Source of the DNA: Pelotomaculum sp.
GTDB lineage: Bacteria > Bacillota > Desulfotomaculia > Desulfotomaculales > Pelotomaculaceae
Direction of reading: 5' to 3'
Length of the DNA: 64,000 nucleotides
Assembly: GCA_018435055.1 (NCBI GenBank)
Contig: JAHDOA010000038.1
Coordinates: 1-64,000, forward strand
Shown here: positions 1 through 64,000 of the stretch, piece by piece
Numbering within the stretch: position 1 is the stretch's first letter
Layout of the letters: every line of letters starts with the position of its first letter
Position numbers and translations under genes: made by a program
The notes under the pieces: model-generated
Databases searched by the model: none
The model's input: only the letters and a program-made list of their open reading frames with translations
What the model was told of the DNA's origin: nothing

Positions 1-76
1 CCAAAGACTTTTCAATGCGTGAGGTATACGGATTAGATAAAACACTTAGTGAATAGTTAACAATTAGGGTGGATCA

Positions 77-1114
77 GTGGTTCCGGACGGGTGGCTCACG
101 CTACACCGGAACTACGGCTCCACCACACCGGAATATCCAGCCGATACTTCAACCCAGTTGTGGATCGCCGGGCGCTTTGTGGAGACATTGTCCTTACTTA
201 TCGCCGTCCTGTTTTTGCAGCAGAAACAGATCAACCGCAGGCTTGTTACTGCGGCTTACTCGCTTGTTACTGCTGGTTTACTGCTGAGCATAATGGTTTT
301 CGGGGTGTTCCCTGCCTGTTTTGTCGAGGGTGCGGGGCTGACTACCTTTAAAGTGGCGAGTGAATATGCAATAGTTTGTCTTCTCCTCTCCGGCGCCTAT
401 AAACTGTACCGGCGCAAAGATTATGCCGAGCAGGGTGTTTTCAAGACCGCTGGCATGGCTATGATTATTACGGCTGCATCCGAGCTTACCTTTACGCTGT
501 ATACGGATGTCTATGGTATTGCCAACATGCTCGGGCACCTGTTAAAAATAGTCTCTTATTACTTTATTTACTCTGGCGTGGTGGCGCTGGGCATTGACGC
601 GCCGTATAGCCTGATGGCGGCTGAGCTCAAAGACAGGGCTATTAAAGATGAGCTGACCGATCTGTACAATCGTCAGGGATTGATGGAGTTGATGGAAAAA
701 GAGCAGCGCCAGGTCAGGCAGAAGAGGCGCGCCCTTGGGATATTGATGATGGATTTGGATAATTTTAAACTGATCAATGATGGTTATGGACATTTATTCG
801 GCGACAAAGTTTTAAAAGATTTCGCCGCAGTTTTAAAAACCGGCATACGCGAAAACGATGTAGCGTGTCGTTTTGGCGGTGATGAATTTGTGGTGCTGGT
901 GCGGGATGTGGATTTTGATGGATTTACTCATGTGCAGCAGCGCATTCAGGCTGCTGCGGGGGCCTGGATTGCAGACAATGAAAAACTTAAAAACCTGGGG
1001 GTCAGCATAGGCGCCGCATTATGGCATCCTGGACAAACTTATGATATCGATAGTCTACTGAAAATGGCCGATAAAAGTATGTATGCCGTCAAGCAAAGGA
1101 AAAAAAGCGCCTAG
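77..1114 (+). CDS. Membrane GGDEF protein with truncated MASE3-like sensor region
   Basis: This encodes a probable diguanylate cyclase that would make cyclic di-GMP at the inner face of the membrane. The last 170 or so residues form a GGDEF domain: the active-site loop FGGDEF lies near residue 266, and an RxxD inhibitory site (REND) sits five residues before it. The first half has four or more hydrophobic helices and a TQLWIAGRF stretch typical of the middle of MASE3 membrane sensor domains. A full MASE3 normally has about 70 more residues with further helices before this point, and none are visible in any frame upstream, so the gene is probably N-truncated or frameshifted. The GTG start is only the first possible one and has no convincing ribosome site. 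Function of the cyclase half is well supported; whether the gene is still expressed is not. Confidence 0.72.
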   Translation: MVPDGWLTLHRNYGSTTPEYPADTSTQLWIAGRFVETLSLLIAVLFLQQKQINRRLVTAAYSLVTAGLLLSIMVFGVFPACFVEGAGLTTFKVASEYAIVCLLLSGAYKLYRRKDYAEQGVFKTAGMAMIITAASELTFTLYTDVYGIANMLGHLLKIVSYYFIYSGVVALGIDAPYSLMAAELKDRAIKDELTDLYNRQGLMELMEKEQRQVRQKRRALGILMMDLDNFKLINDGYGHLFGDKVLKDFAAVLKTGIRENDVACRFGGDEFVVLVRDVDFDGFTHVQQRIQAAAGAWIADNEKLKNLGVSIGAALWHPGQTYDIDSLLKMADKSMYAVKQRKKSA

Positions 1115-1125
1115 GGTGTCAGGGG

Positions 1126-1153
1126 GGTGTCAGGGGGACGGGGTTGTTGACAC
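1126..1153. repeat. Half copy of GTGTCA...TGACAC intergenic repeat
   Basis: A 28-base element beginning GGTGTCAGGGGGACG and ending TTGTTGACAC follows the GGDEF gene. The same sequence occurs as a full inverted pair at 8626-8694 and as a single reversed copy at 13383-13411. It is preceded by a partial duplicate of its own first bases. It looks like a REP-type dispersed repeat rather than coding DNA. Confidence 0.7.
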
Positions 1154-1304
1154 TTTTCGGCGGTAGCTGGCCTGGGAAGATGGCTCTCATGAAAACGGTT
1201 TTTTGATAACTTTTAACTGGCCATTTGGGCGCGTAAGCATATGATAACCTTTCTGCAGTATGCTTTTTCATGTTATGTCAATGATCTGCCCCCCTTATTT
1301 CTGC

Positions 1305-2270
1305 TTATTTCTGAATCACGTCTGCATATTTAAGGTCGCTCTTGAGCAGGTTCTTCGCTTTCAGCCAGGTGAGCACGTCGTTGACATTTTTTTCGGTCGG
1401 TAACTGCGGCGCTGCGTAGTGCTGTACCTGGTAGTCCCTGGCAATTTGTTCGGGGATGTTGCAATTGCTCACCAGTAAGTCTCTGAACTGGTCAGGGCCT
1501 GCGTTGATGTCTTCCGCCGCTCTGGCATAACCCTTATAAAAACTGGCTATGGCGTCCGCCTTTTCACTGAGCGCCCGCTGCGTCATGACGTAGACAGATT
1601 GCGAAAGATTTTCGCCGGTCGTATCGTCGGCGACTACCCTGGCGCCCCGGGCTACCGCGTTGGAAATATGGGGATCCGGTACTGTGATGGCGTCAATCTG
1701 GTTGTTTAAGAGCATTTCAACCCGCACCGGTATTTTAGCCACGGTGGTTTTTTTAACGTCGGACGGGTTCATCCCGGCCTGGGCCAAAATGCCATCCGTT
1801 ACATATTCGATAATCGAGTTATTGGAAATACCGATACTTCTACCTTTTAAGTCCTGCACCGTTTGGATGTCGCTATTGGGGGCCGCCACAATGGCAAAAC
1901 GCCCTTCCTGCGGGGTGGAACCCAGCGCGATCGAGGTGATGCGCAAATCCTCCCCCGCGCCTTTAAGCATCAGCGCTATCATGATATCTGTCATCATGCC
2001 GTCCAGTTCACCGGATTGAAAGGCGCTCTGCAGTTCTACGGGACTCTGCATCGGGACCAGTTCCACCTGTAAATTTTCAGCTGTAAAGTAACCTTTCTCT
2101 TGAGCCACCAGGATCGGCAGGTTCTCCTCGTTCGTTAATGAACCAATTTTTAGTTTGGCCGGCGCATTACCGTCCGGCCCCTCTGTTTTTTCCTTTTGGG
2201 CGCAGCCGGCGGCCAGGGCCAGCATCAGAAGTATGCCGAGCAGCGTGGCCAATAGAGTTTTAAATCGCAT
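1305..2270 (-). CDS. ABC transporter substrate-binding lipoprotein, NitT/TauT (SsuA/THI5-like) type
   Basis: This is the extracellular binding protein of an ABC importer, tethered to the membrane by lipid. Residues 1-24 form a lipoprotein signal ending in the lipobox LAAGC, and the mature protein shows the two-lobe NMT1/SsuA pattern (KIGSLTNEENLPILVAQEKGYF near the N-terminus, and QVELVP after it). It is the last gene of a four-gene minus-strand operon: TetR regulator, ATPase, permease, binding protein. The start has a GGGGAGG ribosome site. Members of this family bind nitrate, sulfonates, taurine, pyrimidine precursors or other small organic molecules, and the ligand cannot be read from the sequence. 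Length (321 aa) is normal. Confidence 0.88.
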   Translation of the reverse strand: MRFKTLLATLLGILLMLALAAGCAQKEKTEGPDGNAPAKLKIGSLTNEENLPILVAQEKGYFTAENLQVELVPMQSPVELQSAFQSGELDGMMTDIMIALMLKGAGEDLRITSIALGSTPQEGRFAIVAAPNSDIQTVQDLKGRSIGISNNSIIEYVTDGILAQAGMNPSDVKKTTVAKIPVRVEMLLNNQIDAITVPDPHISNAVARGARVVADDTTGENLSQSVYVMTQRALSEKADAIASFYKGYARAAEDINAGPDQFRDLLVSNCNIPEQIARDYQVQHYAAPQLPTEKNVNDVLTWLKAKNLLKSDLKYADVIQK

Positions 2271-2299
2271 CTGTTTTAACCTCCCCTTATTTTGTTTTT

Positions 2300-3055
2300 T
2301 TATAAATGAACCCAGGAACAGAGGACCTTTTCACAGGCATCTAATAGTAAATACAGCAAAAACCCCATCAGGCCCATAGCAATGATCCCGGCAAACATTT
2401 TATCGTAAGCCAAACTGCTCCAGGAATTCATAATAAAGAAGCCGATCCCTTCCCGGGTGGCGTAGGTTTCCACGAGGAAAAGCACCGACATGGCCATACC
2501 CAGGCCCAGCCTTAGAGATGTTAAAATGGCCGGCAGGCAGGCAGGAAAATAGACGTGCCGGTATAGTTCCAGCTCGCCGGCGCGCAGCGACCGGACCGAA
2601 AGCACGTATTCTTTGGACAAATTCCTGGCGGCATCCCTGGTGGTAACCAGGATTAAATAAAAGATTACCAGGGTAATCAAGACGATTTTAGAGATATTGC
2701 CAATCCCCAGCAAGATTAAAAAAATAGGCAGAAAAACTACTTTGGGTATGGGATAGGTCATATAAATCAAGGGCGCGGAAAATTCATCGGCTTTTTGGTT
2801 TTTACCGAGATATAACCCCATAGGAACTCCCAACACGGTAGCAATGAGCAGGCTTAAAGCAACCCGGTAAAAACTAATCGTCAAATGGGGCATCAGCTCG
2901 TCAGGCAAAAGCCGGGCAAAGCTTTGCAGCGCCGCCAGGGGGACCGGCAGAGCCGGGGTCCGCAGCAGCAGGGAAAAAATATGCCAGGAAGCAAGGAGAA
3001 TGATCGTGGCTATTAAAATATAGGTAGATTTTTGGATTAAATCTTTTGCATGCAT
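2300..3055 (-). CDS. ABC transporter permease, SsuC/TauC type
   Basis: This 251-residue integral membrane protein is the permease of the importer encoded with its neighbours. It has about six hydrophobic helices and the binding-protein-dependent transport signature in the cytoplasmic loop (region around SVRSLRAGELELYRHVYFPACLP), which docks on the ATPase. It starts two bases after the ATPase stop codon, so the two are almost certainly cotranscribed and translationally coupled. The transported compound is unknown. Confidence in the family is high because the motif, length and operon order all agree. Confidence 0.9.
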   Translation of the reverse strand: MHAKDLIQKSTYILIATIILLASWHIFSLLLRTPALPVPLAALQSFARLLPDELMPHLTISFYRVALSLLIATVLGVPMGLYLGKNQKADEFSAPLIYMTYPIPKVVFLPIFLILLGIGNISKIVLITLVIFYLILVTTRDAARNLSKEYVLSVRSLRAGELELYRHVYFPACLPAILTSLRLGLGMAMSVLFLVETYATREGIGFFIMNSWSSLAYDKMFAGIIAMGLMGFLLYLLLDACEKVLCSWVHL

Positions 3056-3057
3056 GG

Positions 3058-3807
3058 TTAATTTAACCCTCTCAGTCCGGCTCGCAAAGAGTTGGCCAGT
3101 TCTAAGAATCCCATCTTTCCCCGGGTGGAATAGCCGCCGGCCAGCGGGTTGGTATATTCCTTGATGATTGTGCCCGGGCAGGCCGACATCACAAAAATCT
3201 TTTGGCCTAAAAATACCGCTTCTTCAATGTTGTGGGTAATTAATAGAATAGTTAGTCTGGTTTCCTGCCATAGCTGCAGCAGGAGGACCTGCATTTCCTC
3301 CCTGGTCAGCGCGTCAAGCGAAGAAAAAGGCTCGTCCATGAGCAAAAGTTCCGGTTCCAGGACCAGGGACCTGGCGATAGCCACTCTTTGCCGCTGCCCC
3401 CCGCTCAACTGCGCGGGGTATCTTTTGCTTAAACCAGACAGGCCAAGCCTGTGCAGGATTTTTTCTGTTTTTTTAGCAATCTCCTGTTTGGAGCAGCCCC
3501 TGATTTGCAAGCCCAGGCGGATATTATCCCCCACGGTCTTCCAGGGCAGCAAACCGTATTCCTGCAGAATTAAGGCGGTGGTGGCGCATTCTTGCGGTGA
3601 CCGGCCATTGATCAGCACTGTCCCCTGGTAATTCCGGTTCAGGTCAGCTAAAACGCTGAGCAGGGTACTCTTGCCGCAACCGGAAGGCCCAATCAGCACG
3701 CCGATACTTCCAAAGGGGAGAGATAAACTGAAATCCTTTAGCGCAGGGGTGTGTTGATTGTTTTGCCTGTAGCTTACTTGCAAGGCTTCTATCAATAGAT
3801 ATTCCAT
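3058..3807 (-). CDS. ABC transporter ATP-binding protein, SsuB/TauB type
   Basis: This is the ATPase that powers the importer. Visible motifs in order are Walker A GPSGCGKST near residue 42, Q-loop LQEYGLLPW, signature LSGGQRQR, Walker B LLLMDEP and the switch histidine in LLITHNIEEA. I chose the ATG at 3807 rather than the GTG at 3810 because a GAAGGG site sits seven bases upstream of it. The gene follows the TetR regulator with almost no gap. It contains no extra domain, so it works with the separate permease and binding protein downstream. Confidence 0.92.
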   Translation of the reverse strand: MEYLLIEALQVSYRQNNQHTPALKDFSLSLPFGSIGVLIGPSGCGKSTLLSVLADLNRNYQGTVLINGRSPQECATTALILQEYGLLPWKTVGDNIRLGLQIRGCSKQEIAKKTEKILHRLGLSGLSKRYPAQLSGGQRQRVAIARSLVLEPELLLMDEPFSSLDALTREEMQVLLLQLWQETRLTILLITHNIEEAVFLGQKIFVMSACPGTIIKEYTNPLAGGYSTRGKMGFLELANSLRAGLRGLN

Positions 3808-3810
3808 CAC

Positions 3811-4416
3811 TTAACCCTTCCCCAAACCTCGCAGGTTGAAGTCAATTATCGTGCGATAGGCCAGCTCCGCATTCACGGGTTCATCGCTGTTGATCCAGTA
3901 TAAAATAACCTCCCGGAAAGCGCCGACAAAAGCAGTGGCGCTGACCTGGGTATCCTGCTCGGGTATCAGCTGTTGTTCCAGCAGTTCGTCCAAATCGATT
4001 TTGGTCAACCGGATTAAATCATTGATGATATCGGCATATCTGGTGTTAAAAACGAGACTGTTTTGCGGGGTTAAATCCAGGAGGATACGGGCCAGGTGTT
4101 TTTTCTCCAAAAACATATTGACGCATACTTTCATAGTGGCTTCCAGCTTGTCGAAGCCGTCGGTATAGGGGGCCCGTTCCTTTTTGATCTGATCAAGAAG
4201 CTCCTGGTAAATTCCCTTTAGCATCGTTTCGATCAAGGCGTCTTTGTCTTTAAAATAAAGGTAAAAAGTACCGGTGGCAATGCCGGCTTTTTTGGCAATT
4301 GACTTAACGGACGCGCCACTCATATTTGTTTCCAGGAGTTCCCAGGCGGCGCTGAGTATTCTCCTTTTCCGCGATTGTTGTTTTTCCAATGCCTTTTTTG
4401 TTTTTTTGTAGACCAT
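3811..4416 (-). CDS. TetR family transcriptional regulator
   Basis: This is the first gene of the importer operon and probably its ligand-responsive regulator. Residues 15-60 carry the TetR helix-turn-helix (ILSAAWELLETN ... SVKSIAKKAGIATGTFYLYFKDKDALI), and the remaining alpha-helical part is the variable ligand-binding and dimer domain. A longer reading from 4473 exists, but the ATG at 4416 has a perfect TAAGGAGT site six bases upstream and gives a normal N-terminus for the family. Its position suggests autoregulation of the whole operon. No operator palindrome could be assigned with confidence in the upstream region. Confidence 0.88.
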   Translation of the reverse strand: MVYKKTKKALEKQQSRKRRILSAAWELLETNMSGASVKSIAKKAGIATGTFYLYFKDKDALIETMLKGIYQELLDQIKKERAPYTDGFDKLEATMKVCVNMFLEKKHLARILLDLTPQNSLVFNTRYADIINDLIRLTKIDLDELLEQQLIPEQDTQVSATAFVGAFREVILYWINSDEPVNAELAYRTIIDFNLRGLGKG

Positions 4417-4768
4417 GCAAGACTCCTTAAGACTGTTCAGAGTAAGGCGGATAAAATATGAATGCAGGTTCATTTTATGTATTTTATTCTATTTCGTTGA
4501 TTTTAGAATGTCAAGTACCAGATAACCGGCGGCGGTAACGATTTCATCGGTGATGATTATATCTATGAAGGGATTTATAGATTTTTCTAGAGCGGAAAAA
4601 TTTGAGTTATTAAGGAGGATACTTGATGAGATTGTAGTGAGCGGGGATAATTTCAGCGAAGACGGGATCGCTGATATTAAGCAGGCCTTAAATGAGGTTG
4701 CCTGCGGCGAGTTGGTGGATTTTAGACGTCTTTTTTATTTAGAGGCAGCCACAAGCGCCCCCGGGCGC
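4417..4768. other. Intergenic region between regulator and VWA gene
   Basis: This 352-base gap should hold the promoter of the tetR operon (reading left) and the end of the VWA gene transcript. A plus-strand reading frame from 4550 begins with a plausible helical peptide (about 60 residues, MKGFIDFSRAEKFEL...), but it has no ribosome site and then runs on as the antisense of the VWA gene, so I do not call it a gene. Confidence 0.4.
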
Positions 4769-5956
4769 TTACACCAAATACATATAAGCCACGCTGCCGA
4801 AGTGGGGGACGGGACAATTTTCCCCGGTCAGGACCCACAGTACGGGGTAGTGGGGCGGGTCTTTGGGCAGGTCCGCGTCTCCATCGGTAAGGAAGACCAT
4901 CAGCGATGGGGTGATGCCGCGTTTTTCTATTTCCTGAAACAATGGTCGGAAGTCTGTCCCGCCGCTACCCTTAAACTTCATCGGGATATTGTCCGGGTCG
5001 AGTTCCTGGAAGAGCTGTACAGCTGTGTCGCAGTGGGCGATATAGCCCTTGAATTCCGGGTAGGAGTAGACAATATTGACCATTTCCGAGATGAACTGCT
5101 TGTAAAAACGCCATACCGAACCGGAGGTGTCGATGGCCACCACGACCTCTTCCAGCCCCTCGCTGCCGAACTCCGGCAGGAATACATAGTCGAAACGCCG
5201 GTCGGGCGGGATGAAGGTGTAGTCCGAGCGGGTCGGCTGGACAAAGGAAGCCAGAGCCTGCTTCCAGTCCAGTTTGGGGTACAGAATACTTTCGATGAGC
5301 TGAATCATCCCGGCGGGCAGGTGGCCCCTTTGCTGGGCGTCCTGGGCCGCCTGGGCGGTGCGCATCTTCCAGGTCAAAGCTTCCTTTTTGGCGTCGCTGG
5401 ACTCGTCCTTCCCGCTCCTGTTCTGGTCCCACCGGGAATGGTCGTCCAGCAGGCTGCCGTCAGGCTTTTTATGCTGGTGTTTATCCGCGCTGCTTTGTCC
5501 CGACTGGGAGGCATTGCCCGACTCGCCCTGGGATTTGGGCGGCAGTTCTGCAAGCAGGATATTGTACACGGCGTCTGCCGACATGCCTCTAAAACGTTCA
5601 GATAAGAAAACGCCGGGCGGCAGCTGCAGCCCCTGTTCTATGACGATTTGATTGACGACATAATCGCAGGCCATGTCCCAGAGGTCCTTGTCCCGGGTAC
5701 CGCGCCGCCAGATGTGCTGGAGGGCGGCGTGCATTACTTCGTGCACCAGGGCGCCCATCAAGCGGGGGATACCGCCGGTATTGAACAGGCTCTGGACAAA
5801 ACTATCGTGATAAATGAGATCAAAACCTTCGGTGCGCATGGTCTGCGTGGAAGAGTCCTCCCGGGGTTGCAGGAAGAGGGCCAGGGAACCGAAAAAGGGA
5901 TACTTCATCAGCATCCGGGCCCTGGCCTTGCTGATTAAATAATGAGAGTCCGGCAC
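4769..5956 (-). CDS. VWA-like protein with putative metallopeptidase domain (DUF2201 type)
   Basis: This cytoplasmic protein is the VWA partner of the MoxR ATPase just upstream. The N-terminal half carries a zinc-peptidase motif HEVMHAALQH (about residue 80), characteristic of the putative metallopeptidase domain of the DUF2201 family. The middle is a low-complexity Q/S/D-rich linker, and the C-terminal third is a VWA-like fold with the metal-binding site DTSGS and a later FLTDGDAD. The GTG start at 5956 is preferred over an upstream TTG because GGGGGGTGA lies just before it. MoxR/VWA pairs generally act as chaperones for metal-cofactor insertion or complex assembly. The client is not evident from the neighbours. 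Confidence 0.85.
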   Translation of the reverse strand: MPDSHYLISKARARMLMKYPFFGSLALFLQPREDSSTQTMRTEGFDLIYHDSFVQSLFNTGGIPRLMGALVHEVMHAALQHIWRRGTRDKDLWDMACDYVVNQIVIEQGLQLPPGVFLSERFRGMSADAVYNILLAELPPKSQGESGNASQSGQSSADKHQHKKPDGSLLDDHSRWDQNRSGKDESSDAKKEALTWKMRTAQAAQDAQQRGHLPAGMIQLIESILYPKLDWKQALASFVQPTRSDYTFIPPDRRFDYVFLPEFGSEGLEEVVVAIDTSGSVWRFYKQFISEMVNIVYSYPEFKGYIAHCDTAVQLFQELDPDNIPMKFKGSGGTDFRPLFQEIEKRGITPSLMVFLTDGDADLPKDPPHYPVLWVLTGENCPVPHFGSVAYMYLV

Positions 5957-5974
5957 CGGCTCACCCCCCAAATG

Positions 5975-7006
5975 CTAGTCTGCTCCCACCAGGACGTCTG
6001 TGTTTCTAGTCAGCCAGTCGCGAAATTCAGGCAGCATCACCAGATCAGTCCGCAGGCCGGCTTTTACAGCGTCGTTGATCGCCAGCACCTGATACTCGAT
6101 CATCAGCATGGAGATAAAGGCAAAGAAGTTGCCCATCCGGGACGCGGTCTTATTATTGGCCAGGCTGCTGACCAGAGCCCCGATGCAGGCGTAAATCATA
6201 TCGGGGGAATCCGGCACTGTGGTGATCTTGCCGTCCAGGATTTCTTCCGCGTCTGGTATCCGCTCCAACATCCGGCAGAAGGCGGTAAATTCTGTGGCGG
6301 GGCCTTCGCCTACCGCCCCGCAGATAGCCGGGAAAGCCCTGCCCACCTGGCCGTAGGAAGGGAGGATTTTGTGCACGAACTCCCAGCTGCGCGGGGTGGG
6401 GAAGGCCTTGATTTCAGCGGCCTGGTTGGGAAACCGGTAGAGCAGTTCCGGCCGGAAGTTCAAAAAGCTGATCACCCGGTGGTCGATCTTGTTGGGAATC
6501 GCCCAGTGCTTCCAGTCCTCCAGCGAGCAGGTAACTTCAAAGTGAATCATCCTGTTGGCCAGCGCTGCGGGCATCTGGTTGCTGACGCCTTTATCCTGAG
6601 CGCGGTTGCCAGCCGCCACCTGGCGCCACCCCTCCGGCAGGAGATATTCGCCGACACGCCGGTCCAGGATTAACTGGTAGGCGGCAGCCTGCACAGCCCG
6701 TGGGGCGGAGGTAATCTCGTCATAAAGCATGATCCCGGCCGCGCCGTCGCGCTCGACATGGGGCAGGAAGGAAGGGGCGAGCCAGTCCGCCTGCCTGGTT
6801 TCCCTGTTGGGATAGGGGATGCCGCGCAGGTCGATCGGGTTCAAGAGTAAAAGACGCAGGTCGAGGAAACCCCAGCCGCTTTCAGCGGCTATCTGCCGGA
6901 CGATGCTGGACTTGCCGACCCCGGGGGGACCCCACAGCATCACGGTGGGGACTTCCGGATCAGCCAAAAGGATTTTGAGGTGCTCTTTCGCTTCTGTTGC
7001 AAACAT
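5975..7006 (-). CDS. MoxR-family AAA+ ATPase
   Basis: This 343-residue AAA+ ATPase has Walker A GPPGVGKSS near residue 26, Walker B IMLYDEIT and a sensor region around AAGNRAQDKG, placing it in the MoxR/AAA_5 branch. It is 18 bases upstream of the VWA gene in the same orientation, the standard MoxR/VWA arrangement in which the ATPase remodels a target recruited by the VWA protein. The start has GGAG eight bases upstream. Cellular role beyond chaperone-like remodelling cannot be inferred. Confidence 0.9.
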   Translation of the reverse strand: MFATEAKEHLKILLADPEVPTVMLWGPPGVGKSSIVRQIAAESGWGFLDLRLLLLNPIDLRGIPYPNRETRQADWLAPSFLPHVERDGAAGIMLYDEITSAPRAVQAAAYQLILDRRVGEYLLPEGWRQVAAGNRAQDKGVSNQMPAALANRMIHFEVTCSLEDWKHWAIPNKIDHRVISFLNFRPELLYRFPNQAAEIKAFPTPRSWEFVHKILPSYGQVGRAFPAICGAVGEGPATEFTAFCRMLERIPDAEEILDGKITTVPDSPDMIYACIGALVSSLANNKTASRMGNFFAFISMLMIEYQVLAINDAVKAGLRTDLVMLPEFRDWLTRNTDVLVGAD

Positions 7007-7009
7007 ATA

Positions 7010-7100
7010 TACAACTCCTAAAACTAATCGCTCTGGTTTAAATGAACCACTCCGGACCTATGGTTCTATGGCCACTCCTAAAACTAATTGCTCTGGTTAA
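7010..7100. repeat. Imperfect direct repeat upstream of the moxR gene
   Basis: Two copies of about 27 bases beginning ACTCCTAAAACTAAT and ending GCTCTGGTT lie at roughly 7012-7038 and 7073-7099. The left copy covers the ribosome site of the MoxR gene. The repeat probably arose by duplication of the translation start region; a regulatory role is possible but unsupported. Confidence 0.6.
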
Positions 7101-7101
7101 A

Positions 7102-7650
7102 TCAACGGCCTGTCAGCATGGTTAGCGCGTCATGCAGATGGGCGATTTTTTTCTTGCTGGCCGCATCCGGGGCGTCCCGGCCTTCTTTAATGACCACGTA
7201 ACCGCCGTTAAACAGGATTAACAGTTCACAGAATTCCAGGTTGTCGAATACAGATACCGGGAAATGCTTCGGCACGGCGCGCTGGCTGGTCGTCGTCAAT
7301 CCCCAGAGAAGAAAAATTTCTTCCTCTTCCCACCTGTCAATGGCCCAGGGATTATCAAAATCCGGATTGTCGTAATACAAGCCGCGCACATTATTTCTAA
7401 AAGTACCGTGAGACAGCGCCAAACGTGGTGTATCGGCAGCCGGGGCTTCGTAAACAGCAAGGTCGACGCGGAGGTCGCCATACACCACATCCTGTTTTAC
7501 GACCAGGCTATAATTGCCGTTCCGGTGCCTGTTTGTAATTAATCCATCACTGTCATATACGCGGCAGGAAATCTTGTCTGAAATGAGCAGAGACGCCTTC
7601 AAATTAGCCAGATTCTCGATATGTACCATTGGATAATTGTAAGTTGGCAT
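7102..7650 (-). CDS. Hypothetical protein upstream of MoxR/VWA pair
   Basis: This 182-residue soluble protein is not one I recognise. It has no signal peptide, membrane helix or catalytic motif that I can see; it is rich in beta-type stretches (SLVVKQDVVYGDLRVDLAVYEA) with a helical C-terminus ending in HLHDALTMLTGR. I chose the ATG at 7650 because AGGTGG sits seven bases upstream, whereas the longer frame from 7710 has nothing. It is the first gene of the minus-strand set with the MoxR ATPase and VWA protein, so it may be an accessory or client of that pair, which is inference only. Confidence 0.65.
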   Translation of the reverse strand: MPTYNYPMVHIENLANLKASLLISDKISCRVYDSDGLITNRHRNGNYSLVVKQDVVYGDLRVDLAVYEAPAADTPRLALSHGTFRNNVRGLYYDNPDFDNPWAIDRWEEEEIFLLWGLTTTSQRAVPKHFPVSVFDNLEFCELLILFNGGYVVIKEGRDAPDAASKKKIAHLHDALTMLTGR

Positions 7651-7897
7651 GGCAAAACCACCTGGCGCATTTTTTAGGATAAATATTTCCTTATTACGTC
7701 CTTTATACATTATTTTAAAAAACCCTGCACGTGCATGAAAAAAAGTCTGTCCAATAGAAGGGAATTAAATCAGTGGCTTATGAACGGCTAAGGCCGCAGG
7801 GTATATGATTTTTATTTGCGCCGGATTTTATGGTATATTTATCACATAGAAAGCCCCCAAGTCAATTCTCCCCCAATCCTTAACGGGCTTTTTATGT

Positions 7898-7936
7898 CCG
7901 GCGGTCGCGGCAACCCGCCTATCAAAACAAGGGGGT
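7898..7936 (+). ncRNA. preQ1-I riboswitch
   Basis: The stretch reads CCGGCGGTCGCGG, then CAACCCGCC, then an A-rich segment ATCAAAACAAGGGGG. This matches the compact preQ1-I aptamer: a short GC hairpin, an A-rich tail and a 3-prime G-run that folds back into the loop as a pseudoknot. The G-run is also the ribosome site of the next gene, whose ATG begins four bases later, so ligand binding would hide it and stop translation. The downstream gene is a YhhQ queuosine-precursor transporter, which fits exactly. Confidence 0.88.
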
Positions 7937-7939
7937 TCT

Positions 7940-8623
7940 ATGATGCGGTACAGGTTGTTTCCTTTTGTGATGGTCGCTTTTGTGGTAATTTTGCTGATCA
8001 GTAATACAGTGGCGGTAAAAGTAACCCAGCTGGGGCCGTTCTATTTCGATGGGGCTACAGTGCTTTTCCCGCTGGCATACGTTTTTGGAGACATACTGAC
8101 GGAGGTTTATGGTTTTAAGAAAAGCCGGTTTGTAATCTGGTCGGGTTTCGTGGCCTGCGCGTTTATGGCATTTGTATACTGGCTGATCGGGGTTCTGCCG
8201 GCTGCCCCGGATTGGGGTAACCAGGCGGCATACAATGCTATCCTGGGGCAGACGCCCCGCATAGTGCTGGCGTCTTTGGTCGCTTATTTCTGTGGAGAGT
8301 TTGTAAACAGCTTCATCCTGGCAAAAATGAAAATCCTTACCTCCGGGCGGTGGCTGTGGACGAGAACCATCAGTTCAACGGTGGCAGGCCAGGCAGTAGA
8401 CACTTCTCTTTTCGTGACTATCGCTTTTACGGGGCTTATTCCCTGGGCGGCTTTGCTCCATATGGCGATAAGCAATTATGTTTTCAAGACTTTTTTTGAG
8501 ATGGCGGCGACACCAGTGACTTATGCCGCCTGCGGCTGGCTCAAACGGGTAGAACAGGAGGATTATTTCGACAACGAAACAAATTTCAACCCGTTTGTTT
8601 TTTCGCTGGACGACTTAAAATAG
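7940..8623 (+). CDS. yhhQ: YhhQ/VUT family queuosine precursor transporter
   Basis: This is an integral membrane importer for queuosine precursors such as preQ1 or preQ0, used for tRNA wobble modification. The 227 residues contain about six hydrophobic helices and the family pattern ISNTVAVKV near the N-terminus, PLAYVFGDILTEVYG after helix two, and ISSTVAGQAVDT in the second half. It is directly downstream of a preQ1-I riboswitch that overlaps its ribosome site. Two adjacent ATG codons (7940, 7943) are possible; the second has better spacing from the G-run. A large inverted repeat just after the stop probably terminates the transcript. Confidence 0.93.
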   Translation: MMRYRLFPFVMVAFVVILLISNTVAVKVTQLGPFYFDGATVLFPLAYVFGDILTEVYGFKKSRFVIWSGFVACAFMAFVYWLIGVLPAAPDWGNQAAYNAILGQTPRIVLASLVAYFCGEFVNSFILAKMKILTSGRWLWTRTISSTVAGQAVDTSLFVTIAFTGLIPWAALLHMAISNYVFKTFFEMAATPVTYAACGWLKRVEQEDYFDNETNFNPFVFSLDDLK

Positions 8624-8625
8624 GG

Positions 8626-8694
8626 GGTGTCAGGGGGACGGGGTTGTTGACACCTTTTTTCTACTGGTGTCAACAACCCCGTCCCCCTGACACC
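8626..8694. repeat. Perfect 29-bp inverted repeat, terminator-like
   Basis: GGTGTCAGGGGGACG...GACACC is followed by an 11-base T-rich spacer and its exact reverse complement. The hairpin begins two bases after the yhhQ stop and can act as a transcription terminator. It is the full form of the repeat seen singly at 1126 and 13383. Confidence 0.85.
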
Positions 8695-8783
8695 CCTGAC
8701 TTTCGACTCCCGATTATAATTGACAATACCCTAGTGCCGTGCTATGATATCCCTTGAAAAGACTAGAAAAAGGGTGTGATTAT

Positions 8784-9212
8784 TTGCGGCTTTCCACCAG
8801 GGGACATTATGGTCTGAAGGCAATGTTTGATCTGGCTAATAATTACGGCTCAGGCCCTATTTCTCTCAAGACTGTGGCGGAACGCCAAAACCTGTCTGAT
8901 CACTACCTGGAACAACTTATCGCTATGCTCAGGAAAGCTGGTTTGGTAAAAAGCATGCGCGGGGCCAAGGGAGGTTATTTCCTGGCCCGGGAGCCCTCGG
9001 AAATCAGAGTAGGCGATGTTATCCGCGCCCTGGAAGGTCCCATTGCGCCCGTACACTGTGTCAGCGAAACAGACCCCGGCAACTGTAACGAAGCCGACTA
9101 CTGCATAACGCGGACAGTATGGGCGAGAGTGCGGGACGGCATAGCCAGAGTGCTGGATTCCATTACCCTGGCAGATTTGTGCCGGGAGGCCGATGAGACA
9201 AACAAGTTTTGA
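8784..9212 (+). CDS. iscR: Rrf2 family regulator, IscR-like
   Basis: This 142-residue protein begins RLSTRGHYGLKAMFDLA, the standard N-terminal winged helix-turn-helix of Rrf2 regulators, when read from the TTG at 8784. An upstream in-frame ATG at 8754 would add ten atypical residues. Three cysteines (C-x8-C-x5-C in the HCVSETDPGNCNEADYC region) occupy the positions that bind a 2Fe-2S cluster in IscR. It precedes iscU and mnmA in the same direction, so it probably senses iron-sulfur status and controls this locus. Whether it holds a cluster in vivo is inference from the cysteines. Confidence 0.87.
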   Translation: MRLSTRGHYGLKAMFDLANNYGSGPISLKTVAERQNLSDHYLEQLIAMLRKAGLVKSMRGAKGGYFLAREPSEIRVGDVIRALEGPIAPVHCVSETDPGNCNEADYCITRTVWARVRDGIARVLDSITLADLCREADETNKF

Positions 9213-9756
9213 GGCAGGTTAGCGTATGACATGATACGGGCGCCGGTGGCGAGGACGGAGAGACTAACAAATACAAAGGTTGCGCGGCGTATAAGGACCT
9301 AAGGGGAGGTTTGAAGCAGCAGCAAAAAACAACAATTGCCGTTATTTAAAGAACAAACCAAAAGAGAGGTGAAAAGCCTGGTTTTTTGGCAGCGCCACAG
9401 AAAACAAATGTGAGCAAGTTAAACCCATAGTCATAGATTTTGCGCAGCGCCGCAGTACACGCAGAAAAGGCTGTTGCCGCAAGTCACTATCAGGCGGTGG
9501 GTAACACCCCCTTCCGGGAGGCGCCCAGCACTCAACCTGGCGTTTGACATGAAAGAGAATTAGAGGCAACCTATCAAGCATTAGGATGAGTATTGGGGTG
9601 GTATTTTAAGCCACCCGGAATTTGGACATAAGGTCCATGGCTCAGTAGTTGAATTCTGTGATACTGCCTCCCGTTAGTCGGCGGGAAAGAAATAAATAAA
9701 TCCAGGTTATCCTGCATAAACTAGATTTGTTTAGTTTTCATTAACCAGGTATAGTA
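9213..9756. other. Gene-free region between iscR and iscU
   Basis: In related genomes the cysteine desulfurase gene iscS/nifS usually sits here. I find no desulfurase-like reading frame in any of the six frames and no long open frame. The region has a small GC hairpin near 9496-9530 and AT-rich DNA near 9690-9756 that could hold the iscU promoter. No known RNA family was recognised. Confidence 0.5.
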
Positions 9757-10128
9757 ATGTATTCAGAAAAAGTAATGGATCATTTTGAAAACCCCAGGAA
9801 TGTCGGTGAGCTGGCTGACGCAAACGGCATTGGAGAAGTGGGCAACTCGACTTGTGGTGATATCACCAAGATTTATCTAAAAATTGAGGATAACATTATT
9901 AAAGATATTAAATTTAAAACCTTTGGCTGTGCCGCCGCTGTAGCCTCAAGCAGTATGCTTACAGAAATGGCCAAGGGAAAAACTATTGAGGAAGCATTAA
10001 TAATTACCGACAGGATGGTAGCAGAAGAACTGGACGGGCTGCCGCCGCAGAAATTGCATTGTTCCAACATGGCGGCGCAGGCTATGCACGTGGCAATTGA
10101 GGATTACAGAAAAAAACAAGGTGCGTGA
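9757..10128 (+). CDS. iscU: Iron-sulfur cluster scaffold IscU/NifU-like
   Basis: This 123-residue protein is the U-type scaffold on which Fe-S clusters are assembled before transfer to client proteins. It begins MYSEKVMDHFENPRNVGEL, the family hallmark. The three cluster-ligand cysteines are visible in NSTCGD, FGCAAA and LHCSNMA, with the neighbouring aspartate in place. Its 3-prime end nearly touches mnmA, so sulfur from a desulfurase is likely shared between cluster assembly and tRNA thiolation. The expected desulfurase gene is not adjacent and must be elsewhere. Confidence 0.92.
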   Translation: MYSEKVMDHFENPRNVGELADANGIGEVGNSTCGDITKIYLKIEDNIIKDIKFKTFGCAAAVASSSMLTEMAKGKTIEEALIITDRMVAEELDGLPPQKLHCSNMAAQAMHVAIEDYRKKQGA

Positions 10129-10132
10129 TCCT

Positions 10133-11221
10133 TTGAAAGACAAAAAAAAGGTTATTGTGGCGATGAGCGGCGGTGTGGATAGTTCTGTCACCGCCGCCTT
10201 GTTATTGGAACAGGGTTATGATGTGTCCGGCGTGACGATGCAGATTTGGGATACCAGCCAGGTGGAAAATGGGGATGAACATCTCGGCTGCTGTTCCCTG
10301 ACAGCCGTTGAGGATGCCAGGAGTGTGGCCGTCAAGCTCGGCATACCTTTTTATGTGATGAATTTTCGCGATATTTTTGAAGAAAAGGTAATCGGTTATT
10401 TTATGGACGAATACCTGCGGGGGCGCACGCCCAATCCCTGCATCGCCTGCAATATACACGTGAAGTTTGCGGCGCTGCTTGACCGGGCGCTGAGCCTGGG
10501 CGTTCATTACATAGCCACTGGTCATTACGCCAGGTTGGCATTCAGTGAGAAATACGGGCGCTACACGGTGCGGCGGCCGGCTGACCGAAAAAAAGATCAG
10601 ACCTACGTGCTGTACGGGCTGACCCAGCGCCAGCTCGCCCATACTTTAATGCCACTGGGGGAATATACCAAGGACCAGGTGAGGAAACTGGCTGCGGACA
10701 TCGGCCTGCGGGTGGCGGACAAGGCTGAAAGCCAGGAAATCTGCTTTGTGCTGGACGATAATTACCGCAATTTTTTACGTGAAAAGACGAAGGATATCAA
10801 ACCCGGCTCCTTTGTAAATATGCGGGGGGAGGCTATCGGGGAGCACAAGGGCATACCCTTTTATACCATCGGCCAGCGCAGGGGTCTGGGCATCGCAGCG
10901 GGTGAAAGGCTTTACGTGATAAAAATCGACCCTGTACATAACGTCATTACCCTGGGGCCGGAGAAAGCGATCCTGGGTTCTGATTTAATCGCGGAAGATA
11001 TTAACATGGTCCTGTATGATCAACTGGCCGGCCAGGTGGAGCTTGCCGCGCAAATCCGCTACAACGGCCGGCCGGCGCCCGCCACCGTTGTACCCCTGCC
11101 AGACGGCCGCCTGCGTGTGCATTTTCACAGGCCGCTGCGCGCGATTACTCCCGGCCAGGCGGTAGTTTTTTACCAGGGCGACTACCTGGTCGGCGGGGGC
11201 ACGATTGCCTCCGCTGGTTAA
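10133..11221 (+). CDS. mnmA: tRNA 2-thiouridine(34) synthase MnmA
   Basis: MnmA adenylates and thiolates uridine 34 in tRNAs for Lys, Glu and Gln. The PP-loop SGGVDSS is near residue 12, the first catalytic cysteine is in NPCIACN and the second in SQEICFV; the C-terminal beta-barrel follows. Total length of about 362 aa is normal. The longest frame begins inside iscU at 10097, but the TTG at 10133 has AAGGTG eight bases upstream and gives a typical N-terminus; a GTG at 10121 is an alternative. Adjacent to iscU, it forms a sulfur-trafficking pair. Confidence 0.93.
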   Translation: MKDKKKVIVAMSGGVDSSVTAALLLEQGYDVSGVTMQIWDTSQVENGDEHLGCCSLTAVEDARSVAVKLGIPFYVMNFRDIFEEKVIGYFMDEYLRGRTPNPCIACNIHVKFAALLDRALSLGVHYIATGHYARLAFSEKYGRYTVRRPADRKKDQTYVLYGLTQRQLAHTLMPLGEYTKDQVRKLAADIGLRVADKAESQEICFVLDDNYRNFLREKTKDIKPGSFVNMRGEAIGEHKGIPFYTIGQRRGLGIAAGERLYVIKIDPVHNVITLGPEKAILGSDLIAEDINMVLYDQLAGQVELAAQIRYNGRPAPATVVPLPDGRLRVHFHRPLRAITPGQAVVFYQGDYLVGGGTIASAG

Positions 11222-11448
11222 GGTACAACCTCAGCCGTATAATATAGCTGGACGGGTAGTAGAAAGGGTGGGACAGGGATAGTCCCTTGTACAGCTTGTA
11301 CCGGGGCATTTTCATCAGGGGGCGGGAATTAAATTGCAGGCGCGGCTTCAGCCCGCCTTATAAGTTGAGGAATATGAAGAAATTACAGGTTGGTTTTTAG
11401 CGCCACAATGTGGCCGGATGGATAGTGGAACAGGGCGCCTTTGTCATA

Positions 11449-11531
11449 AAAAGGGGGACATACCCTGTCAAGAACGGTCCTACACCTCTGTCGGTGTAGG
11501 ACCTGTCTCTGGGCCGGGAGATGTCCCCGAT
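11449..11531. repeat. Nested inverted repeat (GGGGACAT...ATGTCCCC with inner hairpin)
   Basis: An outer GGGGACAT/ATGTCCCC pair encloses an 11-bp perfect stem GGTCCTACACC / GGTGTAGGACC at 11476-11503. Similar GGGGACA...TGTCCCC arms occur near 24711-24765. It lies in the 400-base gap after mnmA, which otherwise shows no gene I can support. Confidence 0.65.
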
Positions 11532-11621
11532 TTTATCGCATTAATTATATACGTAGTGGACATAATAGCAAATAAAGTTCATAGAAAGTGTTTATTCTAA
11601 GTTTTAGGGGGACGAATCAAC

Positions 11622-11795
11622 TTGAAATGCCCGGTTTGCGGCGGAAAAGCCAATGGGAAAGTCGGTGTCGACCAGTATTACTGTTGGGATTGCTGTGTGG
11701 AATACCGCATAAATAAAGAAGGTGTGCAGATTTACGAATTAGCAGAGGACGGTAGTCTGGTGTCAATGGACCCGCAAAATGAATTCTTGTTATAA
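11622..11795 (+). CDS. Small zinc-ribbon protein
   Basis: This 57-residue protein begins at a TTG codon with AGGGGGA ribosome site eight bases upstream. It opens KCPVCGG and continues to CWDCCVEYRI, giving two CxxC knuckles that form a zinc ribbon; the C-terminal half is short and acidic. No close functional family is recognisable, and such proteins may bind nucleic acid or another protein. It is followed 21 bases later by another small gene in the same direction. It is easily missed because of its length and TTG start. Confidence 0.75.
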   Translation: MKCPVCGGKANGKVGVDQYYCWDCCVEYRINKEGVQIYELAEDGSLVSMDPQNEFLL

Positions 11796-11816
11796 ATTTA
11801 ATGGGGGTGGATCTTT

Positions 11817-12005
11817 ATGCGGACTAATTTTTGGAGGGGTGTTATAGCCGGGGGAGTCATCGGGGCGGCACTCTGCATGATGATGGGAGAGCACCGCGGC
11901 TATATCAGTAAAGCTATGGCAGGCAGGAGCGCCAGAGAGGCCGGGGGCAGGGCGCGCAGGGTAATGCGGGGTGTTGCAAAATCGGTAAACAAGATGATTA
12001 AATGA
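11817..12005 (+). CDS. Small membrane-anchored basic protein
   Basis: This 62-residue protein has one hydrophobic helix near residues 6-24 (GVIAGGVIGAALCMMMG) and a highly basic C-terminal tail (about ten Arg/Lys). It resembles short YtxH-like membrane proteins in layout, but the match is only general. A GGGGGTGGA ribosome site precedes the ATG at good spacing. It lies between the zinc-ribbon gene and an AI-2E type permease and may be cotranscribed with both. Function unknown. Confidence 0.6.
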   Translation: MRTNFWRGVIAGGVIGAALCMMMGEHRGYISKAMAGRSAREAGGRARRVMRGVAKSVNKMIK

Positions 12006-12047
12006 TGAAACAAATGGGGAGAATAAAATCTCCTCATTTTTTTCACG

Positions 12048-13100
12048 GTGGTGAATTTACTGGCCAGGTGGAAGGAAAAAAGACTATTACGCCTGTTGAT
12101 CCTGGCAGCCCTGGCGGTAGCTGTTGTTTATTTACTATACCTGTTGCGGGGGTTGTTTTTTTCATTTGCGCTAGCGGTCTTACTGTCCTACATGATTAAC
12201 CCGCTGGTCGGCGCCATCAGCAAACGGTGTGCGCCGCGTGCTGCTGCGATCCTTTGGGCCTACCTGGCCTTATTTCTGGTCGTGGCCGGTTTTCTCATGT
12301 ACGGCTTCCCGCTGCTTATTGCCCAGTTGAACAGCCTGGTGGATACGATACCGCAGTATACGCTGCAGGCTAAAGAGCTGACCCTGTCCATCCAGGAGCG
12401 TTACTCCGGCCTGGGGATGTCTGACGGCTTGAAGCAGGTTTTTGATGAAAGGCTGCACTGGCTGGAGGATATCCTCCTGGAGCAGGTGCGAAATATCCTG
12501 GCCTCTATTGTGGGGGCGGTCGGCAGTATCTTCAAAATATTGCTGGCCCCGGTTTTGTCCTTCTATATTCTCAGGGATTTGGAATTAATTAGGGTAAAAG
12601 GCCTCTCCTTATTACCAGCGGGCTGGCGGGAGGAGGCCGTAAGCCTATTCCGGGAGATCGACCGGGTGCTGGGCAGCTTTATTAAAGGATATTTGCTGGT
12701 GGCGGCCATAGTGGGGGGGATGACCGCAGTAGTGATGGCGCTGTTGGGCGTTGATTTTGCCCTGATGCTGGGCCTGTTTGCCGGATTGACCGAGCTGATT
12801 CCTTATTTCGGCCCAATTATTGGCGCTGTCCCAGCAGTTTGCCTGGCCCTGTTGAAAACAAAATGGCTGGCGGTGAAAGTCGCAGCCGCCTTTTTGATTA
12901 TCCATCAGCTGGAAAGCAGCATCATCTCCCCCAAAATCCTTGGGGACAAGGTAGGACTGCACCCACTGGCGGTGATCTTCAGCCTGCTGGCGGGCGGGGA
13001 ACTGTACGGGCTGCCCGGCATGCTTTTGGCCGTACCGGTCGCGGCCGTGCTCCGGGTGATCGTCAATTTTGTTTTCCGAAAAACCATCGCCTGGTTTTAA
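12048..13100 (+). CDS. AI-2E family transporter (PF01594-type membrane protein)
   Basis: This 350-residue polytopic protein has hydrophobic helices at both ends of a central amphipathic region and family motifs including VLLSYMINPLVG near residue 40 and the C-terminal ISPKILGDKVGLHPLAVIFSL. The family includes exporters or channels implicated in autoinducer-2 or sodium transport; substrate cannot be assigned. Two adjacent GTG codons (12048, 12051) are the likely starts. In many Clostridia this gene sits immediately upstream of alaS, as it does here. Confidence 0.9.
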   Translation: MVNLLARWKEKRLLRLLILAALAVAVVYLLYLLRGLFFSFALAVLLSYMINPLVGAISKRCAPRAAAILWAYLALFLVVAGFLMYGFPLLIAQLNSLVDTIPQYTLQAKELTLSIQERYSGLGMSDGLKQVFDERLHWLEDILLEQVRNILASIVGAVGSIFKILLAPVLSFYILRDLELIRVKGLSLLPAGWREEAVSLFREIDRVLGSFIKGYLLVAAIVGGMTAVVMALLGVDFALMLGLFAGLTELIPYFGPIIGAVPAVCLALLKTKWLAVKVAAAFLIIHQLESSIISPKILGDKVGLHPLAVIFSLLAGGELYGLPGMLLAVPVAAVLRVIVNFVFRKTIAWF

Positions 13101-13425
13101 ATTTCCCCTTTTAATTTTTACCTCTCCCGGGATAAGTGACCTGTGGGGCTACATTAGCGGCGATATTGGGCTTTCATGGAAAGAGTGAATGGGTACGGGG
13201 ATAGGCAAGGAAACTATCTAGTCCGGCAAAGGCATATTATTAATAAACCATTTAAGGTAACCTGGTGCAGGGCGGGTTTGACCAAACCCGGGTAGGAATA
13301 AAACTGGAGAATTTATGAGAGAAGCAACCCGAGTTGCGTTGTAAGCCTGCAGGTCGCCGCAGGGCGAATTTGTTCTGGAGGGTGGTGTCAACAACCCCGT
13401 CCCCCTGACACCCTGCTAATTTGGT
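13101..13425. other. Intergenic region upstream of alaS
   Basis: The gap holds a short hairpin GGGTTTGACCAAACCC near 13275, a motif GTAAGCCTGCAGGTC at about 13341 that recurs near 27473, and a reversed GTGTC repeat at 13383-13411. There is no T-box core (no TGGNACCGCG) and no gene. Confidence 0.55.
13383..13411. repeat. Single reversed copy of GTGTCA...TGACAC repeat
   Basis: GGTGTCAACAACCCC...GACACC is identical to the right arm of the inverted repeat at 8626-8694. It lies just upstream of the alaS promoter. Confidence 0.75.
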
Positions 13426-13454
13426 TTGACCTTTACAGGAACATTTTGTATAAT
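13426..13454 (+). promoter_or_regulatory. Sigma-A promoter of alaS
   Basis: TTGACC and TATAAT are separated by exactly 17 bases, and the -10 box ends about 40 bases before the alaS start codon. This is the best vegetative promoter match I found in the window. Confidence 0.8.
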
Positions 13455-13497
13455 TATTATGCGAAAATATAGATAAAAAGGCTGGTTTTACAATTTG

Positions 13498-16137
13498 ATG
13501 ACGGGTAATGAAATTAGAGAGAGTTACCTAAAATTTTTTGAGAGCAAGGGGCATAAAAGACTGCCCAGCGCTTCCCTCATACCGGTAAATGATCCGAGTA
13601 TCTTATGGACGGCTGCGGGGATGGTCCCTTTCAAGCCGTTTTTTACAGGCGAGGCCAAGCCGGACCACCTCCGGGTGACTACCTGCCAGAAATGTATCCG
13701 CACGCCGGACATTGAATCGGTCGGCCGGACTGCGCGGCACCATACTTTTTTTGAAATGCTCGGCAACTTCTCCTTTGGCGATTATTTTAAGGAAAGCGCT
13801 ATCCCCTGGGCCTGGGAATACGTCACCGAGCATCTGGGCCTGTCGCCGGATAAGCTGTGGGTCACCATCTACCTGGATGATGACGAAGCTTTTGACATCT
13901 GGCATCAGGTTGTGGGTGTTCCAGCCGGACGGATTGTCCGGCTGGACAAAGACACCAATTTCTGGGAGATCGGTGTGGGCCCCTGTGGCCCATGCTCGGA
14001 AATATATGTGGATATGGGCGCGGAAAAGGGCTGCGGCTCGCCTGATTGCGCCGTCGGCTGCGAATGCGACCGTTACCTGGAAATCTGGAATTTAGTGTTT
14101 ATCCAGTATTTCCGGGACGAAGAAGGCCGATACACACCGCTGGCCAGCAAGGGCATCGATACCGGATTTGGCCTTGAACGGGTGGCTTCAGTGCTGCAGG
14201 ATGTTCCTTCCAACTTTGACACCGACCTGCTCCGGGAAATTATGGACTATACAGCCGGGTTATTCGGCCTGGCATACGGCCGGGAAAGCAGGGTCGACAC
14301 CGCCTTAAAAGTAATCGCGGACCACTGCCGGGCGATTACCTTTGCCATCACCGACGGCGCGCTGCCGTCCAACGAAGGCCGGGGGTACGTGATCAGGCGC
14401 CTGTTGCGGCGGGCGGCCCGTTTCGGCCGGCTGCTCGGCATCGAAGAACTCTTCCTCTATAAGGTGAGCGGGGCCGTCGTGCGTCAGATGGGCCCGGTCT
14501 ACCCCGAGCTGGCCGAACGGCAGGACCACGTGCTCAGCGTCATCCGCAACGAGGAAAAACGTTTTTCGGAAACACTGGCCCAGGGCACGGAAATGCTGGG
14601 CCGGCTGATGGACGAAGCAAAAAAGCAGGGCAGTTCCGTGATTTCCGGCGCGCATGCTTTCAAACTTTATGATACCTACGGTTTTCCCCTGGAACTGACG
14701 CAGGAGATGGCCGGGGAACAGGGTTTTTCAGTAGACACGGACGGTTTCAGCCTGGCTATGGAGGGTCAGCGGCAGCGGGCGCGCAGCGCCAGGCAGGAAA
14801 CCGAATATATCTCGGAACAGGGCCACCTCTTCAAACAACTGCGCGAAGAACTGGGCGAGACTAATTTTGTCGGCTACCAAACCCTGGCGGCCAGAGCCGG
14901 CGTGCTGGGTATTTTACGGGACGGGCAGAGGCTGCAGTCGGCTGAGGCCGGGGAGGAAATTGCCTTCATCCTGGACGTCACTCCCTGCTATGCCGAGTCC
15001 GGTGGGCAGGTGGGCGACCACGGGCGCTTAACTGCTCCTGATTTGGATGTGGAGATATACGAAGTAACCAGGCCGGTGGAAAACCTGATCGTGCACCGCG
15101 GCAGGGTCACCAAAGGTGTATTGCGCGAGCACGACCAGGTGACAGTAGAGGTGGAAACGGCCTGGCGGGCGGCGGTCTGCCGCAACCACTCGGCCACCCA
15201 CCTGCTGCATAAGGCCCTGAAAATGGTCCTGGGCGAGCATGTCAACCAGGCTGGCTCACTGGTGGAACCGGGCCGGTTACGTTTCGATTTTACCCATTAC
15301 ACGGCGCCGGCCGCCGATGAATTGAAAAAAATTGAAGAAATAGTGAATGATTCCGTTTTAAACGACCTGCCAATAGATATTTTTGAAACCTCAGTGGACG
15401 AGGCCAGGGAAATGGGGGCGGCGGCCCTCTTCGGTGAAAAATACGGCGAGCGGGTAAGGGTGGTCAGGATGGATGATTTCAGCATGGAGCTTTGCGGCGG
15501 TACCCACCTGAAGAATACGGCCGGGGTCGGCTTATTCAAACTGGTGGCGGAAAGCAGCGTCGGCGCCGGTCTGCGCCGGATCGAAGCGGTAACGGGGAAG
15601 GCCGCCCTGCAGTATGTGCATGACAGGGAAGAACAACTGGCCCGGATAGCCGGATTGGTAAAGGCAGCGCCGCACGAAGTCGTCCGCCGGGTGGAGGGCC
15701 TTTTGAATAGCAACAGGGAACTGGAAGCTGAGAACGAAACACTGCAGGCCAGGCTGGCTAAATACCAGGTGCATGACCTGCTCAACAGCGTGAAAACGGT
15801 TAAAGGGGTTAAGGTGCTGGCGGGGCAGGCCGCGGCGCCGGATATGGACAGCCTGCGCGGTATGGTGGACCTCCTGCGGGATAAGGTTGGCTCGGGAGTA
15901 ATTGTACTGGGTAGCGCCAATGGCGATAAAGTGAGCCTGGTGGCCGCGGTCAGTAAAGATTTGCTGAAAAGCGGACTGCACGCCGGCAAACTGATCAAAG
16001 AAGTTGCCGCAGTGGTGGGCGGCGGCGGCGGCGGCCGGCCCGAAATGGCCCAGGCCGGCGGCAAAGACCCGTCCCGGCTGAATGAAGCCGTCGAAAAGGT
16101 GTGTCAAGTCGTGGCGGCACAGGTAAAAGAAAATTAA
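13498..16137 (+). CDS. alaS: Alanine--tRNA ligase
   Basis: AlaRS charges tRNA-Ala and edits mischarged Ser and Gly. The N-terminal catalytic class II domain is evident (GHKRLPSASL, TAAGMVPFKPFF, RTARHHTFFEMLGNFSFGDYFK split across motif 2), followed by the tRNA-recognition domain. The editing domain has HSATHLLH and CGGTH zinc-binding motifs, and the DHHA1 C-terminal domain ends with the Gly-rich GGGGGGRPEMAQAGG. Length of 879 residues is standard. The ATG at 13498 is used rather than the TTG directly before it. A perfect -35/-10 promoter lies upstream, and a hairpin after the stop separates it from a convergent gene. Confidence 0.97.
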   Translation: MTGNEIRESYLKFFESKGHKRLPSASLIPVNDPSILWTAAGMVPFKPFFTGEAKPDHLRVTTCQKCIRTPDIESVGRTARHHTFFEMLGNFSFGDYFKESAIPWAWEYVTEHLGLSPDKLWVTIYLDDDEAFDIWHQVVGVPAGRIVRLDKDTNFWEIGVGPCGPCSEIYVDMGAEKGCGSPDCAVGCECDRYLEIWNLVFIQYFRDEEGRYTPLASKGIDTGFGLERVASVLQDVPSNFDTDLLREIMDYTAGLFGLAYGRESRVDTALKVIADHCRAITFAITDGALPSNEGRGYVIRRLLRRAARFGRLLGIEELFLYKVSGAVVRQMGPVYPELAERQDHVLSVIRNEEKRFSETLAQGTEMLGRLMDEAKKQGSSVISGAHAFKLYDTYGFPLELTQEMAGEQGFSVDTDGFSLAMEGQRQRARSARQETEYISEQGHLFKQLREELGETNFVGYQTLAARAGVLGILRDGQRLQSAEAGEEIAFILDVTPCYAESGGQVGDHGRLTAPDLDVEIYEVTRPVENLIVHRGRVTKGVLREHDQVTVEVETAWRAAVCRNHSATHLLHKALKMVLGEHVNQAGSLVEPGRLRFDFTHYTAPAADELKKIEEIVNDSVLNDLPIDIFETSVDEAREMGAAALFGEKYGERVRVVRMDDFSMELCGGTHLKNTAGVGLFKLVAESSVGAGLRRIEAVTGKAALQYVHDREEQLARIAGLVKAAPHEVVRRVEGLLNSNRELEAENETLQARLAKYQVHDLLNSVKTVKGVKVLAGQAAAPDMDSLRGMVDLLRDKVGSGVIVLGSANGDKVSLVAAVSKDLLKSGLHAGKLIKEVAAVVGGGGGGRPEMAQAGGKDPSRLNEAVEKVCQVVAAQVKEN

Positions 16138-16167
16138 AAATCCGGCCATGTTTTACCGGATTTAAAA
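16138..16167. terminator. Bidirectional terminator between alaS and convergent GNAT gene
   Basis: AAATCCGG and CCGGATTT pair across a ten-base loop. The T-run is on the minus-strand side, so it best serves the GNAT gene, and it also lies just after the alaS stop. Confidence 0.65.
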
Positions 16168-16184
16168 TATACTAAAAACCAGTA

Positions 16185-16640
16185 TTAAATAATATTAATA
16201 ATCATGGCAATTTCCTCGCAATTGGGGAATTTCGGGCAGTCAACACATTCCCTCCAAACTTTTTGCGGCAGGGAATCTTTTTCTATAATTCTAAAACCGC
16301 ATTTGGCAAAAAAACCGTCCTGGTAAGTAAGGGCAAAAAGACGCGGCAGGGCTAGTTCGCGCGCTTCGTCGATAAATCTGCCGACCAGGCCGCGCCCGAC
16401 CCCTTTTTTCGCATATTCGGGCGCCACAGCCAGGGCCCTGATCTCCGCCAGATCTTTCCAGGTAATGTGTAGTGAGCCGGCCCCGACCACCCTGCCCTGG
16501 TCTTCCGCAACGGTGAATTCGCGCAGGTTTTCATACAACATGTTGCGTGATCTGGCCAGCATCAAACCCTTATCGGCATAATATGTGATTAGGGCGTGGA
16601 TCGATTCAACATCAGTAATTTTTGCTTTGCGCATGATCAT
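16185..16640 (-). CDS. GNAT N-acetyltransferase, ArgA-like single-domain type
   Basis: This 151-residue acetyltransferase has the GNAT acetyl-CoA motif in the form LAVAPEYAKKGVGRGLV, preceded by IRALAV, and a C-terminal cysteine-containing tail (WRECVDCPKFPNCEE). That combination resembles the short, stand-alone N-acetylglutamate synthases (ArgA-like) of Clostridia, which supply N-acetylglutamate for arginine synthesis. I prefer the ATG at 16640, ten bases after GGGTGA. No arginine genes are nearby, so the metabolic assignment rests only on sequence resemblance. Confidence 0.75.
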   Translation of the reverse strand: MIMRKAKITDVESIHALITYYADKGLMLARSRNMLYENLREFTVAEDQGRVVGAGSLHITWKDLAEIRALAVAPEYAKKGVGRGLVGRFIDEARELALPRLFALTYQDGFFAKCGFRIIEKDSLPQKVWRECVDCPKFPNCEEIAMIINII

Positions 16641-16821
16641 TTGTAGCTCGTCACCCTTCATATATTGAATTTCTATGTAATTATATATTAGTCAAGCAGG
16701 CCTCTCAATCATCATTTTCTTTTGTAAATATATTCAATTAACCTTTTCCGGCAGGCATATTTTTGCAGGGAGGAAAGCTATTAGGAAAGGCGAATAGATA
16801 AAAAAAGGGGGTTTTCGGTAG

Positions 16822-17082
16822 ATGCCTTCGGATTTTTCAGATAAGACAATGATGTTTAAGGTGCAGGCCGAAGAGGTTAAAAAGGCCAGGGATATTCTAC
16901 ACCAGGTCTATAACTCTTTAATGGAAAAAGGATATAACCCGATCAACCAGCTGGTGGGCTACCTGCTGTCTGGGGACCCGGCTTATATCACCAGCTACGG
17001 TAACGCCAGGAACCTGATCCGCCAGTTGGAACGGGATGAATTACTAGAAGAACTGGTTAAGAGTTATCTTAAACAGGAATAA
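16822..17082 (+). CDS. ireB: IreB family regulatory protein (UPF0297)
   Basis: This 86-residue protein matches IreB/YrzL almost throughout: it begins near the sequence DKTMMFKV and continues [22 protein letters not shown]. In enterococci IreB is phosphorylated by the PASTA kinase IreK and controls cephalosporin resistance through MurAA stability. It heads the conserved Firmicute string ireB, (insert), ruvX, DUF1292, mltG. Here an aldo/keto reductase gene is inserted between ireB and ruvX. The start has a GGGGG ribosome site at good spacing. Confidence 0.93.
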
Positions 17083-17107
17083 TTATAAATAGGAGTTGGC
17101 GCTAGAG

Positions 17108-18055
17108 TTGCAGTACAGGTCTCTCGGGCAGACGGGTATTTTGGTGTCCCGGCTTTGTTTCGGCGCTCTGACCATCGGCCCTCTCCAGGCCAACCTGCCT
17201 GTACGGGAAGGGGCTGCCGTAATCCGCAAAGCCCTGGAAAGCGGCGTAAATTTTATCGACACGGCCGAGCTTTACCGGACCTATCCCTATATTCGCGAAG
17301 CCCTGCGCGGCTTTACAGGCGATGTGGCTATCTGCTCGAAATGTTACGCTTACACCCGGCAGGATATGCAGAAGAGCGTGGAAAAAGCGCTCATAGAGCT
17401 GGACCGGGACTACATTGACATTTTCATGCTCCATGAACAGGAATCAGCTCTAACCATAAAAGGCCACTGGGAGGCCTACGAATACCTTTTGCAGGCTAAG
17501 AGAAAAGGGCTGATCCGCGCCGCCGGCATATCCACCCACCATGTGGCGGCTGTACTGGCCGCTGCGGCAGTGCCGGAAATTGACGTAATCCACCCCCTGA
17601 TTAATTATGCGGGGATAGGGATAGCGGACGGGACCAGGGAGGATATGCTGGCCGCCATCAAGACAGCCACCAGCGCGGGCAAGGGGATCTACGCGATGAA
17701 GGCCCTGGGCGGCGGTAATTTGCTCACCCGGCCGGAAAAGGCTTTTGATTTTGTCCTCTCCATACCGGAAATAGACGCGGTGGCGGTAGGGATGAGCACA
17801 GTACATGAAGTGGCTTATAATACCCTGCTGTTCAGCGGGGAAAAGATCCCGGAGACTTTAAAATCAGCTGTCAGGCGCCAGACCAGGCGCCTTCATATTG
17901 AAGAATGGTGCCGCGGCTGCGGGGAATGCGCCAAAAGATGCCGGGCCGGGGCGCTGGCCGTTAAAGACGGCAAGGCCCGGGTGGACAAAGACCTTTGTGT
18001 CTTCTGTGGTTATTGCGCCGCTGCCTGCCCTGATTTTTGCATCAAGGTGATCTAA
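17108..18055 (+). CDS. Aldo/keto reductase with C-terminal 2[4Fe-4S] ferredoxin domain
   Basis: This 315-residue oxidoreductase has an AKR TIM barrel (residues 1-260) with the catalytic tetrad recognisable as Asp and Tyr in FIDTAELY, Lys in ICSKCYA and His in MLHEQE. The last 50 residues carry two ferredoxin motifs (CRGCGECAKRC and CVFCGYCAAAC), each able to bind a 4Fe-4S cluster, as in anaerobe AKRs that couple to electron carriers. I use the TTG at 17108, twelve bases after AGGAG, which gives the family-typical MQYRSLGQTG start. It overlaps nothing and is one base upstream of ruvX. Substrate unknown. Confidence 0.9.
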   Translation: MQYRSLGQTGILVSRLCFGALTIGPLQANLPVREGAAVIRKALESGVNFIDTAELYRTYPYIREALRGFTGDVAICSKCYAYTRQDMQKSVEKALIELDRDYIDIFMLHEQESALTIKGHWEAYEYLLQAKRKGLIRAAGISTHHVAAVLAAAAVPEIDVIHPLINYAGIGIADGTREDMLAAIKTATSAGKGIYAMKALGGGNLLTRPEKAFDFVLSIPEIDAVAVGMSTVHEVAYNTLLFSGEKIPETLKSAVRRQTRRLHIEEWCRGCGECAKRCRAGALAVKDGKARVDKDLCVFCGYCAAACPDFCIKVI

Positions 18056-18056
18056 T

Positions 18057-18482
18057 ATGCGCGTCCTGGGATTGGATCTGGGAGACAAAAGAATTGGCGT
18101 GGCGCTAAGCGACCCGCTGGGTTGGACGGCGCAGGGGCTGGCTGTGATTGCCAGCGCCGGCGGTACCAAAAGTGACCTCAGACGGATCAAGGAGCTAGCA
18201 GTCAAACATGAGGTGGAAAAGGTGGTGGTGGGCCTGCCGCTGAACATGGACGGCACTGCCGGGCCGCGCGCGGAAAAAGCCCGCGTCTTCGCGGACCGGC
18301 TGGCCGGAGCGCTGGGCTTGCCGGTGGAACTATGGGACGAAAGGTTGACAACGGCCCAGGCGGAAAGGCTGCTGATAAACGCGGATGTGAAAAGGGCCGG
18401 GCGGCGGCAGGTCATTGACAAAATAGCAGCTGTTTTGATTCTGCAAAACTACCTGGACGCGGCAGACCGCTGCGCGAAATAG
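18057..18482 (+). CDS. ruvX: Holliday junction resolvase-like RuvX/YqgF
   Basis: This 141-residue protein is the RNase H-fold nuclease YqgF/RuvX, linked to rRNA 5-prime processing or Holliday-junction resolution. It starts MRVLGLDLGDKRIGVALSD with the first catalytic aspartate, and contains VVGLPLNMDGT, WDERLTTAQAE and the late IDKIAAVLILQNYLD with the final acidic residue. It begins one base after the reductase stop and precedes the DUF1292 gene, the arrangement found across Firmicutes. Confidence 0.94.
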   Translation: MRVLGLDLGDKRIGVALSDPLGWTAQGLAVIASAGGTKSDLRRIKELAVKHEVEKVVVGLPLNMDGTAGPRAEKARVFADRLAGALGLPVELWDERLTTAQAERLLINADVKRAGRRQVIDKIAAVLILQNYLDAADRCAK

Positions 18483-18577
18483 AGGCCTGCAGAATTATTA
18501 TAATAAGCGACTTTGCTTGACAGGATAACTTTTTTTAGATAGAATTTTTTCAATAAACTTGGGAAGAGGGGATCGTA

Positions 18578-18838
18578 TTGGCTGAGCCTGATGAAATTGT
18601 GACCCTGGTCGACGAAGAAGGGGAGGAGCACGACTTTACCCTGATCGAGATTATTGAGGTGGACGGCGCCGAATATGCCATATTGCTGCCTGCCGATGAG
18701 GACGATAATGAAGCCATTATCTTAAGATTAACCAAAGATGAAGATGGAAATGACCTGCTGGTGGATATCGAAGATGACGATGAATGGGAAAAGGTCGCGG
18801 ACGCCTACGAGGAAATGATCGAAGCCGATGAAGAATAA
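18578..18838 (+). CDS. DUF1292 family protein (UPF0473)
   Basis: This 86-residue, extremely acidic protein (nearly a third Asp/Glu) reads from a TTG codon with GAAGAGGGG upstream and fits the DUF1292/YrzB family. It follows ruvX as in Bacillus and Clostridia and is one of the conserved but uncharacterised small proteins of this string. A hairpin with a seven-T run follows, ending the transcript before the VanW gene. No function is established. Confidence 0.9.
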   Translation: MAEPDEIVTLVDEEGEEHDFTLIEIIEVDGAEYAILLPADEDDNEAIILRLTKDEDGNDLLVDIEDDDEWEKVADAYEEMIEADEE

Positions 18839-18853
18839 TAAACTGGGGAAAAT

Positions 18854-18889
18854 AAGCTGGTTTTAGCTTCATGCAAGCCGGCTTTTTTT
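18854..18889 (+). terminator. Rho-independent terminator after DUF1292 gene
   Basis: AAGCTGG pairs with CCGGCTT and is followed by TTTTT. It ends the ireB-ruvX-DUF1292 transcript. Confidence 0.75.
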
Positions 18890-18910
18890 GCGGTTAAAGG
18901 GTGTGAATAA

Positions 18911-20392
18911 ATGCGGGTTAAAGCCCCCGGCCTGGCCGTCATTATTATTGCTGCCATTATTATTATTATCCTGCCGCTGGCATCGTTAAGCGCGGGGTTT
19001 TTTGGGGCGCCGGCGGAGAAGATCCGCCGCGGTGTGGAGTTTATGGGTACCGATCTGGGCGGGTTGAACAAAGAAGAGGGCCTATTAAGGCTGTCGGAAA
19101 TAGAAAAAGATCTGCGCGCGAAAAGAATTATCCTGCGCTATCAAAGCTGGCATGCTACGCTATTATTAAATGAATTGGGATTTGAACTGGATAAGGAAGC
19201 TGTGATCACGGAAGCGCTGAAGGTAGGCAAAGAGGGCTCGCCGGTTAAACGCTGGCGTGAAATAAAACAAATTGAAAAGGAAGGCCTTGCACTGAAGGCT
19301 GCTGCCGTCTATAACGAGGAAAAACTGGAGCAGCGCATAAAAGGTCTGACCGGGGAAATTATTTCCGCACCTGTGGACGCGTCATTTCAGATCGGCGCGG
19401 GAGGCCGGGTGACCGTGTCACCCAGCCAGGACGGTACTGGTGTAGACCTGGAAAAACTAAAGGAAGACATCACCGGGGCTATTCTGCCCGATAACCAGCA
19501 GGAAGTGGTATTATCCTTGGTGCCGCTGGCGCCGGCCCGCACAACAGCGGAGCTGGAAGCCATGCACGTTGACGGCCTGCTGGGCAGTTATACCACCTAT
19601 TTTGACGCCGGCGCGACCAGCCGCACTTATAATATCAGCGTGGCCGGGCGGGCTTTTGACGAGCTGCTGGTGATGCCTGGACAAGTGGTTTCATTTAATG
19701 AGATTGTCGGACCGCGCAGTTCTGAGGCAGGCTACAAGACAGCGCCGGTGATTGTGAACAATGAATTGGTGGATGGCATTGGGGGCGGCGTTTGCCAGGT
19801 GTCGACAACCCTTTACAACAGCGTCCTGCTGGCCAACCTGGAGATTGTCGAACGTTATAACCACTCCATGCCGATCAGTTACGTGCCCATCGGGCGTGAC
19901 GCCACAGTTGTCTATGACGCGCTGGATTTCAAGTTTAGCAATAACACCGCCGACTATGTGTATATTAAATCATATGTCGGCGACGGAAAAATTACGATTA
20001 ATATCCACGGCAACACTACTTATAAAAGAGACGTGGAGGTACAGGCTTATATTACCAGGGAATTGGAATATAATGTGATTTACGAAAACGATCCGAACCT
20101 GCCCAAAGGTACTGAGGTAGTGAAAAAAGAAGGGTCGAACGGGTTCATGGCCTTTACGGAGCGGGTAGTTTACCGGAATGGCCGGGAAGAAAAAAGGGAC
20201 GCCCAATCATACAGCGATTACAGCCCGGTGAACAAGGTCATAGCCGTAGGGACTCTTGAAGTAGCGCCGCAGGTAGCGCCGGGCATAGAAACGAAGCCGG
20301 GCGCAGCGGATGATGGGCGCCCGTCCGGCGGGCCTGCCGCCGGGCCGCCCATCCCCGGTATCAAACCGCCCGGCGGCGGCAGTCCCCGATAG
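18911..20392 (+). CDS. VanW family protein with PG-binding_4 domain
   Basis: This 493-residue cell-envelope protein has an N-terminal membrane anchor (residues 6-30, Ile-rich), a PG-binding_4-type region (about 45-220) and a VanW domain (about 225-365) with the diagnostic SFNEIVGPRSSEAGY and GGGVCQVSTTLYN. The C-terminus is a basic region followed by a Pro/Gly-rich tail. VanW proteins are common in Gram-positive envelopes and have no settled biochemical role, despite the name from vancomycin-resistance clusters. The gene sits directly upstream of mltG, so a cell-wall function is likely. A second, different VanW protein is encoded at 25544. Confidence 0.9.
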   Translation: MRVKAPGLAVIIIAAIIIIILPLASLSAGFFGAPAEKIRRGVEFMGTDLGGLNKEEGLLRLSEIEKDLRAKRIILRYQSWHATLLLNELGFELDKEAVITEALKVGKEGSPVKRWREIKQIEKEGLALKAAAVYNEEKLEQRIKGLTGEIISAPVDASFQIGAGGRVTVSPSQDGTGVDLEKLKEDITGAILPDNQQEVVLSLVPLAPARTTAELEAMHVDGLLGSYTTYFDAGATSRTYNISVAGRAFDELLVMPGQVVSFNEIVGPRSSEAGYKTAPVIVNNELVDGIGGGVCQVSTTLYNSVLLANLEIVERYNHSMPISYVPIGRDATVVYDALDFKFSNNTADYVYIKSYVGDGKITINIHGNTTYKRDVEVQAYITRELEYNVIYENDPNLPKGTEVVKKEGSNGFMAFTERVVYRNGREEKRDAQSYSDYSPVNKVIAVGTLEVAPQVAPGIETKPGAADDGRPSGGPAAGPPIPGIKPPGGGSPR

Positions 20393-20404
20393 TGGTGAGG
20401 TTTT

Positions 20405-21460
20405 ATGGGATTTTTGTCGAGAAGTAAAAATAATAAGACAAAAAAAAATAAACTTATGGGAAAATACCGCAACTATTCTGTGTTAGCGTTTATTGTAATT
20501 ATTCTGGCGGCAATTTATCTACTGAACTCGCTTAGCCCGGTTTCGCAGGCAAATGGGGGCAGGGAAGTCGTAGTCACCATACCCCCCAGCGCTACCGCTC
20601 AAATGGCGGGTGACATTTTGAGTCAGCACAAACTGGTGCGCAGCCCCCTGGCCTTCAGCCTTTATGCCCGGTATAGCGGCCTGGACAGCCGCATCAAGGC
20701 GGGGCAATACACGCTCAGCGACAGCCTTTCCACACCGGCGCTGCTTAAAGAGCTGGTTAAAGGATGCCAGGCGGAACAGTCATTCACAGTTCCCGAGGGT
20801 TATACGACTGCACAAATCGCCGACCTGCTGGCTGAAAAGGGGCTGGCGGACAAGGAAGAGTTTTTGCGGGCGGTCGCCAGAGAAGAATTTTCTTATCCTT
20901 TTATCAAGGGACTGCCTGAAGGAGAAAGGCGCCTGGAAGGCTATCTTTTTCCGGATACCTACCAGGTAGACGGGGAAAGCAGCGAAATATCAATTATTGA
21001 CACCATGCTGGAACGCTTTGCCGGTGTGATAGAGGAGCTGGACTACCAGGCGCAGGCGGAAAAGAACGGCCTTACCCTGCATGAGGCGCTGACTATAGCT
21101 TCCATGGTGGAGCGTGAGGCGATGGTAGATGAAGAAAGGGCATTAATAGCGGGAGTAATCTATAACCGTCTGCGGATAGACATGCCTCTCCAGGTGGACG
21201 CCACCGTGCAGTATGCGCTCGGTGAGACCAAGCCCATACTATACTACGGTGATCTGGAAGTCGATTCACCCTACAACACTTATAAAATTTATGGGCTGCC
21301 GCCCGGCCCGATCGCCATGCCCGGCCGCAATTCCCTGTTAGCGGCGGTCCAGCCGGCTGCTACGGAATATCTTTATTATGTGGCCAGGCCTGACGGCACA
21401 CACTTGTTTGCTGCAACCCTGGCTGAGCACGAGGCCAATAGAGAGAGGTGCGAGCAATGA
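20405..21460 (+). CDS. mltG: Endolytic murein transglycosylase MltG
   Basis: MltG cleaves nascent glycan strands and is thought to set chain termination. A single N-terminal membrane helix (about residues 25-42) is followed by a LysM-like region and the YceG catalytic domain, with the catalytic glutamate in ASMVEREA and the conserved IYNRL and LQVDATVQYALG stretches. Length of 351 residues is normal. It ends with an ATGA overlap with the next gene, so the two are translationally coupled. Confidence 0.94.
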   Translation: MGFLSRSKNNKTKKNKLMGKYRNYSVLAFIVIILAAIYLLNSLSPVSQANGGREVVVTIPPSATAQMAGDILSQHKLVRSPLAFSLYARYSGLDSRIKAGQYTLSDSLSTPALLKELVKGCQAEQSFTVPEGYTTAQIADLLAEKGLADKEEFLRAVAREEFSYPFIKGLPEGERRLEGYLFPDTYQVDGESSEISIIDTMLERFAGVIEELDYQAQAEKNGLTLHEALTIASMVEREAMVDEERALIAGVIYNRLRIDMPLQVDATVQYALGETKPILYYGDLEVDSPYNTYKIYGLPPGPIAMPGRNSLLAAVQPAATEYLYYVARPDGTHLFAATLAEHEANRERCEQ

Positions 21461-22665
21461 AAATAGAGCTGCTGGCCCCCGCCGGCGACCTGGAAAAATT
21501 AAAAATCGCCGTGCTCTACGGCGCCGATGCCGTCTACCTCGGTGGGCGGCATTTTGGGCTGCGGGCTGGAGCGGGCAATTTTACGGAGGAGGACCTGGCG
21601 GACGGCGTTAGGTTTGCCCACGAGCACGGCGTGCGGGTATACGTTACTGTAAATATTTTTGCGCACAACAGGGACCTGGAAGGCCTTCCCGACTACCTGG
21701 ACATGCTTTGCCGGTTAGAGGTTGATGCGGTGATCGTATCCGATCCCGGCGTGAACAGGATGATCAGGGAGCTCTACCCGGCCCTGCCGGTGCACCTCAG
21801 TACTCAGGCCAACACGACCAACTGGGCTGCCGCGCGCTTCTGGGAGGAACTCGGCGTGCGCCGCATCGTCCTGGCCAGGGAGCTTACCCTGCTGGAAATT
21901 CGGGAAATCCGGGAACAGGTCGCTCTGGAACTGGAAATATTTATCCACGGCACCATGTGTATTTCCTATTCCGGCCGCTGCCTGCTGAGCAGTTACCTGA
22001 CCGGCCGCGACGCCAACCGCGGGGACTGCGCCCAGTCCTGCCGCTGGAAATACGCCCTGGTGGAGGAAAAAAGGCCCGGCGAGTATTTCCCCATCGAGGA
22101 GGACGACAGGGGCAGCTACATACTCGGCTCTAAAGATCTCTGCTTGATCGAACATATCCCCGCGCTGGCCGGCGCCGGCGTCAGCAGCTTCAAGATCGAA
22201 GGCCGGATGAAAAGCGTCAATTATGTGGCGGGGGTTGTCAAGGCTTACCGCGAGGCCATTGACGCTTACATCAGCGACCCGGAAAATTACCGTTTTAACC
22301 CAACCTGGCTGGAGGAAATCAGCAAAGTCAGCCACCGGGATTATACCACCGGGTTTTTATTTGGTCGCCCCGGCCCGGCAGGCCAGCATTACGCAGGGGA
22401 GATCTACAGGAGGAGCCACATCTTTGCCGGGCTGGTCAGGGGCTATGAGAGTGACAGCGGCATGGCGGTTATTGAACAGCGCAACCGTTTCGCTGTAGGG
22501 GATGAAGTAGAAATTATGGTCCCCCGGGGCGAAAGCTTCAGACAAAAAATTACCAGAATTATTAATAAAGAGGGCGCCGCCGTGGACGCCGCGCCGCACC
22601 CCCAGCAAATAGTACGCATTCCAGTGGACAAACCTGTCCCCGCGTATTCAATCATGCGAGTGTAA
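21457..22665 (+). CDS. trhP: U32 family peptidase, TrhP-like tRNA hydroxylation protein
   Basis: The 402-residue protein begins MKIELLAPAGDLEKLKIA and has the U32 signature around the cluster-type cysteines (CISYSGRCLLSSYLTGRDANRG, CAQSCRW). U32 proteins near mltG in Firmicutes (YrrN/YrrO) are needed for prephenate-dependent 5-hydroxylation of uridine 34. The ATG at 21457 has GAGAGGTG six bases upstream and overlaps the mltG stop. Only one U32 gene is present here, whereas Bacillus has two, and no yrrM methyltransferase is adjacent. The tRNA role is by family membership. Confidence 0.87.
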   Translation: MKIELLAPAGDLEKLKIAVLYGADAVYLGGRHFGLRAGAGNFTEEDLADGVRFAHEHGVRVYVTVNIFAHNRDLEGLPDYLDMLCRLEVDAVIVSDPGVNRMIRELYPALPVHLSTQANTTNWAAARFWEELGVRRIVLARELTLLEIREIREQVALELEIFIHGTMCISYSGRCLLSSYLTGRDANRGDCAQSCRWKYALVEEKRPGEYFPIEEDDRGSYILGSKDLCLIEHIPALAGAGVSSFKIEGRMKSVNYVAGVVKAYREAIDAYISDPENYRFNPTWLEEISKVSHRDYTTGFLFGRPGPAGQHYAGEIYRRSHIFAGLVRGYESDSGMAVIEQRNRFAVGDEVEIMVPRGESFRQKITRIINKEGAAVDAAPHPQQIVRIPVDKPVPAYSIMRV

Positions 22666-22666
22666 A

Positions 22667-22722
22667 CGTGTCAAGGGGACGGTTCTCGTGACACGCGTGT
22701 CACGGGGACGGTTCTTGTGACA
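22667..22722. repeat. GTGTCA(A/C)GGGGACGGTTCT palindromic repeat, left cluster
   Basis: Two tandem units, each GTGTCA-GGGGACGGTTCT-GTGACAC, follow the U32 gene. A reversed related unit lies at 22854-22884. They differ from the 8626 family in the core but share the GTGTCA/TGACAC ends. Confidence 0.75.
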
Positions 22723-22839
22723 CGAAGGGCTTATCATATAGCGCATATAGTTAATGGGAATTCTACTGAGCAAGATTTAGCAAATCACTCATAGCGAGTC
22801 CTGAATGGTATCTTGGAATATTTTACCTAAGCGTGTCTA

Positions 22840-22884
22840 GAGCGTGTCAAGAGAGCGTGTCAAGAGAACCGTCCCCTTGACACG
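22840..22884. repeat. GTGTCAAGAGAACCGTCCCC repeat, right cluster
   Basis: A partial direct repeat of GCGTGTCAAGAG followed by a full unit ending TTGACACGC, reversed relative to the 22667 copies. Together they could form a long hairpin in the 285-base gap before the PBP gene. Confidence 0.7.
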
Positions 22885-22950
22885 CTTTGTATAAACAGGG
22901 GCGCTTTGGGCTAAGCTTTAACCATATACCTTAAAATGGAAGGATATTTC

Positions 22951-24651
22951 ATGGGCATTTTGAGGCGGAAGAGGCTGGTCCTTACTCTTGTTATTTTCTT
23001 TATGTGTTTTCTGGGGCTTGCCATTCAGCTGTGGCGGATACAGATCATTAAAGGAGAGGTGTATTCCTGTCTGGCGCTGGAGCAGGGCAGCCTCAGCGTT
23101 TCATTGGAAGACACCCCCAGGGGTAAATTCCTCGACCGTAATTTAGTCCCGTTCAACGAAGGGAAAACCGAAAACAGGGTGGTGGTTTTCCCTGAGGTCG
23201 TTAAGGATAAAGATAGGGCCGCTAAAGACCTGGCGAAGATCCTCGGTGTAAATGAAGTAGCTATAAAAAGCTGCCTTGCTGGAGGATCCGGTTACCTGCC
23301 GTACAGCCTTACCTCTGAGCAGACAAGCCTCATCCAGCAAAAGAGCTGGACAGGCATAATGGCGCTGCCGGTGCAGTTCAGATACGGTGAAAATTCTCTT
23401 GCTGCACAAACATTAGGCCACCTGGGCAAAGTATCGACTTACGCGGAATACTTCGATTTAGTAACCAATTCCGAAAAAATTTACCGGTATGACGACCTGG
23501 TGGGTAAAACAGGTTTGGAGATGGTGTACGAGGAGGATTTAAAAGGTAACAGGCCGGCGCGGGCGATCCGGGTTTTCAAAGACGCCAAAGACAAGCTGCT
23601 CGGCGGCCCTGGATTTGAGCTGGAAGAACAGGCGCCGGACAAGGATAGGCGTGATGTGGTCCTGACTCTGGATTCCCGCATCCAGCAGCTCGTGGAAGAT
23701 ACTATGGACCGGAAGATTGACAGCGGCGCGGTTGTGGTAATGGAAGCAGGCACTGGAGATATCCTCGCTATGGCCAGCCGGCCGGGTTTTGACCCGGCTC
23801 ACCCGGAGCAAAATACTGACGGCGCGGCGGCAAGTAGCTCTTTTGACCACTGCGCAGCGCTTTACCAGCCGGGCTCAGTATTTAAGATAGTAGTGGCCGC
23901 GGCAGCGCTTGAAAACAACCCGTCCATAATGAATAGCCGTTTTACTTGCCGCGGTGCAAATGAGGACTTGATGCGTTGCTGGAAAGATGAGGGACATGGT
24001 GATATTAATCTCTCACGTGCCTTTGCCCAGTCGTGCAACCCTGCTTTTGTCAAAATCGGGCTGGACCTGGGCGCGCAAAGGCTGATTGAATGCGCCCGGC
24101 GGCTGGGCCTGGACAATCAGAACATTATCGGATACCCGGTTGTCAATGACACACGCCAGGACCTGAACCATTTAGCAGAGCCCTACAACCTGGTTAACTG
24201 CAGTATCGGCCAGGGGCCGGTACTGGTGACGCCGCTGCAGGTTGCGGCCATGACGAACACAATTGTTTCCGGCGGGATATACAGGGAGCCACGCCTGGTT
24301 AAAGAAATCCGCAGCTGCAGCGGCAGTGTTGCGCGGGAGTTTTATTTGGACACCGGCAGCCGGGCCATATCACAAGACAGCGCCGAAATCATGCGTCGCC
24401 TGATGGAGTTAGTAGTCGATGAAGGTACCGGGACAGAGGCGGCAGTACCAGTATGCGGCAGCGCCGGCAAGACAGGTTCGGCACAGGTGGGGAGCAGCGG
24501 CGAGCAAACAAATGCCTGGTTTAGCGGGTACGCTCCCCGGCAAAACCCGCGCTATGTAGTCACTGTACTGGTGGAAGGCGGCGCCAGCGGCAGTGAGTCC
24601 GCCGCCCCAATTTTTCGCGAAATAACGGAAAGCATACTGAAGCTGGACTAG
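22951..24651 (+). CDS. Penicillin-binding transpeptidase (class B PBP, SpoVD/FtsI-like)
   Basis: This 566-residue membrane-anchored enzyme crosslinks peptidoglycan peptides. It has one N-terminal helix (about residues 10-28), a PBP dimerisation region and a transpeptidase domain with active-site SVFK (in QPGSVFKIV), SCN and KTGS motifs in order. The ATG at 22951 has GGAAGG seven bases upstream; the ATG at 22936 lies at that ribosome site itself. PASTA domains are absent, so it is not a full SpoVD. It may serve sporulation or elongation; the neighbours do not decide this. Confidence 0.9.
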   Translation: MGILRRKRLVLTLVIFFMCFLGLAIQLWRIQIIKGEVYSCLALEQGSLSVSLEDTPRGKFLDRNLVPFNEGKTENRVVVFPEVVKDKDRAAKDLAKILGVNEVAIKSCLAGGSGYLPYSLTSEQTSLIQQKSWTGIMALPVQFRYGENSLAAQTLGHLGKVSTYAEYFDLVTNSEKIYRYDDLVGKTGLEMVYEEDLKGNRPARAIRVFKDAKDKLLGGPGFELEEQAPDKDRRDVVLTLDSRIQQLVEDTMDRKIDSGAVVVMEAGTGDILAMASRPGFDPAHPEQNTDGAAASSSFDHCAALYQPGSVFKIVVAAAALENNPSIMNSRFTCRGANEDLMRCWKDEGHGDINLSRAFAQSCNPAFVKIGLDLGAQRLIECARRLGLDNQNIIGYPVVNDTRQDLNHLAEPYNLVNCSIGQGPVLVTPLQVAAMTNTIVSGGIYREPRLVKEIRSCSGSVAREFYLDTGSRAISQDSAEIMRRLMELVVDEGTGTEAAVPVCGSAGKTGSAQVGSSGEQTNAWFSGYAPRQNPRYVVTVLVEGGASGSESAAPIFREITESILKLD

Positions 24652-24962
24652 ACAAGGGGGGACAGGGGAACGGGTGACAGGCCCCTTGCCCCGTTTCAGT
24701 TTCTAACGGGGACACACCTCTCTAACGGGTATTCCTTTGGGGTCGAGGAATGTCCCCGATTGGACACCTTCCCCCCGATTAGATTGGCGGGTTAAAACCC
24801 GCCCTACATGTATTTTTGTATGCCGGGGAATGCCTTCGGGTAGCACGGATACGCGCCTCTTGTAAGTGCGGCTGCAGTGCTGCAGGGTTAACCCGCTTAT
24901 GATATATAAGGTGGTATGCGCCTCTTATAAGTGCGGCTTTAGCCGCACGCGTCATTTTTCAG
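24652..24962. other. Gene-free region rich in small repeats
   Basis: Contains GGGGACA/TGTCCCC arms (24712-24757), a GGCGGGTTAAAACCCGCC palindrome near 24786, and two copies of GCGCCTCTT(G/A)TAAGTGCGGCT near 24855 and 24917, the second followed by a complementary AGCCGCAC. These resemble dispersed REP elements; no gene. Confidence 0.55.
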
Positions 24963-25193
24963 TTAAATTAACTTTTCCAGTTCATTTTTATTGAAACCCA
25001 CTACCACCTGTTCTCCAACCGTGATCGTGGGCACGGCCATCCGCCCTGTTTTTCTGACCATTTCTTCCCGCGCGGCTTCGTTTGCAGCAACATTTAACTC
25101 CCGGTATTTTACTCCCTTTTGTGAAAGGAACTCCTTCACGTGGGTGCAGTGCGGTCAGGTAGGGGTTGTGTAAACTGTAACATTTTCCTGCAT
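24963..25193 (-). CDS. Glutaredoxin-like selenoprotein candidate (in-frame TGA at redox site)
   Basis: Read from the ATG at 25193 (GGAGG eight bases upstream) the frame gives MQENVTVYTTPT, then TGA at 25157-25155, then PHCTHVKEFLSQKG and so on to a TAA at 24965, 76 codons in all. The TGA falls exactly where glutaredoxins have the first cysteine of CPxC, giving UPHC, and the rest is a complete thioredoxin fold with cis-Pro in AVPTITV and the C-terminal GF. Immediately after the TGA a palindromic AAGGAGTTCCTT stem, inside a GTGA...TCAC extension with one unpaired T and a GT in the apical loop, sits about 20 bases downstream, as expected of a bacterial SECIS. A thiol-disulfide exchange role follows from the fold. 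Alternative: a nonsense pseudogene. Confidence 0.8.
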
Positions 25194-25543
25194 GATCCAT
25201 CCCTCCGATTTATGATTATTTCTTTATTATTCATTTACTTCAGGTGAAATATACGTCAGCGGGGTGGAATACATTTCTATAAATTGCAGAGAGCTCCCCC
25301 TTTCCATAAAGACGGGAGCCGATTTTTTTCGCCGCTATCTTTTATAAAGAGGTGGTTGATTATGGAAATTATTTCTGCTAAACTAAGTTTTGTAATAATT
25401 ACCATTTGGGGGGTGGGTTATTGTAAGAATAGGTTATGCTGGTTCGACGGGAGCAAGCAGGGACCACATTTGTATTTGTGGTGTAAAACAAAGTTTTGAC
25501 CCATTACTGGTACAAGTAGATTAGTTGACTGGGGTGAAAAGTA
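25194..25543. other. Gene-free region
   Basis: AT-rich start likely contains the promoter of the minus-strand selenoprotein. Short open frames here lack ribosome sites and family resemblance. No RNA family recognised. A GGGGTG ribosome site near 25531-25536 belongs to the next gene. Confidence 0.45.
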
Positions 25544-26971
25544 ATCAAGAAGTTTTTAATTCTCAGCGCGGTTATGGTTTTACTTTCTGTTTCTCCTCAG
25601 GCATCGTCTGCCTCAACACTGAATAAAATCATTTTTGTGGTTGGCGGTAAGGGTTACGCAGTCAACAATGCCGTTTATCAAATGGCCGCAGCCCCATATT
25701 TGGCCGGCGGCAGGGTATTGGCGCCTTACAAGGAGGCAGCCACAGCCCTCGGTATTGATGAAAAAAATATTCTGTGGGACAGCAGGACGAAGACAATTGA
25801 GATACACTCTTCCGATCTTGATTTAGAATTTACAGTGAATGAAAAAGTATTTTATGTTAACGGTGAGCCCCGGCAAATGGATGTGGCGCCCGCCTGCAGG
25901 GACGGGCAAATATTTTTGCCTGTTAAATGGATTGCCGGGGCTCTGGGGTATGCAGTAGCCTGGGAGGCAAAATCACTGTCAATTCTGCTCGGCCCTCCCG
26001 GGGAATTGCCATTGTGGAAGCCTTTACCGGCCACTGTATTGAATGTAAATGTCAGAATATGTGAATTATCCGGTGATTCTTTGTATGCGGTAAATAAGCT
26101 CTCCTCCAGCTCCATTGTATTTGTAGGCGAGTATGCGAATGTCTTTAACGCCGGGGTGGCGGCGCGGTATGCCGACGGGTTCATATTGGCGCCAAATAAA
26201 ATATTTTCCTTTGATGATGTAGTGGGAGAAAGGACTGCCGAGAGGGGTTACATTATCGGGTACGATATTTTGGATAATCTGACCATCGGCGGGGGCGTCT
26301 GCCGGACCTCGACGGTTTTATACCAGGCTGCCTGCGGCGCCGGCCTGGAAATAATTGAAAGGCACCCGCATTATTTGCCGGTGCATTATACTCCGCTGGG
26401 CACAGATGCCAGTGTCAGCTGGAGGACGATGGACATGCGGTTTAAGAATAATCTCAGCTGCCCGATTCTGATCAAGGCCGGGCTGGAGGAAAGGGAAGAT
26501 AGCCGCCGCTTATGGGCGGAGTTCTGGGAAAGCAAACCGCTGCCCAGAGCCCGGGTGGCTGTTTTAAGAAAGGAGCCGGGCGCGGATTACCGGGGTAACC
26601 TGGAGGCGGTACAGTTAACGGCTGTGACTAAGGACGATACGTTTTATATTTCACTGGAACAGTTAAGCGATCTTTTAAATCTGTCTTTAGAAATTGAAGA
26701 AATTGATGGGCTGCAGTATGCCGTCCTGGGCCTGAATAGTACCCAGTCAGTCAGGTTCATTGCCAATAATAATACTGCAATTGTGAATAACAATGAATTC
26801 CAGATGGGCAGCCCCCCTTTCTGGCTGCCGGAATGCAGCTGCCGGTTCTGGATCCCCCTCAGGGACTGGGCTAAAATGATCGGGGCTGATGTCTACTGGA
26901 GTGGCGGTACGGACCCTATGGCGGTGCTGAATTTAAGCGGTACAAAAATAAACGCAGGACCAGGAAAATAG
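25544..26971 (+). CDS. VanW protein with copper-amine-oxidase-type stalk domains
   Basis: This secreted protein of about 475 residues has a signal peptide (IKKFLILSAVMVLLSVSPQASSA), an N-terminal copper amine oxidase N-terminal-like (stalk) domain to about residue 150, a central VanW domain with GGGVCRTSTVLYQ, and a second stalk-like domain at the C-terminus. No ATG, GTG or TTG lies where the signal peptide begins. An ATC at 25544, seven bases after GGGGTG, is the best start; the first ATG (25574) would remove the basic n-region. Function is unknown but likely at the cell wall. It is unrelated in layout to the VanW protein at 18911 apart from the shared domain. Confidence 0.8.
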   Translation: MKKFLILSAVMVLLSVSPQASSASTLNKIIFVVGGKGYAVNNAVYQMAAAPYLAGGRVLAPYKEAATALGIDEKNILWDSRTKTIEIHSSDLDLEFTVNEKVFYVNGEPRQMDVAPACRDGQIFLPVKWIAGALGYAVAWEAKSLSILLGPPGELPLWKPLPATVLNVNVRICELSGDSLYAVNKLSSSSIVFVGEYANVFNAGVAARYADGFILAPNKIFSFDDVVGERTAERGYIIGYDILDNLTIGGGVCRTSTVLYQAACGAGLEIIERHPHYLPVHYTPLGTDASVSWRTMDMRFKNNLSCPILIKAGLEEREDSRRLWAEFWESKPLPRARVAVLRKEPGADYRGNLEAVQLTAVTKDDTFYISLEQLSDLLNLSLEIEEIDGLQYAVLGLNSTQSVRFIANNNTAIVNNNEFQMGSPPFWLPECSCRFWIPLRDWAKMIGADVYWSGGTDPMAVLNLSGTKINAGPGK

Positions 26972-27165
26972 TAAAGCAAAAAATATTAAAAAGGTGTTCT
27001 TAGTATTAATCGCAGGGGGCTCTATGCCTGTAAAGGCGAGGCCAGGCATTGCTTCTTACCGGCCCGGACTGGTATTATGCCGGCCATTGTACTGGATCAC
27101 GCTCAATAGGTGTTGTTCTGCGGATTTTTGTGGTTCCTGTTGACACATGTTGCCTTTTATGTTAA

Positions 27166-27322
27166 GGTGAAAAAAACCTGATAAGATAAGGATAAGCAGG
27201 GAAGCCGGTTAAATGCCGGCGCGGTCCCGCCACTGTACGAGGGAACTCTTCTGCAGCATGCCACTGGTTTACCCCGGGAAGGCGCAGAGTGAGTGATGAA
27301 CTTGAGCCAGGATATCTGCTTG
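27166..27322 (+). ncRNA. Cobalamin riboswitch 1 (canonical)
   Basis: Contains GGGAAGCCGGTTAAA, GCGCGGTCCCGCCACTGTA, GCCACTGG, GGGAAGGCGCAG and the B12 box GAGCCAGGATATCTGC, closed by an AAGCAG/CTGCTT stem. A TTGACA at 27140 could be its -35. It is followed by a terminator at 27398 and a second cobalamin-like RNA, then cbiJ/cobK. Confidence 0.93.
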
Positions 27323-27397
27323 TTTTTGTTTTCCGCCATTACCCACGAGCGATGGGAAGGAATAACGGCCTTGTACAATGTCCTGGTTAAGGCAACG

Positions 27398-27427
27398 ACC
27401 TCCGCATCAAACGTGTGGAGGTTTTTT
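27398..27427 (+). terminator. Terminator of cobalamin riboswitch 1
   Basis: ACCTCCGCA pairs with TGTGGAGGT across a seven-base loop and is followed by six T. It indicates control by premature termination. Confidence 0.85.
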
Positions 27428-27524
27428 GTTTTTAAGAAAATTATGCTTTTCGAAAATTGTGGATAAGAGACCTGTAAGCCTGCAGGTCACCGCAGGTGAA
27501 TTAGTTCCTAAAGTAAATATTTTT

Positions 27525-27660
27525 TAATAGGTGCTTGGTCTCGAGGGACCGGGCTTAATACTGACTCGGTGTGAACCCGAGCCGAATACTGTTACGGTGA
27601 ATAAACTAAAATTAGTTGAACTTTAGTTTGTGATGAGCCTGATCCAGTATCCTGCCTATT
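27525..27660 (+). ncRNA. Divergent cobalamin-type riboswitch 2, in tandem
   Basis: The region has the cobalamin framework AATAGGTGCT...GCTTAATA, CGGTGTGAACCCGAG, ACTGTTACGGTGA and a B12-box-like GAGCCTGATCCAGTATCCTGCC, closed by AATAGG/CCTATT. It lacks the usual AGGGAA and GCCACTGG/GGGAAGGC core and has an 8-bp AAACTAAA/TTTAGTTT arm instead. It is therefore a degenerate or specialised member, not a duplicate of riboswitch 1. A separate terminator follows at 27720. Confidence 0.7.
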
Positions 27661-27719
27661 CCGACTACCGCATCGATGCAATTCGGGGAGGTGTTAGAAT
27701 GGTTGTGATACTGCTTTCT

Positions 27720-27750
27720 CCCTAGTCAATTGACCGGCTAGGGCGTTTTT
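27720..27750 (+). terminator. Terminator of riboswitch 2, before cbiJ/cobK
   Basis: CCCTAG and CTAGGG enclose a 12-base loop and are followed by CG and TTTTTATTT. It lies 33 bases before the cbiJ start. Confidence 0.85.
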
Positions 27751-27782
27751 ATTTCACCAGGCTGGGAGGTTAACCTTTAGCA

Positions 27783-28547
27783 ATGATCCTATTGTTGTCA
27801 GGCGCCGGAGAAGGAAGAGAAATTACAGACAGGCTTTTACGAAAAGGCTATAAATTAATTACGATAGCTTCCACCGGGTACGGCCGCAGGCAAGCTCTGC
27901 ATGACGGCAGCCGGGAGGCAGTTACCGGCGAACTGGGCCGGAAAGAGCTGACCGACCTGCTGGAGCAAAAAGCTGTCAAGGCTGTGGTTGATTTATCCTG
28001 TCCTTTCCCGGGCAGGACCTCAAAACTAGTAAAGGAAGTGTGCGACCGGCGGGGGATCCTGCGCCTTTGCTATATGCCGGAAGAAATAGGACTTGCTGAC
28101 AACGCGCTGATAAACCCTGTTTTTTCGTGGGCAGAGGCCGCTCATAAAGCAGCCGGCCTGGGGGACACCATTTTTCTAACCACCGGCAGCAACAACCTGG
28201 AGATCTTTCTGGATAGCATAAAAGATGAGGGTCTCAGGATAGTGGTAAGAGTTCTGCCTGAGCACAGGGTTGTTAAGAAATGCCAGGAACTGGGCCTTGC
28301 GCCCAGGGACATCATCGCCATGCAGGGGCCGTTTTCCAAAGAAATGAACAGAGCTACCTTTAAAAGCTATAAGGCGTCGGTGGTAGTAACCAGAGACAGC
28401 GGGAAAGCAGGAGGAATTGACACCAAAATATCGGCCGCCCTGTCGCTGAATATTCCTGTCGTGGTTATTAAGCGGGACAGGGCCGGGGACGGCATTATGG
28501 TGCGGACATATGACGAGGTTGTTAAGATGCTGGAGTCAGTCTTCTAA
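27783..28547 (+). CDS. cbiJ: Precorrin-6A/cobalt-precorrin-6A reductase
   Basis: This NAD(P)H-dependent enzyme reduces the macrocycle of (cobalt-)precorrin-6A in corrin ring synthesis. The 254-residue protein starts with a nucleotide-binding stretch (LLLSGAGEGREI), has the family segments VVDLSCPFP, FLTTGSNNLEIF, IAMQGPFSKEMN and TRDSGKAGGIDTKISAA, and ends in PVVVIKRDR. It is preceded by two tandem cobalamin-type riboswitches with terminators, so it should be turned off when corrinoid is plentiful. No other ring-synthesis gene is adjacent, so the rest of the pathway, if present, is elsewhere. Confidence 0.92.
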   Translation: MILLLSGAGEGREITDRLLRKGYKLITIASTGYGRRQALHDGSREAVTGELGRKELTDLLEQKAVKAVVDLSCPFPGRTSKLVKEVCDRRGILRLCYMPEEIGLADNALINPVFSWAEAAHKAAGLGDTIFLTTGSNNLEIFLDSIKDEGLRIVVRVLPEHRVVKKCQELGLAPRDIIAMQGPFSKEMNRATFKSYKASVVVTRDSGKAGGIDTKISAALSLNIPVVVIKRDRAGDGIMVRTYDEVVKMLESVF

Positions 28548-28646
28548 AATAATTGGTTATAATGCAGCGCATGTTTATTTAGCATCCTTTCAGCCGGGCC
28601 ATTATTATTGGCATTTTTCAGGCAAGTTTGGGGGGGTGACGGGCAG

Positions 28647-29486
28647 ATTATCAAAATAAGTCAGCTGACCAAAGATTACGGCAGCATTCAGGCTGTCGCC
28701 GGGCTGGATCTGGAAATTGACAGGGGAGAGATCTTCGGCCTGCTGGGACCGAACGGCGCAGGCAAAACAACGACATTCCGGATGCTGACCATGCTCACTA
28801 AACCTTCCGGCGGGAGCGCGTCAATCAACGGCTATGGGGTAACCGGTGATTTGCTGAAGGTTAAAAAGGTGATCGGCGTGGTTCCCCAGCACATGAACCT
28901 CGACCAGGAACTGACAGCGCGGGAAAACCTGGAACTGCACGGGCGTCTGCATAAAATGCCGGGAGAGCAGAGGCGGCAGAGGATAGATGAGCTGCTCGCC
29001 TACGTGGAGCTGGCCGGCCGCGCCCATGACCTGGCGGGCAAATTTTCAGGCGGCATGAAGCGGCGGCTGATGATCGCGCGGGCCTTGATGCACCGCCCCG
29101 GCATATTATTTCTTGACGAGCCGACAGCCGGGCTCGATCCCCAGGCACGGCGCAATATCTGGGATTTAATCAGAAGAATGAACAGCGAAGGCATGACCGT
29201 GCTGCTGACCACTCACTACATAGAAGAGGCGGAAGCGCTGTGCCACCGGGTCGGGATTATGGATCACGGCAGGTTGATTGCCCTGGGCACTCCGGCAGAG
29301 TTGAAAAAAAAGGTAGGGGAGGTCGTCGTTGAGGCACTCAATCACGGCGATAATGAATACCGGTTTTTCGCCGGCCGGGAACAGGCCCTGCAATATGCCG
29401 GGAGTTCCGCAAATAATGTGGTAATCCGCGAAGCCAATTTAGAAGATGTGTTTGTTGAATTAACCGGCCGCAAGGTAGGTGACTGA
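28647..29486 (+). CDS. ABC-2 type exporter ATP-binding protein
   Basis: This is an ATPase of the drug/antibiotic (DrrA-like) exporter branch: Walker A GPNGAGKTT near residue 35, signature FSGGMKRR, Walker B ILFLDEP, then the switch LLTTHYIEEAE, and a short C-terminal extension. The longest frame starts at a TTG (28608) lacking a ribosome site. A strong GGGGGGGTGA lies just before ATT/ATC codons at 28647-28652, where the natural N-terminus IIKISQLTKDYG begins, so a rare start codon is likely. It overlaps the permease gene region and is cotranscribed with it. Substrate unknown; its place in a corrinoid locus may be coincidental. Confidence 0.87.
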   Translation: MIKISQLTKDYGSIQAVAGLDLEIDRGEIFGLLGPNGAGKTTTFRMLTMLTKPSGGSASINGYGVTGDLLKVKKVIGVVPQHMNLDQELTARENLELHGRLHKMPGEQRRQRIDELLAYVELAGRAHDLAGKFSGGMKRRLMIARALMHRPGILFLDEPTAGLDPQARRNIWDLIRRMNSEGMTVLLTTHYIEEAEALCHRVGIMDHGRLIALGTPAELKKKVGEVVVEALNHGDNEYRFFAGREQALQYAGSSANNVVIREANLEDVFVELTGRKVGD

Positions 29487-29488
29487 AG

Positions 29489-30220
29489 ATCGATTTCTAC
29501 ACCGTATTTTGGCGGGAAATGGTTGTTTTAAGGCGAAACTTCGGCAAGTTCTTTTCTTCCCGCCTGGTCGGCCCCCTGCTTTACCTGGTGGCTTTCGGCT
29601 GGGGGTTGGGACGGAATATCCAGATCAACGGCGGCAATTACCTGGAATTTATTGTGCCCGGGATTATCGCGCTGGGCGCCATGAACACTAGTTTTAACGC
29701 CGTGGGTGTTAACCTTAATATCAGCCGGCTCTATTACAAGACCATGGACGAATACCTGATCGCGCCGATCAGCGCCGCCGCCTTTGTGTCGGGCAAGGTG
29801 CTGGCCGGCAGCGTGCGCGGGCTGATCGACGCCCTGGTCATCCTGGCGCTGGCTTTCCTGTTCGGGGCGCGCCTGGCTGTGAACGGCTGGTTCTTGCTGG
29901 TGGTGCTGCTGACCTGCTTGGTTTTCTCCGGCCTGGGGGTAGTGGCCGCCATGGTCGTCAATTCTCACGAGGACATGGCCAATTTTTCCACGTTTGTAAT
30001 TTTACCGATGTCTTTCCTGTGCGGTACGTTCTTTCTGCCGGACAGCCTGCCGAAGGTATTTGGCTTGATTATCAACGTCCTGCCCCTGACCCACGCCAGC
30101 TACCTGCTGCGGGCCATTGCCTCCGGCCATGGCATCATACCGCTCTCCCTGGCGGTGCTGGCAGGTTACGCTTTGCTCCTTTTTGCGGCAGGCGTGGCCA
30201 CAGTGCGCACGGTCAGATAA
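29489..30220 (+). CDS. ABC-2 type transporter permease
   Basis: The permease partner of the preceding ATPase has about six hydrophobic helices and the ABC-2 membrane pattern (ISAAAFVSGKVLAGSVRG, then MSFLCGTFFLPDSLPK near the end). The family-like N-terminus IDFYTVFWREM lies upstream of the first ATG at 29519, and the only available starts are CTG (29483) or ATC (29489); AGGTGA is six bases before the ATC. Length from there is about 243 residues. The transported compound is unknown. Confidence 0.84.
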   Translation: MDFYTVFWREMVVLRRNFGKFFSSRLVGPLLYLVAFGWGLGRNIQINGGNYLEFIVPGIIALGAMNTSFNAVGVNLNISRLYYKTMDEYLIAPISAAAFVSGKVLAGSVRGLIDALVILALAFLFGARLAVNGWFLLVVLLTCLVFSGLGVVAAMVVNSHEDMANFSTFVILPMSFLCGTFFLPDSLPKVFGLIINVLPLTHASYLLRAIASGHGIIPLSLAVLAGYALLLFAAGVATVRTVR

Positions 30221-30336
30221 AATCGTCATGGCATGGACAGAGAGTGGGAGTATTACGGCGTAATAGAGATATTTGTACCATATGCAATTTGCCCGGATAC
30301 AGGGCGAAGTAATCTAAAGAAAGGTATTATTGAGCT

Positions 30337-31989
30337 ATGAAGACAAGATTTTTAAGCCGGCGATTGGTATTCCTGACAATACTGGTTTGTTCTTTAATAT
30401 TCCTGCCGCTGGCGGTCACATTTGACCGGGCGGAGGCAGAGCCGCTGCTGGCGGACCGGGCGGCGCAGTACCTTAAAAACGAATACGCAAAAAACGGCGT
30501 TATTAACGCGGATATGGGCGTGGGCTCTCATGCTTTTTATCTACTGGCCACGGCCGGTGTTGATGCCGGCGCCTGGAATCATGACGGGATCAGCCTGGCA
30601 GACGCTGTGATCAGCGCGATCCAAAGCGACATAGCAAACGCCGGCCAGGTTCCCGCCAAGCGCCTGGCCCAGGACCTGGCGGCGGCGAAAACGCTCGGCC
30701 GGGAAAACCTGGCGGACCAGCTGCTCCTGGCGCTGAAAAACAGGCAGGACAGCGAGGGGTTTGATAAAAACGGGCCGCTGAGTGTATACAGCAACATCCC
30801 GGCATTTGAAATATTGAGCAGGATCGGCCTGCTCGACCGGCTGGACACCGGCCTGGCCAGAAGCTACGTCCTGGGGATGCAGTACGCCGGAACGGAAGAT
30901 AAGTACCGCGGCAGCTGGGGCTCTACAGACAACGGCCTCTTCTATGCTGATTTCATGGCTGTCACAGGGGCGGTGCGGATGCTGAGCCGCATGGACCCCG
31001 GCGGCAGTGACGCCGGGATCCGGGAGGCTGTCAGCAGCGGCCTGGACTGGCTCAAGAGGCAGCAGCAGCCCGGCGGCAACTTTATGGCCGGCATGGACGA
31101 CACGCTGATAGACACCTGCGATGTGATCGTAACCCTGAAAGAGCTGGGGATCGATCCCGGTACATGGGTGAGCAGCGCGGGCAAGAGCCCTGTCGACTAT
31201 TTGATGAGCGAGGCGCTGAACCCTGACGGGAGCTTCGGCCAGTCGCAGAACGCCATGGACGCCGTCTGGGTGCTCTGGGCGTGCAGGGCGCTGGGGGAAG
31301 ATGCTGAAACACAGCCAGCGGTACAGGCGCAAGTTCAGCAGGTACAGCCGGCACAGCAGGAGCAGCCGGCGACAATCGGCCAAACTAAGTCTGCCGTCCA
31401 GCCTGCGCCGCCGTCATTTAAGGACACAGCGGGCCACTGGGCCTGGGAATCCATTTCCCGTATGGCTGAAAAAGGAATTACAGCGGGTTACTCTGACGGT
31501 TCTTTCAAACCCGAGGCGCAGGTGACCAGAAACGAAATAGCCGCCATGATAGTGCGGCTGCTGCAGCCGGCGCCGGCTTCTGCACAGGATGTGCAGTTAA
31601 TCAATGACAGCTTTGCAGACGCCGGTGACATTCCCGTATGGGCGCTGGAAGCCGCCGCTGTGGCGTTGAGAGAAGGCCTTGTCTCGGGCTGCCCGCAGCA
31701 GGACGGGTCTTTAAGCTTTGCAGGCGGCAAGGCGGTGAACCGCGCCGAGCTGTCGGTGATGATGGCGCGGGTCATTGAAATGAAGCTGGGGCAGGCAGAG
31801 CCTAAAGTCCTCGATTTTGCCGACAACAACCTGATCCCGGACTGGGCCGGGCGATCTGTCGGCATAGTGTACGCCAGAGGGATTGCCGGCGGTTATCCCG
31901 ACCGGACATTCCAGGCGGAAAAGGCGGTGACCAGAGCAGAGGCCGCCTCCATGATCATGCGCCTGGCGGATCAAATTGATAATAAATAG
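30337..31989 (+). CDS. Secreted alpha/alpha-toroid protein with SLH anchors (system 1)
   Basis: This 550-residue surface protein has a signal peptide (to about residue 34), a domain of prenyltransferase/squalene-cyclase-type repeats (about 38-325, with motifs such as WLKRQQQPGGNF and NPDGSFGQSQNAMDAVWVLWA), a Gln/Pro-rich linker and three SLH repeats (about 365-550) that bind the secondary wall polymer. Alpha/alpha toroids of this kind form the N-terminal corrinoid-binding half of animal intrinsic factor. Position before a DUF4430 protein and an ECF transporter, in a riboswitch-rich corrinoid region, suggests surface capture of corrinoids; binding itself is unproven. Confidence 0.87.
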   Translation: MKTRFLSRRLVFLTILVCSLIFLPLAVTFDRAEAEPLLADRAAQYLKNEYAKNGVINADMGVGSHAFYLLATAGVDAGAWNHDGISLADAVISAIQSDIANAGQVPAKRLAQDLAAAKTLGRENLADQLLLALKNRQDSEGFDKNGPLSVYSNIPAFEILSRIGLLDRLDTGLARSYVLGMQYAGTEDKYRGSWGSTDNGLFYADFMAVTGAVRMLSRMDPGGSDAGIREAVSSGLDWLKRQQQPGGNFMAGMDDTLIDTCDVIVTLKELGIDPGTWVSSAGKSPVDYLMSEALNPDGSFGQSQNAMDAVWVLWACRALGEDAETQPAVQAQVQQVQPAQQEQPATIGQTKSAVQPAPPSFKDTAGHWAWESISRMAEKGITAGYSDGSFKPEAQVTRNEIAAMIVRLLQPAPASAQDVQLINDSFADAGDIPVWALEAAAVALREGLVSGCPQQDGSLSFAGGKAVNRAELSVMMARVIEMKLGQAEPKVLDFADNNLIPDWAGRSVGIVYARGIAGGYPDRTFQAEKAVTRAEAASMIMRLADQIDNK

Positions 31990-32038
31990 AAAAAAATAAA
32001 GCCTGAGATTCCAGGATAGATATTGGGAGGGTTGAAAT

Positions 32039-34819
32039 TTGTACCAGGTAAGCAAAGGTTTTTTTAGAAAACTGGGCCTGCTGCTGGCCGTTATTATGGT
32101 CGTGGGGACGCTGTTCGCGGCGCCCGGCGTTAATCCGGCGGGGGCGGCAGTTTCACCGGCAGACAGCGCCATTAAGTTTCTCCATAATGAATACACAACA
32201 AACGGTCTGGTAAACGCCGATGATGGGGTAGGTTCCTACGCCCTTTATGTGCTGATACAGGCGGGTGTCGATGTCGCCACCTGGGAATACGAGGGGACAA
32301 GCCTCGATGAAGCGGTAATAATCGCAATATCCGACGACATATCAAAAGCCGCAGACCCGTCCAAAGTTCCTGCCAAGCGCCTGGCCCAGGACCTGGCGGC
32401 AGCAGTGGCGCTGGGGGAAGACGGCCTGGCAGGCCAGTTGGTGCAGATACTGCAGGACAGGGAGAGCAGCGCCGGCCTTGACGGCAGCCCTTACAGCGAT
32501 ATACCGGCCTATGACCTTTTAGGCAGGGCAGGCAAGTTGAGTGTGGCAGACGAGGTCTACGCGAAGGAATGCATCCTGGCGGCGCAGAACACGACGGCTG
32601 CCGATCTGGACTTCGGCAGCTTCGGCAGTTCAGGGGAGAATGTTTTTTATCCTGACTTCATGACCACGGCGCAGGCGGTGCGGGCCCTGCAATACCTGGA
32701 TCCCGACGGAAGCGACAGCGAGATACAGGGCGCCATCGGAGCGGCGCTGAACTGGATAAAGGCTCAACAGCAGGGTGACGGCAGTTTTTTGGGTTCGGCG
32801 TGGGATGACCCGGTCATTGACACTGCGGAAGTGGTTGTAGCCCTGGATGCCCTTGGAATGGATCCTGAAACATGGGACAGCGGCGGTAATACAGCCGTTG
32901 ACTACATGATGAACGACGCCCTGAACGACGACGGGAGCTTCGGCACGTCAAAGAACGTCATGGACGCCACCTGGGCCCTCAGCGCCTATAATTTAATGGA
33001 CACCCAGTTTTATCTGAGCCCCCCGGACACAACCTTAAATATAGGCAATACAATACAGTTTAAAGCTGTCTGGCAGAACGCGGAAGGTTCTTCTGACGTG
33101 ACGCTGGACGCGGTGTGGTCTGTGGCCGGTGACACCATTGCCTCAATCGACAGCGGCGGCCTGGTCACTGCACTGGCAGCAGGCGAGACGAAGGTCAATG
33201 CCGTTTATAACGGACTGACGGCGTCGGCGAAGGTTACTGTAAGATCATCATCTTCCGGCGGCGGAAATGACGGGACGGGAATAACCGTCGGCCTGGCCGT
33301 GGCGGGCAGGAATAATAAACTATTATACGGCCCTTCCAGTGTATCCGTGGATAAGTCAAACAAGTGGGGTCTCACCGCGCTGGGCGCGCTGGACGCCTCC
33401 GGCCTTGCCTATGAGACCTCCTCGTGGTCTTACGGGGACCTTGTGTACTCCATTGAAGGGCTGTCCAACAGCGGCATGTCGGGCTGGATGTATACTGTCA
33501 ACGGCTCGGTCCCGGGGGTCGGCGCTGATAAATATAATATCAATGATAAAGACAAGATCATCTTCTATTACAGTGAGAGCATGGACCAGCAGCCGCCCAG
33601 GTGGGACGAACTGGGGAAACAGCCTGCTGCCGGCGGGGATGTATCGTCTGCCGGCCTGCCGGAACCGGTTAGAGACAGCGACCTGAATGCCGCTATTAAA
33701 AACGCCGGCGCCGCCGGCCAGGTTGCCCTGGCAGCGAATGACAACGGCGCCTCAATGGCTCTCTCCAGCGACCAGATATCCAAAATCCTGGACGCCGGCG
33801 TGCCGCTGGCCGTTACCATCCAGGGGGCGCAGTTTATACTGTCGCCGGACTGCCTTAAAGTAAAGGAAATGACGGCCGACCAAACGGCAATGATAAAGTT
33901 TGCCGCGCAGAAGCTCAGCAGTAAAGACGCCCAGGAACTGGCAAAGCCCTTCACCGCCAGGCTGAAGCTGGCCGGAGAAATCTATGAGCTGACCATACAG
34001 GTCCTGGATAAAGACGGCACGCCGCGGGACATCGCGCATTTCCCCGGTTGCATGGTGTTTTTGCCTGTGCCGGCGGGTTTGGAGGAAGGCGCCGCCGCTT
34101 CGTTAAAGGCCTACCGCTATAATGAAGACAGCGGGCAGTGGGAGGATATGGGCGGCACATACGATCCGGCCAGTAGGGTTGTCGGCTTCAATGTCGACCA
34201 TTTCAGCAAGTACGCCCTGCTGGAAACCGTCCTCCGGCCCGTGGAAAAAATAGTCTTTATTGATACCGTTGGGCACTGGGCGCAGGCAGAAATTGCATAC
34301 ATGGCCGCGGCAGGTTACGTGGCCGGCGTCGGCGGAAATCAGTTTGCGCCGGAGGCAAAGATCACGCGGGCGGAATTTACCGCCATCCTGGCCCGTATGG
34401 CCGGGCTGGATCCCGATGCCGCAGCGGCGGGATGCTTCAGCGACGTGCCGGCGGACGCCTGGTACCGGGGCATGGTGGGCGCCGCAACTAGCGCCGGTTT
34501 GGTTTGCGGGACCGCTGAAAACAGCTTTGCGCCGGGCGAACCGGTCACACGCGAGCAGATGGCGGCCATGCTGGTGCGGTATATGGCCAAGAATGGCGTG
34601 GGTATGACTGCCGGCGAAGCCGGTGAAGCCGGCCTGCCGTCAGATTTCGGCGACAGCGCGGAGATTTCTCCCTGGGCGAGATCGCCCGTAGCCCTGGCTG
34701 TAAGAGACGGGCTGATGGCCGGCAGGGAAGAAGGGTGGTTCGTGCCGCTCGGCAGCGCCACCAGGGCCGAGGCCACGGTGGTGCTGTACCGGGTGCTGCA
34801 AAAATTGCCGCAGGGCTAA
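32039..34819 (+). CDS. Toroid-Big2-DUF4430-SLH surface protein (system 1)
   Basis: This 926-residue secreted protein begins at TTG with GGAGGG seven bases upstream. Order: signal peptide (1-37), toroid repeats (about 40-320) closely related to the previous gene, a Big_2-type Ig domain (about 325-400), a DUF4430 domain (about 412-518, with SGWMYTVNG near 480), a beta-rich domain ending in VVGFNVDHFSKYALLE, and three SLH repeats (about 735-926). Toroid plus DUF4430 in one chain reproduces the two-domain layout of intrinsic factor/transcobalamin, here attached to the cell wall. Corrinoid binding is inferred from domains and context. Confidence 0.88.
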   Translation: MYQVSKGFFRKLGLLLAVIMVVGTLFAAPGVNPAGAAVSPADSAIKFLHNEYTTNGLVNADDGVGSYALYVLIQAGVDVATWEYEGTSLDEAVIIAISDDISKAADPSKVPAKRLAQDLAAAVALGEDGLAGQLVQILQDRESSAGLDGSPYSDIPAYDLLGRAGKLSVADEVYAKECILAAQNTTAADLDFGSFGSSGENVFYPDFMTTAQAVRALQYLDPDGSDSEIQGAIGAALNWIKAQQQGDGSFLGSAWDDPVIDTAEVVVALDALGMDPETWDSGGNTAVDYMMNDALNDDGSFGTSKNVMDATWALSAYNLMDTQFYLSPPDTTLNIGNTIQFKAVWQNAEGSSDVTLDAVWSVAGDTIASIDSGGLVTALAAGETKVNAVYNGLTASAKVTVRSSSSGGGNDGTGITVGLAVAGRNNKLLYGPSSVSVDKSNKWGLTALGALDASGLAYETSSWSYGDLVYSIEGLSNSGMSGWMYTVNGSVPGVGADKYNINDKDKIIFYYSESMDQQPPRWDELGKQPAAGGDVSSAGLPEPVRDSDLNAAIKNAGAAGQVALAANDNGASMALSSDQISKILDAGVPLAVTIQGAQFILSPDCLKVKEMTADQTAMIKFAAQKLSSKDAQELAKPFTARLKLAGEIYELTIQVLDKDGTPRDIAHFPGCMVFLPVPAGLEEGAAASLKAYRYNEDSGQWEDMGGTYDPASRVVGFNVDHFSKYALLETVLRPVEKIVFIDTVGHWAQAEIAYMAAAGYVAGVGGNQFAPEAKITRAEFTAILARMAGLDPDAAAAGCFSDVPADAWYRGMVGAATSAGLVCGTAENSFAPGEPVTREQMAAMLVRYMAKNGVGMTAGEAGEAGLPSDFGDSAEISPWARSPVALAVRDGLMAGREEGWFVPLGSATRAEATVVLYRVLQKLPQG

Positions 34820-35099
34820 CCTGAAAACCGCCGGGCATTAACCGGGCAGAACCGCAGGAATTACTGACACCCGGCGACTGATAACTAACAACTATAAGTA
34901 GGCGTGGCTTCAGTCGCACACCTTTTGACGGATCAGGCACATGAGAAAAGTACCCAGCCGCATAATTATGCTGTAGGGCGGGATTCATCCCGCCAAATAA
35001 AACTATAAATTAGTCGGATTAATCCGACCCGCAATGCGGGGATATCTTCGTTAGTTCGGTGGAAATTGAATAATACGCATCTGTTGATGAGGTGATTGG
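34820..35099. other. Gene-free gap with palindromes
   Basis: Holds GGCGGGATTCATCCCGCC (about 34976) and GTCGGATTAATCCGAC (about 35013), close together, plus an AT-rich stretch near 35060 that could contain a promoter. No riboswitch core is visible here. Confidence 0.5.
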
Positions 35100-35798
35100 A
35101 TGAAGCGCAAGCTGATATATTTTATTGCTTTTCTGGTCATTCTGGGCGTGGTGGCTATCCCGGCCATCTGTATGAACAAGGTTTTCAGCTCAGACCGGCA
35201 GGGGCAGCAGGCGGCAAGCATCGACAAAAATGCCGGGGCTCAGGGCAGCGCGGCAAACCAGAACCAGCCTGCCGCCGGATCGGACCAGGCTTCTCCCGGA
35301 TCGGCTAAAGGCCTGCCTGATACTGAAGCAAAGGAAGGCGATCCGGCGCCGCAGCAGCAGGCTGCCGCGTCAGGCGCCGCTTCCCCGGAAAGTGCGGCGC
35401 CTGCCCCTGCGGACGATGCTGCAACGGTTACGGCGCCTGCAGTATCGCCTGAGAGCGGCTGCCAGGTATGGATTGCCGTAGTCGGCAAAAACGGCGAGCA
35501 GCTTTACCAGGCGGGCCAGGTCCTTTTGAAGAAAGACAATAAGTGGGGGATTAACGCCCTGGGCGCCCTTGAGGCAACCGGCCTCCCCTACACCACTATG
35601 CCGACCTGGCCTGATTTTGTCTATTCCATCAGCGGGCAGGCCAATAGCGGCGTGTCGGGTTGGATGTATTCAGTGAACGGCGACGTTCCTATGCATATGG
35701 CTGACAAGCATCCGGTGAAAGCCGGGGACAGGGTGATCTGGTGGTACAGCAACAGTATGGAACAACCCCAGCCGCGCTGGGATGAGTTGGTACAATAA
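35100..35798 (+). CDS. Membrane-tethered DUF4430 protein (system 1)
   Basis: This 232-residue protein has one N-terminal membrane helix (about 5-27), a long Ala/Gln/Pro/Ser-rich tether (30-120) and a C-terminal DUF4430 domain (about 122-230) with SGVSGWMYSVNGDVP and a closing WWYSNSMEQPQPRWDEL, nearly matching the domain of the preceding protein. It lies immediately before ecfT, where an ordinary ABC system would have a binding protein. I infer that it receives ligand from wall-bound proteins and presents it to the ECF transporter. That relay is hypothesis. Confidence 0.85.
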   Translation: MKRKLIYFIAFLVILGVVAIPAICMNKVFSSDRQGQQAASIDKNAGAQGSAANQNQPAAGSDQASPGSAKGLPDTEAKEGDPAPQQQAAASGAASPESAAPAPADDAATVTAPAVSPESGCQVWIAVVGKNGEQLYQAGQVLLKKDNKWGINALGALEATGLPYTTMPTWPDFVYSISGQANSGVSGWMYSVNGDVPMHMADKHPVKAGDRVIWWYSNSMEQPQPRWDELVQ

Positions 35799-35817
35799 AA
35801 GCAAAGGGGCTGCAAAT

Positions 35818-36747
35818 TTGTTTGGCAAGCTTTACTACCAGGACAAAGGGCTATTCTTGCAGAGCTTTCACCCGGCCGCAGTCCTGGTGTACTTTCTTGT
35901 GCTTCTTGTTCTGAGCCTGCTTTACGACAATCCCCTTTATCTTTTATCCCTGCTGTTCCTGCTGGCCCTCTTAATTAATGGGGTTGACGGCATGGAGGCC
36001 TGGGAGGGGTTTTTAAAAGTTGGCGTCTTGATGACGCTTGTTGTCATGGTTGTCAACCCGCTGGTGATCAGGGCCGGCGCCACGATCATCTGGCACGGCC
36101 CGGCTGTGCCGTTCCTGGGCAGGCTGGACATTTCGATGGAAGCCATTTATTTTGGGGCCGTGTCCGGTCTCAGGCTGCTGGTGATCATGAGCATATTCTG
36201 CCTTTACAACCTGATGGTCAACCCGGACAATGTGCTGAACCTCTTTTCCCGGGCGGCCGGCAAATCGGCGCTGATGGTGGCCCTGGCTACGCGGATGTTT
36301 CCCGCCATGGTCAGGGACCTGAAGCGGATAAAAGAAGTAATGCAGCTTCGCGGCGTTGATTTTGAAGAGGGCAGCCTGTGGGAGAGAGTGAAGAAATACT
36401 CTGTCCTTTACAATGTCATGCTGCTTTCCTCCCTGGAGGGCTCCATGGAGATAGCCGAATCCATGCAGGCCAGGGCTTACGGCAGCGGCAGGCGCTCGGT
36501 ATACAGCCGGAAGCTGCTGCGGCCCAGGGATTACCTCAGCATGGGGGGCAGCCTGCTGGCCCTGTCCGCCGCGGCCTGGGGGCTGCACAACGGATGCGGG
36601 CGCTATGCCTTTTACCCGGTGGCGGACGCCCTGGTCGGGGGCAGCTCGACGCTGGCAGCCCTGTTTGTTGTGCTTTTTTACCTGTCTGTACCGCTTATTC
36701 TGAGCGAGGGGTGTAAGTATTGCCGCTTTATAAAATCGAAAATCTGA
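35818..36747 (+). CDS. ecfT: ECF transporter transmembrane component EcfT (system 1)
   Basis: This polytopic protein couples the ATPase dimer to the substrate-binding EcfS. It has about five to six hydrophobic helices and the cytoplasmic coupling helices with Ala-Arg signatures (ATRMFPAMVRDL and ESMQARAYGSG), as in CbiQ/EcfT. The start at TTG 35818 has AAAGGGG eight bases upstream; a longer frame from 35782 overlaps the previous gene. It overlaps the ecfA gene by 28 bases, so the set is one operon. Confidence 0.9.
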   Translation: MFGKLYYQDKGLFLQSFHPAAVLVYFLVLLVLSLLYDNPLYLLSLLFLLALLINGVDGMEAWEGFLKVGVLMTLVVMVVNPLVIRAGATIIWHGPAVPFLGRLDISMEAIYFGAVSGLRLLVIMSIFCLYNLMVNPDNVLNLFSRAAGKSALMVALATRMFPAMVRDLKRIKEVMQLRGVDFEEGSLWERVKKYSVLYNVMLLSSLEGSMEIAESMQARAYGSGRRSVYSRKLLRPRDYLSMGGSLLALSAAAWGLHNGCGRYAFYPVADALVGGSSTLAALFVVLFYLSVPLILSEGCKYCRFIKSKI

Positions 36748-38429
36748 CTTACTATTATCCTGAAGCTGAAAAAGCTGCGCTGAATAATATCAGCCTGGAG
36801 ATCGAAGACGGGGAATTCATCCTGGTGGCGGGCGGCTCCGGTTCGGGCAAGTCCTCGCTGGCCAGGGCGCTGGCAGGCCTGATCCCGGATTTTTACGGGG
36901 GAAGGATCGGCGGGAAGATTTATTTTCAGGGGTGGGACATCAGGGCAATGGACCGCAGGAAGCTGGCCAGGCAAGTGGGTATGGTCTTCCAGGACCCGGA
37001 AAAACAGATCGTGCAGACCCATGTCGAGGCAGAAATAGCTTTTGGCCTGGAGAACCTGGGTTTAGATAACGAAGAGATGCTGCGCCGGGTGGCCGAGGTG
37101 ATATGCTTCATGGACCTGGAACAGATCAGGGGGGACTTTACGGCCAATCTGTCCGGCGGGCAGAAGCAGAAGCTGGCCCTGGCTTCCGTCCTGGCCATGC
37201 AGCCGCACGTGTTGGTCCTGGACGAGCCCACTTCCCAGCTGGACCCCGTTTCGGCGGAAGACATCCTGAACCTGGTCAAGCGGCTGAACGAGGAAATGGG
37301 TTTTACCGTGGTCATGATCGAGCAGCGGTTGGAGCGGTGTTACCACCTGGCGGACCGGGTTTTATTAATGGATAAAGGAAGAATTGCCTGTGACGGGAGC
37401 GCCCGGGCAGTAGCCCGCAAAACCATTAAGGGATGCGCGCCTTTTCTGCCGCCGGTGGCCAGGTTTTTTGCCGGTTTGCAGGCGCCGGCCGTGCCGCTGA
37501 CGGTCAAGGAGGGCAGGAAACTGCTTCGTTCCTGTCTAAATATTAAAGAAACCGGCGCGGCGCGTCCCGCTCCTGGAGCAGGCGATGCCTGCCCTGCTGA
37601 CTACACGGGGCGGAGATGCGCCGTGCGCCTGAAAAACCTGTGGTTTACCTACCCGGGTGGTCAGGAAGTTTTAAAAGGCGTCAGTTTGGATGTCGGGGAG
37701 GGGGAATTTGTAGCAGTCCTGGGTGAAAACGGCGCGGGCAAGTCGACGATGCTCAGGCAGTTGACCGGCCTGCTCAGGCCGGACCGGGGCACTGTCGAGG
37801 TCTTCGGCCAGGACGTCGGTAAAAACGGGTTCAAGGAGATCAGGAAGCACATCGCATACCTCTCCCAGAATCCCAATGACTACCTCTTCCAGGACACAGT
37901 GGAGGACGAGCTGCTCTTTACCCTGAAAAATTTCGGCCTGAAAGATACGTCCGCTGTCGATGAAATGCTGGAAAGGTTCAACCTGGCGCAGTACCGCCGG
38001 ACAAATCCGCGGGATCTGAGCAGCGGCGAGAGGCAGAGGGTCGCCCTGGCGTCGGTGCTGGTCACTTCCCCCGGGCTGATCATCCTGGACGAGCCGACCA
38101 GGGGGGTAGACTTCCGCCTGAAGGCGGAACTGGGCAGGTTCCTGCAGCAGGAAGCGGCAAAAGGCCGCACGGTGATAGTGGTGACCCACGACGTGGAGTT
38201 CGCCGCCGAGTATGCCGCCCGGGCGGTGATGATGTTTTCCGGCAGGGTGGTCAGCGACGGTAAAAAGCACGATGTACTGGGTAAATCGGTCTTTTATTCC
38301 CCCCAGCTGTGCAAAATGTGCCGGGGCATCTGTGACGGCGTGCTCACTTTCAGCGAGGCGCGGGACAGGATCTACCCCCTTATCACGGGCGGCGCGGTCG
38401 TGGCTGAAGGCCCGGGGGTGACGATGTGA
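36720..38429 (+). CDS. ecfA: Fused EcfA-EcfA' ATPase (system 1)
   Basis: Two complete ABC ATPase domains lie in one 569-residue chain. The first has GGSGSGKSS (about 38), LSGGQKQK (about 143) and VLVLDEPT; the second has GENGAGKST (about 336), LSSGERQR (about 433) and LIILDEPT. They form the energising pair of an ECF importer. A TTG start has GGGGTG upstream. The stop overlaps the ecfS start. Fusion of the two ATPases is common in some Firmicute ECF systems, and this fusion differs from system 2 by lacking the S domain. Confidence 0.93.
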   Translation: MPLYKIENLTYYYPEAEKAALNNISLEIEDGEFILVAGGSGSGKSSLARALAGLIPDFYGGRIGGKIYFQGWDIRAMDRRKLARQVGMVFQDPEKQIVQTHVEAEIAFGLENLGLDNEEMLRRVAEVICFMDLEQIRGDFTANLSGGQKQKLALASVLAMQPHVLVLDEPTSQLDPVSAEDILNLVKRLNEEMGFTVVMIEQRLERCYHLADRVLLMDKGRIACDGSARAVARKTIKGCAPFLPPVARFFAGLQAPAVPLTVKEGRKLLRSCLNIKETGAARPAPGAGDACPADYTGRRCAVRLKNLWFTYPGGQEVLKGVSLDVGEGEFVAVLGENGAGKSTMLRQLTGLLRPDRGTVEVFGQDVGKNGFKEIRKHIAYLSQNPNDYLFQDTVEDELLFTLKNFGLKDTSAVDEMLERFNLAQYRRTNPRDLSSGERQRVALASVLVTSPGLIILDEPTRGVDFRLKAELGRFLQQEAAKGRTVIVVTHDVEFAAEYAARAVMMFSGRVVSDGKKHDVLGKSVFYSPQLCKMCRGICDGVLTFSEARDRIYPLITGGAVVAEGPGVTM

Positions 38430-39055
38430 CGGGGACAACCTGGGGCCTGTACATAACCATAGCCGGTATTTTTTCTGCCGCCCTGCTCATGCTGGGGATG
38501 GAGAAAAAGGCTGGCCTGAACGCGAGGCAGGTGTCGCTCATCGCCATGCTGGCCGCTTTTTGCGCCGCGGGCAGAATGGTAACCGGCGTAGCCCTGCTCT
38601 TTCTGCAGCCCACCATGTTTTTGGTGGAGATCACGGGGTTTGTGTTCGGAGCGCGGGTCGGCTTCTTTGTGGGCGCGATGACGCCCTTGATATCCAATTT
38701 TTTTATCGGCCAGGGGCCCTGGACGCCCTGGCAGATGATCTGCTGGGGCCTGGTGGGCATGTCCGGGGCGGCAGTCAGATATTTGTTTCCCCGGGCGGGA
38801 TATAAAACTATCACCGTGCTTTGTTTTGTCTGGGGCTACCTATACGGGGCCATCATGGACATCTGGCAGTGGAGCGTCTTTATCAGGCCGCTGACCTTCC
38901 AGTCATATTTTCTTATCTGGGCGGCCGGTTTCAGTTTTGATTCCCTGCGTGCCGCGGGCAACCTGATCTTCTGCGCCGCACTGGGCGGCCAGAGCATTAA
39001 AATACTGCGGTACTTCCATAAAAAAATGGATGTCCGGTACCTGGAAAATATATGA
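38426..39055 (+). CDS. ECF transporter substrate-binding component EcfS (system 1)
   Basis: This 209-residue membrane protein has six hydrophobic helices and the loop FFIGQGPWTPWQMICWG, which recurs almost unchanged in the S region of the fused protein at 53937. Reads from a GTG start that overlaps the ecfA stop. EcfS defines specificity; gene context (corrinoid salvage, DUF4430 proteins, riboswitches) points to cobalamin or cobinamide, and CbrT-type S components provide a precedent. Specificity is inference. Confidence 0.85.
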   Translation: MTGTTWGLYITIAGIFSAALLMLGMEKKAGLNARQVSLIAMLAAFCAAGRMVTGVALLFLQPTMFLVEITGFVFGARVGFFVGAMTPLISNFFIGQGPWTPWQMICWGLVGMSGAAVRYLFPRAGYKTITVLCFVWGYLYGAIMDIWQWSVFIRPLTFQSYFLIWAAGFSFDSLRAAGNLIFCAALGGQSIKILRYFHKKMDVRYLENI

Positions 39056-39069
39056 GGGGGCAAATCCAC

Positions 39070-40359
39070 TTGAAGATGAGGAAAATGCTGCTGTTCTTAT
39101 TGTCCTTGCTATTCATCTGCGCCCTGGCGGGGGTTTCCGCCGCTGAGCGGCCGGGTGCGGCCGCGGCTTCTCCCGCTGTGGAATGGTCTAATGCCTTTAG
39201 CCGGGGAGAAGGCCATTTTGTGGAGCAGACGAAAGACGGCGGCTTGATTTTAACCGGCTGGATTGATTCAGGCGGGGCCGGCTCCGATGTTTTTCTCGCC
39301 AAATACGACGGTGGCGGCAGCAATCTCTGGCTGCAAACTTACCGCGGCTACGGCTACAACGACAGCCACTGCGTCAGGGAAGTCAGCGGCGGCGGTTACA
39401 TAGTTGCCGGTGAAACCAAGTCAAAGGACGCGTACGACCATGATGTGTACGTGGTGCGGACTGACGGGAAAGGCGCCCCATTGTGGGAAAAAGTATTCGG
39501 CGGGGCGCGCTGTGACTATGCCTGGTCCGTGCAGCAGACGAAAGACGGCGGCTTCATCCTGGCCGGCGGGACCGAGTCCTACGGCGTCGGCATATACGAT
39601 GTCTACCTGGTCAGGATAGATTCCGCCGGGGAGATAATCTGGGAAAAAACTTACGGCGGGGCGGCTTCCGACTGCGGCTATTCCCTATTGCAGCTGGCTG
39701 ACGGTGGCTTTCTTATCGCCGGCAACACGGAGCCCTTCGGCGGGGGGAATCCCGATGTGTACCTCCTGAAGACGGACAGCGACGGCAGCATGGTCTGGCA
39801 AAAAACATACGGCGGCGCCGGCTCGGAATACGGCTGGTCGTTGCTGGAAGCCTCTGGCGGCGGATACATAATAGCCGGCGAGAAGGAGGTTTCCAGCGAC
39901 GCGGGCGGCTGGTTGGCGGCTTACCTGGCGCGGGTTGACGGGGAAGGCAATCTAATTTGGGAAAAAACATACGGCGGCGCCAGAGGAAGTTCGTTTTACG
40001 GCGCCTGCCGGGTGGCAGACGGCTATGTCCTGACGGGCAAAATAGAGTCTGCCGGCGGCTACGACCTGTACATGGTCAAAACTGCTGAGGACGGCAGCCT
40101 CGTCTGGGAGAAAACAGTGGAGGGCGCCGGCGCGGGCAGCGGCTATGCCGTTGCGCAGTCCCGCGGCGGAGGTTTGATCGTGGCTGGAAAAAAAGGCATG
40201 GAAAATAGTGCCGGCAGCGAAATATTAATGTTAAAATTGGCTGCGGAAAGCAAGGCGAATAGGGCCTATATATGGTCAGTCGGCCTTGCTCTGGTAGTGT
40301 TCGCTTTGGTCCTGGTTGTTTTCCGGCTTTCTTCAGGCAGGAAGGGCGTGGAATCATAA
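39070..40359 (+). CDS. Secreted beta-propeller-like repeat protein with C-terminal membrane anchor
   Basis: About 429 residues from a TTG start with GAGGGGGC eight bases upstream. A signal peptide (1-25) is followed by seven or so repeats of about 50 residues of the form (Q)TKDGGFILAGGTES...YDVYLVRIDSAGEIIWEKTYGG, a beta-propeller pattern, and a C-terminal hydrophobic helix (about 400-420) with a basic tail. It overlaps the end of the ecfS gene region, so it is likely part of the same operon. Role unknown; it could be an exposed accessory of the uptake complex. Confidence 0.82.
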   Translation: MKMRKMLLFLLSLLFICALAGVSAAERPGAAAASPAVEWSNAFSRGEGHFVEQTKDGGLILTGWIDSGGAGSDVFLAKYDGGGSNLWLQTYRGYGYNDSHCVREVSGGGYIVAGETKSKDAYDHDVYVVRTDGKGAPLWEKVFGGARCDYAWSVQQTKDGGFILAGGTESYGVGIYDVYLVRIDSAGEIIWEKTYGGAASDCGYSLLQLADGGFLIAGNTEPFGGGNPDVYLLKTDSDGSMVWQKTYGGAGSEYGWSLLEASGGGYIIAGEKEVSSDAGGWLAAYLARVDGEGNLIWEKTYGGARGSSFYGACRVADGYVLTGKIESAGGYDLYMVKTAEDGSLVWEKTVEGAGAGSGYAVAQSRGGGLIVAGKKGMENSAGSEILMLKLAAESKANRAYIWSVGLALVVFALVLVVFRLSSGRKGVES

Positions 40360-40411
40360 GGAAAAGTCTTGCTTAATGCCGGGGCGGCAAAAAAAGAAGG
40401 AGGGTAATGAG

Positions 40412-40951
40412 TTGAACAAGGAGCATATTAAAAAAGGGTGGGTCCAGGTCTACACCGGCAACTGCAAGGGCAAGACCACGGCGGCCCTGGGTCTGGCCTT
40501 CCGGGCCATGGGGAGGGGTATGAAGACTTACGTGGGCCAGTTCATGAAAGGACAGAAATACTCCGAGCTGAAAGCAGCGGAGATGTGCCAACCTTATATC
40601 ACCATCGAGCAGTACGGCAAAGACACATTCATCCATGTAAAAAACCCGCCGGAGGCGGAGGATGTGCAAATGGCGCGGGAAGGTCTGGCAAAGGCTAAAA
40701 ATGCGATGCTCTCCGGTAAATACGATATCATTGTTTTTGATGAAATCAACACCGCCCATTTCTTCCACCTCATCACTGTTGAAGAAATGTTGGAGGTGAT
40801 CAGGTCCAAGCCGGACGGGGTGGAAGTGATTTTCACCGGCAGGTACGCGCCGCCGGAGGTCATTGAAGTGGCTGATCTGGTGACCGAGATGGTGGAAGTG
40901 AAGCATTACTATGAAAAAGGTGTGCCGGCCCGGGACGGCATCGAGCGTTAA
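40412..40951 (+). CDS. cobO: Corrinoid adenosyltransferase (CobO/BtuR type)
   Basis: This 179-residue enzyme transfers the adenosyl group of ATP to cob(I)alamin or cobinamide. Visible are the P-loop-like GNCKGKTTAA (residue 17), the VGQFMKG stretch, and the Walker B-like IIVFDEINTAH; the end KHYYEKGVPARDGIER is typical. The TTG start at 40412 has GAAGGAGGG seven bases upstream, whereas the longer frame runs into the previous gene. It stands between uptake system 1 and cbiZ, consistent with trapping incoming corrinoid. Confidence 0.94.
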   Translation: MNKEHIKKGWVQVYTGNCKGKTTAALGLAFRAMGRGMKTYVGQFMKGQKYSELKAAEMCQPYITIEQYGKDTFIHVKNPPEAEDVQMAREGLAKAKNAMLSGKYDIIVFDEINTAHFFHLITVEEMLEVIRSKPDGVEVIFTGRYAPPEVIEVADLVTEMVEVKHYYEKGVPARDGIER

Positions 40952-41288
40952 ATAAGTATATGGTTGAAAAGTAAAACAGTTAAGAGATTAATCTTTGCGT
41001 CTTTGTGGATGCAAAGGGGGGAATTTACTCATCGGTTGGAGACGAGGACTTCCTGTTGGGAGATGCAGCGTATGGTATTGATGAAAGCAGACGACAGGCA
41101 GTTGCGGCATTGATTCGGAAGAGCATGGTTTTTTGCCGGTAATGCCCTTTTTTCCCTGTACGGCGGAGGCTGTTTTGCCCGCTGGTACGGCTTCGGCTAC
41201 GCCGGTAAGTCCTATGAGGCGGAATGCGTGCTGAAACAGGTATGTATTCAGTGGTATCAGGAACACCGGAAACAGGAGGAAAAAAGAA
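40952..41288. other. Gene-free gap between cobO and hydrolase gene
   Basis: A plus-strand frame near 41165-41290 reads like a protein fragment (LYGGGCFARWYGFGYAGKS...) but has no start or ribosome site and could be a gene remnant. The last 20 bases contain AAACAGGAGGAAAA, the ribosome site of the next gene. Confidence 0.45.
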
Positions 41289-42056
41289 ATGAGACTGGCA
41301 TTATTGCATTTTAATTTGAGCAGTGGACCGCAGGAGGCCAATTTGGCCCTGTTGCGGCGGGCCTTCGCTTTGGCCGCGGCAGAGGGGGCGGACTGGATCA
41401 TTACACCGGAAATGGCGCTGCAAGGCTATTTTTTTGCTGAAAAAACCGAAACACTTAACATTGATATACAACCGGAACAGTTACTAGCGCCTATTAATAG
41501 ATTAATTGCCAGGTATCGGCTGACTCTCTTTCTTGGGTGCGCAGAGCAAGACGCGGCCACAGGTAATTATTATAACAGCTGCCTGGTTATCGGCCCGGCA
41601 GGAAGTGTCCTGGGGCGTCAGCGGAAAACGCGATCCCACAAGATGGGTCCTGAGTCCTGGGTGACAGAGGGAGATAAACTGGAACCTGTTTCCTGCCCGG
41701 GGATGAAAGCTGGGATCCTGGTCTGTGCCGATTCCTGGTTTGTGGACAAAGCCCGGACTTTAAAGGATAAGGGCGCCGAAGTCCTTGTGGCGCCGGCAGC
41801 CTGGCCTCCGGGTGAGCACGGTCCGGGCGATTGCTGGGAAAGGTGTTCCCATGCCACCGGTCTGCCTGTCTGGGTCTGTAATCAGACAGGCAATCAGGAA
41901 AAGCTGGATCTCAGTCAGGCGCAGAGTGTGGTGGTCGACGGCGGGAAGACCCTGTTCAGCTATAGCGGTTTACAACAAGCTGTGCTGCTCTTCGACTGGG
42001 ATAACCACCGGAGATCTGTTGTGTCAAAGCAGTTTAAGGTAATTGAGGTCAAGTGA
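41289..42056 (+). CDS. Carbon-nitrogen hydrolase (nitrilase superfamily)
   Basis: This 255-residue enzyme has the Glu-Lys-Cys catalytic triad of the nitrilase superfamily: Glu in TPEMALQGY (about 40), Lys in the RQRKTRSHKMGPE stretch and Cys in LVCADSWF. It should hydrolyse an amide or nitrile. The ATG has GGAGGAAAA upstream. It lies directly before cbiZ. In a corrinoid locus a possible substrate is an amide side chain of cobinamide or a lower-ligand precursor; ordinary omega-amidases are an alternative. Specificity is not readable from the sequence. Confidence 0.85.
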   Translation: MRLALLHFNLSSGPQEANLALLRRAFALAAAEGADWIITPEMALQGYFFAEKTETLNIDIQPEQLLAPINRLIARYRLTLFLGCAEQDAATGNYYNSCLVIGPAGSVLGRQRKTRSHKMGPESWVTEGDKLEPVSCPGMKAGILVCADSWFVDKARTLKDKGAEVLVAPAAWPPGEHGPGDCWERCSHATGLPVWVCNQTGNQEKLDLSQAQSVVVDGGKTLFSYSGLQQAVLLFDWDNHRRSVVSKQFKVIEVK

Positions 42057-42104
42057 TATTTCAAACTCAAATTAAATTTTCTGAGTAACCTGGAGTGATG
42101 CGGG

Positions 42105-42830
42105 TTGTTTAAAGAATTCAGCACGCTCGATCAAAATATTCCGATCAATGGCATCAGCTGCTATCTGGTCGACGACAGGACTTTCCTGATTACTTCCGTG
42201 CGCTGGCTGAGGGTCTTGAGCTCCGCGGCCTTTGGCGGAGAGAAGCGGCGGGCCAGGCACATTATCAACCATACAGTCAGAAAGAGCTACAATTGCGATC
42301 AGCCGGATCAGGACCTGGCCAGCCTGGCGGCGAAAATAGGCCTGGACGGCGGTGTAGTGGGGCTGATGACAGCTGTAGACGTGAGACAAACAGTGGTGCG
42401 GTCGGGAATAAGAAAGGGCCTGGCGGTGGCCGTCGCCTGCACGGCCGGCACAGGAAACGCCTGTGCCGCCGGGATCCCTGTCGCCCTCGGTAAAAATGCG
42501 GCTGCACCCGGGACGATCAACATCGTGGTCCTGGTTGACGGAAACCTGACCGGAGCGGCCATGGTCAACGCGGTGATCACAGCCACGGAGGCCAAGACCA
42601 GGGCCATTTTTCAGGCCGGCGTCCGCCTGCCGGACGGCGGCATGGCCACAGGCACCACCACCGACGCCATTGTAATCGCCTGCACCGGGCGGGGCAAACC
42701 GCTTCCTTACGCCGGGGCGGCCACAGAACTGGGCTACCTGGTGGGCCACACGGTGTACCGGGCGGTGACACAGGGCGTTAAAGACTACCTGGTTGCAGTC
42801 GCTGAGGGAAGACTGGCAGGCTGCCCTTAA
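42105..42830 (+). CDS. cbiZ: Adenosylcobinamide amidohydrolase CbiZ
   Basis: CbiZ cleaves the aminopropanol arm of adenosylcobinamide (or the nucleotide loop of pseudo-B12), giving adenosylcobyric acid for remodelling. The 241-residue protein carries the family stretches LSSAAFGGEKRRARHIINHTV, GLMTAVDVRQ, TAGTGNACAAG and GTTTDAIVIACTGRG. TTG start with GGAG nine bases upstream. With cobO and two ECF systems it defines a salvage-and-remodel route. It lies just upstream of cobalamin riboswitch 3. Confidence 0.93.
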   Translation: MFKEFSTLDQNIPINGISCYLVDDRTFLITSVRWLRVLSSAAFGGEKRRARHIINHTVRKSYNCDQPDQDLASLAAKIGLDGGVVGLMTAVDVRQTVVRSGIRKGLAVAVACTAGTGNACAAGIPVALGKNAAAPGTINIVVLVDGNLTGAAMVNAVITATEAKTRAIFQAGVRLPDGGMATGTTTDAIVIACTGRGKPLPYAGAATELGYLVGHTVYRAVTQGVKDYLVAVAEGRLAGCP

Positions 42831-42910
42831 CAGGGTAAAACAACGGCTGACCCTGGATCTGGCAGGCCCAAAATATTGACAAAAAACGGTTGTTAATTAT
42901 TAATAATAAG

Positions 42911-43117
42911 TAAACAGGTATAATCATAGCTTGACGCTCAAGTTAATTGGTTATGGAAGCAGGTGAAAGGCCTGCGCGGTCCCGCCGCTGTAAAAGAGGA
43001 GTCCTCCCTCAAATGCCACTGGGAAACCGGGAAGGCGGGGAGGGTGATGACGCTTGAGCCAGAAGACCTGCCTGTTTATAACACCGCAATGCTCTACGAA
43101 GGATAGGGAGGTGTTGT
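42911..43117 (+). ncRNA. Cobalamin riboswitch 3 with ribosome-site sequestering platform
   Basis: Aptamer 42911-43079: closing stem TAAACAGG/CCTGTTTA, GGAAGCAGGTGAAAGGCCTGCGCGG split over the P3 arm, CCCGCCGCTGTAA, GCCACTGGG, CCGGGAAGGCGG and B12 box GAGCCAGAAGACCTGCC. Downstream AACACC (about 43080) can pair with GGTGTT at 43112, hiding a GGGAGGTG ribosome site, so control appears translational. A TTGACA lies at 42876. Confidence 0.92.
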
Positions 43118-43124
43118 GTTTATT

Positions 43125-43232
43125 ATGATGGTTCTTTGTAGACTTGGTGTTGGTTTTGAGAAGTTTAAGGGTGATAGGCGTGAAATTTCCACATTTTTGT
43201 TTCTGTCAGGAGGTAGTCACGATGAAGAGTGA
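43125..43232 (+). CDS. Possible 35-residue leader peptide under riboswitch 3
   Basis: ATGATGGTTCTTTGT opens a 35-codon frame whose ribosome site (GGGAGGTG) is the one the riboswitch platform can mask. Its stop (TGA, 43230) overlaps the DUF2292 start at 43222, which would allow translational coupling. It matches no family and may be the remnant of a longer gene. Evidence is position only. Confidence 0.35.
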   Translation: MMVLCRLGVGFEKFKGDRREISTFLFLSGGSHDEE

Positions 43233-43374
43233 ACCTGATGGAAACCATTTAACTGAAAGAGAAGAAAAGCTGCTGAAACTTATCCGCAAGATTGAATACG
43301 GTGAAATCAAGATAATTGTGTAGAATAAGCAACCGGTAAGAGTAGAAGAGACCAGGAAATCCATAAAACTTTAA
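43222..43374 (+). pseudogene. DUF2292 gene copy 1, interrupted by in-frame TAG
   Basis: From ATG 43222 (AGGAGG seven bases upstream) the frame reads MKSEPDGNHLTEREEKLL...GEIKIIV, then TAG at 43321, then NKQPVRVEETRKSIKL and a TAA. It aligns end to end with the intact copies at 43949 and 59536, where the TAG position is Arg. A CAG-to-TAG or CGG-to-TAG change would explain it. It may make a 33-residue peptide or be dead. Downstream of cobalamin riboswitch 3. Confidence 0.75.
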
Positions 43375-43397
43375 AAAACTATTTGTAATATAAACTA

Positions 43398-43510
43398 TTG
43401 AAATCCGGGAACCCGGTATGGTAAGCTATGGCCAAAGCAAATATTGCCGGATGCGAGATGCGGCTGACCGAACAACGGAAGCGCTTCCCCTCATGGGGGG
43501 TGCTTTTTTT
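43398..43510 (+). ncRNA. Conserved promoter-leader-terminator element, copy A
   Basis: TTGAAA (43398) and TAAGCT (43422) form a promoter with an 18-base spacer. The short leader contains GATGCGGCTGACCG, AACAACGG and GCGCTTCCCC, which pairs with GGGGGGTGC before seven T. CCG/CGG flanking AACAA and the upstream GCG can instead pair with the terminator arm, suggesting attenuation. Copies B and C are at 49903 and 58955. No Rfam family recognised. It ends 25 bases before cobalamin riboswitch 4. Confidence 0.7.
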
Positions 43511-43535
43511 CTTTCTGCATACAACTGAATATCTG

Positions 43536-43658
43536 GCTGCGGGGGCTGTCCGTCAAAGATACGGACGAATAGGGGAACCGGGTGAAAGTCCCGGGCGGTC
43601 CGGCCACTGTGAGCGGCGAGCGACCCTCCCGCGAGTCAGGATACCTGACCCTGCAGCG
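43536..43658 (+). ncRNA. Cobalamin riboswitch 4
   Basis: Closed by GCTGCGGGG/CCCTGCAGC. Contains P2 GTCCGT/ACGGAC, AGGGGAACCGGGTGAAAG, GGTCCGGCCACTGTGAGCGG, and B12 box GAGTCAGGATACCTGACC. It is nearly identical to riboswitch 5 at 59091, with G-T for A-T differences that keep pairing. The expression platform (43675-43787) ends in a strong terminator. Confidence 0.9.
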
Positions 43659-43757
43659 TGCTTGTGCCTTCCAAGGAAAGGCGGTAAGCTTTTTGTGGCG
43701 GCGGCGCGCAGTCCAGCGGGTGGACCTGCGGCGGCGCCGGCTCTTACCGAAAGAACG

Positions 43758-43787
43758 CCCCGGTTTTCTTGGAAAAGCCGGGGTTTT
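43758..43787 (+). terminator. Terminator of riboswitch 4
   Basis: CCCCGGTTTTC pairs with GAAAAGCCGGGG and is followed by TTTT. An alternative CGGTAAG (43682) / CTTACCG (43743) pairing overlaps its approach and may be the antiterminator. Confidence 0.85.
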
Positions 43788-43948
43788 ATGTTTGCCCGGG
43801 GACCCCCGCTGAACCGCCCGTTTCAGCCATGATGTGCCAGGAACAGCCCACAGTCCCCTTGCAAGGAGAACCAGGTCCGCCCCGGCCTGGACGGGTTTGC
43901 TGAAAACCTGTTGCGCCGGGTGAAAAACTGAGAGATGAGGTGAAGGCA

Positions 43949-44101
43949 GTGGAAAAAGACGACACTGAAAGAGAACTGAGCGAGAAGGAAAAGAAACTTA
44001 TCATACTGATCCGGAGCACCGGCTACGGCGAGATCCGGGTGGCCGTCCGGGACGGCCAGCCCGTCCTGGTGGAGGAGGTGAAGAAGTCCTTCAAGCTGTA
44101 G
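43949..44101 (+). CDS. DUF2292 family small protein, copy 2
   Basis: This 50-residue protein reads from GTG 43949, with GAGGTG seven bases upstream. It is highly charged, begins EKDDTERELSEKEKKLI and ends VLVEEVKKSFKL with a conserved TGYGEIRVAVRDGQPV core. It matches the DUF2292 (YezD-like) family, whose function is unknown. It follows cobalamin riboswitch 4 and its terminator, so it should be made when corrinoid is scarce. The stretch from the riboswitch through this gene is duplicated at 59091-59688. Confidence 0.82.
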   Translation: MEKDDTERELSEKEKKLIILIRSTGYGEIRVAVRDGQPVLVEEVKKSFKL

Positions 44102-44341
44102 CCGGCCGGCAAACTCATCCCGGAGGCAGGCTGCACAGCAAAGATAGGCGGCGTCTGTCTGCCAAAAACGCTCCGCCACTCCGAACCTGCCTGCAGGCCG
44201 CCCGGCCTGCGGCGCCCTGTCAAGGTGGCGGAGCAGTACAGCCTAAAATGAGACGAGCCCCCGGCGCAACTCAATATAAAGTTTTTGGAACCCACATTAC
44301 CAACTGTGAGCAACACATAAAAAAACAATGGAGGGATGTAA

Positions 44342-47300
44342 ATGAGCAGATTATCCAAAGGAAGGGCCGGGCGCAGCCTTTTAAGATCCATGTCCCTGCT
44401 GGTGGCCCTGACCATGCTGCTGTCGCTGCTGTCGCTGCTGCCGGTGCAGGCCCTTGCCCGGGCTGGCCAGGGCGTCGGCGTGGAGAACATCGGCGTCATG
44501 GCGGGTAAAGCGGGGAGCCTTTCACCCGCCGCAGGCATTGAGGCTGGCGGCGCCTACACCGTGCAGGTCACGGTCCAAAACGGCGGCGCTGAGGAGGCTG
44601 CGGCTTTAAGCGTGGCCCTGTACGAAGTGTGGGGCAAAGCAGAGACGCCCCTGGACGAAGCCCAGGGCGTGGAGAGCCTGGCGGCAGGCATGGGGATTAC
44701 CCTGGACTTTGCCTGGACGCCCCAGGAGGCGGGGGACTATATGCTGAGGGCTGTCCTTACCGCCGGCGGGGAGGAGACTGACGCGGAGGAGCTTGCCGTC
44801 AGCGTGGCGGGGCAGTTCGCCGGACTGTTCAGCATGACGCCGCTGGTGGACGAGTTGAACGATGACACCGGCGATCCGCTTTTTGGACTGGACTTTAATT
44901 ATAATGTTATTGAAGAATTTACCCCGTTGCCCGCGCCGGCAAGCATCGCGGCGGATTTTCCGGACGGGCAGGCGTTCATCTTGCCTTTTTGTGGCCAAGC
45001 CGAATTTTCTTCATTAGATCAAATATCTTTAAATTCCGTCACTAAGAAAAACCTCAACGGAGAAACGAAAATATCGTCAAGCGGCTCCCAGGGAACACCC
45101 CCGAACAGACGGTATCATCAGAGCCTGAACCTGTCGGCATACGCTTATTCGTCGGAAACAGCCCCCGAGTGGCGCTCCCTGTTCGGAACAGAGCTTTATG
45201 TCATCAAGTTGATTCATCAATCGCAGGTACACTACCTGCTCCTGTCCGATTCCTATACGGATGGCGAGGACGTCTACACTATCGCGAGAAAACCGGGGTA
45301 CAACACAACTGCCTCTCATCTCCCCAAGAGCGCGACTTACCTGTGCGGCGATCCTGCCGCGGCGCTGCAATATACCATAACCAACCTCGACCCGGGGTCC
45401 GCCGGGCTGGGGGCCGTGACCTACCAGTGGTTTGTGTCCGGGACCGACAACGTGGAGGGGGGCCTGGCGCTGCCGGGCGCCGACTCGCCGGCCTATACGC
45501 CCACCACCGCCCACGTCGGGACATCGTATTATTACCTGGTCATTACCAACACGCTGGAGCAGGGAAATACCCCCAGCCATATCTCTGTCACCACCACGCC
45601 CCTGACGGGGATCTCGGTCATGGACGTTCCTGCCTGGGATTCCGAGACCCCTCAGGATATTCCCTTGGATCTGAGCTATGACAACGGCGCCCGGCTCAAC
45701 AAGATCACTGTTTCCGGCGCCGACGTGGTGGGCGCCGAGGGTACATGGAGTTTGGTCGATAACCAAATGTACGATTACACCTACAATATTGTACTGAGCG
45801 CGCAGTCCAAAACAGGCGATAGCATCACGTCCGCTTTTGATATTCAAGACCAAGTCGTCGTGGGCAACATACCGTATCCCAGCCTTTCCCGACACAGTTT
45901 TAGGGCGGACGGCGCATGGTTGCTGGCGGGACCGATGGATGTGGTTACCAAGCTTAGACCGGATTTAAAACTTAACCATACCGGGTATTCCGTGGCGCTT
46001 GCCAACGAAGGCGCTTCCATCGAAGTGTTTCTATATAGGGGCAATACTGACTTTAACCCGGGCGGAATGAAGTTCACCCTTAACTTCACTGTGGCATATG
46101 AGGACCCCGCGCTGGAGACGGTACAGAGCCTCTCCATTGCCGCGCCTCCCGACAGGACGGATTATCTGTACGGCGAGAGCTTCGACCCCCAGGGCATGGT
46201 GGTCATGGCGCACTTGCAGGACGGGAGCGAGATGGAAGTGCGCGACTATGCCGTATCCCCCTCCGGTCCGCTGACACTGGCAGAGGACAAGGTGATCATT
46301 TCCTATGGCGGACACTCCGTCGAGCAGGAAATAAGTGTTTCCTCCGCGCCGGTCATCGGCAGGGCGGAGATGAAAAACGGCCAGTTTATAATGGAGCAGC
46401 CGCTCTATGACGAGTATGACGCCCACGTTGTGATCCGCTGCGGCGAGGAAAAGGGCCTCATGGACATCACGGTTCCCGCCGGCGTCAGCGTCACGCTGAA
46501 CGGCGCCCCCTGGACGGTCACGGCGGAGGGCAAGTGCTCCCTGTCCCTGAACACCTCCGGCGGCGCGATGGGCACTGCCAATACGATCGTCCTTGGCTTT
46601 GAAGATCAGACCTCCACGTACACCGTCACCTGCCACAGCCAGCTGTACAGCGGGATGCCGGACGCCGTTACCGATTACCTCTGCATCAATTCCCAGTACA
46701 CGAACGGCATGGGTTGGGGTACATTCCTTCTGACCTATGGGCTTAACGGTGTGTCCTCGCTGGTAGGAAGCAACAGTTCGACCGGAGGGATGTACAGCGG
46801 CCCCACCTCCCTCGGCAATTTCGGCGGGTATATCACCTATTATTACAAGGACGCGATCTACGACAATCCCAACAGTCCGTATGGCGTGGACTTTATCACT
46901 TACGGCAATTCCGTGGAAGGGAGCAATCAGTTCGCGGAGCCGGGACAGGTATGGGTATCGGAGGACGGCGAAGAATGGTACGCCCTAGCCGGTTCTCTCC
47001 ACTATGAAGACTGCGCGGACTGGGATAAAACCATCACCTATTCCAGAACGTTCAACGGCAAAACTCGGGTCACGGCGGACGGCGTGACAAGCCTGAGCGA
47101 CTATTCCTATCCTCTCAAGAAGAATTATCCGCTTTTTGACTGGCCCGAGGGGGCGGAAAGCTCGATCATCCTCAGAGGGGTGTCTTTGTCGGCGCAGAGC
47201 GGAGAAAACGAATACGGCAACACCCTGCCGCAGTTTCCCGATTTCGGTTATACCGACGTCGGTCTCTGTGGGGGGCCGGAACCGGTCGGGAACCCCTACT

Positions 47301-49765
47301 TAGGGAGCGTTGAGAGAAACGGACGGATATTCTTAAGCGTAACGGACGGGATGGACCTCGCCTGGGCGGTGGACGCCTCCGGCCAGCCGGTAAGCTTCCC
47401 AGACGGGATTCACCACATTAAGGTGCAGACCGTCAGTGATATCAATAACGGCGGTATCGGCGAAAAATCTACTGAAATCAACATGGTTCAGAGGGTCGAG
47501 GGTATGAACGCCGTCGGGAAAACCGGCGCGCCCAGTTCGATCACTGTGGACGGGCAGGCTGTCCCCCTGAGCGCCGGAATCAGCTCTTATAATGTGAGCG
47601 TCAGCGGCGGCTTCACCGTGCTGGTCGACGCCGGCGACACCGCCAACGTTTATATAAACGGCAGCCGCACCAGAAACGCGACCTATTCGGAAATTCCCTC
47701 CCATGGAATGATCCGCGTAATCATACAGGAGGGCGCAAAGGAACCCGTTATCTATTATCTGACGCTTGCCGATACCGGCGAGGTCCCTGTCATCAGCCAG
47801 GTCACGCTCGACGCCAACGGCGGTAAGGTAAACGGCCAGGACAGCGTTACCTTGACCTATGACGCGGGCATGGCCGGCTCTGTATTTCCCACGCCAACGC
47901 GCAGCGGATATACCTTTGTCGGCTGGAGAGGCGTCGGTCAGGCTTACTACTCCGCCTACAGCGCGGAATTGACCGGTGATGTGACGCTTACGGCAATATG
48001 GAAAGAAACGGGTTCCAGCCCGGATCCGGGTCCGGTGGCAAATCAAATTTCAGTGTCCTTCAGGCTTATCGGTTCCACGCTGTCTGACGGCGATGTTGAT
48101 TTAAGCGAAGGCGAAGCCGGTTATCATGGCGCGAAGTATGTTACTTGGATAAAAACGGCCAGCTATACTATGAACGAGGGCGAAACTGTATACGATCTGT
48201 TTGACCGCGCCTTGGACAATGCCGGCCTGGTGGCACTGGGGCAGGACAAGAACTATGTCAAGACGATCTACGCTCCCTCAATTTGTGGCGGATATGAATT
48301 AAGCGAAATGACGAACGGTCGCCGCTCGGGCTGGATGTACACAGTCAACGGGGATCATCCCCTATTTGGCCTGAAGGAATGTGTTTTACAGGATGGCGAT
48401 GCAGTAGTTTGGCATTACGTAAACGATTATGCTTATGAAGTACATGATTGGGGAAATCTTGGCGGCTCGGGTTATCCAGCAATGGGCGACAGCACATTCT
48501 GGAACAAGTGGCTCGAGGCCGGGGACAGAGATCCCAATGTCAGCGATGCCTCCGGTGGCACGTCTCACACATCCCCGGGTTCGAGCGCTATCGCCCCCAA
48601 GGCCACCGCGACGAACGGCGTTGCGTCAGCAGCCGTCTCGTCGTCCGACTTGGCCTCCGCCATCGCCGACGCCAAGAAAAACAACAGCGCCGCCATCCTC
48701 ATCAGGCCCGAGATCACCGGCGAGGCTAAAAAGGTCAGCATCGAACTGCCAAAGAAATCGCTTTCCTCCATTGCCTCCGATACCGACGCCGACCTGATAG
48801 TAGAGACGCCTGTAGGAACCGTAGCCATCCCCAATGAAACGCTGGCCGCCATCGCCGCCCAGGCAGCCGGCGGCACAGTAACAGTAAACCTGGCGAGCGT
48901 AGACAACACGGCCCTGACCCCGGCCCAGCAGGAAGCCGTAGGAGACAACCCCGTCTACGACATCACCATTGCCAGCGGCGGCAGCAGCATCAGCAGCTTC
49001 GGCGGCAACAAGCTCACAGTTTCCCTGCCCTATACCCTCAAAGAAGGCGAAGACCCGGGCGGCGTCACCGTCTGGTACCTCAGCGACGCCGGTGAGTTGG
49101 AACAAGTGACCTGCACCTACGACCCGGCCACCGGCCTGGCCGCCTTTACCACAGACCATCTGTCCCGCTATGCCGTGGGCTATGTCGAGTATGCGGCGGT
49201 TCCTATCTGGGCAAACCCCTTCAGCGACGTGAAGACCACCGACTGGTTCTATGACAGTGTGGCCTTCGCCGTGCAGAAGGGCCTGTTCAGCGGTACAAGC
49301 GACACCACCTTCAGCCCGAATGAGCCGATGACTAGGGCCATGCTGGTAACGGTGCTGTACCGCCTGGAAGGCGAACCTCCCGTCACCGGCGCCAACAGCT
49401 TCACCGTTGTAGGGAGCGGCCAGTGGTACACCGACGCCGTCCTCTGGGCCAATGCCAAAGGCATCGTGGCGGGTTACGGAGGCGGGCTGTTCGGCGCCGG
49501 CGACAGCATTACCCGCCAGCAGATGGCGGCCATCCTGCACCGCTATGCCAGTCACAAGGGTTACGACGTAACGGCCGCAGCCGATCTGTCGGCCTATACC
49601 GACGCCTCGGAGGTCAGCGATTGGGCGGAGACCGCCATGAAGTGGGCCAAAGCGGAAGGGTTGATCACCGGCCGCACCGCGAGCACCCTGGCGCCGGAAG
49701 GTAGCGCCACCCGGGCCGAAGTGGCGGCGATCCTGCAGCGGTTTGTCGCAGGCTTCACAGAATAA
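44342..49765 (+). CDS. Giant secreted multidomain DUF4430-SLH protein
   Basis: This 1807-residue surface protein has a signal peptide (to about residue 39), a CARDB-like domain (about 50-155), beta-rich segments, a bacterial Ig domain (Big_3-like, about 590-670), a Listeria-Bacteroides repeat (Flg_new-like, about 1153-1220, with GYTFVGW), a DUF4430 domain (about 1235-1375, SGWMYTVNGDHP near 1328), a domain ending in AAFTTDHLSRYAVGYVEYA, and three SLH repeats (about 1619-1807). The ATG follows GGAGGG. No toroid is present. It lies downstream of riboswitch 4 and DUF2292 copy 2, so corrinoid-controlled expression is likely; it could be an auxiliary corrinoid-binding surface protein. Confidence 0.87.
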   Translation: MSRLSKGRAGRSLLRSMSLLVALTMLLSLLSLLPVQALARAGQGVGVENIGVMAGKAGSLSPAAGIEAGGAYTVQVTVQNGGAEEAAALSVALYEVWGKAETPLDEAQGVESLAAGMGITLDFAWTPQEAGDYMLRAVLTAGGEETDAEELAVSVAGQFAGLFSMTPLVDELNDDTGDPLFGLDFNYNVIEEFTPLPAPASIAADFPDGQAFILPFCGQAEFSSLDQISLNSVTKKNLNGETKISSSGSQGTPPNRRYHQSLNLSAYAYSSETAPEWRSLFGTELYVIKLIHQSQVHYLLLSDSYTDGEDVYTIARKPGYNTTASHLPKSATYLCGDPAAALQYTITNLDPGSAGLGAVTYQWFVSGTDNVEGGLALPGADSPAYTPTTAHVGTSYYYLVITNTLEQGNTPSHISVTTTPLTGISVMDVPAWDSETPQDIPLDLSYDNGARLNKITVSGADVVGAEGTWSLVDNQMYDYTYNIVLSAQSKTGDSITSAFDIQDQVVVGNIPYPSLSRHSFRADGAWLLAGPMDVVTKLRPDLKLNHTGYSVALANEGASIEVFLYRGNTDFNPGGMKFTLNFTVAYEDPALETVQSLSIAAPPDRTDYLYGESFDPQGMVVMAHLQDGSEMEVRDYAVSPSGPLTLAEDKVIISYGGHSVEQEISVSSAPVIGRAEMKNGQFIMEQPLYDEYDAHVVIRCGEEKGLMDITVPAGVSVTLNGAPWTVTAEGKCSLSLNTSGGAMGTANTIVLGFEDQTSTYTVTCHSQLYSGMPDAVTDYLCINSQYTNGMGWGTFLLTYGLNGVSSLVGSNSSTGGMYSGPTSLGNFGGYITYYYKDAIYDNPNSPYGVDFITYGNSVEGSNQFAEPGQVWVSEDGEEWYALAGSLHYEDCADWDKTITYSRTFNGKTRVTADGVTSLSDYSYPLKKNYPLFDWPEGAESSIILRGVSLSAQSGENEYGNTLPQFPDFGYTDVGLCGGPEPVGNPYLGSVERNGRIFLSVTDGMDLAWAVDASGQPVSFPDGIHHIKVQTVSDINNGGIGEKSTEINMVQRVEGMNAVGKTGAPSSITVDGQAVPLSAGISSYNVSVSGGFTVLVDAGDTANVYINGSRTRNATYSEIPSHGMIRVIIQEGAKEPVIYYLTLADTGEVPVISQVTLDANGGKVNGQDSVTLTYDAGMAGSVFPTPTRSGYTFVGWRGVGQAYYSAYSAELTGDVTLTAIWKETGSSPDPGPVANQISVSFRLIGSTLSDGDVDLSEGEAGYHGAKYVTWIKTASYTMNEGETVYDLFDRALDNAGLVALGQDKNYVKTIYAPSICGGYELSEMTNGRRSGWMYTVNGDHPLFGLKECVLQDGDAVVWHYVNDYAYEVHDWGNLGGSGYPAMGDSTFWNKWLEAGDRDPNVSDASGGTSHTSPGSSAIAPKATATNGVASAAVSSSDLASAIADAKKNNSAAILIRPEITGEAKKVSIELPKKSLSSIASDTDADLIVETPVGTVAIPNETLAAIAAQAAGGTVTVNLASVDNTALTPAQQEAVGDNPVYDITIASGGSSISSFGGNKLTVSLPYTLKEGEDPGGVTVWYLSDAGELEQVTCTYDPATGLAAFTTDHLSRYAVGYVEYAAVPIWANPFSDVKTTDWFYDSVAFAVQKGLFSGTSDTTFSPNEPMTRAMLVTVLYRLEGEPPVTGANSFTVVGSGQWYTDAVLWANAKGIVAGYGGGLFGAGDSITRQQMAAILHRYASHKGYDVTAAADLSAYTDASEVSDWAETAMKWAKAEGLITGRTASTLAPEGSATRAEVAAILQRFVAGFTE

Positions 49766-49767
49766 GC

Positions 49768-49849
49768 AAAAAAGGCAAGAGAGGGGGGCAGCCGCTTGCA
49801 GCGGGCTACCCTCCCGGCATGCCGCTAAAACGGCCTGCTTGCCTTTTTT
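49768..49849 (+). terminator. Terminator after giant surface protein gene
   Basis: AAAAAAGGCAAG and CTTGCCTTTTTT form the base of a long stem, with a GC-rich, partly paired interior of about 55 bases. T-run of six. Confidence 0.85.
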
Positions 49850-49902
49850 ATGCATACCAGGCTTTAGCCAGAAATCTTTTGTATTTTTTGTAATGTAAAC
49901 TA

Positions 49903-50016
49903 TTGAAATCTAAGAAACCAATATGGTAATCTATAGCTGAATTAAATATTGCCAGATGCGAGATGCGGCTGACCGAACAACGGAAGCGCTTCCCCTTACC
50001 GGGGCAGTGCTTTTTT
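49903..50016 (+). ncRNA. Conserved promoter-leader-terminator element, copy B
   Basis: TTGAAA (49903), 18-base spacer, TAATCT (49927), then the same leader core GATGCGGCTGACCG, AACAACGGAAGCGC and a terminator stem GCGCTTCCCC...GGGGCAGTGC with six T. Loop and stem bases differ from copy A in ways that keep pairing. Here no cobalamin riboswitch follows; the element alone heads the system 2 operon. Confidence 0.7.
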
Positions 50017-50078
50017 CTTTAAGGAAACATTATAAAAACGTACTTTTCTCTTCATTAATTAAAAGGAGGGATTTGTTG

Positions 50079-50459
50079 GTGAAAGAGGAACGCCCATCAG
50101 CAGAAGCCGGACAGCAGATCCGCCGCCCTATGGCGGCAGGCCGGGACACGGAGGAAATCGAAGCCCAAAATGATTGGCGCAGAAGGCATATCGCTATTTA
50201 CCGGACGGAAAGCGATGAACAGATCTATCAGCGCCTGCGCTGCCTGGCGGAAAAGCTGGGACGGCCGCCCACCAAGGCGGACGTGCCCGGTTTCGATTAC
50301 ATCAAGTCGCGCCTGGGGAGCTGGCCCAGGATTCTCGAGCAAGCCGGGGTAAAGCCGGTAAGCCGGAGACGCTGGTACGGGCTGGGACAGGGAGAGCAGG
50401 CGCGCATAGAAAAACCCCGGCTAAAAAAGGAAGCAAGAGCAAACAACAAGCCCCGGTAA
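50079..50459 (+). CDS. Putative DNA-binding protein with homing-endonuclease-associated repeat
   Basis: This 126-residue basic protein starts at GTG 50079, eight bases after AAAGGAGGG. Its middle, LAEKLGRPPTKADVPGFDYIKSRLGSWPRILEQAG, resembles the short DNA-binding repeat found beside HNH/homing endonucleases (PF18780 type), but there is no nuclease domain. It is the first gene after leader element B and before the toroid gene, so it may be a local regulator. Similarity is by eye and moderate. Confidence 0.6.
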   Translation: MKEERPSAEAGQQIRRPMAAGRDTEEIEAQNDWRRRHIAIYRTESDEQIYQRLRCLAEKLGRPPTKADVPGFDYIKSRLGSWPRILEQAGVKPVSRRRWYGLGQGEQARIEKPRLKKEARANNKPR

Positions 50460-50536
50460 TGACTGTTTCGTAATCTGCCGGTGGTTGGCCGGTTGTAAAA
50501 AAGACAACGAAAATAATAAGGAGGTTGTAAAAGGCC

Positions 50537-52198
50537 ATGCGGGTAATGAAAACAGGCTTATCACTTTTAGTGGCGCTGATGATTCTGTTCGGAGGAGGCC
50601 AGGCAGCTCATGCCGCTGCGAATCAAACAGTAAAAGCGGCCATAGAGGACACGGCTCAGTACATTTATAACACGGTAAAAACTCCCCAGGTGGGGTCCAT
50701 CGGCGGGGAATGGGCAATTTTAGGGCTGGCACGTTCAGAATACAAAGTACCCGAGAAGTATTACCGGGACTACTACGCCAATGTGGAAGCCTATGTCAAG
50801 GAACGCAAGGGCGTGCTGCACGACAAGAAATACACCGAGTATTCCCGCCTGACGGTGGCGCTGACTTCTATCGGCAAGGATCCCAGGGATGTGGCGGGCT
50901 ACAACCTGCTGATGCCCCTGGGCGACTTCGACAAGACCATCTGGCAGGGGATCAACGGCCCTATCTGGGCGCTGATCGCCCTTGACTCAGGTAGTTACCC
51001 GATGCCGCAGAACCCCGTCGCGGCGACCCAGGCCACCCGGGCTATGTATGTGGACGAGATCTTGTCCCGGCAGCTTTCCGACGGCGGCTTCTCCCTCTTT
51101 GGCGGGATTGCGGGCGCAAGCGCCGCCGATGAAAAATCCGACCCGGACATCACCGGCATGGCCTTGCAGGCCCTGGCCAAGTACCAGGACAGGGACGACG
51201 TGAAAAAGGTTACCGGGGAAGCCCTGGAATGTCTCTCCAGGCTGCAGAACGCAAACGGCGGCTTTGCCGGCTGGGGCGCCGGCAATTCCGAGAGCTGCGT
51301 GCAGGTCATCGTGGCTCTCACCGAGCTGGGCGTGCCCCTTGACGACCAGCGGTTTGTAAAGAACGGAAACACACTGCTGGATAACCTTTTGACCTTCTAT
51401 CTGCCCGGGGAGGGCTTCTTACATACCGCCGACCGCAGCGGCTCAAACCAGATGGCCACCGAGCAGGGCTTTTACGGGCTTGTCGCCGCCCAGCGGGCGC
51501 AAGAAGGTAAAAGCAGCCTGTACCGCATGGCCGATGACGCAAAGTCCCCAGCTCCGGTAGTGGAAACAAACACCACCGGGGCGGGGCTTCCCGGCAAACA
51601 CGCTGACGTCAAGATCGTGCCGCCGGTCTATCCGGGCAAGACCTTCCCCGACATCAGCGCCCATGTAAACCGGGCCGAGATCGAGGCGCTGGCGGCGCGG
51701 GGCATTATCAGCGGTAAAACAGATACTTCCTTTGACCCGGACGCCACCATGACCCGGGGCGAGTTTGCCGCCATCGTGGTGCGGGGGTTGGGGCTTTCCG
51801 AAAAAGCCGGCAGCGTGTTTGCCGATGTCCCGGCCCAGAGCTGGTACGCGGGATACGTGGGGTCCGCCTACAGCTACGGCATCGTCAGCGGCGTCTCCGC
51901 CGGCGCCTTCAACCCGGAGGGGACCATCACCCGGGAAGAGGCGGCGGTCATGGTGGCCCGGGCGGCCAAGCTATGCGGCCTGGATACCGCCCTTGGCGCC
52001 GGCGCGGTACGGGACATGCTGGCCCAGTTTACCGATTACATCACCGCCTCCGATTGGGCCCGGCCCTCGCTGGCCTTCTGTTACCGGGAGGACATCCTTT
52101 CCCGGGCGGACCTTGAGATCAGGCCCGGGGCGGCCATCAAGCGCTGCGAGGTCGCCGGCATGCTGTTCCGTTTGCTGGGCGCGGCCAGCCTTCTGTAA
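50537..52198 (+). CDS. Secreted toroid protein with SLH anchors (system 2)
   Basis: This 553-residue surface protein has a signal peptide (to about residue 30), alpha/alpha-toroid repeats (about 32-330, with ILSRQLSDGGFSLFGG and LQNANGGFAGWGAGNSESCVQVIVAL), a linker and SLH repeats (about 365-550). It is the system 2 counterpart of the gene at 30337, with only partial sequence similarity, so it is not a recent copy. AAGGAGG lies 12 bases upstream of the ATG, a longer gap than usual; the ATG nine bases later is an alternative. Confidence 0.86.
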   Translation: MRVMKTGLSLLVALMILFGGGQAAHAAANQTVKAAIEDTAQYIYNTVKTPQVGSIGGEWAILGLARSEYKVPEKYYRDYYANVEAYVKERKGVLHDKKYTEYSRLTVALTSIGKDPRDVAGYNLLMPLGDFDKTIWQGINGPIWALIALDSGSYPMPQNPVAATQATRAMYVDEILSRQLSDGGFSLFGGIAGASAADEKSDPDITGMALQALAKYQDRDDVKKVTGEALECLSRLQNANGGFAGWGAGNSESCVQVIVALTELGVPLDDQRFVKNGNTLLDNLLTFYLPGEGFLHTADRSGSNQMATEQGFYGLVAAQRAQEGKSSLYRMADDAKSPAPVVETNTTGAGLPGKHADVKIVPPVYPGKTFPDISAHVNRAEIEALAARGIISGKTDTSFDPDATMTRGEFAAIVVRGLGLSEKAGSVFADVPAQSWYAGYVGSAYSYGIVSGVSAGAFNPEGTITREEAAVMVARAAKLCGLDTALGAGAVRDMLAQFTDYITASDWARPSLAFCYREDILSRADLEIRPGAAIKRCEVAGMLFRLLGAASLL

Positions 52199-52216
52199 AA
52201 AAGGATGGGATGGGAT

Positions 52217-53074
52217 ATGAAACAGTATAAGGGAAAAATCATAGCGGCGGCGGTAATACTTGGCGTACTTGCCGCAGCCTTTCTCTGGGGTGGAAATTAC
52301 CCAGGCCGGGATGTCTCCTACAGGGCGGACACACCGGCAAGTACGGCGACAGCGGGTGCGCCCGGCAATTCAAACGAACCGGCCGCACCGGCGCCGGGGC
52401 AGTCTCCCGCCGCGGAATCCGCCGCGCCCGGTTCCGACAAAGGCCGTCCCCTTACCGCCGAAGAGAAGCTTGCGCTGGCGGCCTCCCTTGCCGGCGATGA
52501 ATCCTCCCCGGGAGTGGAGGAGGGATCGGCGGAGTATTCCGGGCAGCAGGGCATGGCCATCGACAAAGCCACCGGCAAGGACAAATACCTCACCGGTCCC
52601 GTGCCGGAGGGCAAGCCCGTACCCGTAGAGCCCGAGAACGCCGTGATCAAAGACACGGCCTATAGCTGCACCCTGTCGGTACGCTGCGACACCATCCTTA
52701 ATAATATAAAATGGCTGGACCCGGAAAAGGTGGAGCTGGTACCGGAGGACGGGGTCATTTTCCCGGCCGCCAGGGTTACCTTCTACGAGGGGGAATCGGT
52801 GTTCAACTTGCTTTTGCGGGAGATGAAGAAAAACAAGATCCATATGGAGTTTGAAAATACCCCCATATACAACAGCGCCTACATCGAGGGCATCAACAAC
52901 CTCTACGAATTCGACTGCGGCGAGCTTTCCGGCTGGATGTACAAGGTCAACGGCTGGTTCCCCAACTATGGCTGCTCCCGCTATCAGCTGAAAGACGGCG
53001 ACGTGGTGGAATGGGTCTATACCTGTGACCTGGGCCGTGACGTGGGCGGATATTACGCCATCGGAGGCCAGTAA
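52217..53074 (+). CDS. Membrane-tethered DUF4430 protein (system 2)
   Basis: About 285 residues: N-terminal helix (about 8-27), Ala/Pro/Ser-rich tether (to about 130) and a C-terminal DUF4430 domain with LSGWMYKVNGWFPNYG (about 236). Four or so cysteines in the domain (SCTLSVRC, EFDCG, YGCS, YTCD) could form disulfides, a feature not seen in the system 1 protein. The stop overlaps the ecfT ATG (TAATG), so the two are coupled. Role proposed as the receptor feeding the ECF importer. Confidence 0.84.
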   Translation: MKQYKGKIIAAAVILGVLAAAFLWGGNYPGRDVSYRADTPASTATAGAPGNSNEPAAPAPGQSPAAESAAPGSDKGRPLTAEEKLALAASLAGDESSPGVEEGSAEYSGQQGMAIDKATGKDKYLTGPVPEGKPVPVEPENAVIKDTAYSCTLSVRCDTILNNIKWLDPEKVELVPEDGVIFPAARVTFYEGESVFNLLLREMKKNKIHMEFENTPIYNSAYIEGINNLYEFDCGELSGWMYKVNGWFPNYGCSRYQLKDGDVVEWVYTCDLGRDVGGYYAIGGQ

Positions 53075-53964
53075 TGCGGGACTCCTTTTCCGCCTACCAC
53101 CCGGTGGTCAATTTCCTGTATTTCACACTGGTGCTGTTGTTTTCCATGTTCTTTATGCACCCGGTCTGCCTGGGTATTTCTTTGCTGTGCGCTTTTATCT
53201 ATTCAGTCTATTTAAACGGCAAAAAGGCATTGAGCTTTAATTTAAAATACATGCTGCCCATGCTGGCTGTAACGGCGCTGGTCAACCCCGCCTTCAACCA
53301 TGAGGGCGGGACCATCCTCACCTACCTGCGGGGCGGCAATCCTTTGACGCTGGAATCCATCGTCTACGGCATCGCGGCGGCGGTGATGCTCATCACGGTG
53401 ATCTGCTGGTTTTCCTGCTACAACGCCGTGATGACCTCGGACAAGTTCGTCTATCTCTTCGGGCGGGTCATCCCCGCCCTGTCGCTGATTCTGTCCATGG
53501 CCCTGCGCTTTGTGCCCCGCTTCAGGGCTCAGTTCAAGGTGGTTTCCGACGCCCAGAAGTGCGTGGGCCGGGATATATCCAACGGGAGCATTTTGCAGCG
53601 GGCGAAGCACGGTGTCAGGATCCTCTCCATCATGGTCACCTGGGCGCTGGAAAACGCCATCGAGACGGCGGATTCCATGAGGAGCAGGGGTTACGGCCTG
53701 CCGGGGCGCACCGCCTTTTCCATTTACCGCTTCGACAGGCGGGACAAAAGCGCCCTGCTCTTCCTGCTTTTTTGCGGCGGGTATATCCTGGCCGGCGCTA
53801 CGCTGGGCGGCCTTTACTACCGCTACTTTCCCACCATGAAAGGCGTGTGGCTGGAGCTTTACCCCGTCAGCCTGTATCTTTGCTATCTGGCCCTGGGCAG
53901 CGCGCCGGTGGTCATCAATATAAAGGAGGACCGGAAATGGAAAGCTATACGATCAGGGACCTGA
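53074..53964 (+). CDS. ecfT: ECF transporter transmembrane component EcfT (system 2)
   Basis: This 296-residue polytopic protein matches EcfT/CbiQ: hydrophobic helices, then the coupling stretches ALRFVPRFRAQFK and SMRSRGYGLPGRTAF with the Ala/Ser-Arg-Gly motif that contacts the ATPases. It overlaps the start of the ecfA-A'-S gene by 28 bases. Gene order (DUF4430, T, A-A', S) is the same as system 1. Confidence 0.91.
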   Translation: MRDSFSAYHPVVNFLYFTLVLLFSMFFMHPVCLGISLLCAFIYSVYLNGKKALSFNLKYMLPMLAVTALVNPAFNHEGGTILTYLRGGNPLTLESIVYGIAAAVMLITVICWFSCYNAVMTSDKFVYLFGRVIPALSLILSMALRFVPRFRAQFKVVSDAQKCVGRDISNGSILQRAKHGVRILSIMVTWALENAIETADSMRSRGYGLPGRTAFSIYRFDRRDKSALLFLLFCGGYILAGATLGGLYYRYFPTMKGVWLELYPVSLYLCYLALGSAPVVINIKEDRKWKAIRSGT

Positions 53965-56702
53965 CCTTTTCCTATCCCCGGCAGAAAAAGCCGGCGCTGC
54001 GCGACCTTTCCCTTTCCATCGGGCAGGGGCAGTTCGTCGCCCTCTGCGGTCCTTCCGGCTGCGGCAAAACTACCCTGCTCCGGCAGTTGAAAACCGTACT
54101 TGCGCCCCACGGTGAACGCAGGGGCGAGGTCCTTTTCGAGGACACGCCATTGGAAAGCCTTGACCGGCGTACGCAGAGCGCCAGGATCGGGTTTGTGCTG
54201 CAATCGCCGGACAACCAGATCGTCACCGACAAGGTATGGCACGAACTGGCCTTCGGGCTGGAAAGCCTGGGCTTCGACACACCGTCCATCCGCATGCGGG
54301 TGGCGGAAATGGCCTCCTTTTTCGGGATCCAGACCTGGTTTTACAAAAATGTCAGCGAATTATCCGGCGGGCAGAAACAGCTCCTCAACCTGGCCTCTGT
54401 CATGGTCATGCAGCCGTCGGCGCTGATCCTGGACGAGCCCACCGGCCAGCTGGACCCCATTGCGGCGGCGGAATTTCTCGCTGCCGTGGGCCAGATCAAC
54501 CGCGAGCTGGGCGTCACCGTCATTATCACCGAGCACCGGCTGGAAGAGGCGCTTCCCCTGGCGGACCGGGTGCTGGTGCTGGACGGGGGGCGGCTCATCT
54601 GCGACGGCGCGCCGGAGGATGTGGGCAGACAGCTGAAGGAGCGGCGTCACGCCATGTTTCTGGCCATGCCGGCGCCTATGCGGATCTATGCCGGTGTGGC
54701 CAACGACCTGCCCTGCCCCGTCACGGTGCGGGAAGGGCGCGCCTGGCTGGACGCCTTCGCGCAGCAGCAGCCGCTGGGCGAAGTACCCGCGGAAAACAGG
54801 CCGGCGCCTGAGCAAAACGGCACGCCTGCCGTTGAATTCCAGGAGGTGTGGTTCCGCTACGAAAAGGACGCGCCCGACGTGGTGAAGGGATTATCCCTGA
54901 AGGTGTTTCCAGGCGAGTTCTGGGCCGTCGTGGGCGGTAACGGTACCGGCAAAACCACGGCCCTGTCGCTGATTCCGGGCATAAACAAGCCCTACCGGGG
55001 GACAGTGCGGATCAATGGGCAGGACCTGTCCAAGGACGGCCGGCGGCAGCTTTTCCATCAACTGTTGGGCGTACTGCCCCAGAATCCCCAGGCTATTTTT
55101 GTCAAAAAGACGGTGCAGGAAGACCTCTTGGAAATAATCTCAGAGCAGAAGCTGTCCAGAGCGGAAAAGGCCGGCCGGGTGTGGGCGGTCTCCAGGCTGT
55201 GCCGCCTGGAGGGGCTGCTTTCCAGGCACCCCTACGACCTGTCCGGCGGCGAGCAGCAGCGGGCGGCATTGGCGAAGGTGCTGCTGCTCCAGCCCAGGAT
55301 CCTGCTTTTGGACGAACCCACCAAGGGGCTGGACGGCGAATTCAAGCAGGTGTTCGCCCAAATTCTATATGATCTCTTACGCCGGGGCGTCACCATCCTC
55401 ATGGTCAGCCATGATATTGAATTCTGCGCCCAATATGCCCACCGCTGCGCCCTGTTTTTTGACGGCAATATCGTCAGTTCGGCCGCGCCCCGCCGGTTCT
55501 TCTCCGGCAACAGCTTTTATACCACCGCCGCCAACCGCATGGCGCGGCATAAACTGCCCGGGGCGGTGACGGCGGAGGACGTGATCGCCGCCTGCGGGGG
55601 AGATGCAGCGCCTTTTGTCATCCAGCCGCCGGCAGAGAGTGAAGCGGCCTCCTGCCCTTCCCTGTGGGAGCAAAGTGAATCGCCGGAAGAAAAGAAAACC
55701 GGATCAGGGTGTGCGGAAGAAGCAAAAAATCCTCCCCTGGGGCGTAAAGTCAAGGCGGCCCTGGCAGCGCTGGCTTTTTTCATCACCGGGGGTTTTGCCG
55801 CCGGTCATATGGGCGACCTCTCCACACTTGCGGCCGGGGGAGACATGTCCGCCGGATCGGCCGGCAGTCTCGCCGTCGTCTGGCGCTACGCCCTGGCCAT
55901 CCTGGCGCCGGCAGCGGTTCTCGGCACACTTTACAAGACCTTTTTTCAAAAAAAGACGGACTCACCCATAGCAAATGAACAGACAGCGGCGGACAAACGC
56001 CATCTTTCAAAACGCACACTGGCGGCCATGGCCATGATCCTGCTGGCCATACCGCTGACCATATACACCGGCGTCTATTATCTGGGCGACAGGAAATATT
56101 ATTTCATCAGCATGCTCATCATCCTGGAGACCATGCTCCCCTTTGTGATGGTGTTTGAGCGGCGCAGGCCCCAGGCCCGGGAACTGATCGTCATCGCGGT
56201 GCTTTGCGCCGTCGGCGTGGCCGGGCGGGCCGCCTTTTTCATGCTGCCCCAGTTCAAGCCGGTAACGGCCGTCGTCATCATCGCCGGCGTGGCCTTCGGC
56301 GGCGAAGCGGGCTTTCTGGTGGGCGCGGTCACCGCCTTTGTATCCAACATGTTCTTCGGCCAGGGGCCGTGGACGCCGTGGCAGATGTTTGCCTTCGGCA
56401 TCATCGGCTTCCTGGCGGGCGTCCTGTTCCGCAAGGGCATCCTGCGGCGGAATACGGCAGCGCTGTGCGCCTTCGGCGGGCTGGCCACATTTTTCATTTA
56501 CGGCGGCATCATGAACCCGGCGGCGGTGCTGATGTTCCAGAGCCGCCCCACGCCGGAGATGTTTTATCTGGCCTATCTGCAGGGCATCCCCTTCGATCTG
56601 GTTCATGCCGCCGCCACCGTAGTTTTCCTGTGGTTCATCGCCAGGCCCATGCTGGAAAAGCTCGACCGGATCAAGGTCAAATACGGGCTGGTTGAGGCTT
56701 GA
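53937..56702 (+). CDS. EcfA-EcfA'-EcfS triple fusion (system 2)
   Basis: One 921-residue polypeptide combines two ABC ATPase domains and an S component. ATPase 1: GPSGCGKTT (about 36), LSGGQKQL (about 141), ALILDEPT. ATPase 2: GGNGTGKTT (about 332), LSGGEQQR (about 434), ILLLDEPT. A linker and two extra hydrophobic helices (about 605-665) precede an S region (about 690-915) with FFGQGPWTPWQMFAFG, nearly identical to the separate EcfS of system 1. The start at 53937 has AAGGAGG at proper spacing; the open frame upstream belongs to the antisense-free overlap with ecfT. A single A-A'-S chain fixes one dedicated S protein per ATPase pair, unlike the usual shared ECF module. Confidence 0.9.
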   Translation: MESYTIRDLTFSYPRQKKPALRDLSLSIGQGQFVALCGPSGCGKTTLLRQLKTVLAPHGERRGEVLFEDTPLESLDRRTQSARIGFVLQSPDNQIVTDKVWHELAFGLESLGFDTPSIRMRVAEMASFFGIQTWFYKNVSELSGGQKQLLNLASVMVMQPSALILDEPTGQLDPIAAAEFLAAVGQINRELGVTVIITEHRLEEALPLADRVLVLDGGRLICDGAPEDVGRQLKERRHAMFLAMPAPMRIYAGVANDLPCPVTVREGRAWLDAFAQQQPLGEVPAENRPAPEQNGTPAVEFQEVWFRYEKDAPDVVKGLSLKVFPGEFWAVVGGNGTGKTTALSLIPGINKPYRGTVRINGQDLSKDGRRQLFHQLLGVLPQNPQAIFVKKTVQEDLLEIISEQKLSRAEKAGRVWAVSRLCRLEGLLSRHPYDLSGGEQQRAALAKVLLLQPRILLLDEPTKGLDGEFKQVFAQILYDLLRRGVTILMVSHDIEFCAQYAHRCALFFDGNIVSSAAPRRFFSGNSFYTTAANRMARHKLPGAVTAEDVIAACGGDAAPFVIQPPAESEAASCPSLWEQSESPEEKKTGSGCAEEAKNPPLGRKVKAALAALAFFITGGFAAGHMGDLSTLAAGGDMSAGSAGSLAVVWRYALAILAPAAVLGTLYKTFFQKKTDSPIANEQTAADKRHLSKRTLAAMAMILLAIPLTIYTGVYYLGDRKYYFISMLIILETMLPFVMVFERRRPQARELIVIAVLCAVGVAGRAAFFMLPQFKPVTAVVIIAGVAFGGEAGFLVGAVTAFVSNMFFGQGPWTPWQMFAFGIIGFLAGVLFRKGILRRNTAALCAFGGLATFFIYGGIMNPAAVLMFQSRPTPEMFYLAYLQGIPFDLVHAAATVVFLWFIARPMLEKLDRIKVKYGLVEA

Positions 56703-56730
56703 AAACGAAAGCATTTTCCTATAAAGCGAA

Positions 56731-57128
56731 ATGCCTGGCGACCGTTATGGAAAACACAGAAATCAGCCAGGACCCGGAGACCGGCCTGGCCGCCTTTACC
56801 ACAGACCACCTGTCCCGTACGTCGTGGGCTATGTCGAGTATGCGGCGGTTCCTGTCTGGACAAACCCCTTCAGCGACATGAAACCGGCCGACTGGTTCTA
56901 TGACAGTGTGGCCTTCGCCGTGCAGAAGGGCCTGTTCAGCGGCACCAGCGACACCACCTTCAGCACAAATGAACCGATGACCAGGGCCATGCTGGTAACG
57001 GTGCTGTAGCGCCTGGAAGGAGAACCTCCCATCAACGGCGCCAACAGCTTTACCGATGTAAAGAATGGCGAATGGTACACCGACGCCGTCATTTGGCAAT
57101 GCCGAAGGCAGCGATTTTATTCCTTTTG
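56731..57128 (+). pseudogene. Degenerate SLH-region fragment copied from the giant surface gene
   Basis: The sequence from PETGLAAFTTDHLSR through YVEYAAVPVWTNPFSD, VAFAVQKGLFSGTSD and EPMTRAMLVTVL repeats residues about 1590-1690 of the protein encoded at 44342. It has a one-base loss after the LSR codons, a TAG at about 57007 where the parent has TAC, and further frame breaks near WYTDAVIW. There is no start, so it is a remnant of duplication or recombination. Confidence 0.85.
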
Positions 57129-57146
57129 AATCCATGGAGCACTGGC

Positions 57147-57188
57147 CTGATCGGGTTAAAGTATGTTATATTATGGTAAGAGGTGGTT
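57147..57188 (+). repeat. Duplicated promoter/leader segment, copy 1
   Basis: CTGATCGGGTTAAAG followed by TATGTTATATTATGG and AAGAGGTGGTT also occurs at 57985-58026 with one mismatch. It has a TATATT/TATTAT -10-like core and lies just upstream of both the coiled-coil gene and the mntA gene. Confidence 0.75.
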
Positions 57189-57225
57189 GGGTGTTAACAA
57201 GTATTTTAGCCCGGAGGTGAAGGAT

Positions 57226-57591
57226 ATGAAAAATGAAGAGTTTCAAGAGCTTGTACTGCGGGAACTGACAGACATAAAGGATAAAGTCGGAGGCATAGAA
57301 GGTAGAGTTGCAGGCATAGAAGGTAGAGTTGCAGGCATAGAAGGTAGAGTTGCAGGCATAGAAGGTAGAGTTGCAGGTATAGAAACAATACAAAAAGATA
57401 TACAGAACAACCTGAATCGCTTGGAAACCAGGATGGAAAGAGTGGAAGTCAGGCAGGACGAAATATATCAGGTGGTAAAGGCCATAGAGCATTCAAACCA
57501 GGTCGGCAGGTCGGAAACGGACAGCCAGAGCCTGAGGCTTGCCGGGGTGGAAGGCAAACTGAAGAAGGTCGCCGGGGTGTTGAGCGAGTAA
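57226..57591 (+). CDS. Coiled-coil protein with 7-residue tandem repeats
   Basis: This 121-residue protein starts at ATG 57226 with GGAGGTG upstream. Four exact 21-base units (57292-57375) encode GIEGRVA repeats, preceded and followed by related heptads (LTDIKDKVG, IETIQKDIQNNLNRLETRMERVEV), so the whole is one long coiled coil. DNA-level identity of the units means recent slippage and possible length variation. Function is unknown; such short coiled coils are common in accessory regions. Confidence 0.72.
   Translation: MKNEEFQELVLRELTDIKDKVGGIEGRVAGIEGRVAGIEGRVAGIEGRVAGIETIQKDIQNNLNRLETRMERVEVRQDEIYQVVKAIEHSNQVGRSETDSQSLRLAGVEGKLKKVAGVLSE
57292..57375 (+). repeat. 21-bp tandem repeat, four perfect units
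   Basis: Unit GGCATAGAAGGTAGAG plus TTGCA, four times in register with the reading frame. Copy number could differ between strains. Confidence 0.9.
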
Positions 57592-57948
57592 ATGATACAG
57601 CAGGGATTTGACTCTTTAGATACCAGGCCGACCGGAAAACTGAGGCATTTTCCGGCAACGTCAAAGAACAAAAGGCTCCTGGAGATGTGCGGCGTGACGG
57701 TGACGGCCGTCCTCTGCGCGGGAGACCGGCTGCGAGATCTGCAGGACCTGCCGGGGGCGGCCTGCAACATGGCGCTGTATCCCGAATACGGGCTGGAGCT
57801 GGCCCAATGGCTTTATGAAAGATATGGCATGAAGAGCAGGGCGGTATCGGCAAATTCATCATCTCCCTCGGAAAGCGTTGCTGCTCAGACGGGGCCCGGA
57901 TTGCACAAAGTAACACGGCGACCCGGGGAATGTCCGTGTAGCAGGTGA
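57592..57948 (+). pseudogene. Probable remnant resembling nitrogenase-component-1-like oxidoreductase
   Basis: This frame begins one base after the coiled-coil gene's stop without a ribosome site. Residues 10-75 (KNKRLLEMCGVTVTAVLCAGD, then ACNMALYPEYGLELAQWLYERYGMK) look like part of the Rossmann region of nitrogenase-component-1-like proteins; the rest is low-complexity and ends abruptly. I think it is a gene fragment caught between the two copies of the 57147 repeat. The family assignment is tentative. Confidence 0.4.
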
Positions 57949-57984
57949 AACATGATTTTGCGGGATGCAACAAGCATAACTAGT

Positions 57985-58026
57985 CTGATCGCGTTAAAGT
58001 ATGTTATATTATGGTAAGAGGTGGTT
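57985..58026 (+). repeat. Duplicated promoter/leader segment, copy 2
   Basis: Second copy of the 57147 element, placing the same AAGAGGTGG ribosome site five bases before the mntA start. Confidence 0.75.
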
Positions 58027-58030
58027 TGCC

Positions 58031-58456
58031 ATGAGAAACGTCTCTTCGGATCGGTTGCAGGCTTTAAAAGATTTTTTTGCCGCTTATCCTGAAGTGGCGG
58101 CTGTTTATTTATTTGGTTCTTGTGGTACAGAGTATGAACATCCGGGAAGCGATTTGGACCTTGGTGTAATTTTCCGGGGAAAAACTAAATTACAACATGA
58201 ATTACAAATAGAAGCTGACCTATCCTCGTTGTTAAAATCCGACAGGATTGATTTTGTTAACTTGAATTGTGCTCCGGTAGCGCTGCAGTTTCGGGTTTTA
58301 TCTGAAGGGTTGTTGGTATATGAAGGAGATTATATATTGAACTCCAACTTTATAGAGCATGTTCTCCGAGAGTACAGGAATTACAGCTTTCACTACGCGC
58401 GTTTTGCTGAAGAGAGCCGTAAAGCGCTGAGAGAGGAGTATCTTCCCAATGGTTGA
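58031..58456 (+). CDS. mntA: MntA-like nucleotidyltransferase antitoxin
   Basis: This 141-residue protein is a minimal nucleotidyltransferase with the GSx10DxD motif (FGSCGTEYEHPGSDLDLG, residues about 31-45). In MntA/HepT modules the antitoxin inactivates the HEPN toxin by AMPylating a tyrosine. It starts at ATG 58031 with GAGGTGG six bases upstream; the longer frame begins in the repeat. It overlaps the next gene by eight bases. Confidence 0.9.
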   Translation: MRNVSSDRLQALKDFFAAYPEVAAVYLFGSCGTEYEHPGSDLDLGVIFRGKTKLQHELQIEADLSSLLKSDRIDFVNLNCAPVALQFRVLSEGLLVYEGDYILNSNFIEHVLREYRNYSFHYARFAEESRKALREEYLPNG

Positions 58457-58868
58457 TAAAGATATCCTTCAGCAAAAAATTTTATTTATGGAGAATACGC
58501 TTAAGAAACTGGAGAAAACCGCCGCCCTTTCGCATGAAGAGTTCAAGGCGAGTTTCCATTTTGCGGATTCAGTGAAGTATAATCTTCAGGTAATAATTGA
58601 GGCTATGATAGATATTGCAAGCCATATCGTGGCCAGAGAACGGTGGGGGATCCCTGCGGCCTCAGGCGACTATATAAAGCTGCTGATGGAACATGGCGTT
58701 TTTGGAAAAGAGCAGGGACTGCGCTTTATTCAGATGATTAGGTTCAGGAATAGGATCGTCCATCTTTACCAGGAAGTAGATGATGGTCGGGTTTATCAGA
58801 TCCTGCAGGAAGACTTAGGAGATATCAGGTCTTTTATTAAGGGGATTACAGAGAAATATTTGACATAG
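58449..58868 (+). CDS. hepT: HepT-like HEPN ribonuclease toxin
   Basis: This 139-residue all-alpha protein is a HEPN-domain toxin. The catalytic and target motif Rx4HxY is present exactly as RNRIVHLY (about 99-106), the tyrosine being the AMPylation site in characterised HepT proteins. It overlaps mntA by eight bases, the usual toxin-antitoxin arrangement. It would cleave RNA when freed. GAGAGGAG lies upstream of the ATG. Confidence 0.91.
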   Translation: MVDKDILQQKILFMENTLKKLEKTAALSHEEFKASFHFADSVKYNLQVIIEAMIDIASHIVARERWGIPAASGDYIKLLMEHGVFGKEQGLRFIQMIRFRNRIVHLYQEVDDGRVYQILQEDLGDIRSFIKGITEKYLT

Positions 58869-58954
58869 ATAACTGAAATATTTCCCCGGGCGCCTGCCGG
58901 GTAAAGAATGTCTATTTTTGTTGAACGAATCTACTGTTTTGTTTAAATATAGCA

Positions 58955-59071
58955 TTGAAATCCAGGAAAATAATGTGATAAACTGTAGCCAAAGCAAATA
59001 TCGTCAAATTTTGAGGTTGCGTCTGACCGAAGAACGGAAGCGCTACCCCTCACCGGGGCGGCGCTTTTTTT
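58955..59071 (+). ncRNA. Conserved promoter-leader-terminator element, copy C
   Basis: TTGAAA (58955), 18-base spacer, TAAACT (58979), then leader core GTTGCGTCTGACCG, AAGAACGGAAGCGC and a terminator stem GCGCTACCCC...GGGGCGGCGC with seven T. The loop changes C-to-G against copies A and B, and stem changes (T-to-A) keep pairing. It ends 20 bases before cobalamin riboswitch 5. Confidence 0.7.
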
Positions 59072-59090
59072 CTTAACAACTGAATAACCG

Positions 59091-59212
59091 GCTGCAGGGG
59101 CTGTCCGTCAAAGATGCGGACGAAAAGGGGAACCGGGTGCGAATCCCGGGCGGTCCGGCCACTGTGAGCGGCGAGCGAACCTCCCGCGAGTCAGGATACC
59201 TGCCCCTGCAGC
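59091..59212 (+). ncRNA. Cobalamin riboswitch 5
   Basis: A perfect ten-base closing stem GCTGCAGGGG/CCCCTGCAGC, P2 GTCCGT/GCGGAC, GGGGAACCGGGTGCGAA, GGTCCGGCCACTGTGAGCGG and B12 box GAGTCAGGATACCTGCC. About 90 percent identical by eye to riboswitch 4. Its platform carries a 30-base tandem duplication (59259-59318). Confidence 0.9.
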
Positions 59213-59258
59213 GTGCTTGTGCCTTCCAAGGAAAGGCGGTAAGCTTTTTGTGGCGGCG

Positions 59259-59318
59259 GCGCGCAGTCTCGCGGGTGAACCTGCGGCAGCGCGCAGTCTC
59301 GCGGGTGAACCTGCGGCA
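59259..59318 (+). repeat. 30-bp tandem duplication in riboswitch 5 platform
   Basis: GCGCGCAGTCTCGCGG and on to GCGGCA occurs twice in direct succession; the equivalent region of riboswitch 4 has one unit. It lies between the CGGTAAG arm and the terminator. Confidence 0.9.
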
Positions 59319-59342
59319 GCGCCGGCCCTTACGGAAAGAACG

Positions 59343-59371
59343 CCCCGGTTTTCTTGGAAAAGCCGGGGTTT
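59343..59371 (+). terminator. Terminator of riboswitch 5
   Basis: CCCCGGTTTTC and GAAAAGCCGGGG as in copy 4, but with only TTT before CA, so termination may be weaker. Confidence 0.75.
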
Positions 59372-59535
59372 CATATTTGCCTGGAGAACAGCCCGGCCAC
59401 TGGACCGCCCGTTTCGGCCATGATATACGGGAACAGGCCATAGGCGCCCTGCAAGGAGAATCTTAAACGTCCCGGCCTGGCCGGGTTTGCCGAAAACCTG
59501 TGCCGGGTGAAAAACGGAGAGATGAGGTGAAGACC

Positions 59536-59688
59536 GTGGAAGAAAACGTCGCCGAAAGAGAACTGAACGAGAAGGAAAAAAAACTTATCGAACTTATCCG
59601 GGGCACCGGCTACGGCGAGATCCGGGTGGCTATCCGGAACGGCCAGCCCGTCCTGGTGGAGGAGGTAAAGAAGTCCTTCAAGCTGTAG
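59536..59688 (+). CDS. DUF2292 family small protein, copy 3
   Basis: This 50-residue protein reads from GTG 59536 (GAGGTG seven bases before) and is over 80 percent identical to copy 2: EENVAERELNEKEKKLI at the start, TGYGEIRVAIRNGQPV in the core and VLVEEVKKSFKL at the end. It stands behind leader element C and cobalamin riboswitch 5, the same arrangement as copy 2. Function is unknown; corrinoid-dependent repression is inferred from the riboswitch. Confidence 0.82.
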   Translation: MEENVAERELNEKEKKLIELIRGTGYGEIRVAIRNGQPVLVEEVKKSFKL

Positions 59689-59873
59689 GAAGCGTATTGA
59701 AGCAGCCTGGTAACCTGTGCTTTTGAGGTGGATTGAAGCTGTATACCGCTGCGAGGGGGTGGTTTCGTTGAGAGATTAGAAAGAGCATTTGCAAAAGAAT
59801 AAGCGCTCCTGGCGGTGTACGCGGTAAATCTTTAACAAATGCTCTCAAAAACATGGTAGCAAGTTGACCAGCA

Positions 59874-59907
59874 TTTTTCAACAATTACGACAAAAATTGT
59901 TGAAAAA
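59874..59907 (+). terminator. AT-rich hairpin upstream of DUF4430 gene
   Basis: TTTTTCAACAATT and AATTGTTGAAAAA form a perfect 13-bp stem. It may end the DUF2292 transcript or act as a regulatory hairpin; no T-run follows on the plus strand beyond the A-tail, and T-run is on the opposite strand too. Confidence 0.55.
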
Positions 59908-59951
59908 GCAATCCATGAAAATCAAATAATCGAAAGGGAGAGGTGATCTTT

Positions 59952-60857
59952 ATGAAAACAAGTAAAACCATGAGCAAAGCGTTGATGCTGGCCCTGGCCG
60001 TGATGCTTGTCTTCGCGCTGGCCGTTCCCGCGCTGGCCCAGAATTATTTCACTACGACCAGTGCTTCTTATGTCCAGGGGACGGCGCCCACCTATTCCAA
60101 CAGCACCATTCACGTCAATCTGGTGTTGGAAAGCCGGAAAATTAGCGGCAATAACCTTTATAAAACAGTCAGCAATGTTGCGCTGACTGCCGGCAGCACC
60201 CCCAAGTCGTTCTATGTCAGAGATGTCCTCTTGGCAGTCCAAAGTGATACGAATAATAATGTTTCATTCAACGATTACGACGGCAATCCCATCGACTCCA
60301 GCAAGGATTACGTCTACTCCATCACCGACAAAAGCTCCAACCCTTACCGCACCTACGCGCCCACTAGCCGCTATGCTTGGAATGGCTGGATGTTCCGGAT
60401 CAACGGCCAGTTCCCGCTGGAAAAATCCAGTCCCGTAACGGGGGCTTCCATCGCCACCGCCTATGTTACTGACGGGGATACCATCCACTTCTACCACGAT
60501 GACATGGATGAAGCCGGTGATGGGGCCTACTATGCCAAAATCACCAGCGTCAACAAAAGCGGCAACAATCTGACGGTCAATGTGAAAGCCTCATTCCAGT
60601 ATGATCAATCCCAGTCTCCTTATAATTGGATCATTGACGATTTCACCAATTATCAGGGTGCCCAAGTGCAAGTTCGCGATGCGAACGGAAACTTAATAGA
60701 TAGCGGCTACACCGATGCTTCCGGCAATGTCACCCTCAACGTCACGGGGAAGACAGGGACCTGCACAGTAGAAGTGGTGCGCAGCTTCCTCGAGACCATT
60801 GACTATCAGAACGGCTTGATCGATAACACCGCCGACAAAGTAAGCTTTACTCTGTAG
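59952..60857 (+). CDS. Secreted stand-alone DUF4430 protein
   Basis: This 301-residue secreted protein has a signal peptide (to about residue 30, ending AVPALAQ), a DUF4430 domain in its first half (NGWMFRINGQFPLEKS about 143) and an additional beta domain (about 190-300, VQVRDANGNLIDSGYTDASGNV resembles a Cna-B/Ig-type fold). No anchor is visible. ATG 59952 has AGAGGTG upstream; the hairpin and terminator flank it. Downstream of riboswitch 5 and DUF2292 copy 3, it may be corrinoid-controlled. Confidence 0.8.
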   Translation: MKTSKTMSKALMLALAVMLVFALAVPALAQNYFTTTSASYVQGTAPTYSNSTIHVNLVLESRKISGNNLYKTVSNVALTAGSTPKSFYVRDVLLAVQSDTNNNVSFNDYDGNPIDSSKDYVYSITDKSSNPYRTYAPTSRYAWNGWMFRINGQFPLEKSSPVTGASIATAYVTDGDTIHFYHDDMDEAGDGAYYAKITSVNKSGNNLTVNVKASFQYDQSQSPYNWIIDDFTNYQGAQVQVRDANGNLIDSGYTDASGNVTLNVTGKTGTCTVEVVRSFLETIDYQNGLIDNTADKVSFTL

Positions 60858-60871
60858 CAGGAATTAAGGAA

Positions 60872-60903
60872 CGGGGCGGCTTTCCGTGCCGCCCCGGTTT
60901 TCT
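60872..60903 (+). terminator. Terminator after DUF4430 gene
   Basis: CGGGGCGGC and GCCGCCCCG around a seven-base loop, followed by GTTTTCTT. Confidence 0.85.
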
Positions 60904-60978
60904 TCTATTAGAGGGGAGGGATTCGGTAAGATAATACGTTTTCGGACTTTCATAATATTCTTATTGGAGGAAAAAGTT

Positions 60979-62265
60979 ATGAGCAAGATCAGAAGTTATC
61001 CGGGATGGGCCGTGGCCCTGTTCCTGGCCCTGTTCGTCGCGGTGTGGCTGTTAGGCCCCCTGCCGGCGCGGGCGGCCGGGGGGTGGACCCGGGTGGACGA
61101 TTCCAGCCTGGGGGAATTTACACTGGAAACCGTATTCGCAGTCTCGCCGACCGATGTCTGGGCCGGAGGCTCCAGCACATCTGGAGAAGACCATGTACAT
61201 TATAACGGGGAAACCGGGGAAACCTCAAAGGGTGATATCCTAGGTTTAAGTCAAGTCTCCGACTTATGGGCGGCCGGGCCGAACGAGGTCTACGCCGTGG
61301 GTAAGTCAGGGCGTTATGGGTATATATTCAAATATAACGGGGATACCTGGTCGCAAGTATACAAGAGCGCCAAGAATGAATTCCTCTGGGGAGTATGGGG
61401 CAGCGGCCCCAACGACATTTATGCCGTGGGCAGCTCCGGAACTGTCGTCCATTATGACGGGACGGACTGGACGCCCATGGACAGCGGCACGACCGAATGC
61501 TTATACGGAATCTGGGGCAGCGGCCCGAACGATGTCTACGCCGTGGGCGACAGCGGAACTGTCGTCCATTATAAGGATGGACAATGGACAGCCGTGGACT
61601 TGAGCGGCGTCACGACCCAAACCCTTTACGGCGTCTGGGGCAGCGGCCCCGACAACATCTTCGCCGTGGGTGATTCAGGAACCATTCTCCATTATAACGG
61701 GACAGCCTGGACGGCCATGGACAGCGGTTCCACTAGTAACCTTAAGGGAGTCTGGGGCAGCGCCCTCAACGATGTCTACGCCGTGGGAGATTCAGGAATT
61801 ATTCTCCATTATAACGGGACAGCCTGGCGGGCCATGGACAACGGTATGGGCGCAGGACAATTAAAGGCAGTCTCCGGCAGCGGGAATGAGGTCTAAGCCG
61901 TGGGATTGAATAATGGCGCCGGTATAATTATCCGTCATACCGTTACGGCAGACGTGTTTGTCACCGGTGTCACCCTGTCACCGAAGACGCTCGCTCTGAA
62001 CGCCGGTGAAACAGGCGGTCTGACAGCTACCCTCACCCCGCTCGACGCCACCGACCAGAGCGTGCAGTGGAGTTCCGGCGACGAATCCGTGGCCACGGTC
62101 GATGCCAACGGCACGGTCACCGCGGTCTCCCCCGGTGATACCGCCATCACCGTCACCACGACCGACGGCGGCTTCACCGCCTCCTGCGCTGTGACCGTGA
62201 ACACGGCCCCTTCTCCCATCGGAGCGCCTGTAATCACCCCGGACGGCGGCTTCTCGAAGCGTTGA
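60979..62265 (+). pseudogene. Broken beta-propeller/Big_2 surface protein gene
   Basis: From ATG 60979 (GGAGG upstream) a signal peptide is followed by about seven WGSGPNDVYAVGDSGTIVHYNG-type repeats. At 61894-61896 the expected Tyr codon TAC of NEVYAVG is TAA, and the frame continues through AVGLNNGAGIIIRHT and a clear Big_2 Ig domain (VTLSPKTLALNAGETGG...SCAVTV) to 62265. The last segment (GAPVITPDGGF) then meets a minus-strand gene fragment. So the gene has a nonsense change and loses its 3-prime part at a junction. Confidence 0.8.
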
Positions 62266-63475
62266 CCGCTCTTTCCACGTTCGGGAGGATTCGTTTGATG
62301 CCGGCCTTTTTCAGGGCGTCGGTATAGCCTTCCGCCTCGGTGGCCCCGGCGATCTCCGCCCCCAGCATGAGATAAGACGCCGACAGAATATCGACCTCGC
62401 CCACCAAAGCGCCGTTCTCGTCCAGTTTCAGGGAACCATTTTTGTCATAGGCGCGGCTGAGCAGTTCGGTCACCAGGTTCCTGCCGTTGAAATCCCGGGG
62501 GTCGGCGCCGGCGGCGCAGAGGGCGCAGACAAAACGGAAGCCGTCCTTGGCGGAATTTTCATCTCCCCGCTGCTCCCGGTTACTCAAAATCTCTTCCAAA
62601 CTGTCCAGATAAGTCTTGCCGTCCTCGCCGGCCATCAGGGAATCCGAGACGGTATGGCCGTAATTGCACAGCATCCAGACTATCCAGTCCGTGCCGAATT
62701 GGTCTATACGCTCGGAAAGCCCCACATATTTGCCGTTCTGTATCAGCCATATATTTTGATAATAGGAGATCATCTTGTCCAGAGCGGCCTTGACATACTC
62801 CTTAACGCCGGGGTAGACAGTGAAGGGCCGGTAGCGGTAGGAGGCGGTTTCGCCCGTTCCCAGCTGCAGGGCCAGCCAGTAGTCGCCGGCGGGGAGCGGC
62901 CCTACCAAAAAGCCAATGTCCTTTTCCCCATAGGCGGCGGTGGTGGGGACGGCGGCGACGGTAGTTTCCAGTAGCGTGCCAGCGACAGCCGTATCAGGCG
63001 TCCCGTTTGCCACGGCGGTCAGGTAGAATTTCACCGGCGTGTCGGCGGCCACCGTATTACCGAAGGCGGCGCCCAAATTCAGCCACTGGCGCGCTCCGGC
63101 ATAACTGCCCCAATTGCTGGCCTCCAGGGATCTCGCCCCGGTGACGGAGGTCTCATTTACAGTGACCCAGACTTGGTTGGAAATATATCCTCCGATTTTG
63201 GCGTAAAAACAGAGATAATATTGCCCGTAGGTCTCGTTCAAATAACCCAGGTTCAAAGCATCCTGGGAGATGGCAATGTCCAGCGCCGCGCCGGTTTTTC
63301 CTTCCAGTTTCTGATAAATTTTTTCATACGTACTGTCTTTGTTGTAGCCGTAATACCATTCTACCGCCTGGGGCGGGGCGCCGACCCCGGTTACATTCAG
63401 GGATATCGCCTCCCCTTCCGGCACCGTCAGCGCACTATACGGCGTCACAAAGGGATTGGGGGCATTTTCCTCCAC
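62234..63475 (-). pseudogene. Inverted toroid-protein fragment
   Basis: The 413-residue minus-strand frame contains Ig-like beta segments (VPEGEAISLNVTGVG, GPLPAGDYWLALQLG) and then the opening repeats of an alpha/alpha toroid (VKAALDKMISYYQ...CALCAAGADPRDFNGRN). It has no signal peptide: a signal-like MKLNKKHLLLL is in another frame just upstream, suggesting a frameshift. The toroid stops after about three repeats at the junction with the propeller gene. It is best read as an internal piece of a toroid surface protein in inverted orientation. Confidence 0.72.
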
Positions 63476-63481
63476 ACAGTA

Positions 63482-64000
63482 AAAGTAAATGTTTTTTATT
63501 CAGTTTCATCCCCCGTTCAGGTTACCGGACTTGCAGATGTAAAGTATATTACATCCCAGTCCAACACCACGATGGCCATTAAGTCCGACGGCACAGCCTG
63601 GGTTTGGGGTTACAACAACAGGGGCTGGAGTTTTGGTACCGGGACTAGCGGTAATAGCTCTGTGCCAATTCAGATATCGACAATTACAGGAGTTAAATTA
63701 ATTCAAGTTGGTTGTGCTTTACTTGAGGATGGAACAGTCTGGACCTGGGGTTTTAATTACCATGGAGCGCTGGGCAACGGCAGCCTTGGCGATGAGCCGC
63801 TACCTGTAAAAATCTCCGACCCGGCCGGCGTCAAAGAACTATCCGCTGGAAGTTACCATATGCTGGCTTTAAAAGACGACGGCACGGTCTGGGGCTGGGG
63901 CATGAACGATCGCGGACAACTGGGCGATGAAAATCTCGAAAACAAATTGATCCCCACCCAGATTAAACTGGCGCCGCCGGCAGTCAGTTCGGCCCCGGGG
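63482..64000 (+). CDS. RCC1-like repeat protein, 5-prime truncated, continuing beyond window
   Basis: The frame VNVFYSVSSPVQVTGLADVKYI continues with RCC1/regulator-of-chromosome-condensation repeats (SDGTAWVWGYNNRGW, EDGTVWTWGFNYHG, LKDDGTVWGWGMNDRGQLGD). There is no start codon or ribosome site, so the 5-prime end is missing or was displaced by the inverted fragment on its left. Bacterial RCC1-like proteins are usually secreted beta-propellers in surface proteins. Confidence 0.75.

Follow-up and report, generated by a model that had tools for sequence, protein, structure and literature searches.

Two riboswitch-controlled gene sets with transcobalamin-like surface proteins and CbrT-type ECF transporters probably scavenge corrinoids in a Pelotomaculum genome

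The bacterial systems closest to those considered here were set out by Burroughs et al. 2007 (PMC1796856), who described fusions of a toroid with a transcobalamin-C-domain (SLBB) in bacteria including Desulfotomaculum, accompanied by paired paralogous surface proteins, surface anchoring, and CbiO/CbiQ operons, and who proposed a role in B12 scavenging and a transfer to animals. In the animal carriers intrinsic factor, transcobalamin, and haptocorrin, a toroid and a beta-grasp domain are contained in one chain. On the transport side, the ECF-CbrT of Lactobacillus delbrueckii (PMC5997447, PDB 6fnp) is an experimentally proven B12 transporter that takes up cobalamin and cobinamide, and its CbrT shares the ECF module with other S components. 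The CbrUVT system of gut genome reconstructions (PMC6593275) is likewise an ECF system given as a B12 transporter, and the part of that report dealing with it makes no mention of surface toroid/DUF4430 proteins. A search of the open-licence literature returned no experimental test of bacterial toroid/DUF4430 uptake systems, and a study published elsewhere may have been missed.

The DNA analyzed here (the window) comprises positions 1 to 64,000 of contig JAHDOA010000038.1 from the Pelotomaculum sp. assembly GCA_018435055.1, and contains two gene sets of this kind, all members of which lie on the plus strand. The first-pass annotation of the window knew of no earlier bacterial description of the arrangement, a view that the 2007 prediction overturns, and with that precedent the two sets become a well-supported example of a type of system already predicted. 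They share with the 2007 systems the combination of a toroid with a transcobalamin C-domain, a second SLBB paralogue, and CbiO/CbiQ-like genes, whereas the 2007 text makes no mention of SLH or S-layer domains and is older than CbrT. They resemble ECF-CbrT in the S component, the ECF energizing module, and the corrinoid gene context, but differ from it in that T, A-A', and S are encoded together with surface binding proteins. What is new here is the SLH anchoring, the CbrT-type S components, the conservation across the class, the riboswitch survey, an EcfA-A'-S fusion, and an uptake-linked CbiJ lineage.

The first system is headed by a cobalamin riboswitch (27130-27337; RF00174, 86.1 bits), which is followed by a CbiJ-like reductase, an uptake-linked paralogue (27783-28547; PF02571, E 2e-59), and by an ABC-2 type transporter pair consisting of an ATPase (28608-29486; PF00005) and a permease (29519-30220; PF01061, E 5e-24). 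The pair at 28608-30220 is conserved within the system 1 operon, the ATPase being kept at three loci of relatives (L053, L057, and L099). Next come two toroid-SLH surface proteins (30337-31989 and 32039-34819), the second of which also carries Big_2 and DUF4430 domains and is transcobalamin-like, and then a probably membrane-tethered DUF4430 protein (35100-35798; PF14478, E 3e-13) with a hydrophobic segment at residues 5 to 23. The importer genes encode EcfT (35782-36747; PF02361, E 9e-15), an EcfA-A' fusion with two ATPase domains (36720-38429; two PF00005 stretches), and an EcfS of the CbrT family (38426-39055; PF07155). Downstream of EcfS lie a gene for a predicted SBBP-type beta-propeller protein (39052-40359; NCBIfam LipL53-like, E 3e-9), which is also kept in relatives, and genes for the corrinoid adenosyltransferase CobO (40316-40951; PF02572, E 2e-63), a carbon-nitrogen hydrolase (41289-42056; PF00795, E 1e-25), and the adenosylcobinamide amidohydrolase CbiZ (42105-42830; PF01955, E 1e-56). 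The cobO, cbiZ, and cbiJ genes named by the first-pass annotation are thus all present.

Two riboswitches (42899-43089, 100.5 bits; and 43526-43666, 67.8 bits; both RF00174) precede the second system. Its first gene encodes a 1807-residue surface protein in which Pfam recognizes CARDB, Big_3, DUF4430, and SLH domains (44342-49765), and this protein is assigned to the second system because its homologue starts the same cassette at locus L106, in a genome of another family (G106). It is followed by a toroid-SLH protein (50537-52198) with a strong SLH match (E 1e-27) and a weak match to squalene-cyclase-type repeats, a probably membrane-tethered DUF4430 protein (52205-53074; PF14478, E 8e-19) with a hydrophobic segment at residues 12 to 30, and EcfT (53074-53964; PF02361, E 1e-9). 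The double gene order that had been claimed is therefore found at both places by Pfam and NCBIfam, with small corrections; a separate EcfA-A' followed by a separate EcfS holds for the first copy, while in the second copy both parts form a single open frame (53937-56702) with two ABC_tran stretches, a linker containing two predicted hydrophobic segments, and a PF07155 S part. An orthologous fusion, 69% identical across the linker and the S part, is found in G106, where it sits in the same cassette downstream of a riboswitch, and its occurrence there makes a sequencing error an unlikely cause of the single chain. In a further genome, G022, A and S are encoded in two separate frames. The divergence of the two copies was also borne out, with identities between them of 36% for EcfS, 27% for EcfT, and 38% for EcfA.

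A fourth riboswitch (59081-59221, plus strand; RF00174, 78.8 bits) stands before a gene for a secreted protein (59943-60857, plus strand) with a divergent DUF4430-like stretch, detected at residues 121 to 190 by hhalign against a local DUF4430 profile (85% probability, E 6e-6). The window had been said to hold five cobalamin riboswitches, and no fifth was found in it at a relaxed threshold (E up to 1). In the same part of the window, a polymerase-beta-type nucleotidyltransferase adjoins a HepT-like ribonuclease (58001-58868), which is likely a toxin-antitoxin pair, and 117-bp tandem repeats (61390-61905) lie inside the frame of a repetitive secreted-type protein (60886-61896).

DUF4430 (PF14478) is above the cut-off in four window proteins, those starting at 32039, 35100, 44342, and 52205, and SLH matches are found in the proteins at 30337, 32039, 44342, and 50537, which also have predicted N-terminal hydrophobic segments. 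For the 32039 protein Pfam reports a toroid, Big_2, DUF4430 (E 3e-14), and three SLH domains, and the 30337 protein is 46% identical to its N-terminal (toroid) part over 316 columns. Sequence searches did not reach the animal carriers: a toroid/DUF4430 profile matched Big_2 and terpene cyclases and no transcobalamin, and the 52205 DUF4430 protein gave chance matches only in the PDB. Recognition required a comparison of folds. An AlphaFold2 model of 485 residues of the 32039 protein, covering the toroid, Big_2, and DUF4430 and built with 22 related sequences, has a pLDDT of 90.3, and the first 13 matches retrieved for it by Foldseek from the PDB are haptocorrin, transcobalamin, and intrinsic factor (E 7e-9 to 4e-7), with a TM score of 0.70 by target length to the isolated transcobalamin beta domain 5no0. 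With a relative that lacks Big_2 (L073; pLDDT 92) as the query, these carriers are found again, at E 8e-10 to 2e-8. Pfam, model, and Foldseek thus agree with the earlier statement that toroid and DUF4430 share one chain in the 32039 protein. The suggested comparison with intrinsic factor succeeded in that the carriers are the best structural matches, but not in the relative orientation of the domains. Whole-chain TM scores of the ligand-free 32039 and L073 models to the animal carriers are 0.34 to 0.47 with an rmsd of 15 to 24 Å, and when L073 was folded to look for domain closure as in intrinsic factor, its two domains did not superpose as a unit, indicating that the domain folds are alike, but not showing the two domains closed in a sandwich around B12. 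The 32039 protein further differs from the animal carriers in its SLH wall anchor, its Big_2 insert, and its low identity (about 13 to 14% in the structural alignment), and the bacterial system has no receptor-mediated endocytosis.

At E up to 1, the sole PDB sequence match of the S component of the first system (EcfS1) is CbrT in 6fnp (E 9e-9). That of the second system (EcfS2) matches the same chain at E 1e-10, with one more, chance match at E 1.6, and a profile built from twelve S components matches CbrT alone among the S components in the PDB (E 3e-22). An EcfT and two EcfA ATPases, as expected of a CbrT-type ECF transporter, are found in both copies. From sequence, the S components of both copies are strongly supported as CbrT homologues with predicted corrinoid transport.

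The genome survey suggested by the first-pass annotation shows that the gene order recurs, mostly behind cobalamin riboswitches. DUF4430 is present in 37 of 60 relative genomes and cobalamin riboswitches in all 60. With the host included (61 genomes), at least 52 of 94 DUF4430 matches, 4 of these 52 being the window's own, have a riboswitch at most 10 kb upstream on the same strand, against about 0.6 expected from random placement of the roughly 150 riboswitches listed when genomes are taken to average 2.8 Mb (two genomes excepted). When 21 regions were scanned closely, a riboswitch was found upstream in 20, and in the remaining one (L040) it lies about 4 kb beyond the region edge. The order toroid-DUF4430-SLH, small DUF4430, EcfT, EcfAA', EcfS repeats in almost every locus read, in Pelotomaculum, Desulfofundulus, Desulfotomaculum, Syntrophomonadaceae, and others; some loci depart from it, for example by lacking the small DUF4430 gene. 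Of 113 genomes of the class, 60 encode an S component resembling CbrT (E up to 1e-15). DUF4430 is also present in Lactococcus lactis, where no cobalamin riboswitch was detected, so the domain is not exclusive to B12.

The host genome, listed as 100% complete with 4.4% contamination, has three TP_methylase matches in frames of 515, 356, and 548 residues, which by size and by comparison within the genus would be CobA-HemD, RsmI, and MazG, whereas each of the relatives that have CbiD has 7 to 9 TP_methylase matches. CbiD was searched for in the host and its same-genus relatives and was not found. With so few TP_methylases, apparently none of them corrin-ring methyltransferases, and no CbiD, the host is very probably a corrin-ring auxotroph. 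Its other riboswitches lead cobU-cbiP-cbiB-cobS, cobT, and a CbiZ-like gene with btuFCD. CbiZ starts cobamide remodelling in Rhodobacter (PMC7733943), a role that fits a cell importing mixed corrinoids. A further copy of the first system's ECF genes and DUF4430, 75 to 93% identical to them and with its own riboswitch, lies elsewhere in the host assembly (L035, contig C31; G000:C31:38000-57900), and no toroid gene was found in it, so not every unit requires a toroid. This copy could have arisen by recent duplication, or could have been assigned to the host through a binning error. The host accordingly carries at least two, and probably a third, B12-controlled sets of surface-protein and importer genes.

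The CbiJ-like reductase at 27783-28547 is retained in this host without ring methyltransferases or CbiD. It clusters with CbiJ proteins that relatives encode next to this uptake operon, and also with CbiJ proteins that are second copies in their genomes, in a clade separate from the CbiJ of biosynthetic clusters (FastTree support 0.997), and in the host and three same-genus genomes, all without CbiD, this lineage supplies the sole CbiJ. In Dehalobacter restrictus, too, an alternative CbiJ is under riboswitch control, and starvation for corrinoids induces it (PMC4285132). We tentatively suggest, as one possibility among several, that the uptake-linked CbiJ is a nicotinamide-dependent reductase working on corrinoids that have been imported or damaged, and not in ring synthesis, a role that would belong to bacteria in which the remainder of the ring pathway is gone.

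The explanation we favor, with a probability of roughly 0.8, is that a very probable corrin-ring auxotroph here carries two systems for scavenging corrinoids, both under riboswitch control, that combine wall capture, a tethered DUF4430 protein, ECF import, and processing by CobO and CbiZ. It is built on the observed genes, domains, fold similarity, riboswitches, conserved neighbourhoods, and absence of ring-synthesis genes; the corrinoid link proposed earlier for both systems was upheld by these riboswitches and neighbourhoods, the CbrT-type S components, the salvage genes, and the ring auxotrophy, and corrinoid uptake by the two systems is very likely. We infer that the toroid/DUF4430 proteins bind the ligand: the SLH-anchored ones would act at the wall like transcobalamin and intrinsic factor and catch cobamides or cobamide precursors there, and the membrane-tethered DUF4430 protein would gather the ligand at the membrane, the relay from wall to membrane being hypothetical. 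The dedicated ECF transporter with its CbrT-type S component would then bring the corrinoid into the cell, where it would be adenosylated by CobO and may be remodelled by CbiZ together with CobU, CbiP, CbiB, CobS, and CobT, whose genes lie elsewhere in the genome. The two copies might, hypothetically, prefer different corrinoids.

One alternative is that the toroids take no part in uptake: the ECF transporters could import corrinoids with the help of the small tethered DUF4430 proteins only, while the SLH toroids serve wall structure or the binding of carbohydrate or protein. The toroid models do also match GH76, GH105, and terpene cyclases, and the third copy of the host has no toroid; but these matches are weaker (E about 1e-4 to 1e-3), and with both domains together the B12 carriers rank ahead by several orders of magnitude. 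Most relatives fuse toroid and DUF4430 in one chain, and the toroid genes sit inside riboswitch-led operons, which together leave this explanation improbable. Somewhat less probable still is a non-corrinoid substrate for the second system, for example a related tetrapyrrole or a cobalt complex, with the riboswitch there for co-regulation only. The modest identity of EcfS2 to EcfS1 and the patchy distribution of the cassette, which has close relatives only in G022 and G106, would be compatible with it, yet EcfS2 matches CbrT and no other S component, and the cassette stands behind a riboswitch in the window, at L038, and at L106. EcfT falls into the CbiQ family of Pfam and NCBIfam, labeled "cobalt transport", which might be read as a sign of cobalt uptake in place of corrinoid uptake, but EcfT scores 31 bits against the cobalt-specific TIGR02454 (CbiQ), far below its cut-off of 111.8 bits, no CbiM or CbiN is present among the annotated window proteins, and the S component is CbrT-like; this is very improbable, and a role in cobalt uptake alone was rejected.

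Corrinoid scavenging by these systems would supply a complete genomic case for the 2007 proposal that the animal B12 carriers descended from Gram-positive surface proteins, and it provides defined proteins for binding and transfer assays. The systems also suggest a possible way for a Gram-positive anaerobe to catch a large and scarce cofactor at its wall, and that the supply of cobamides matters to such community-dwelling bacteria.
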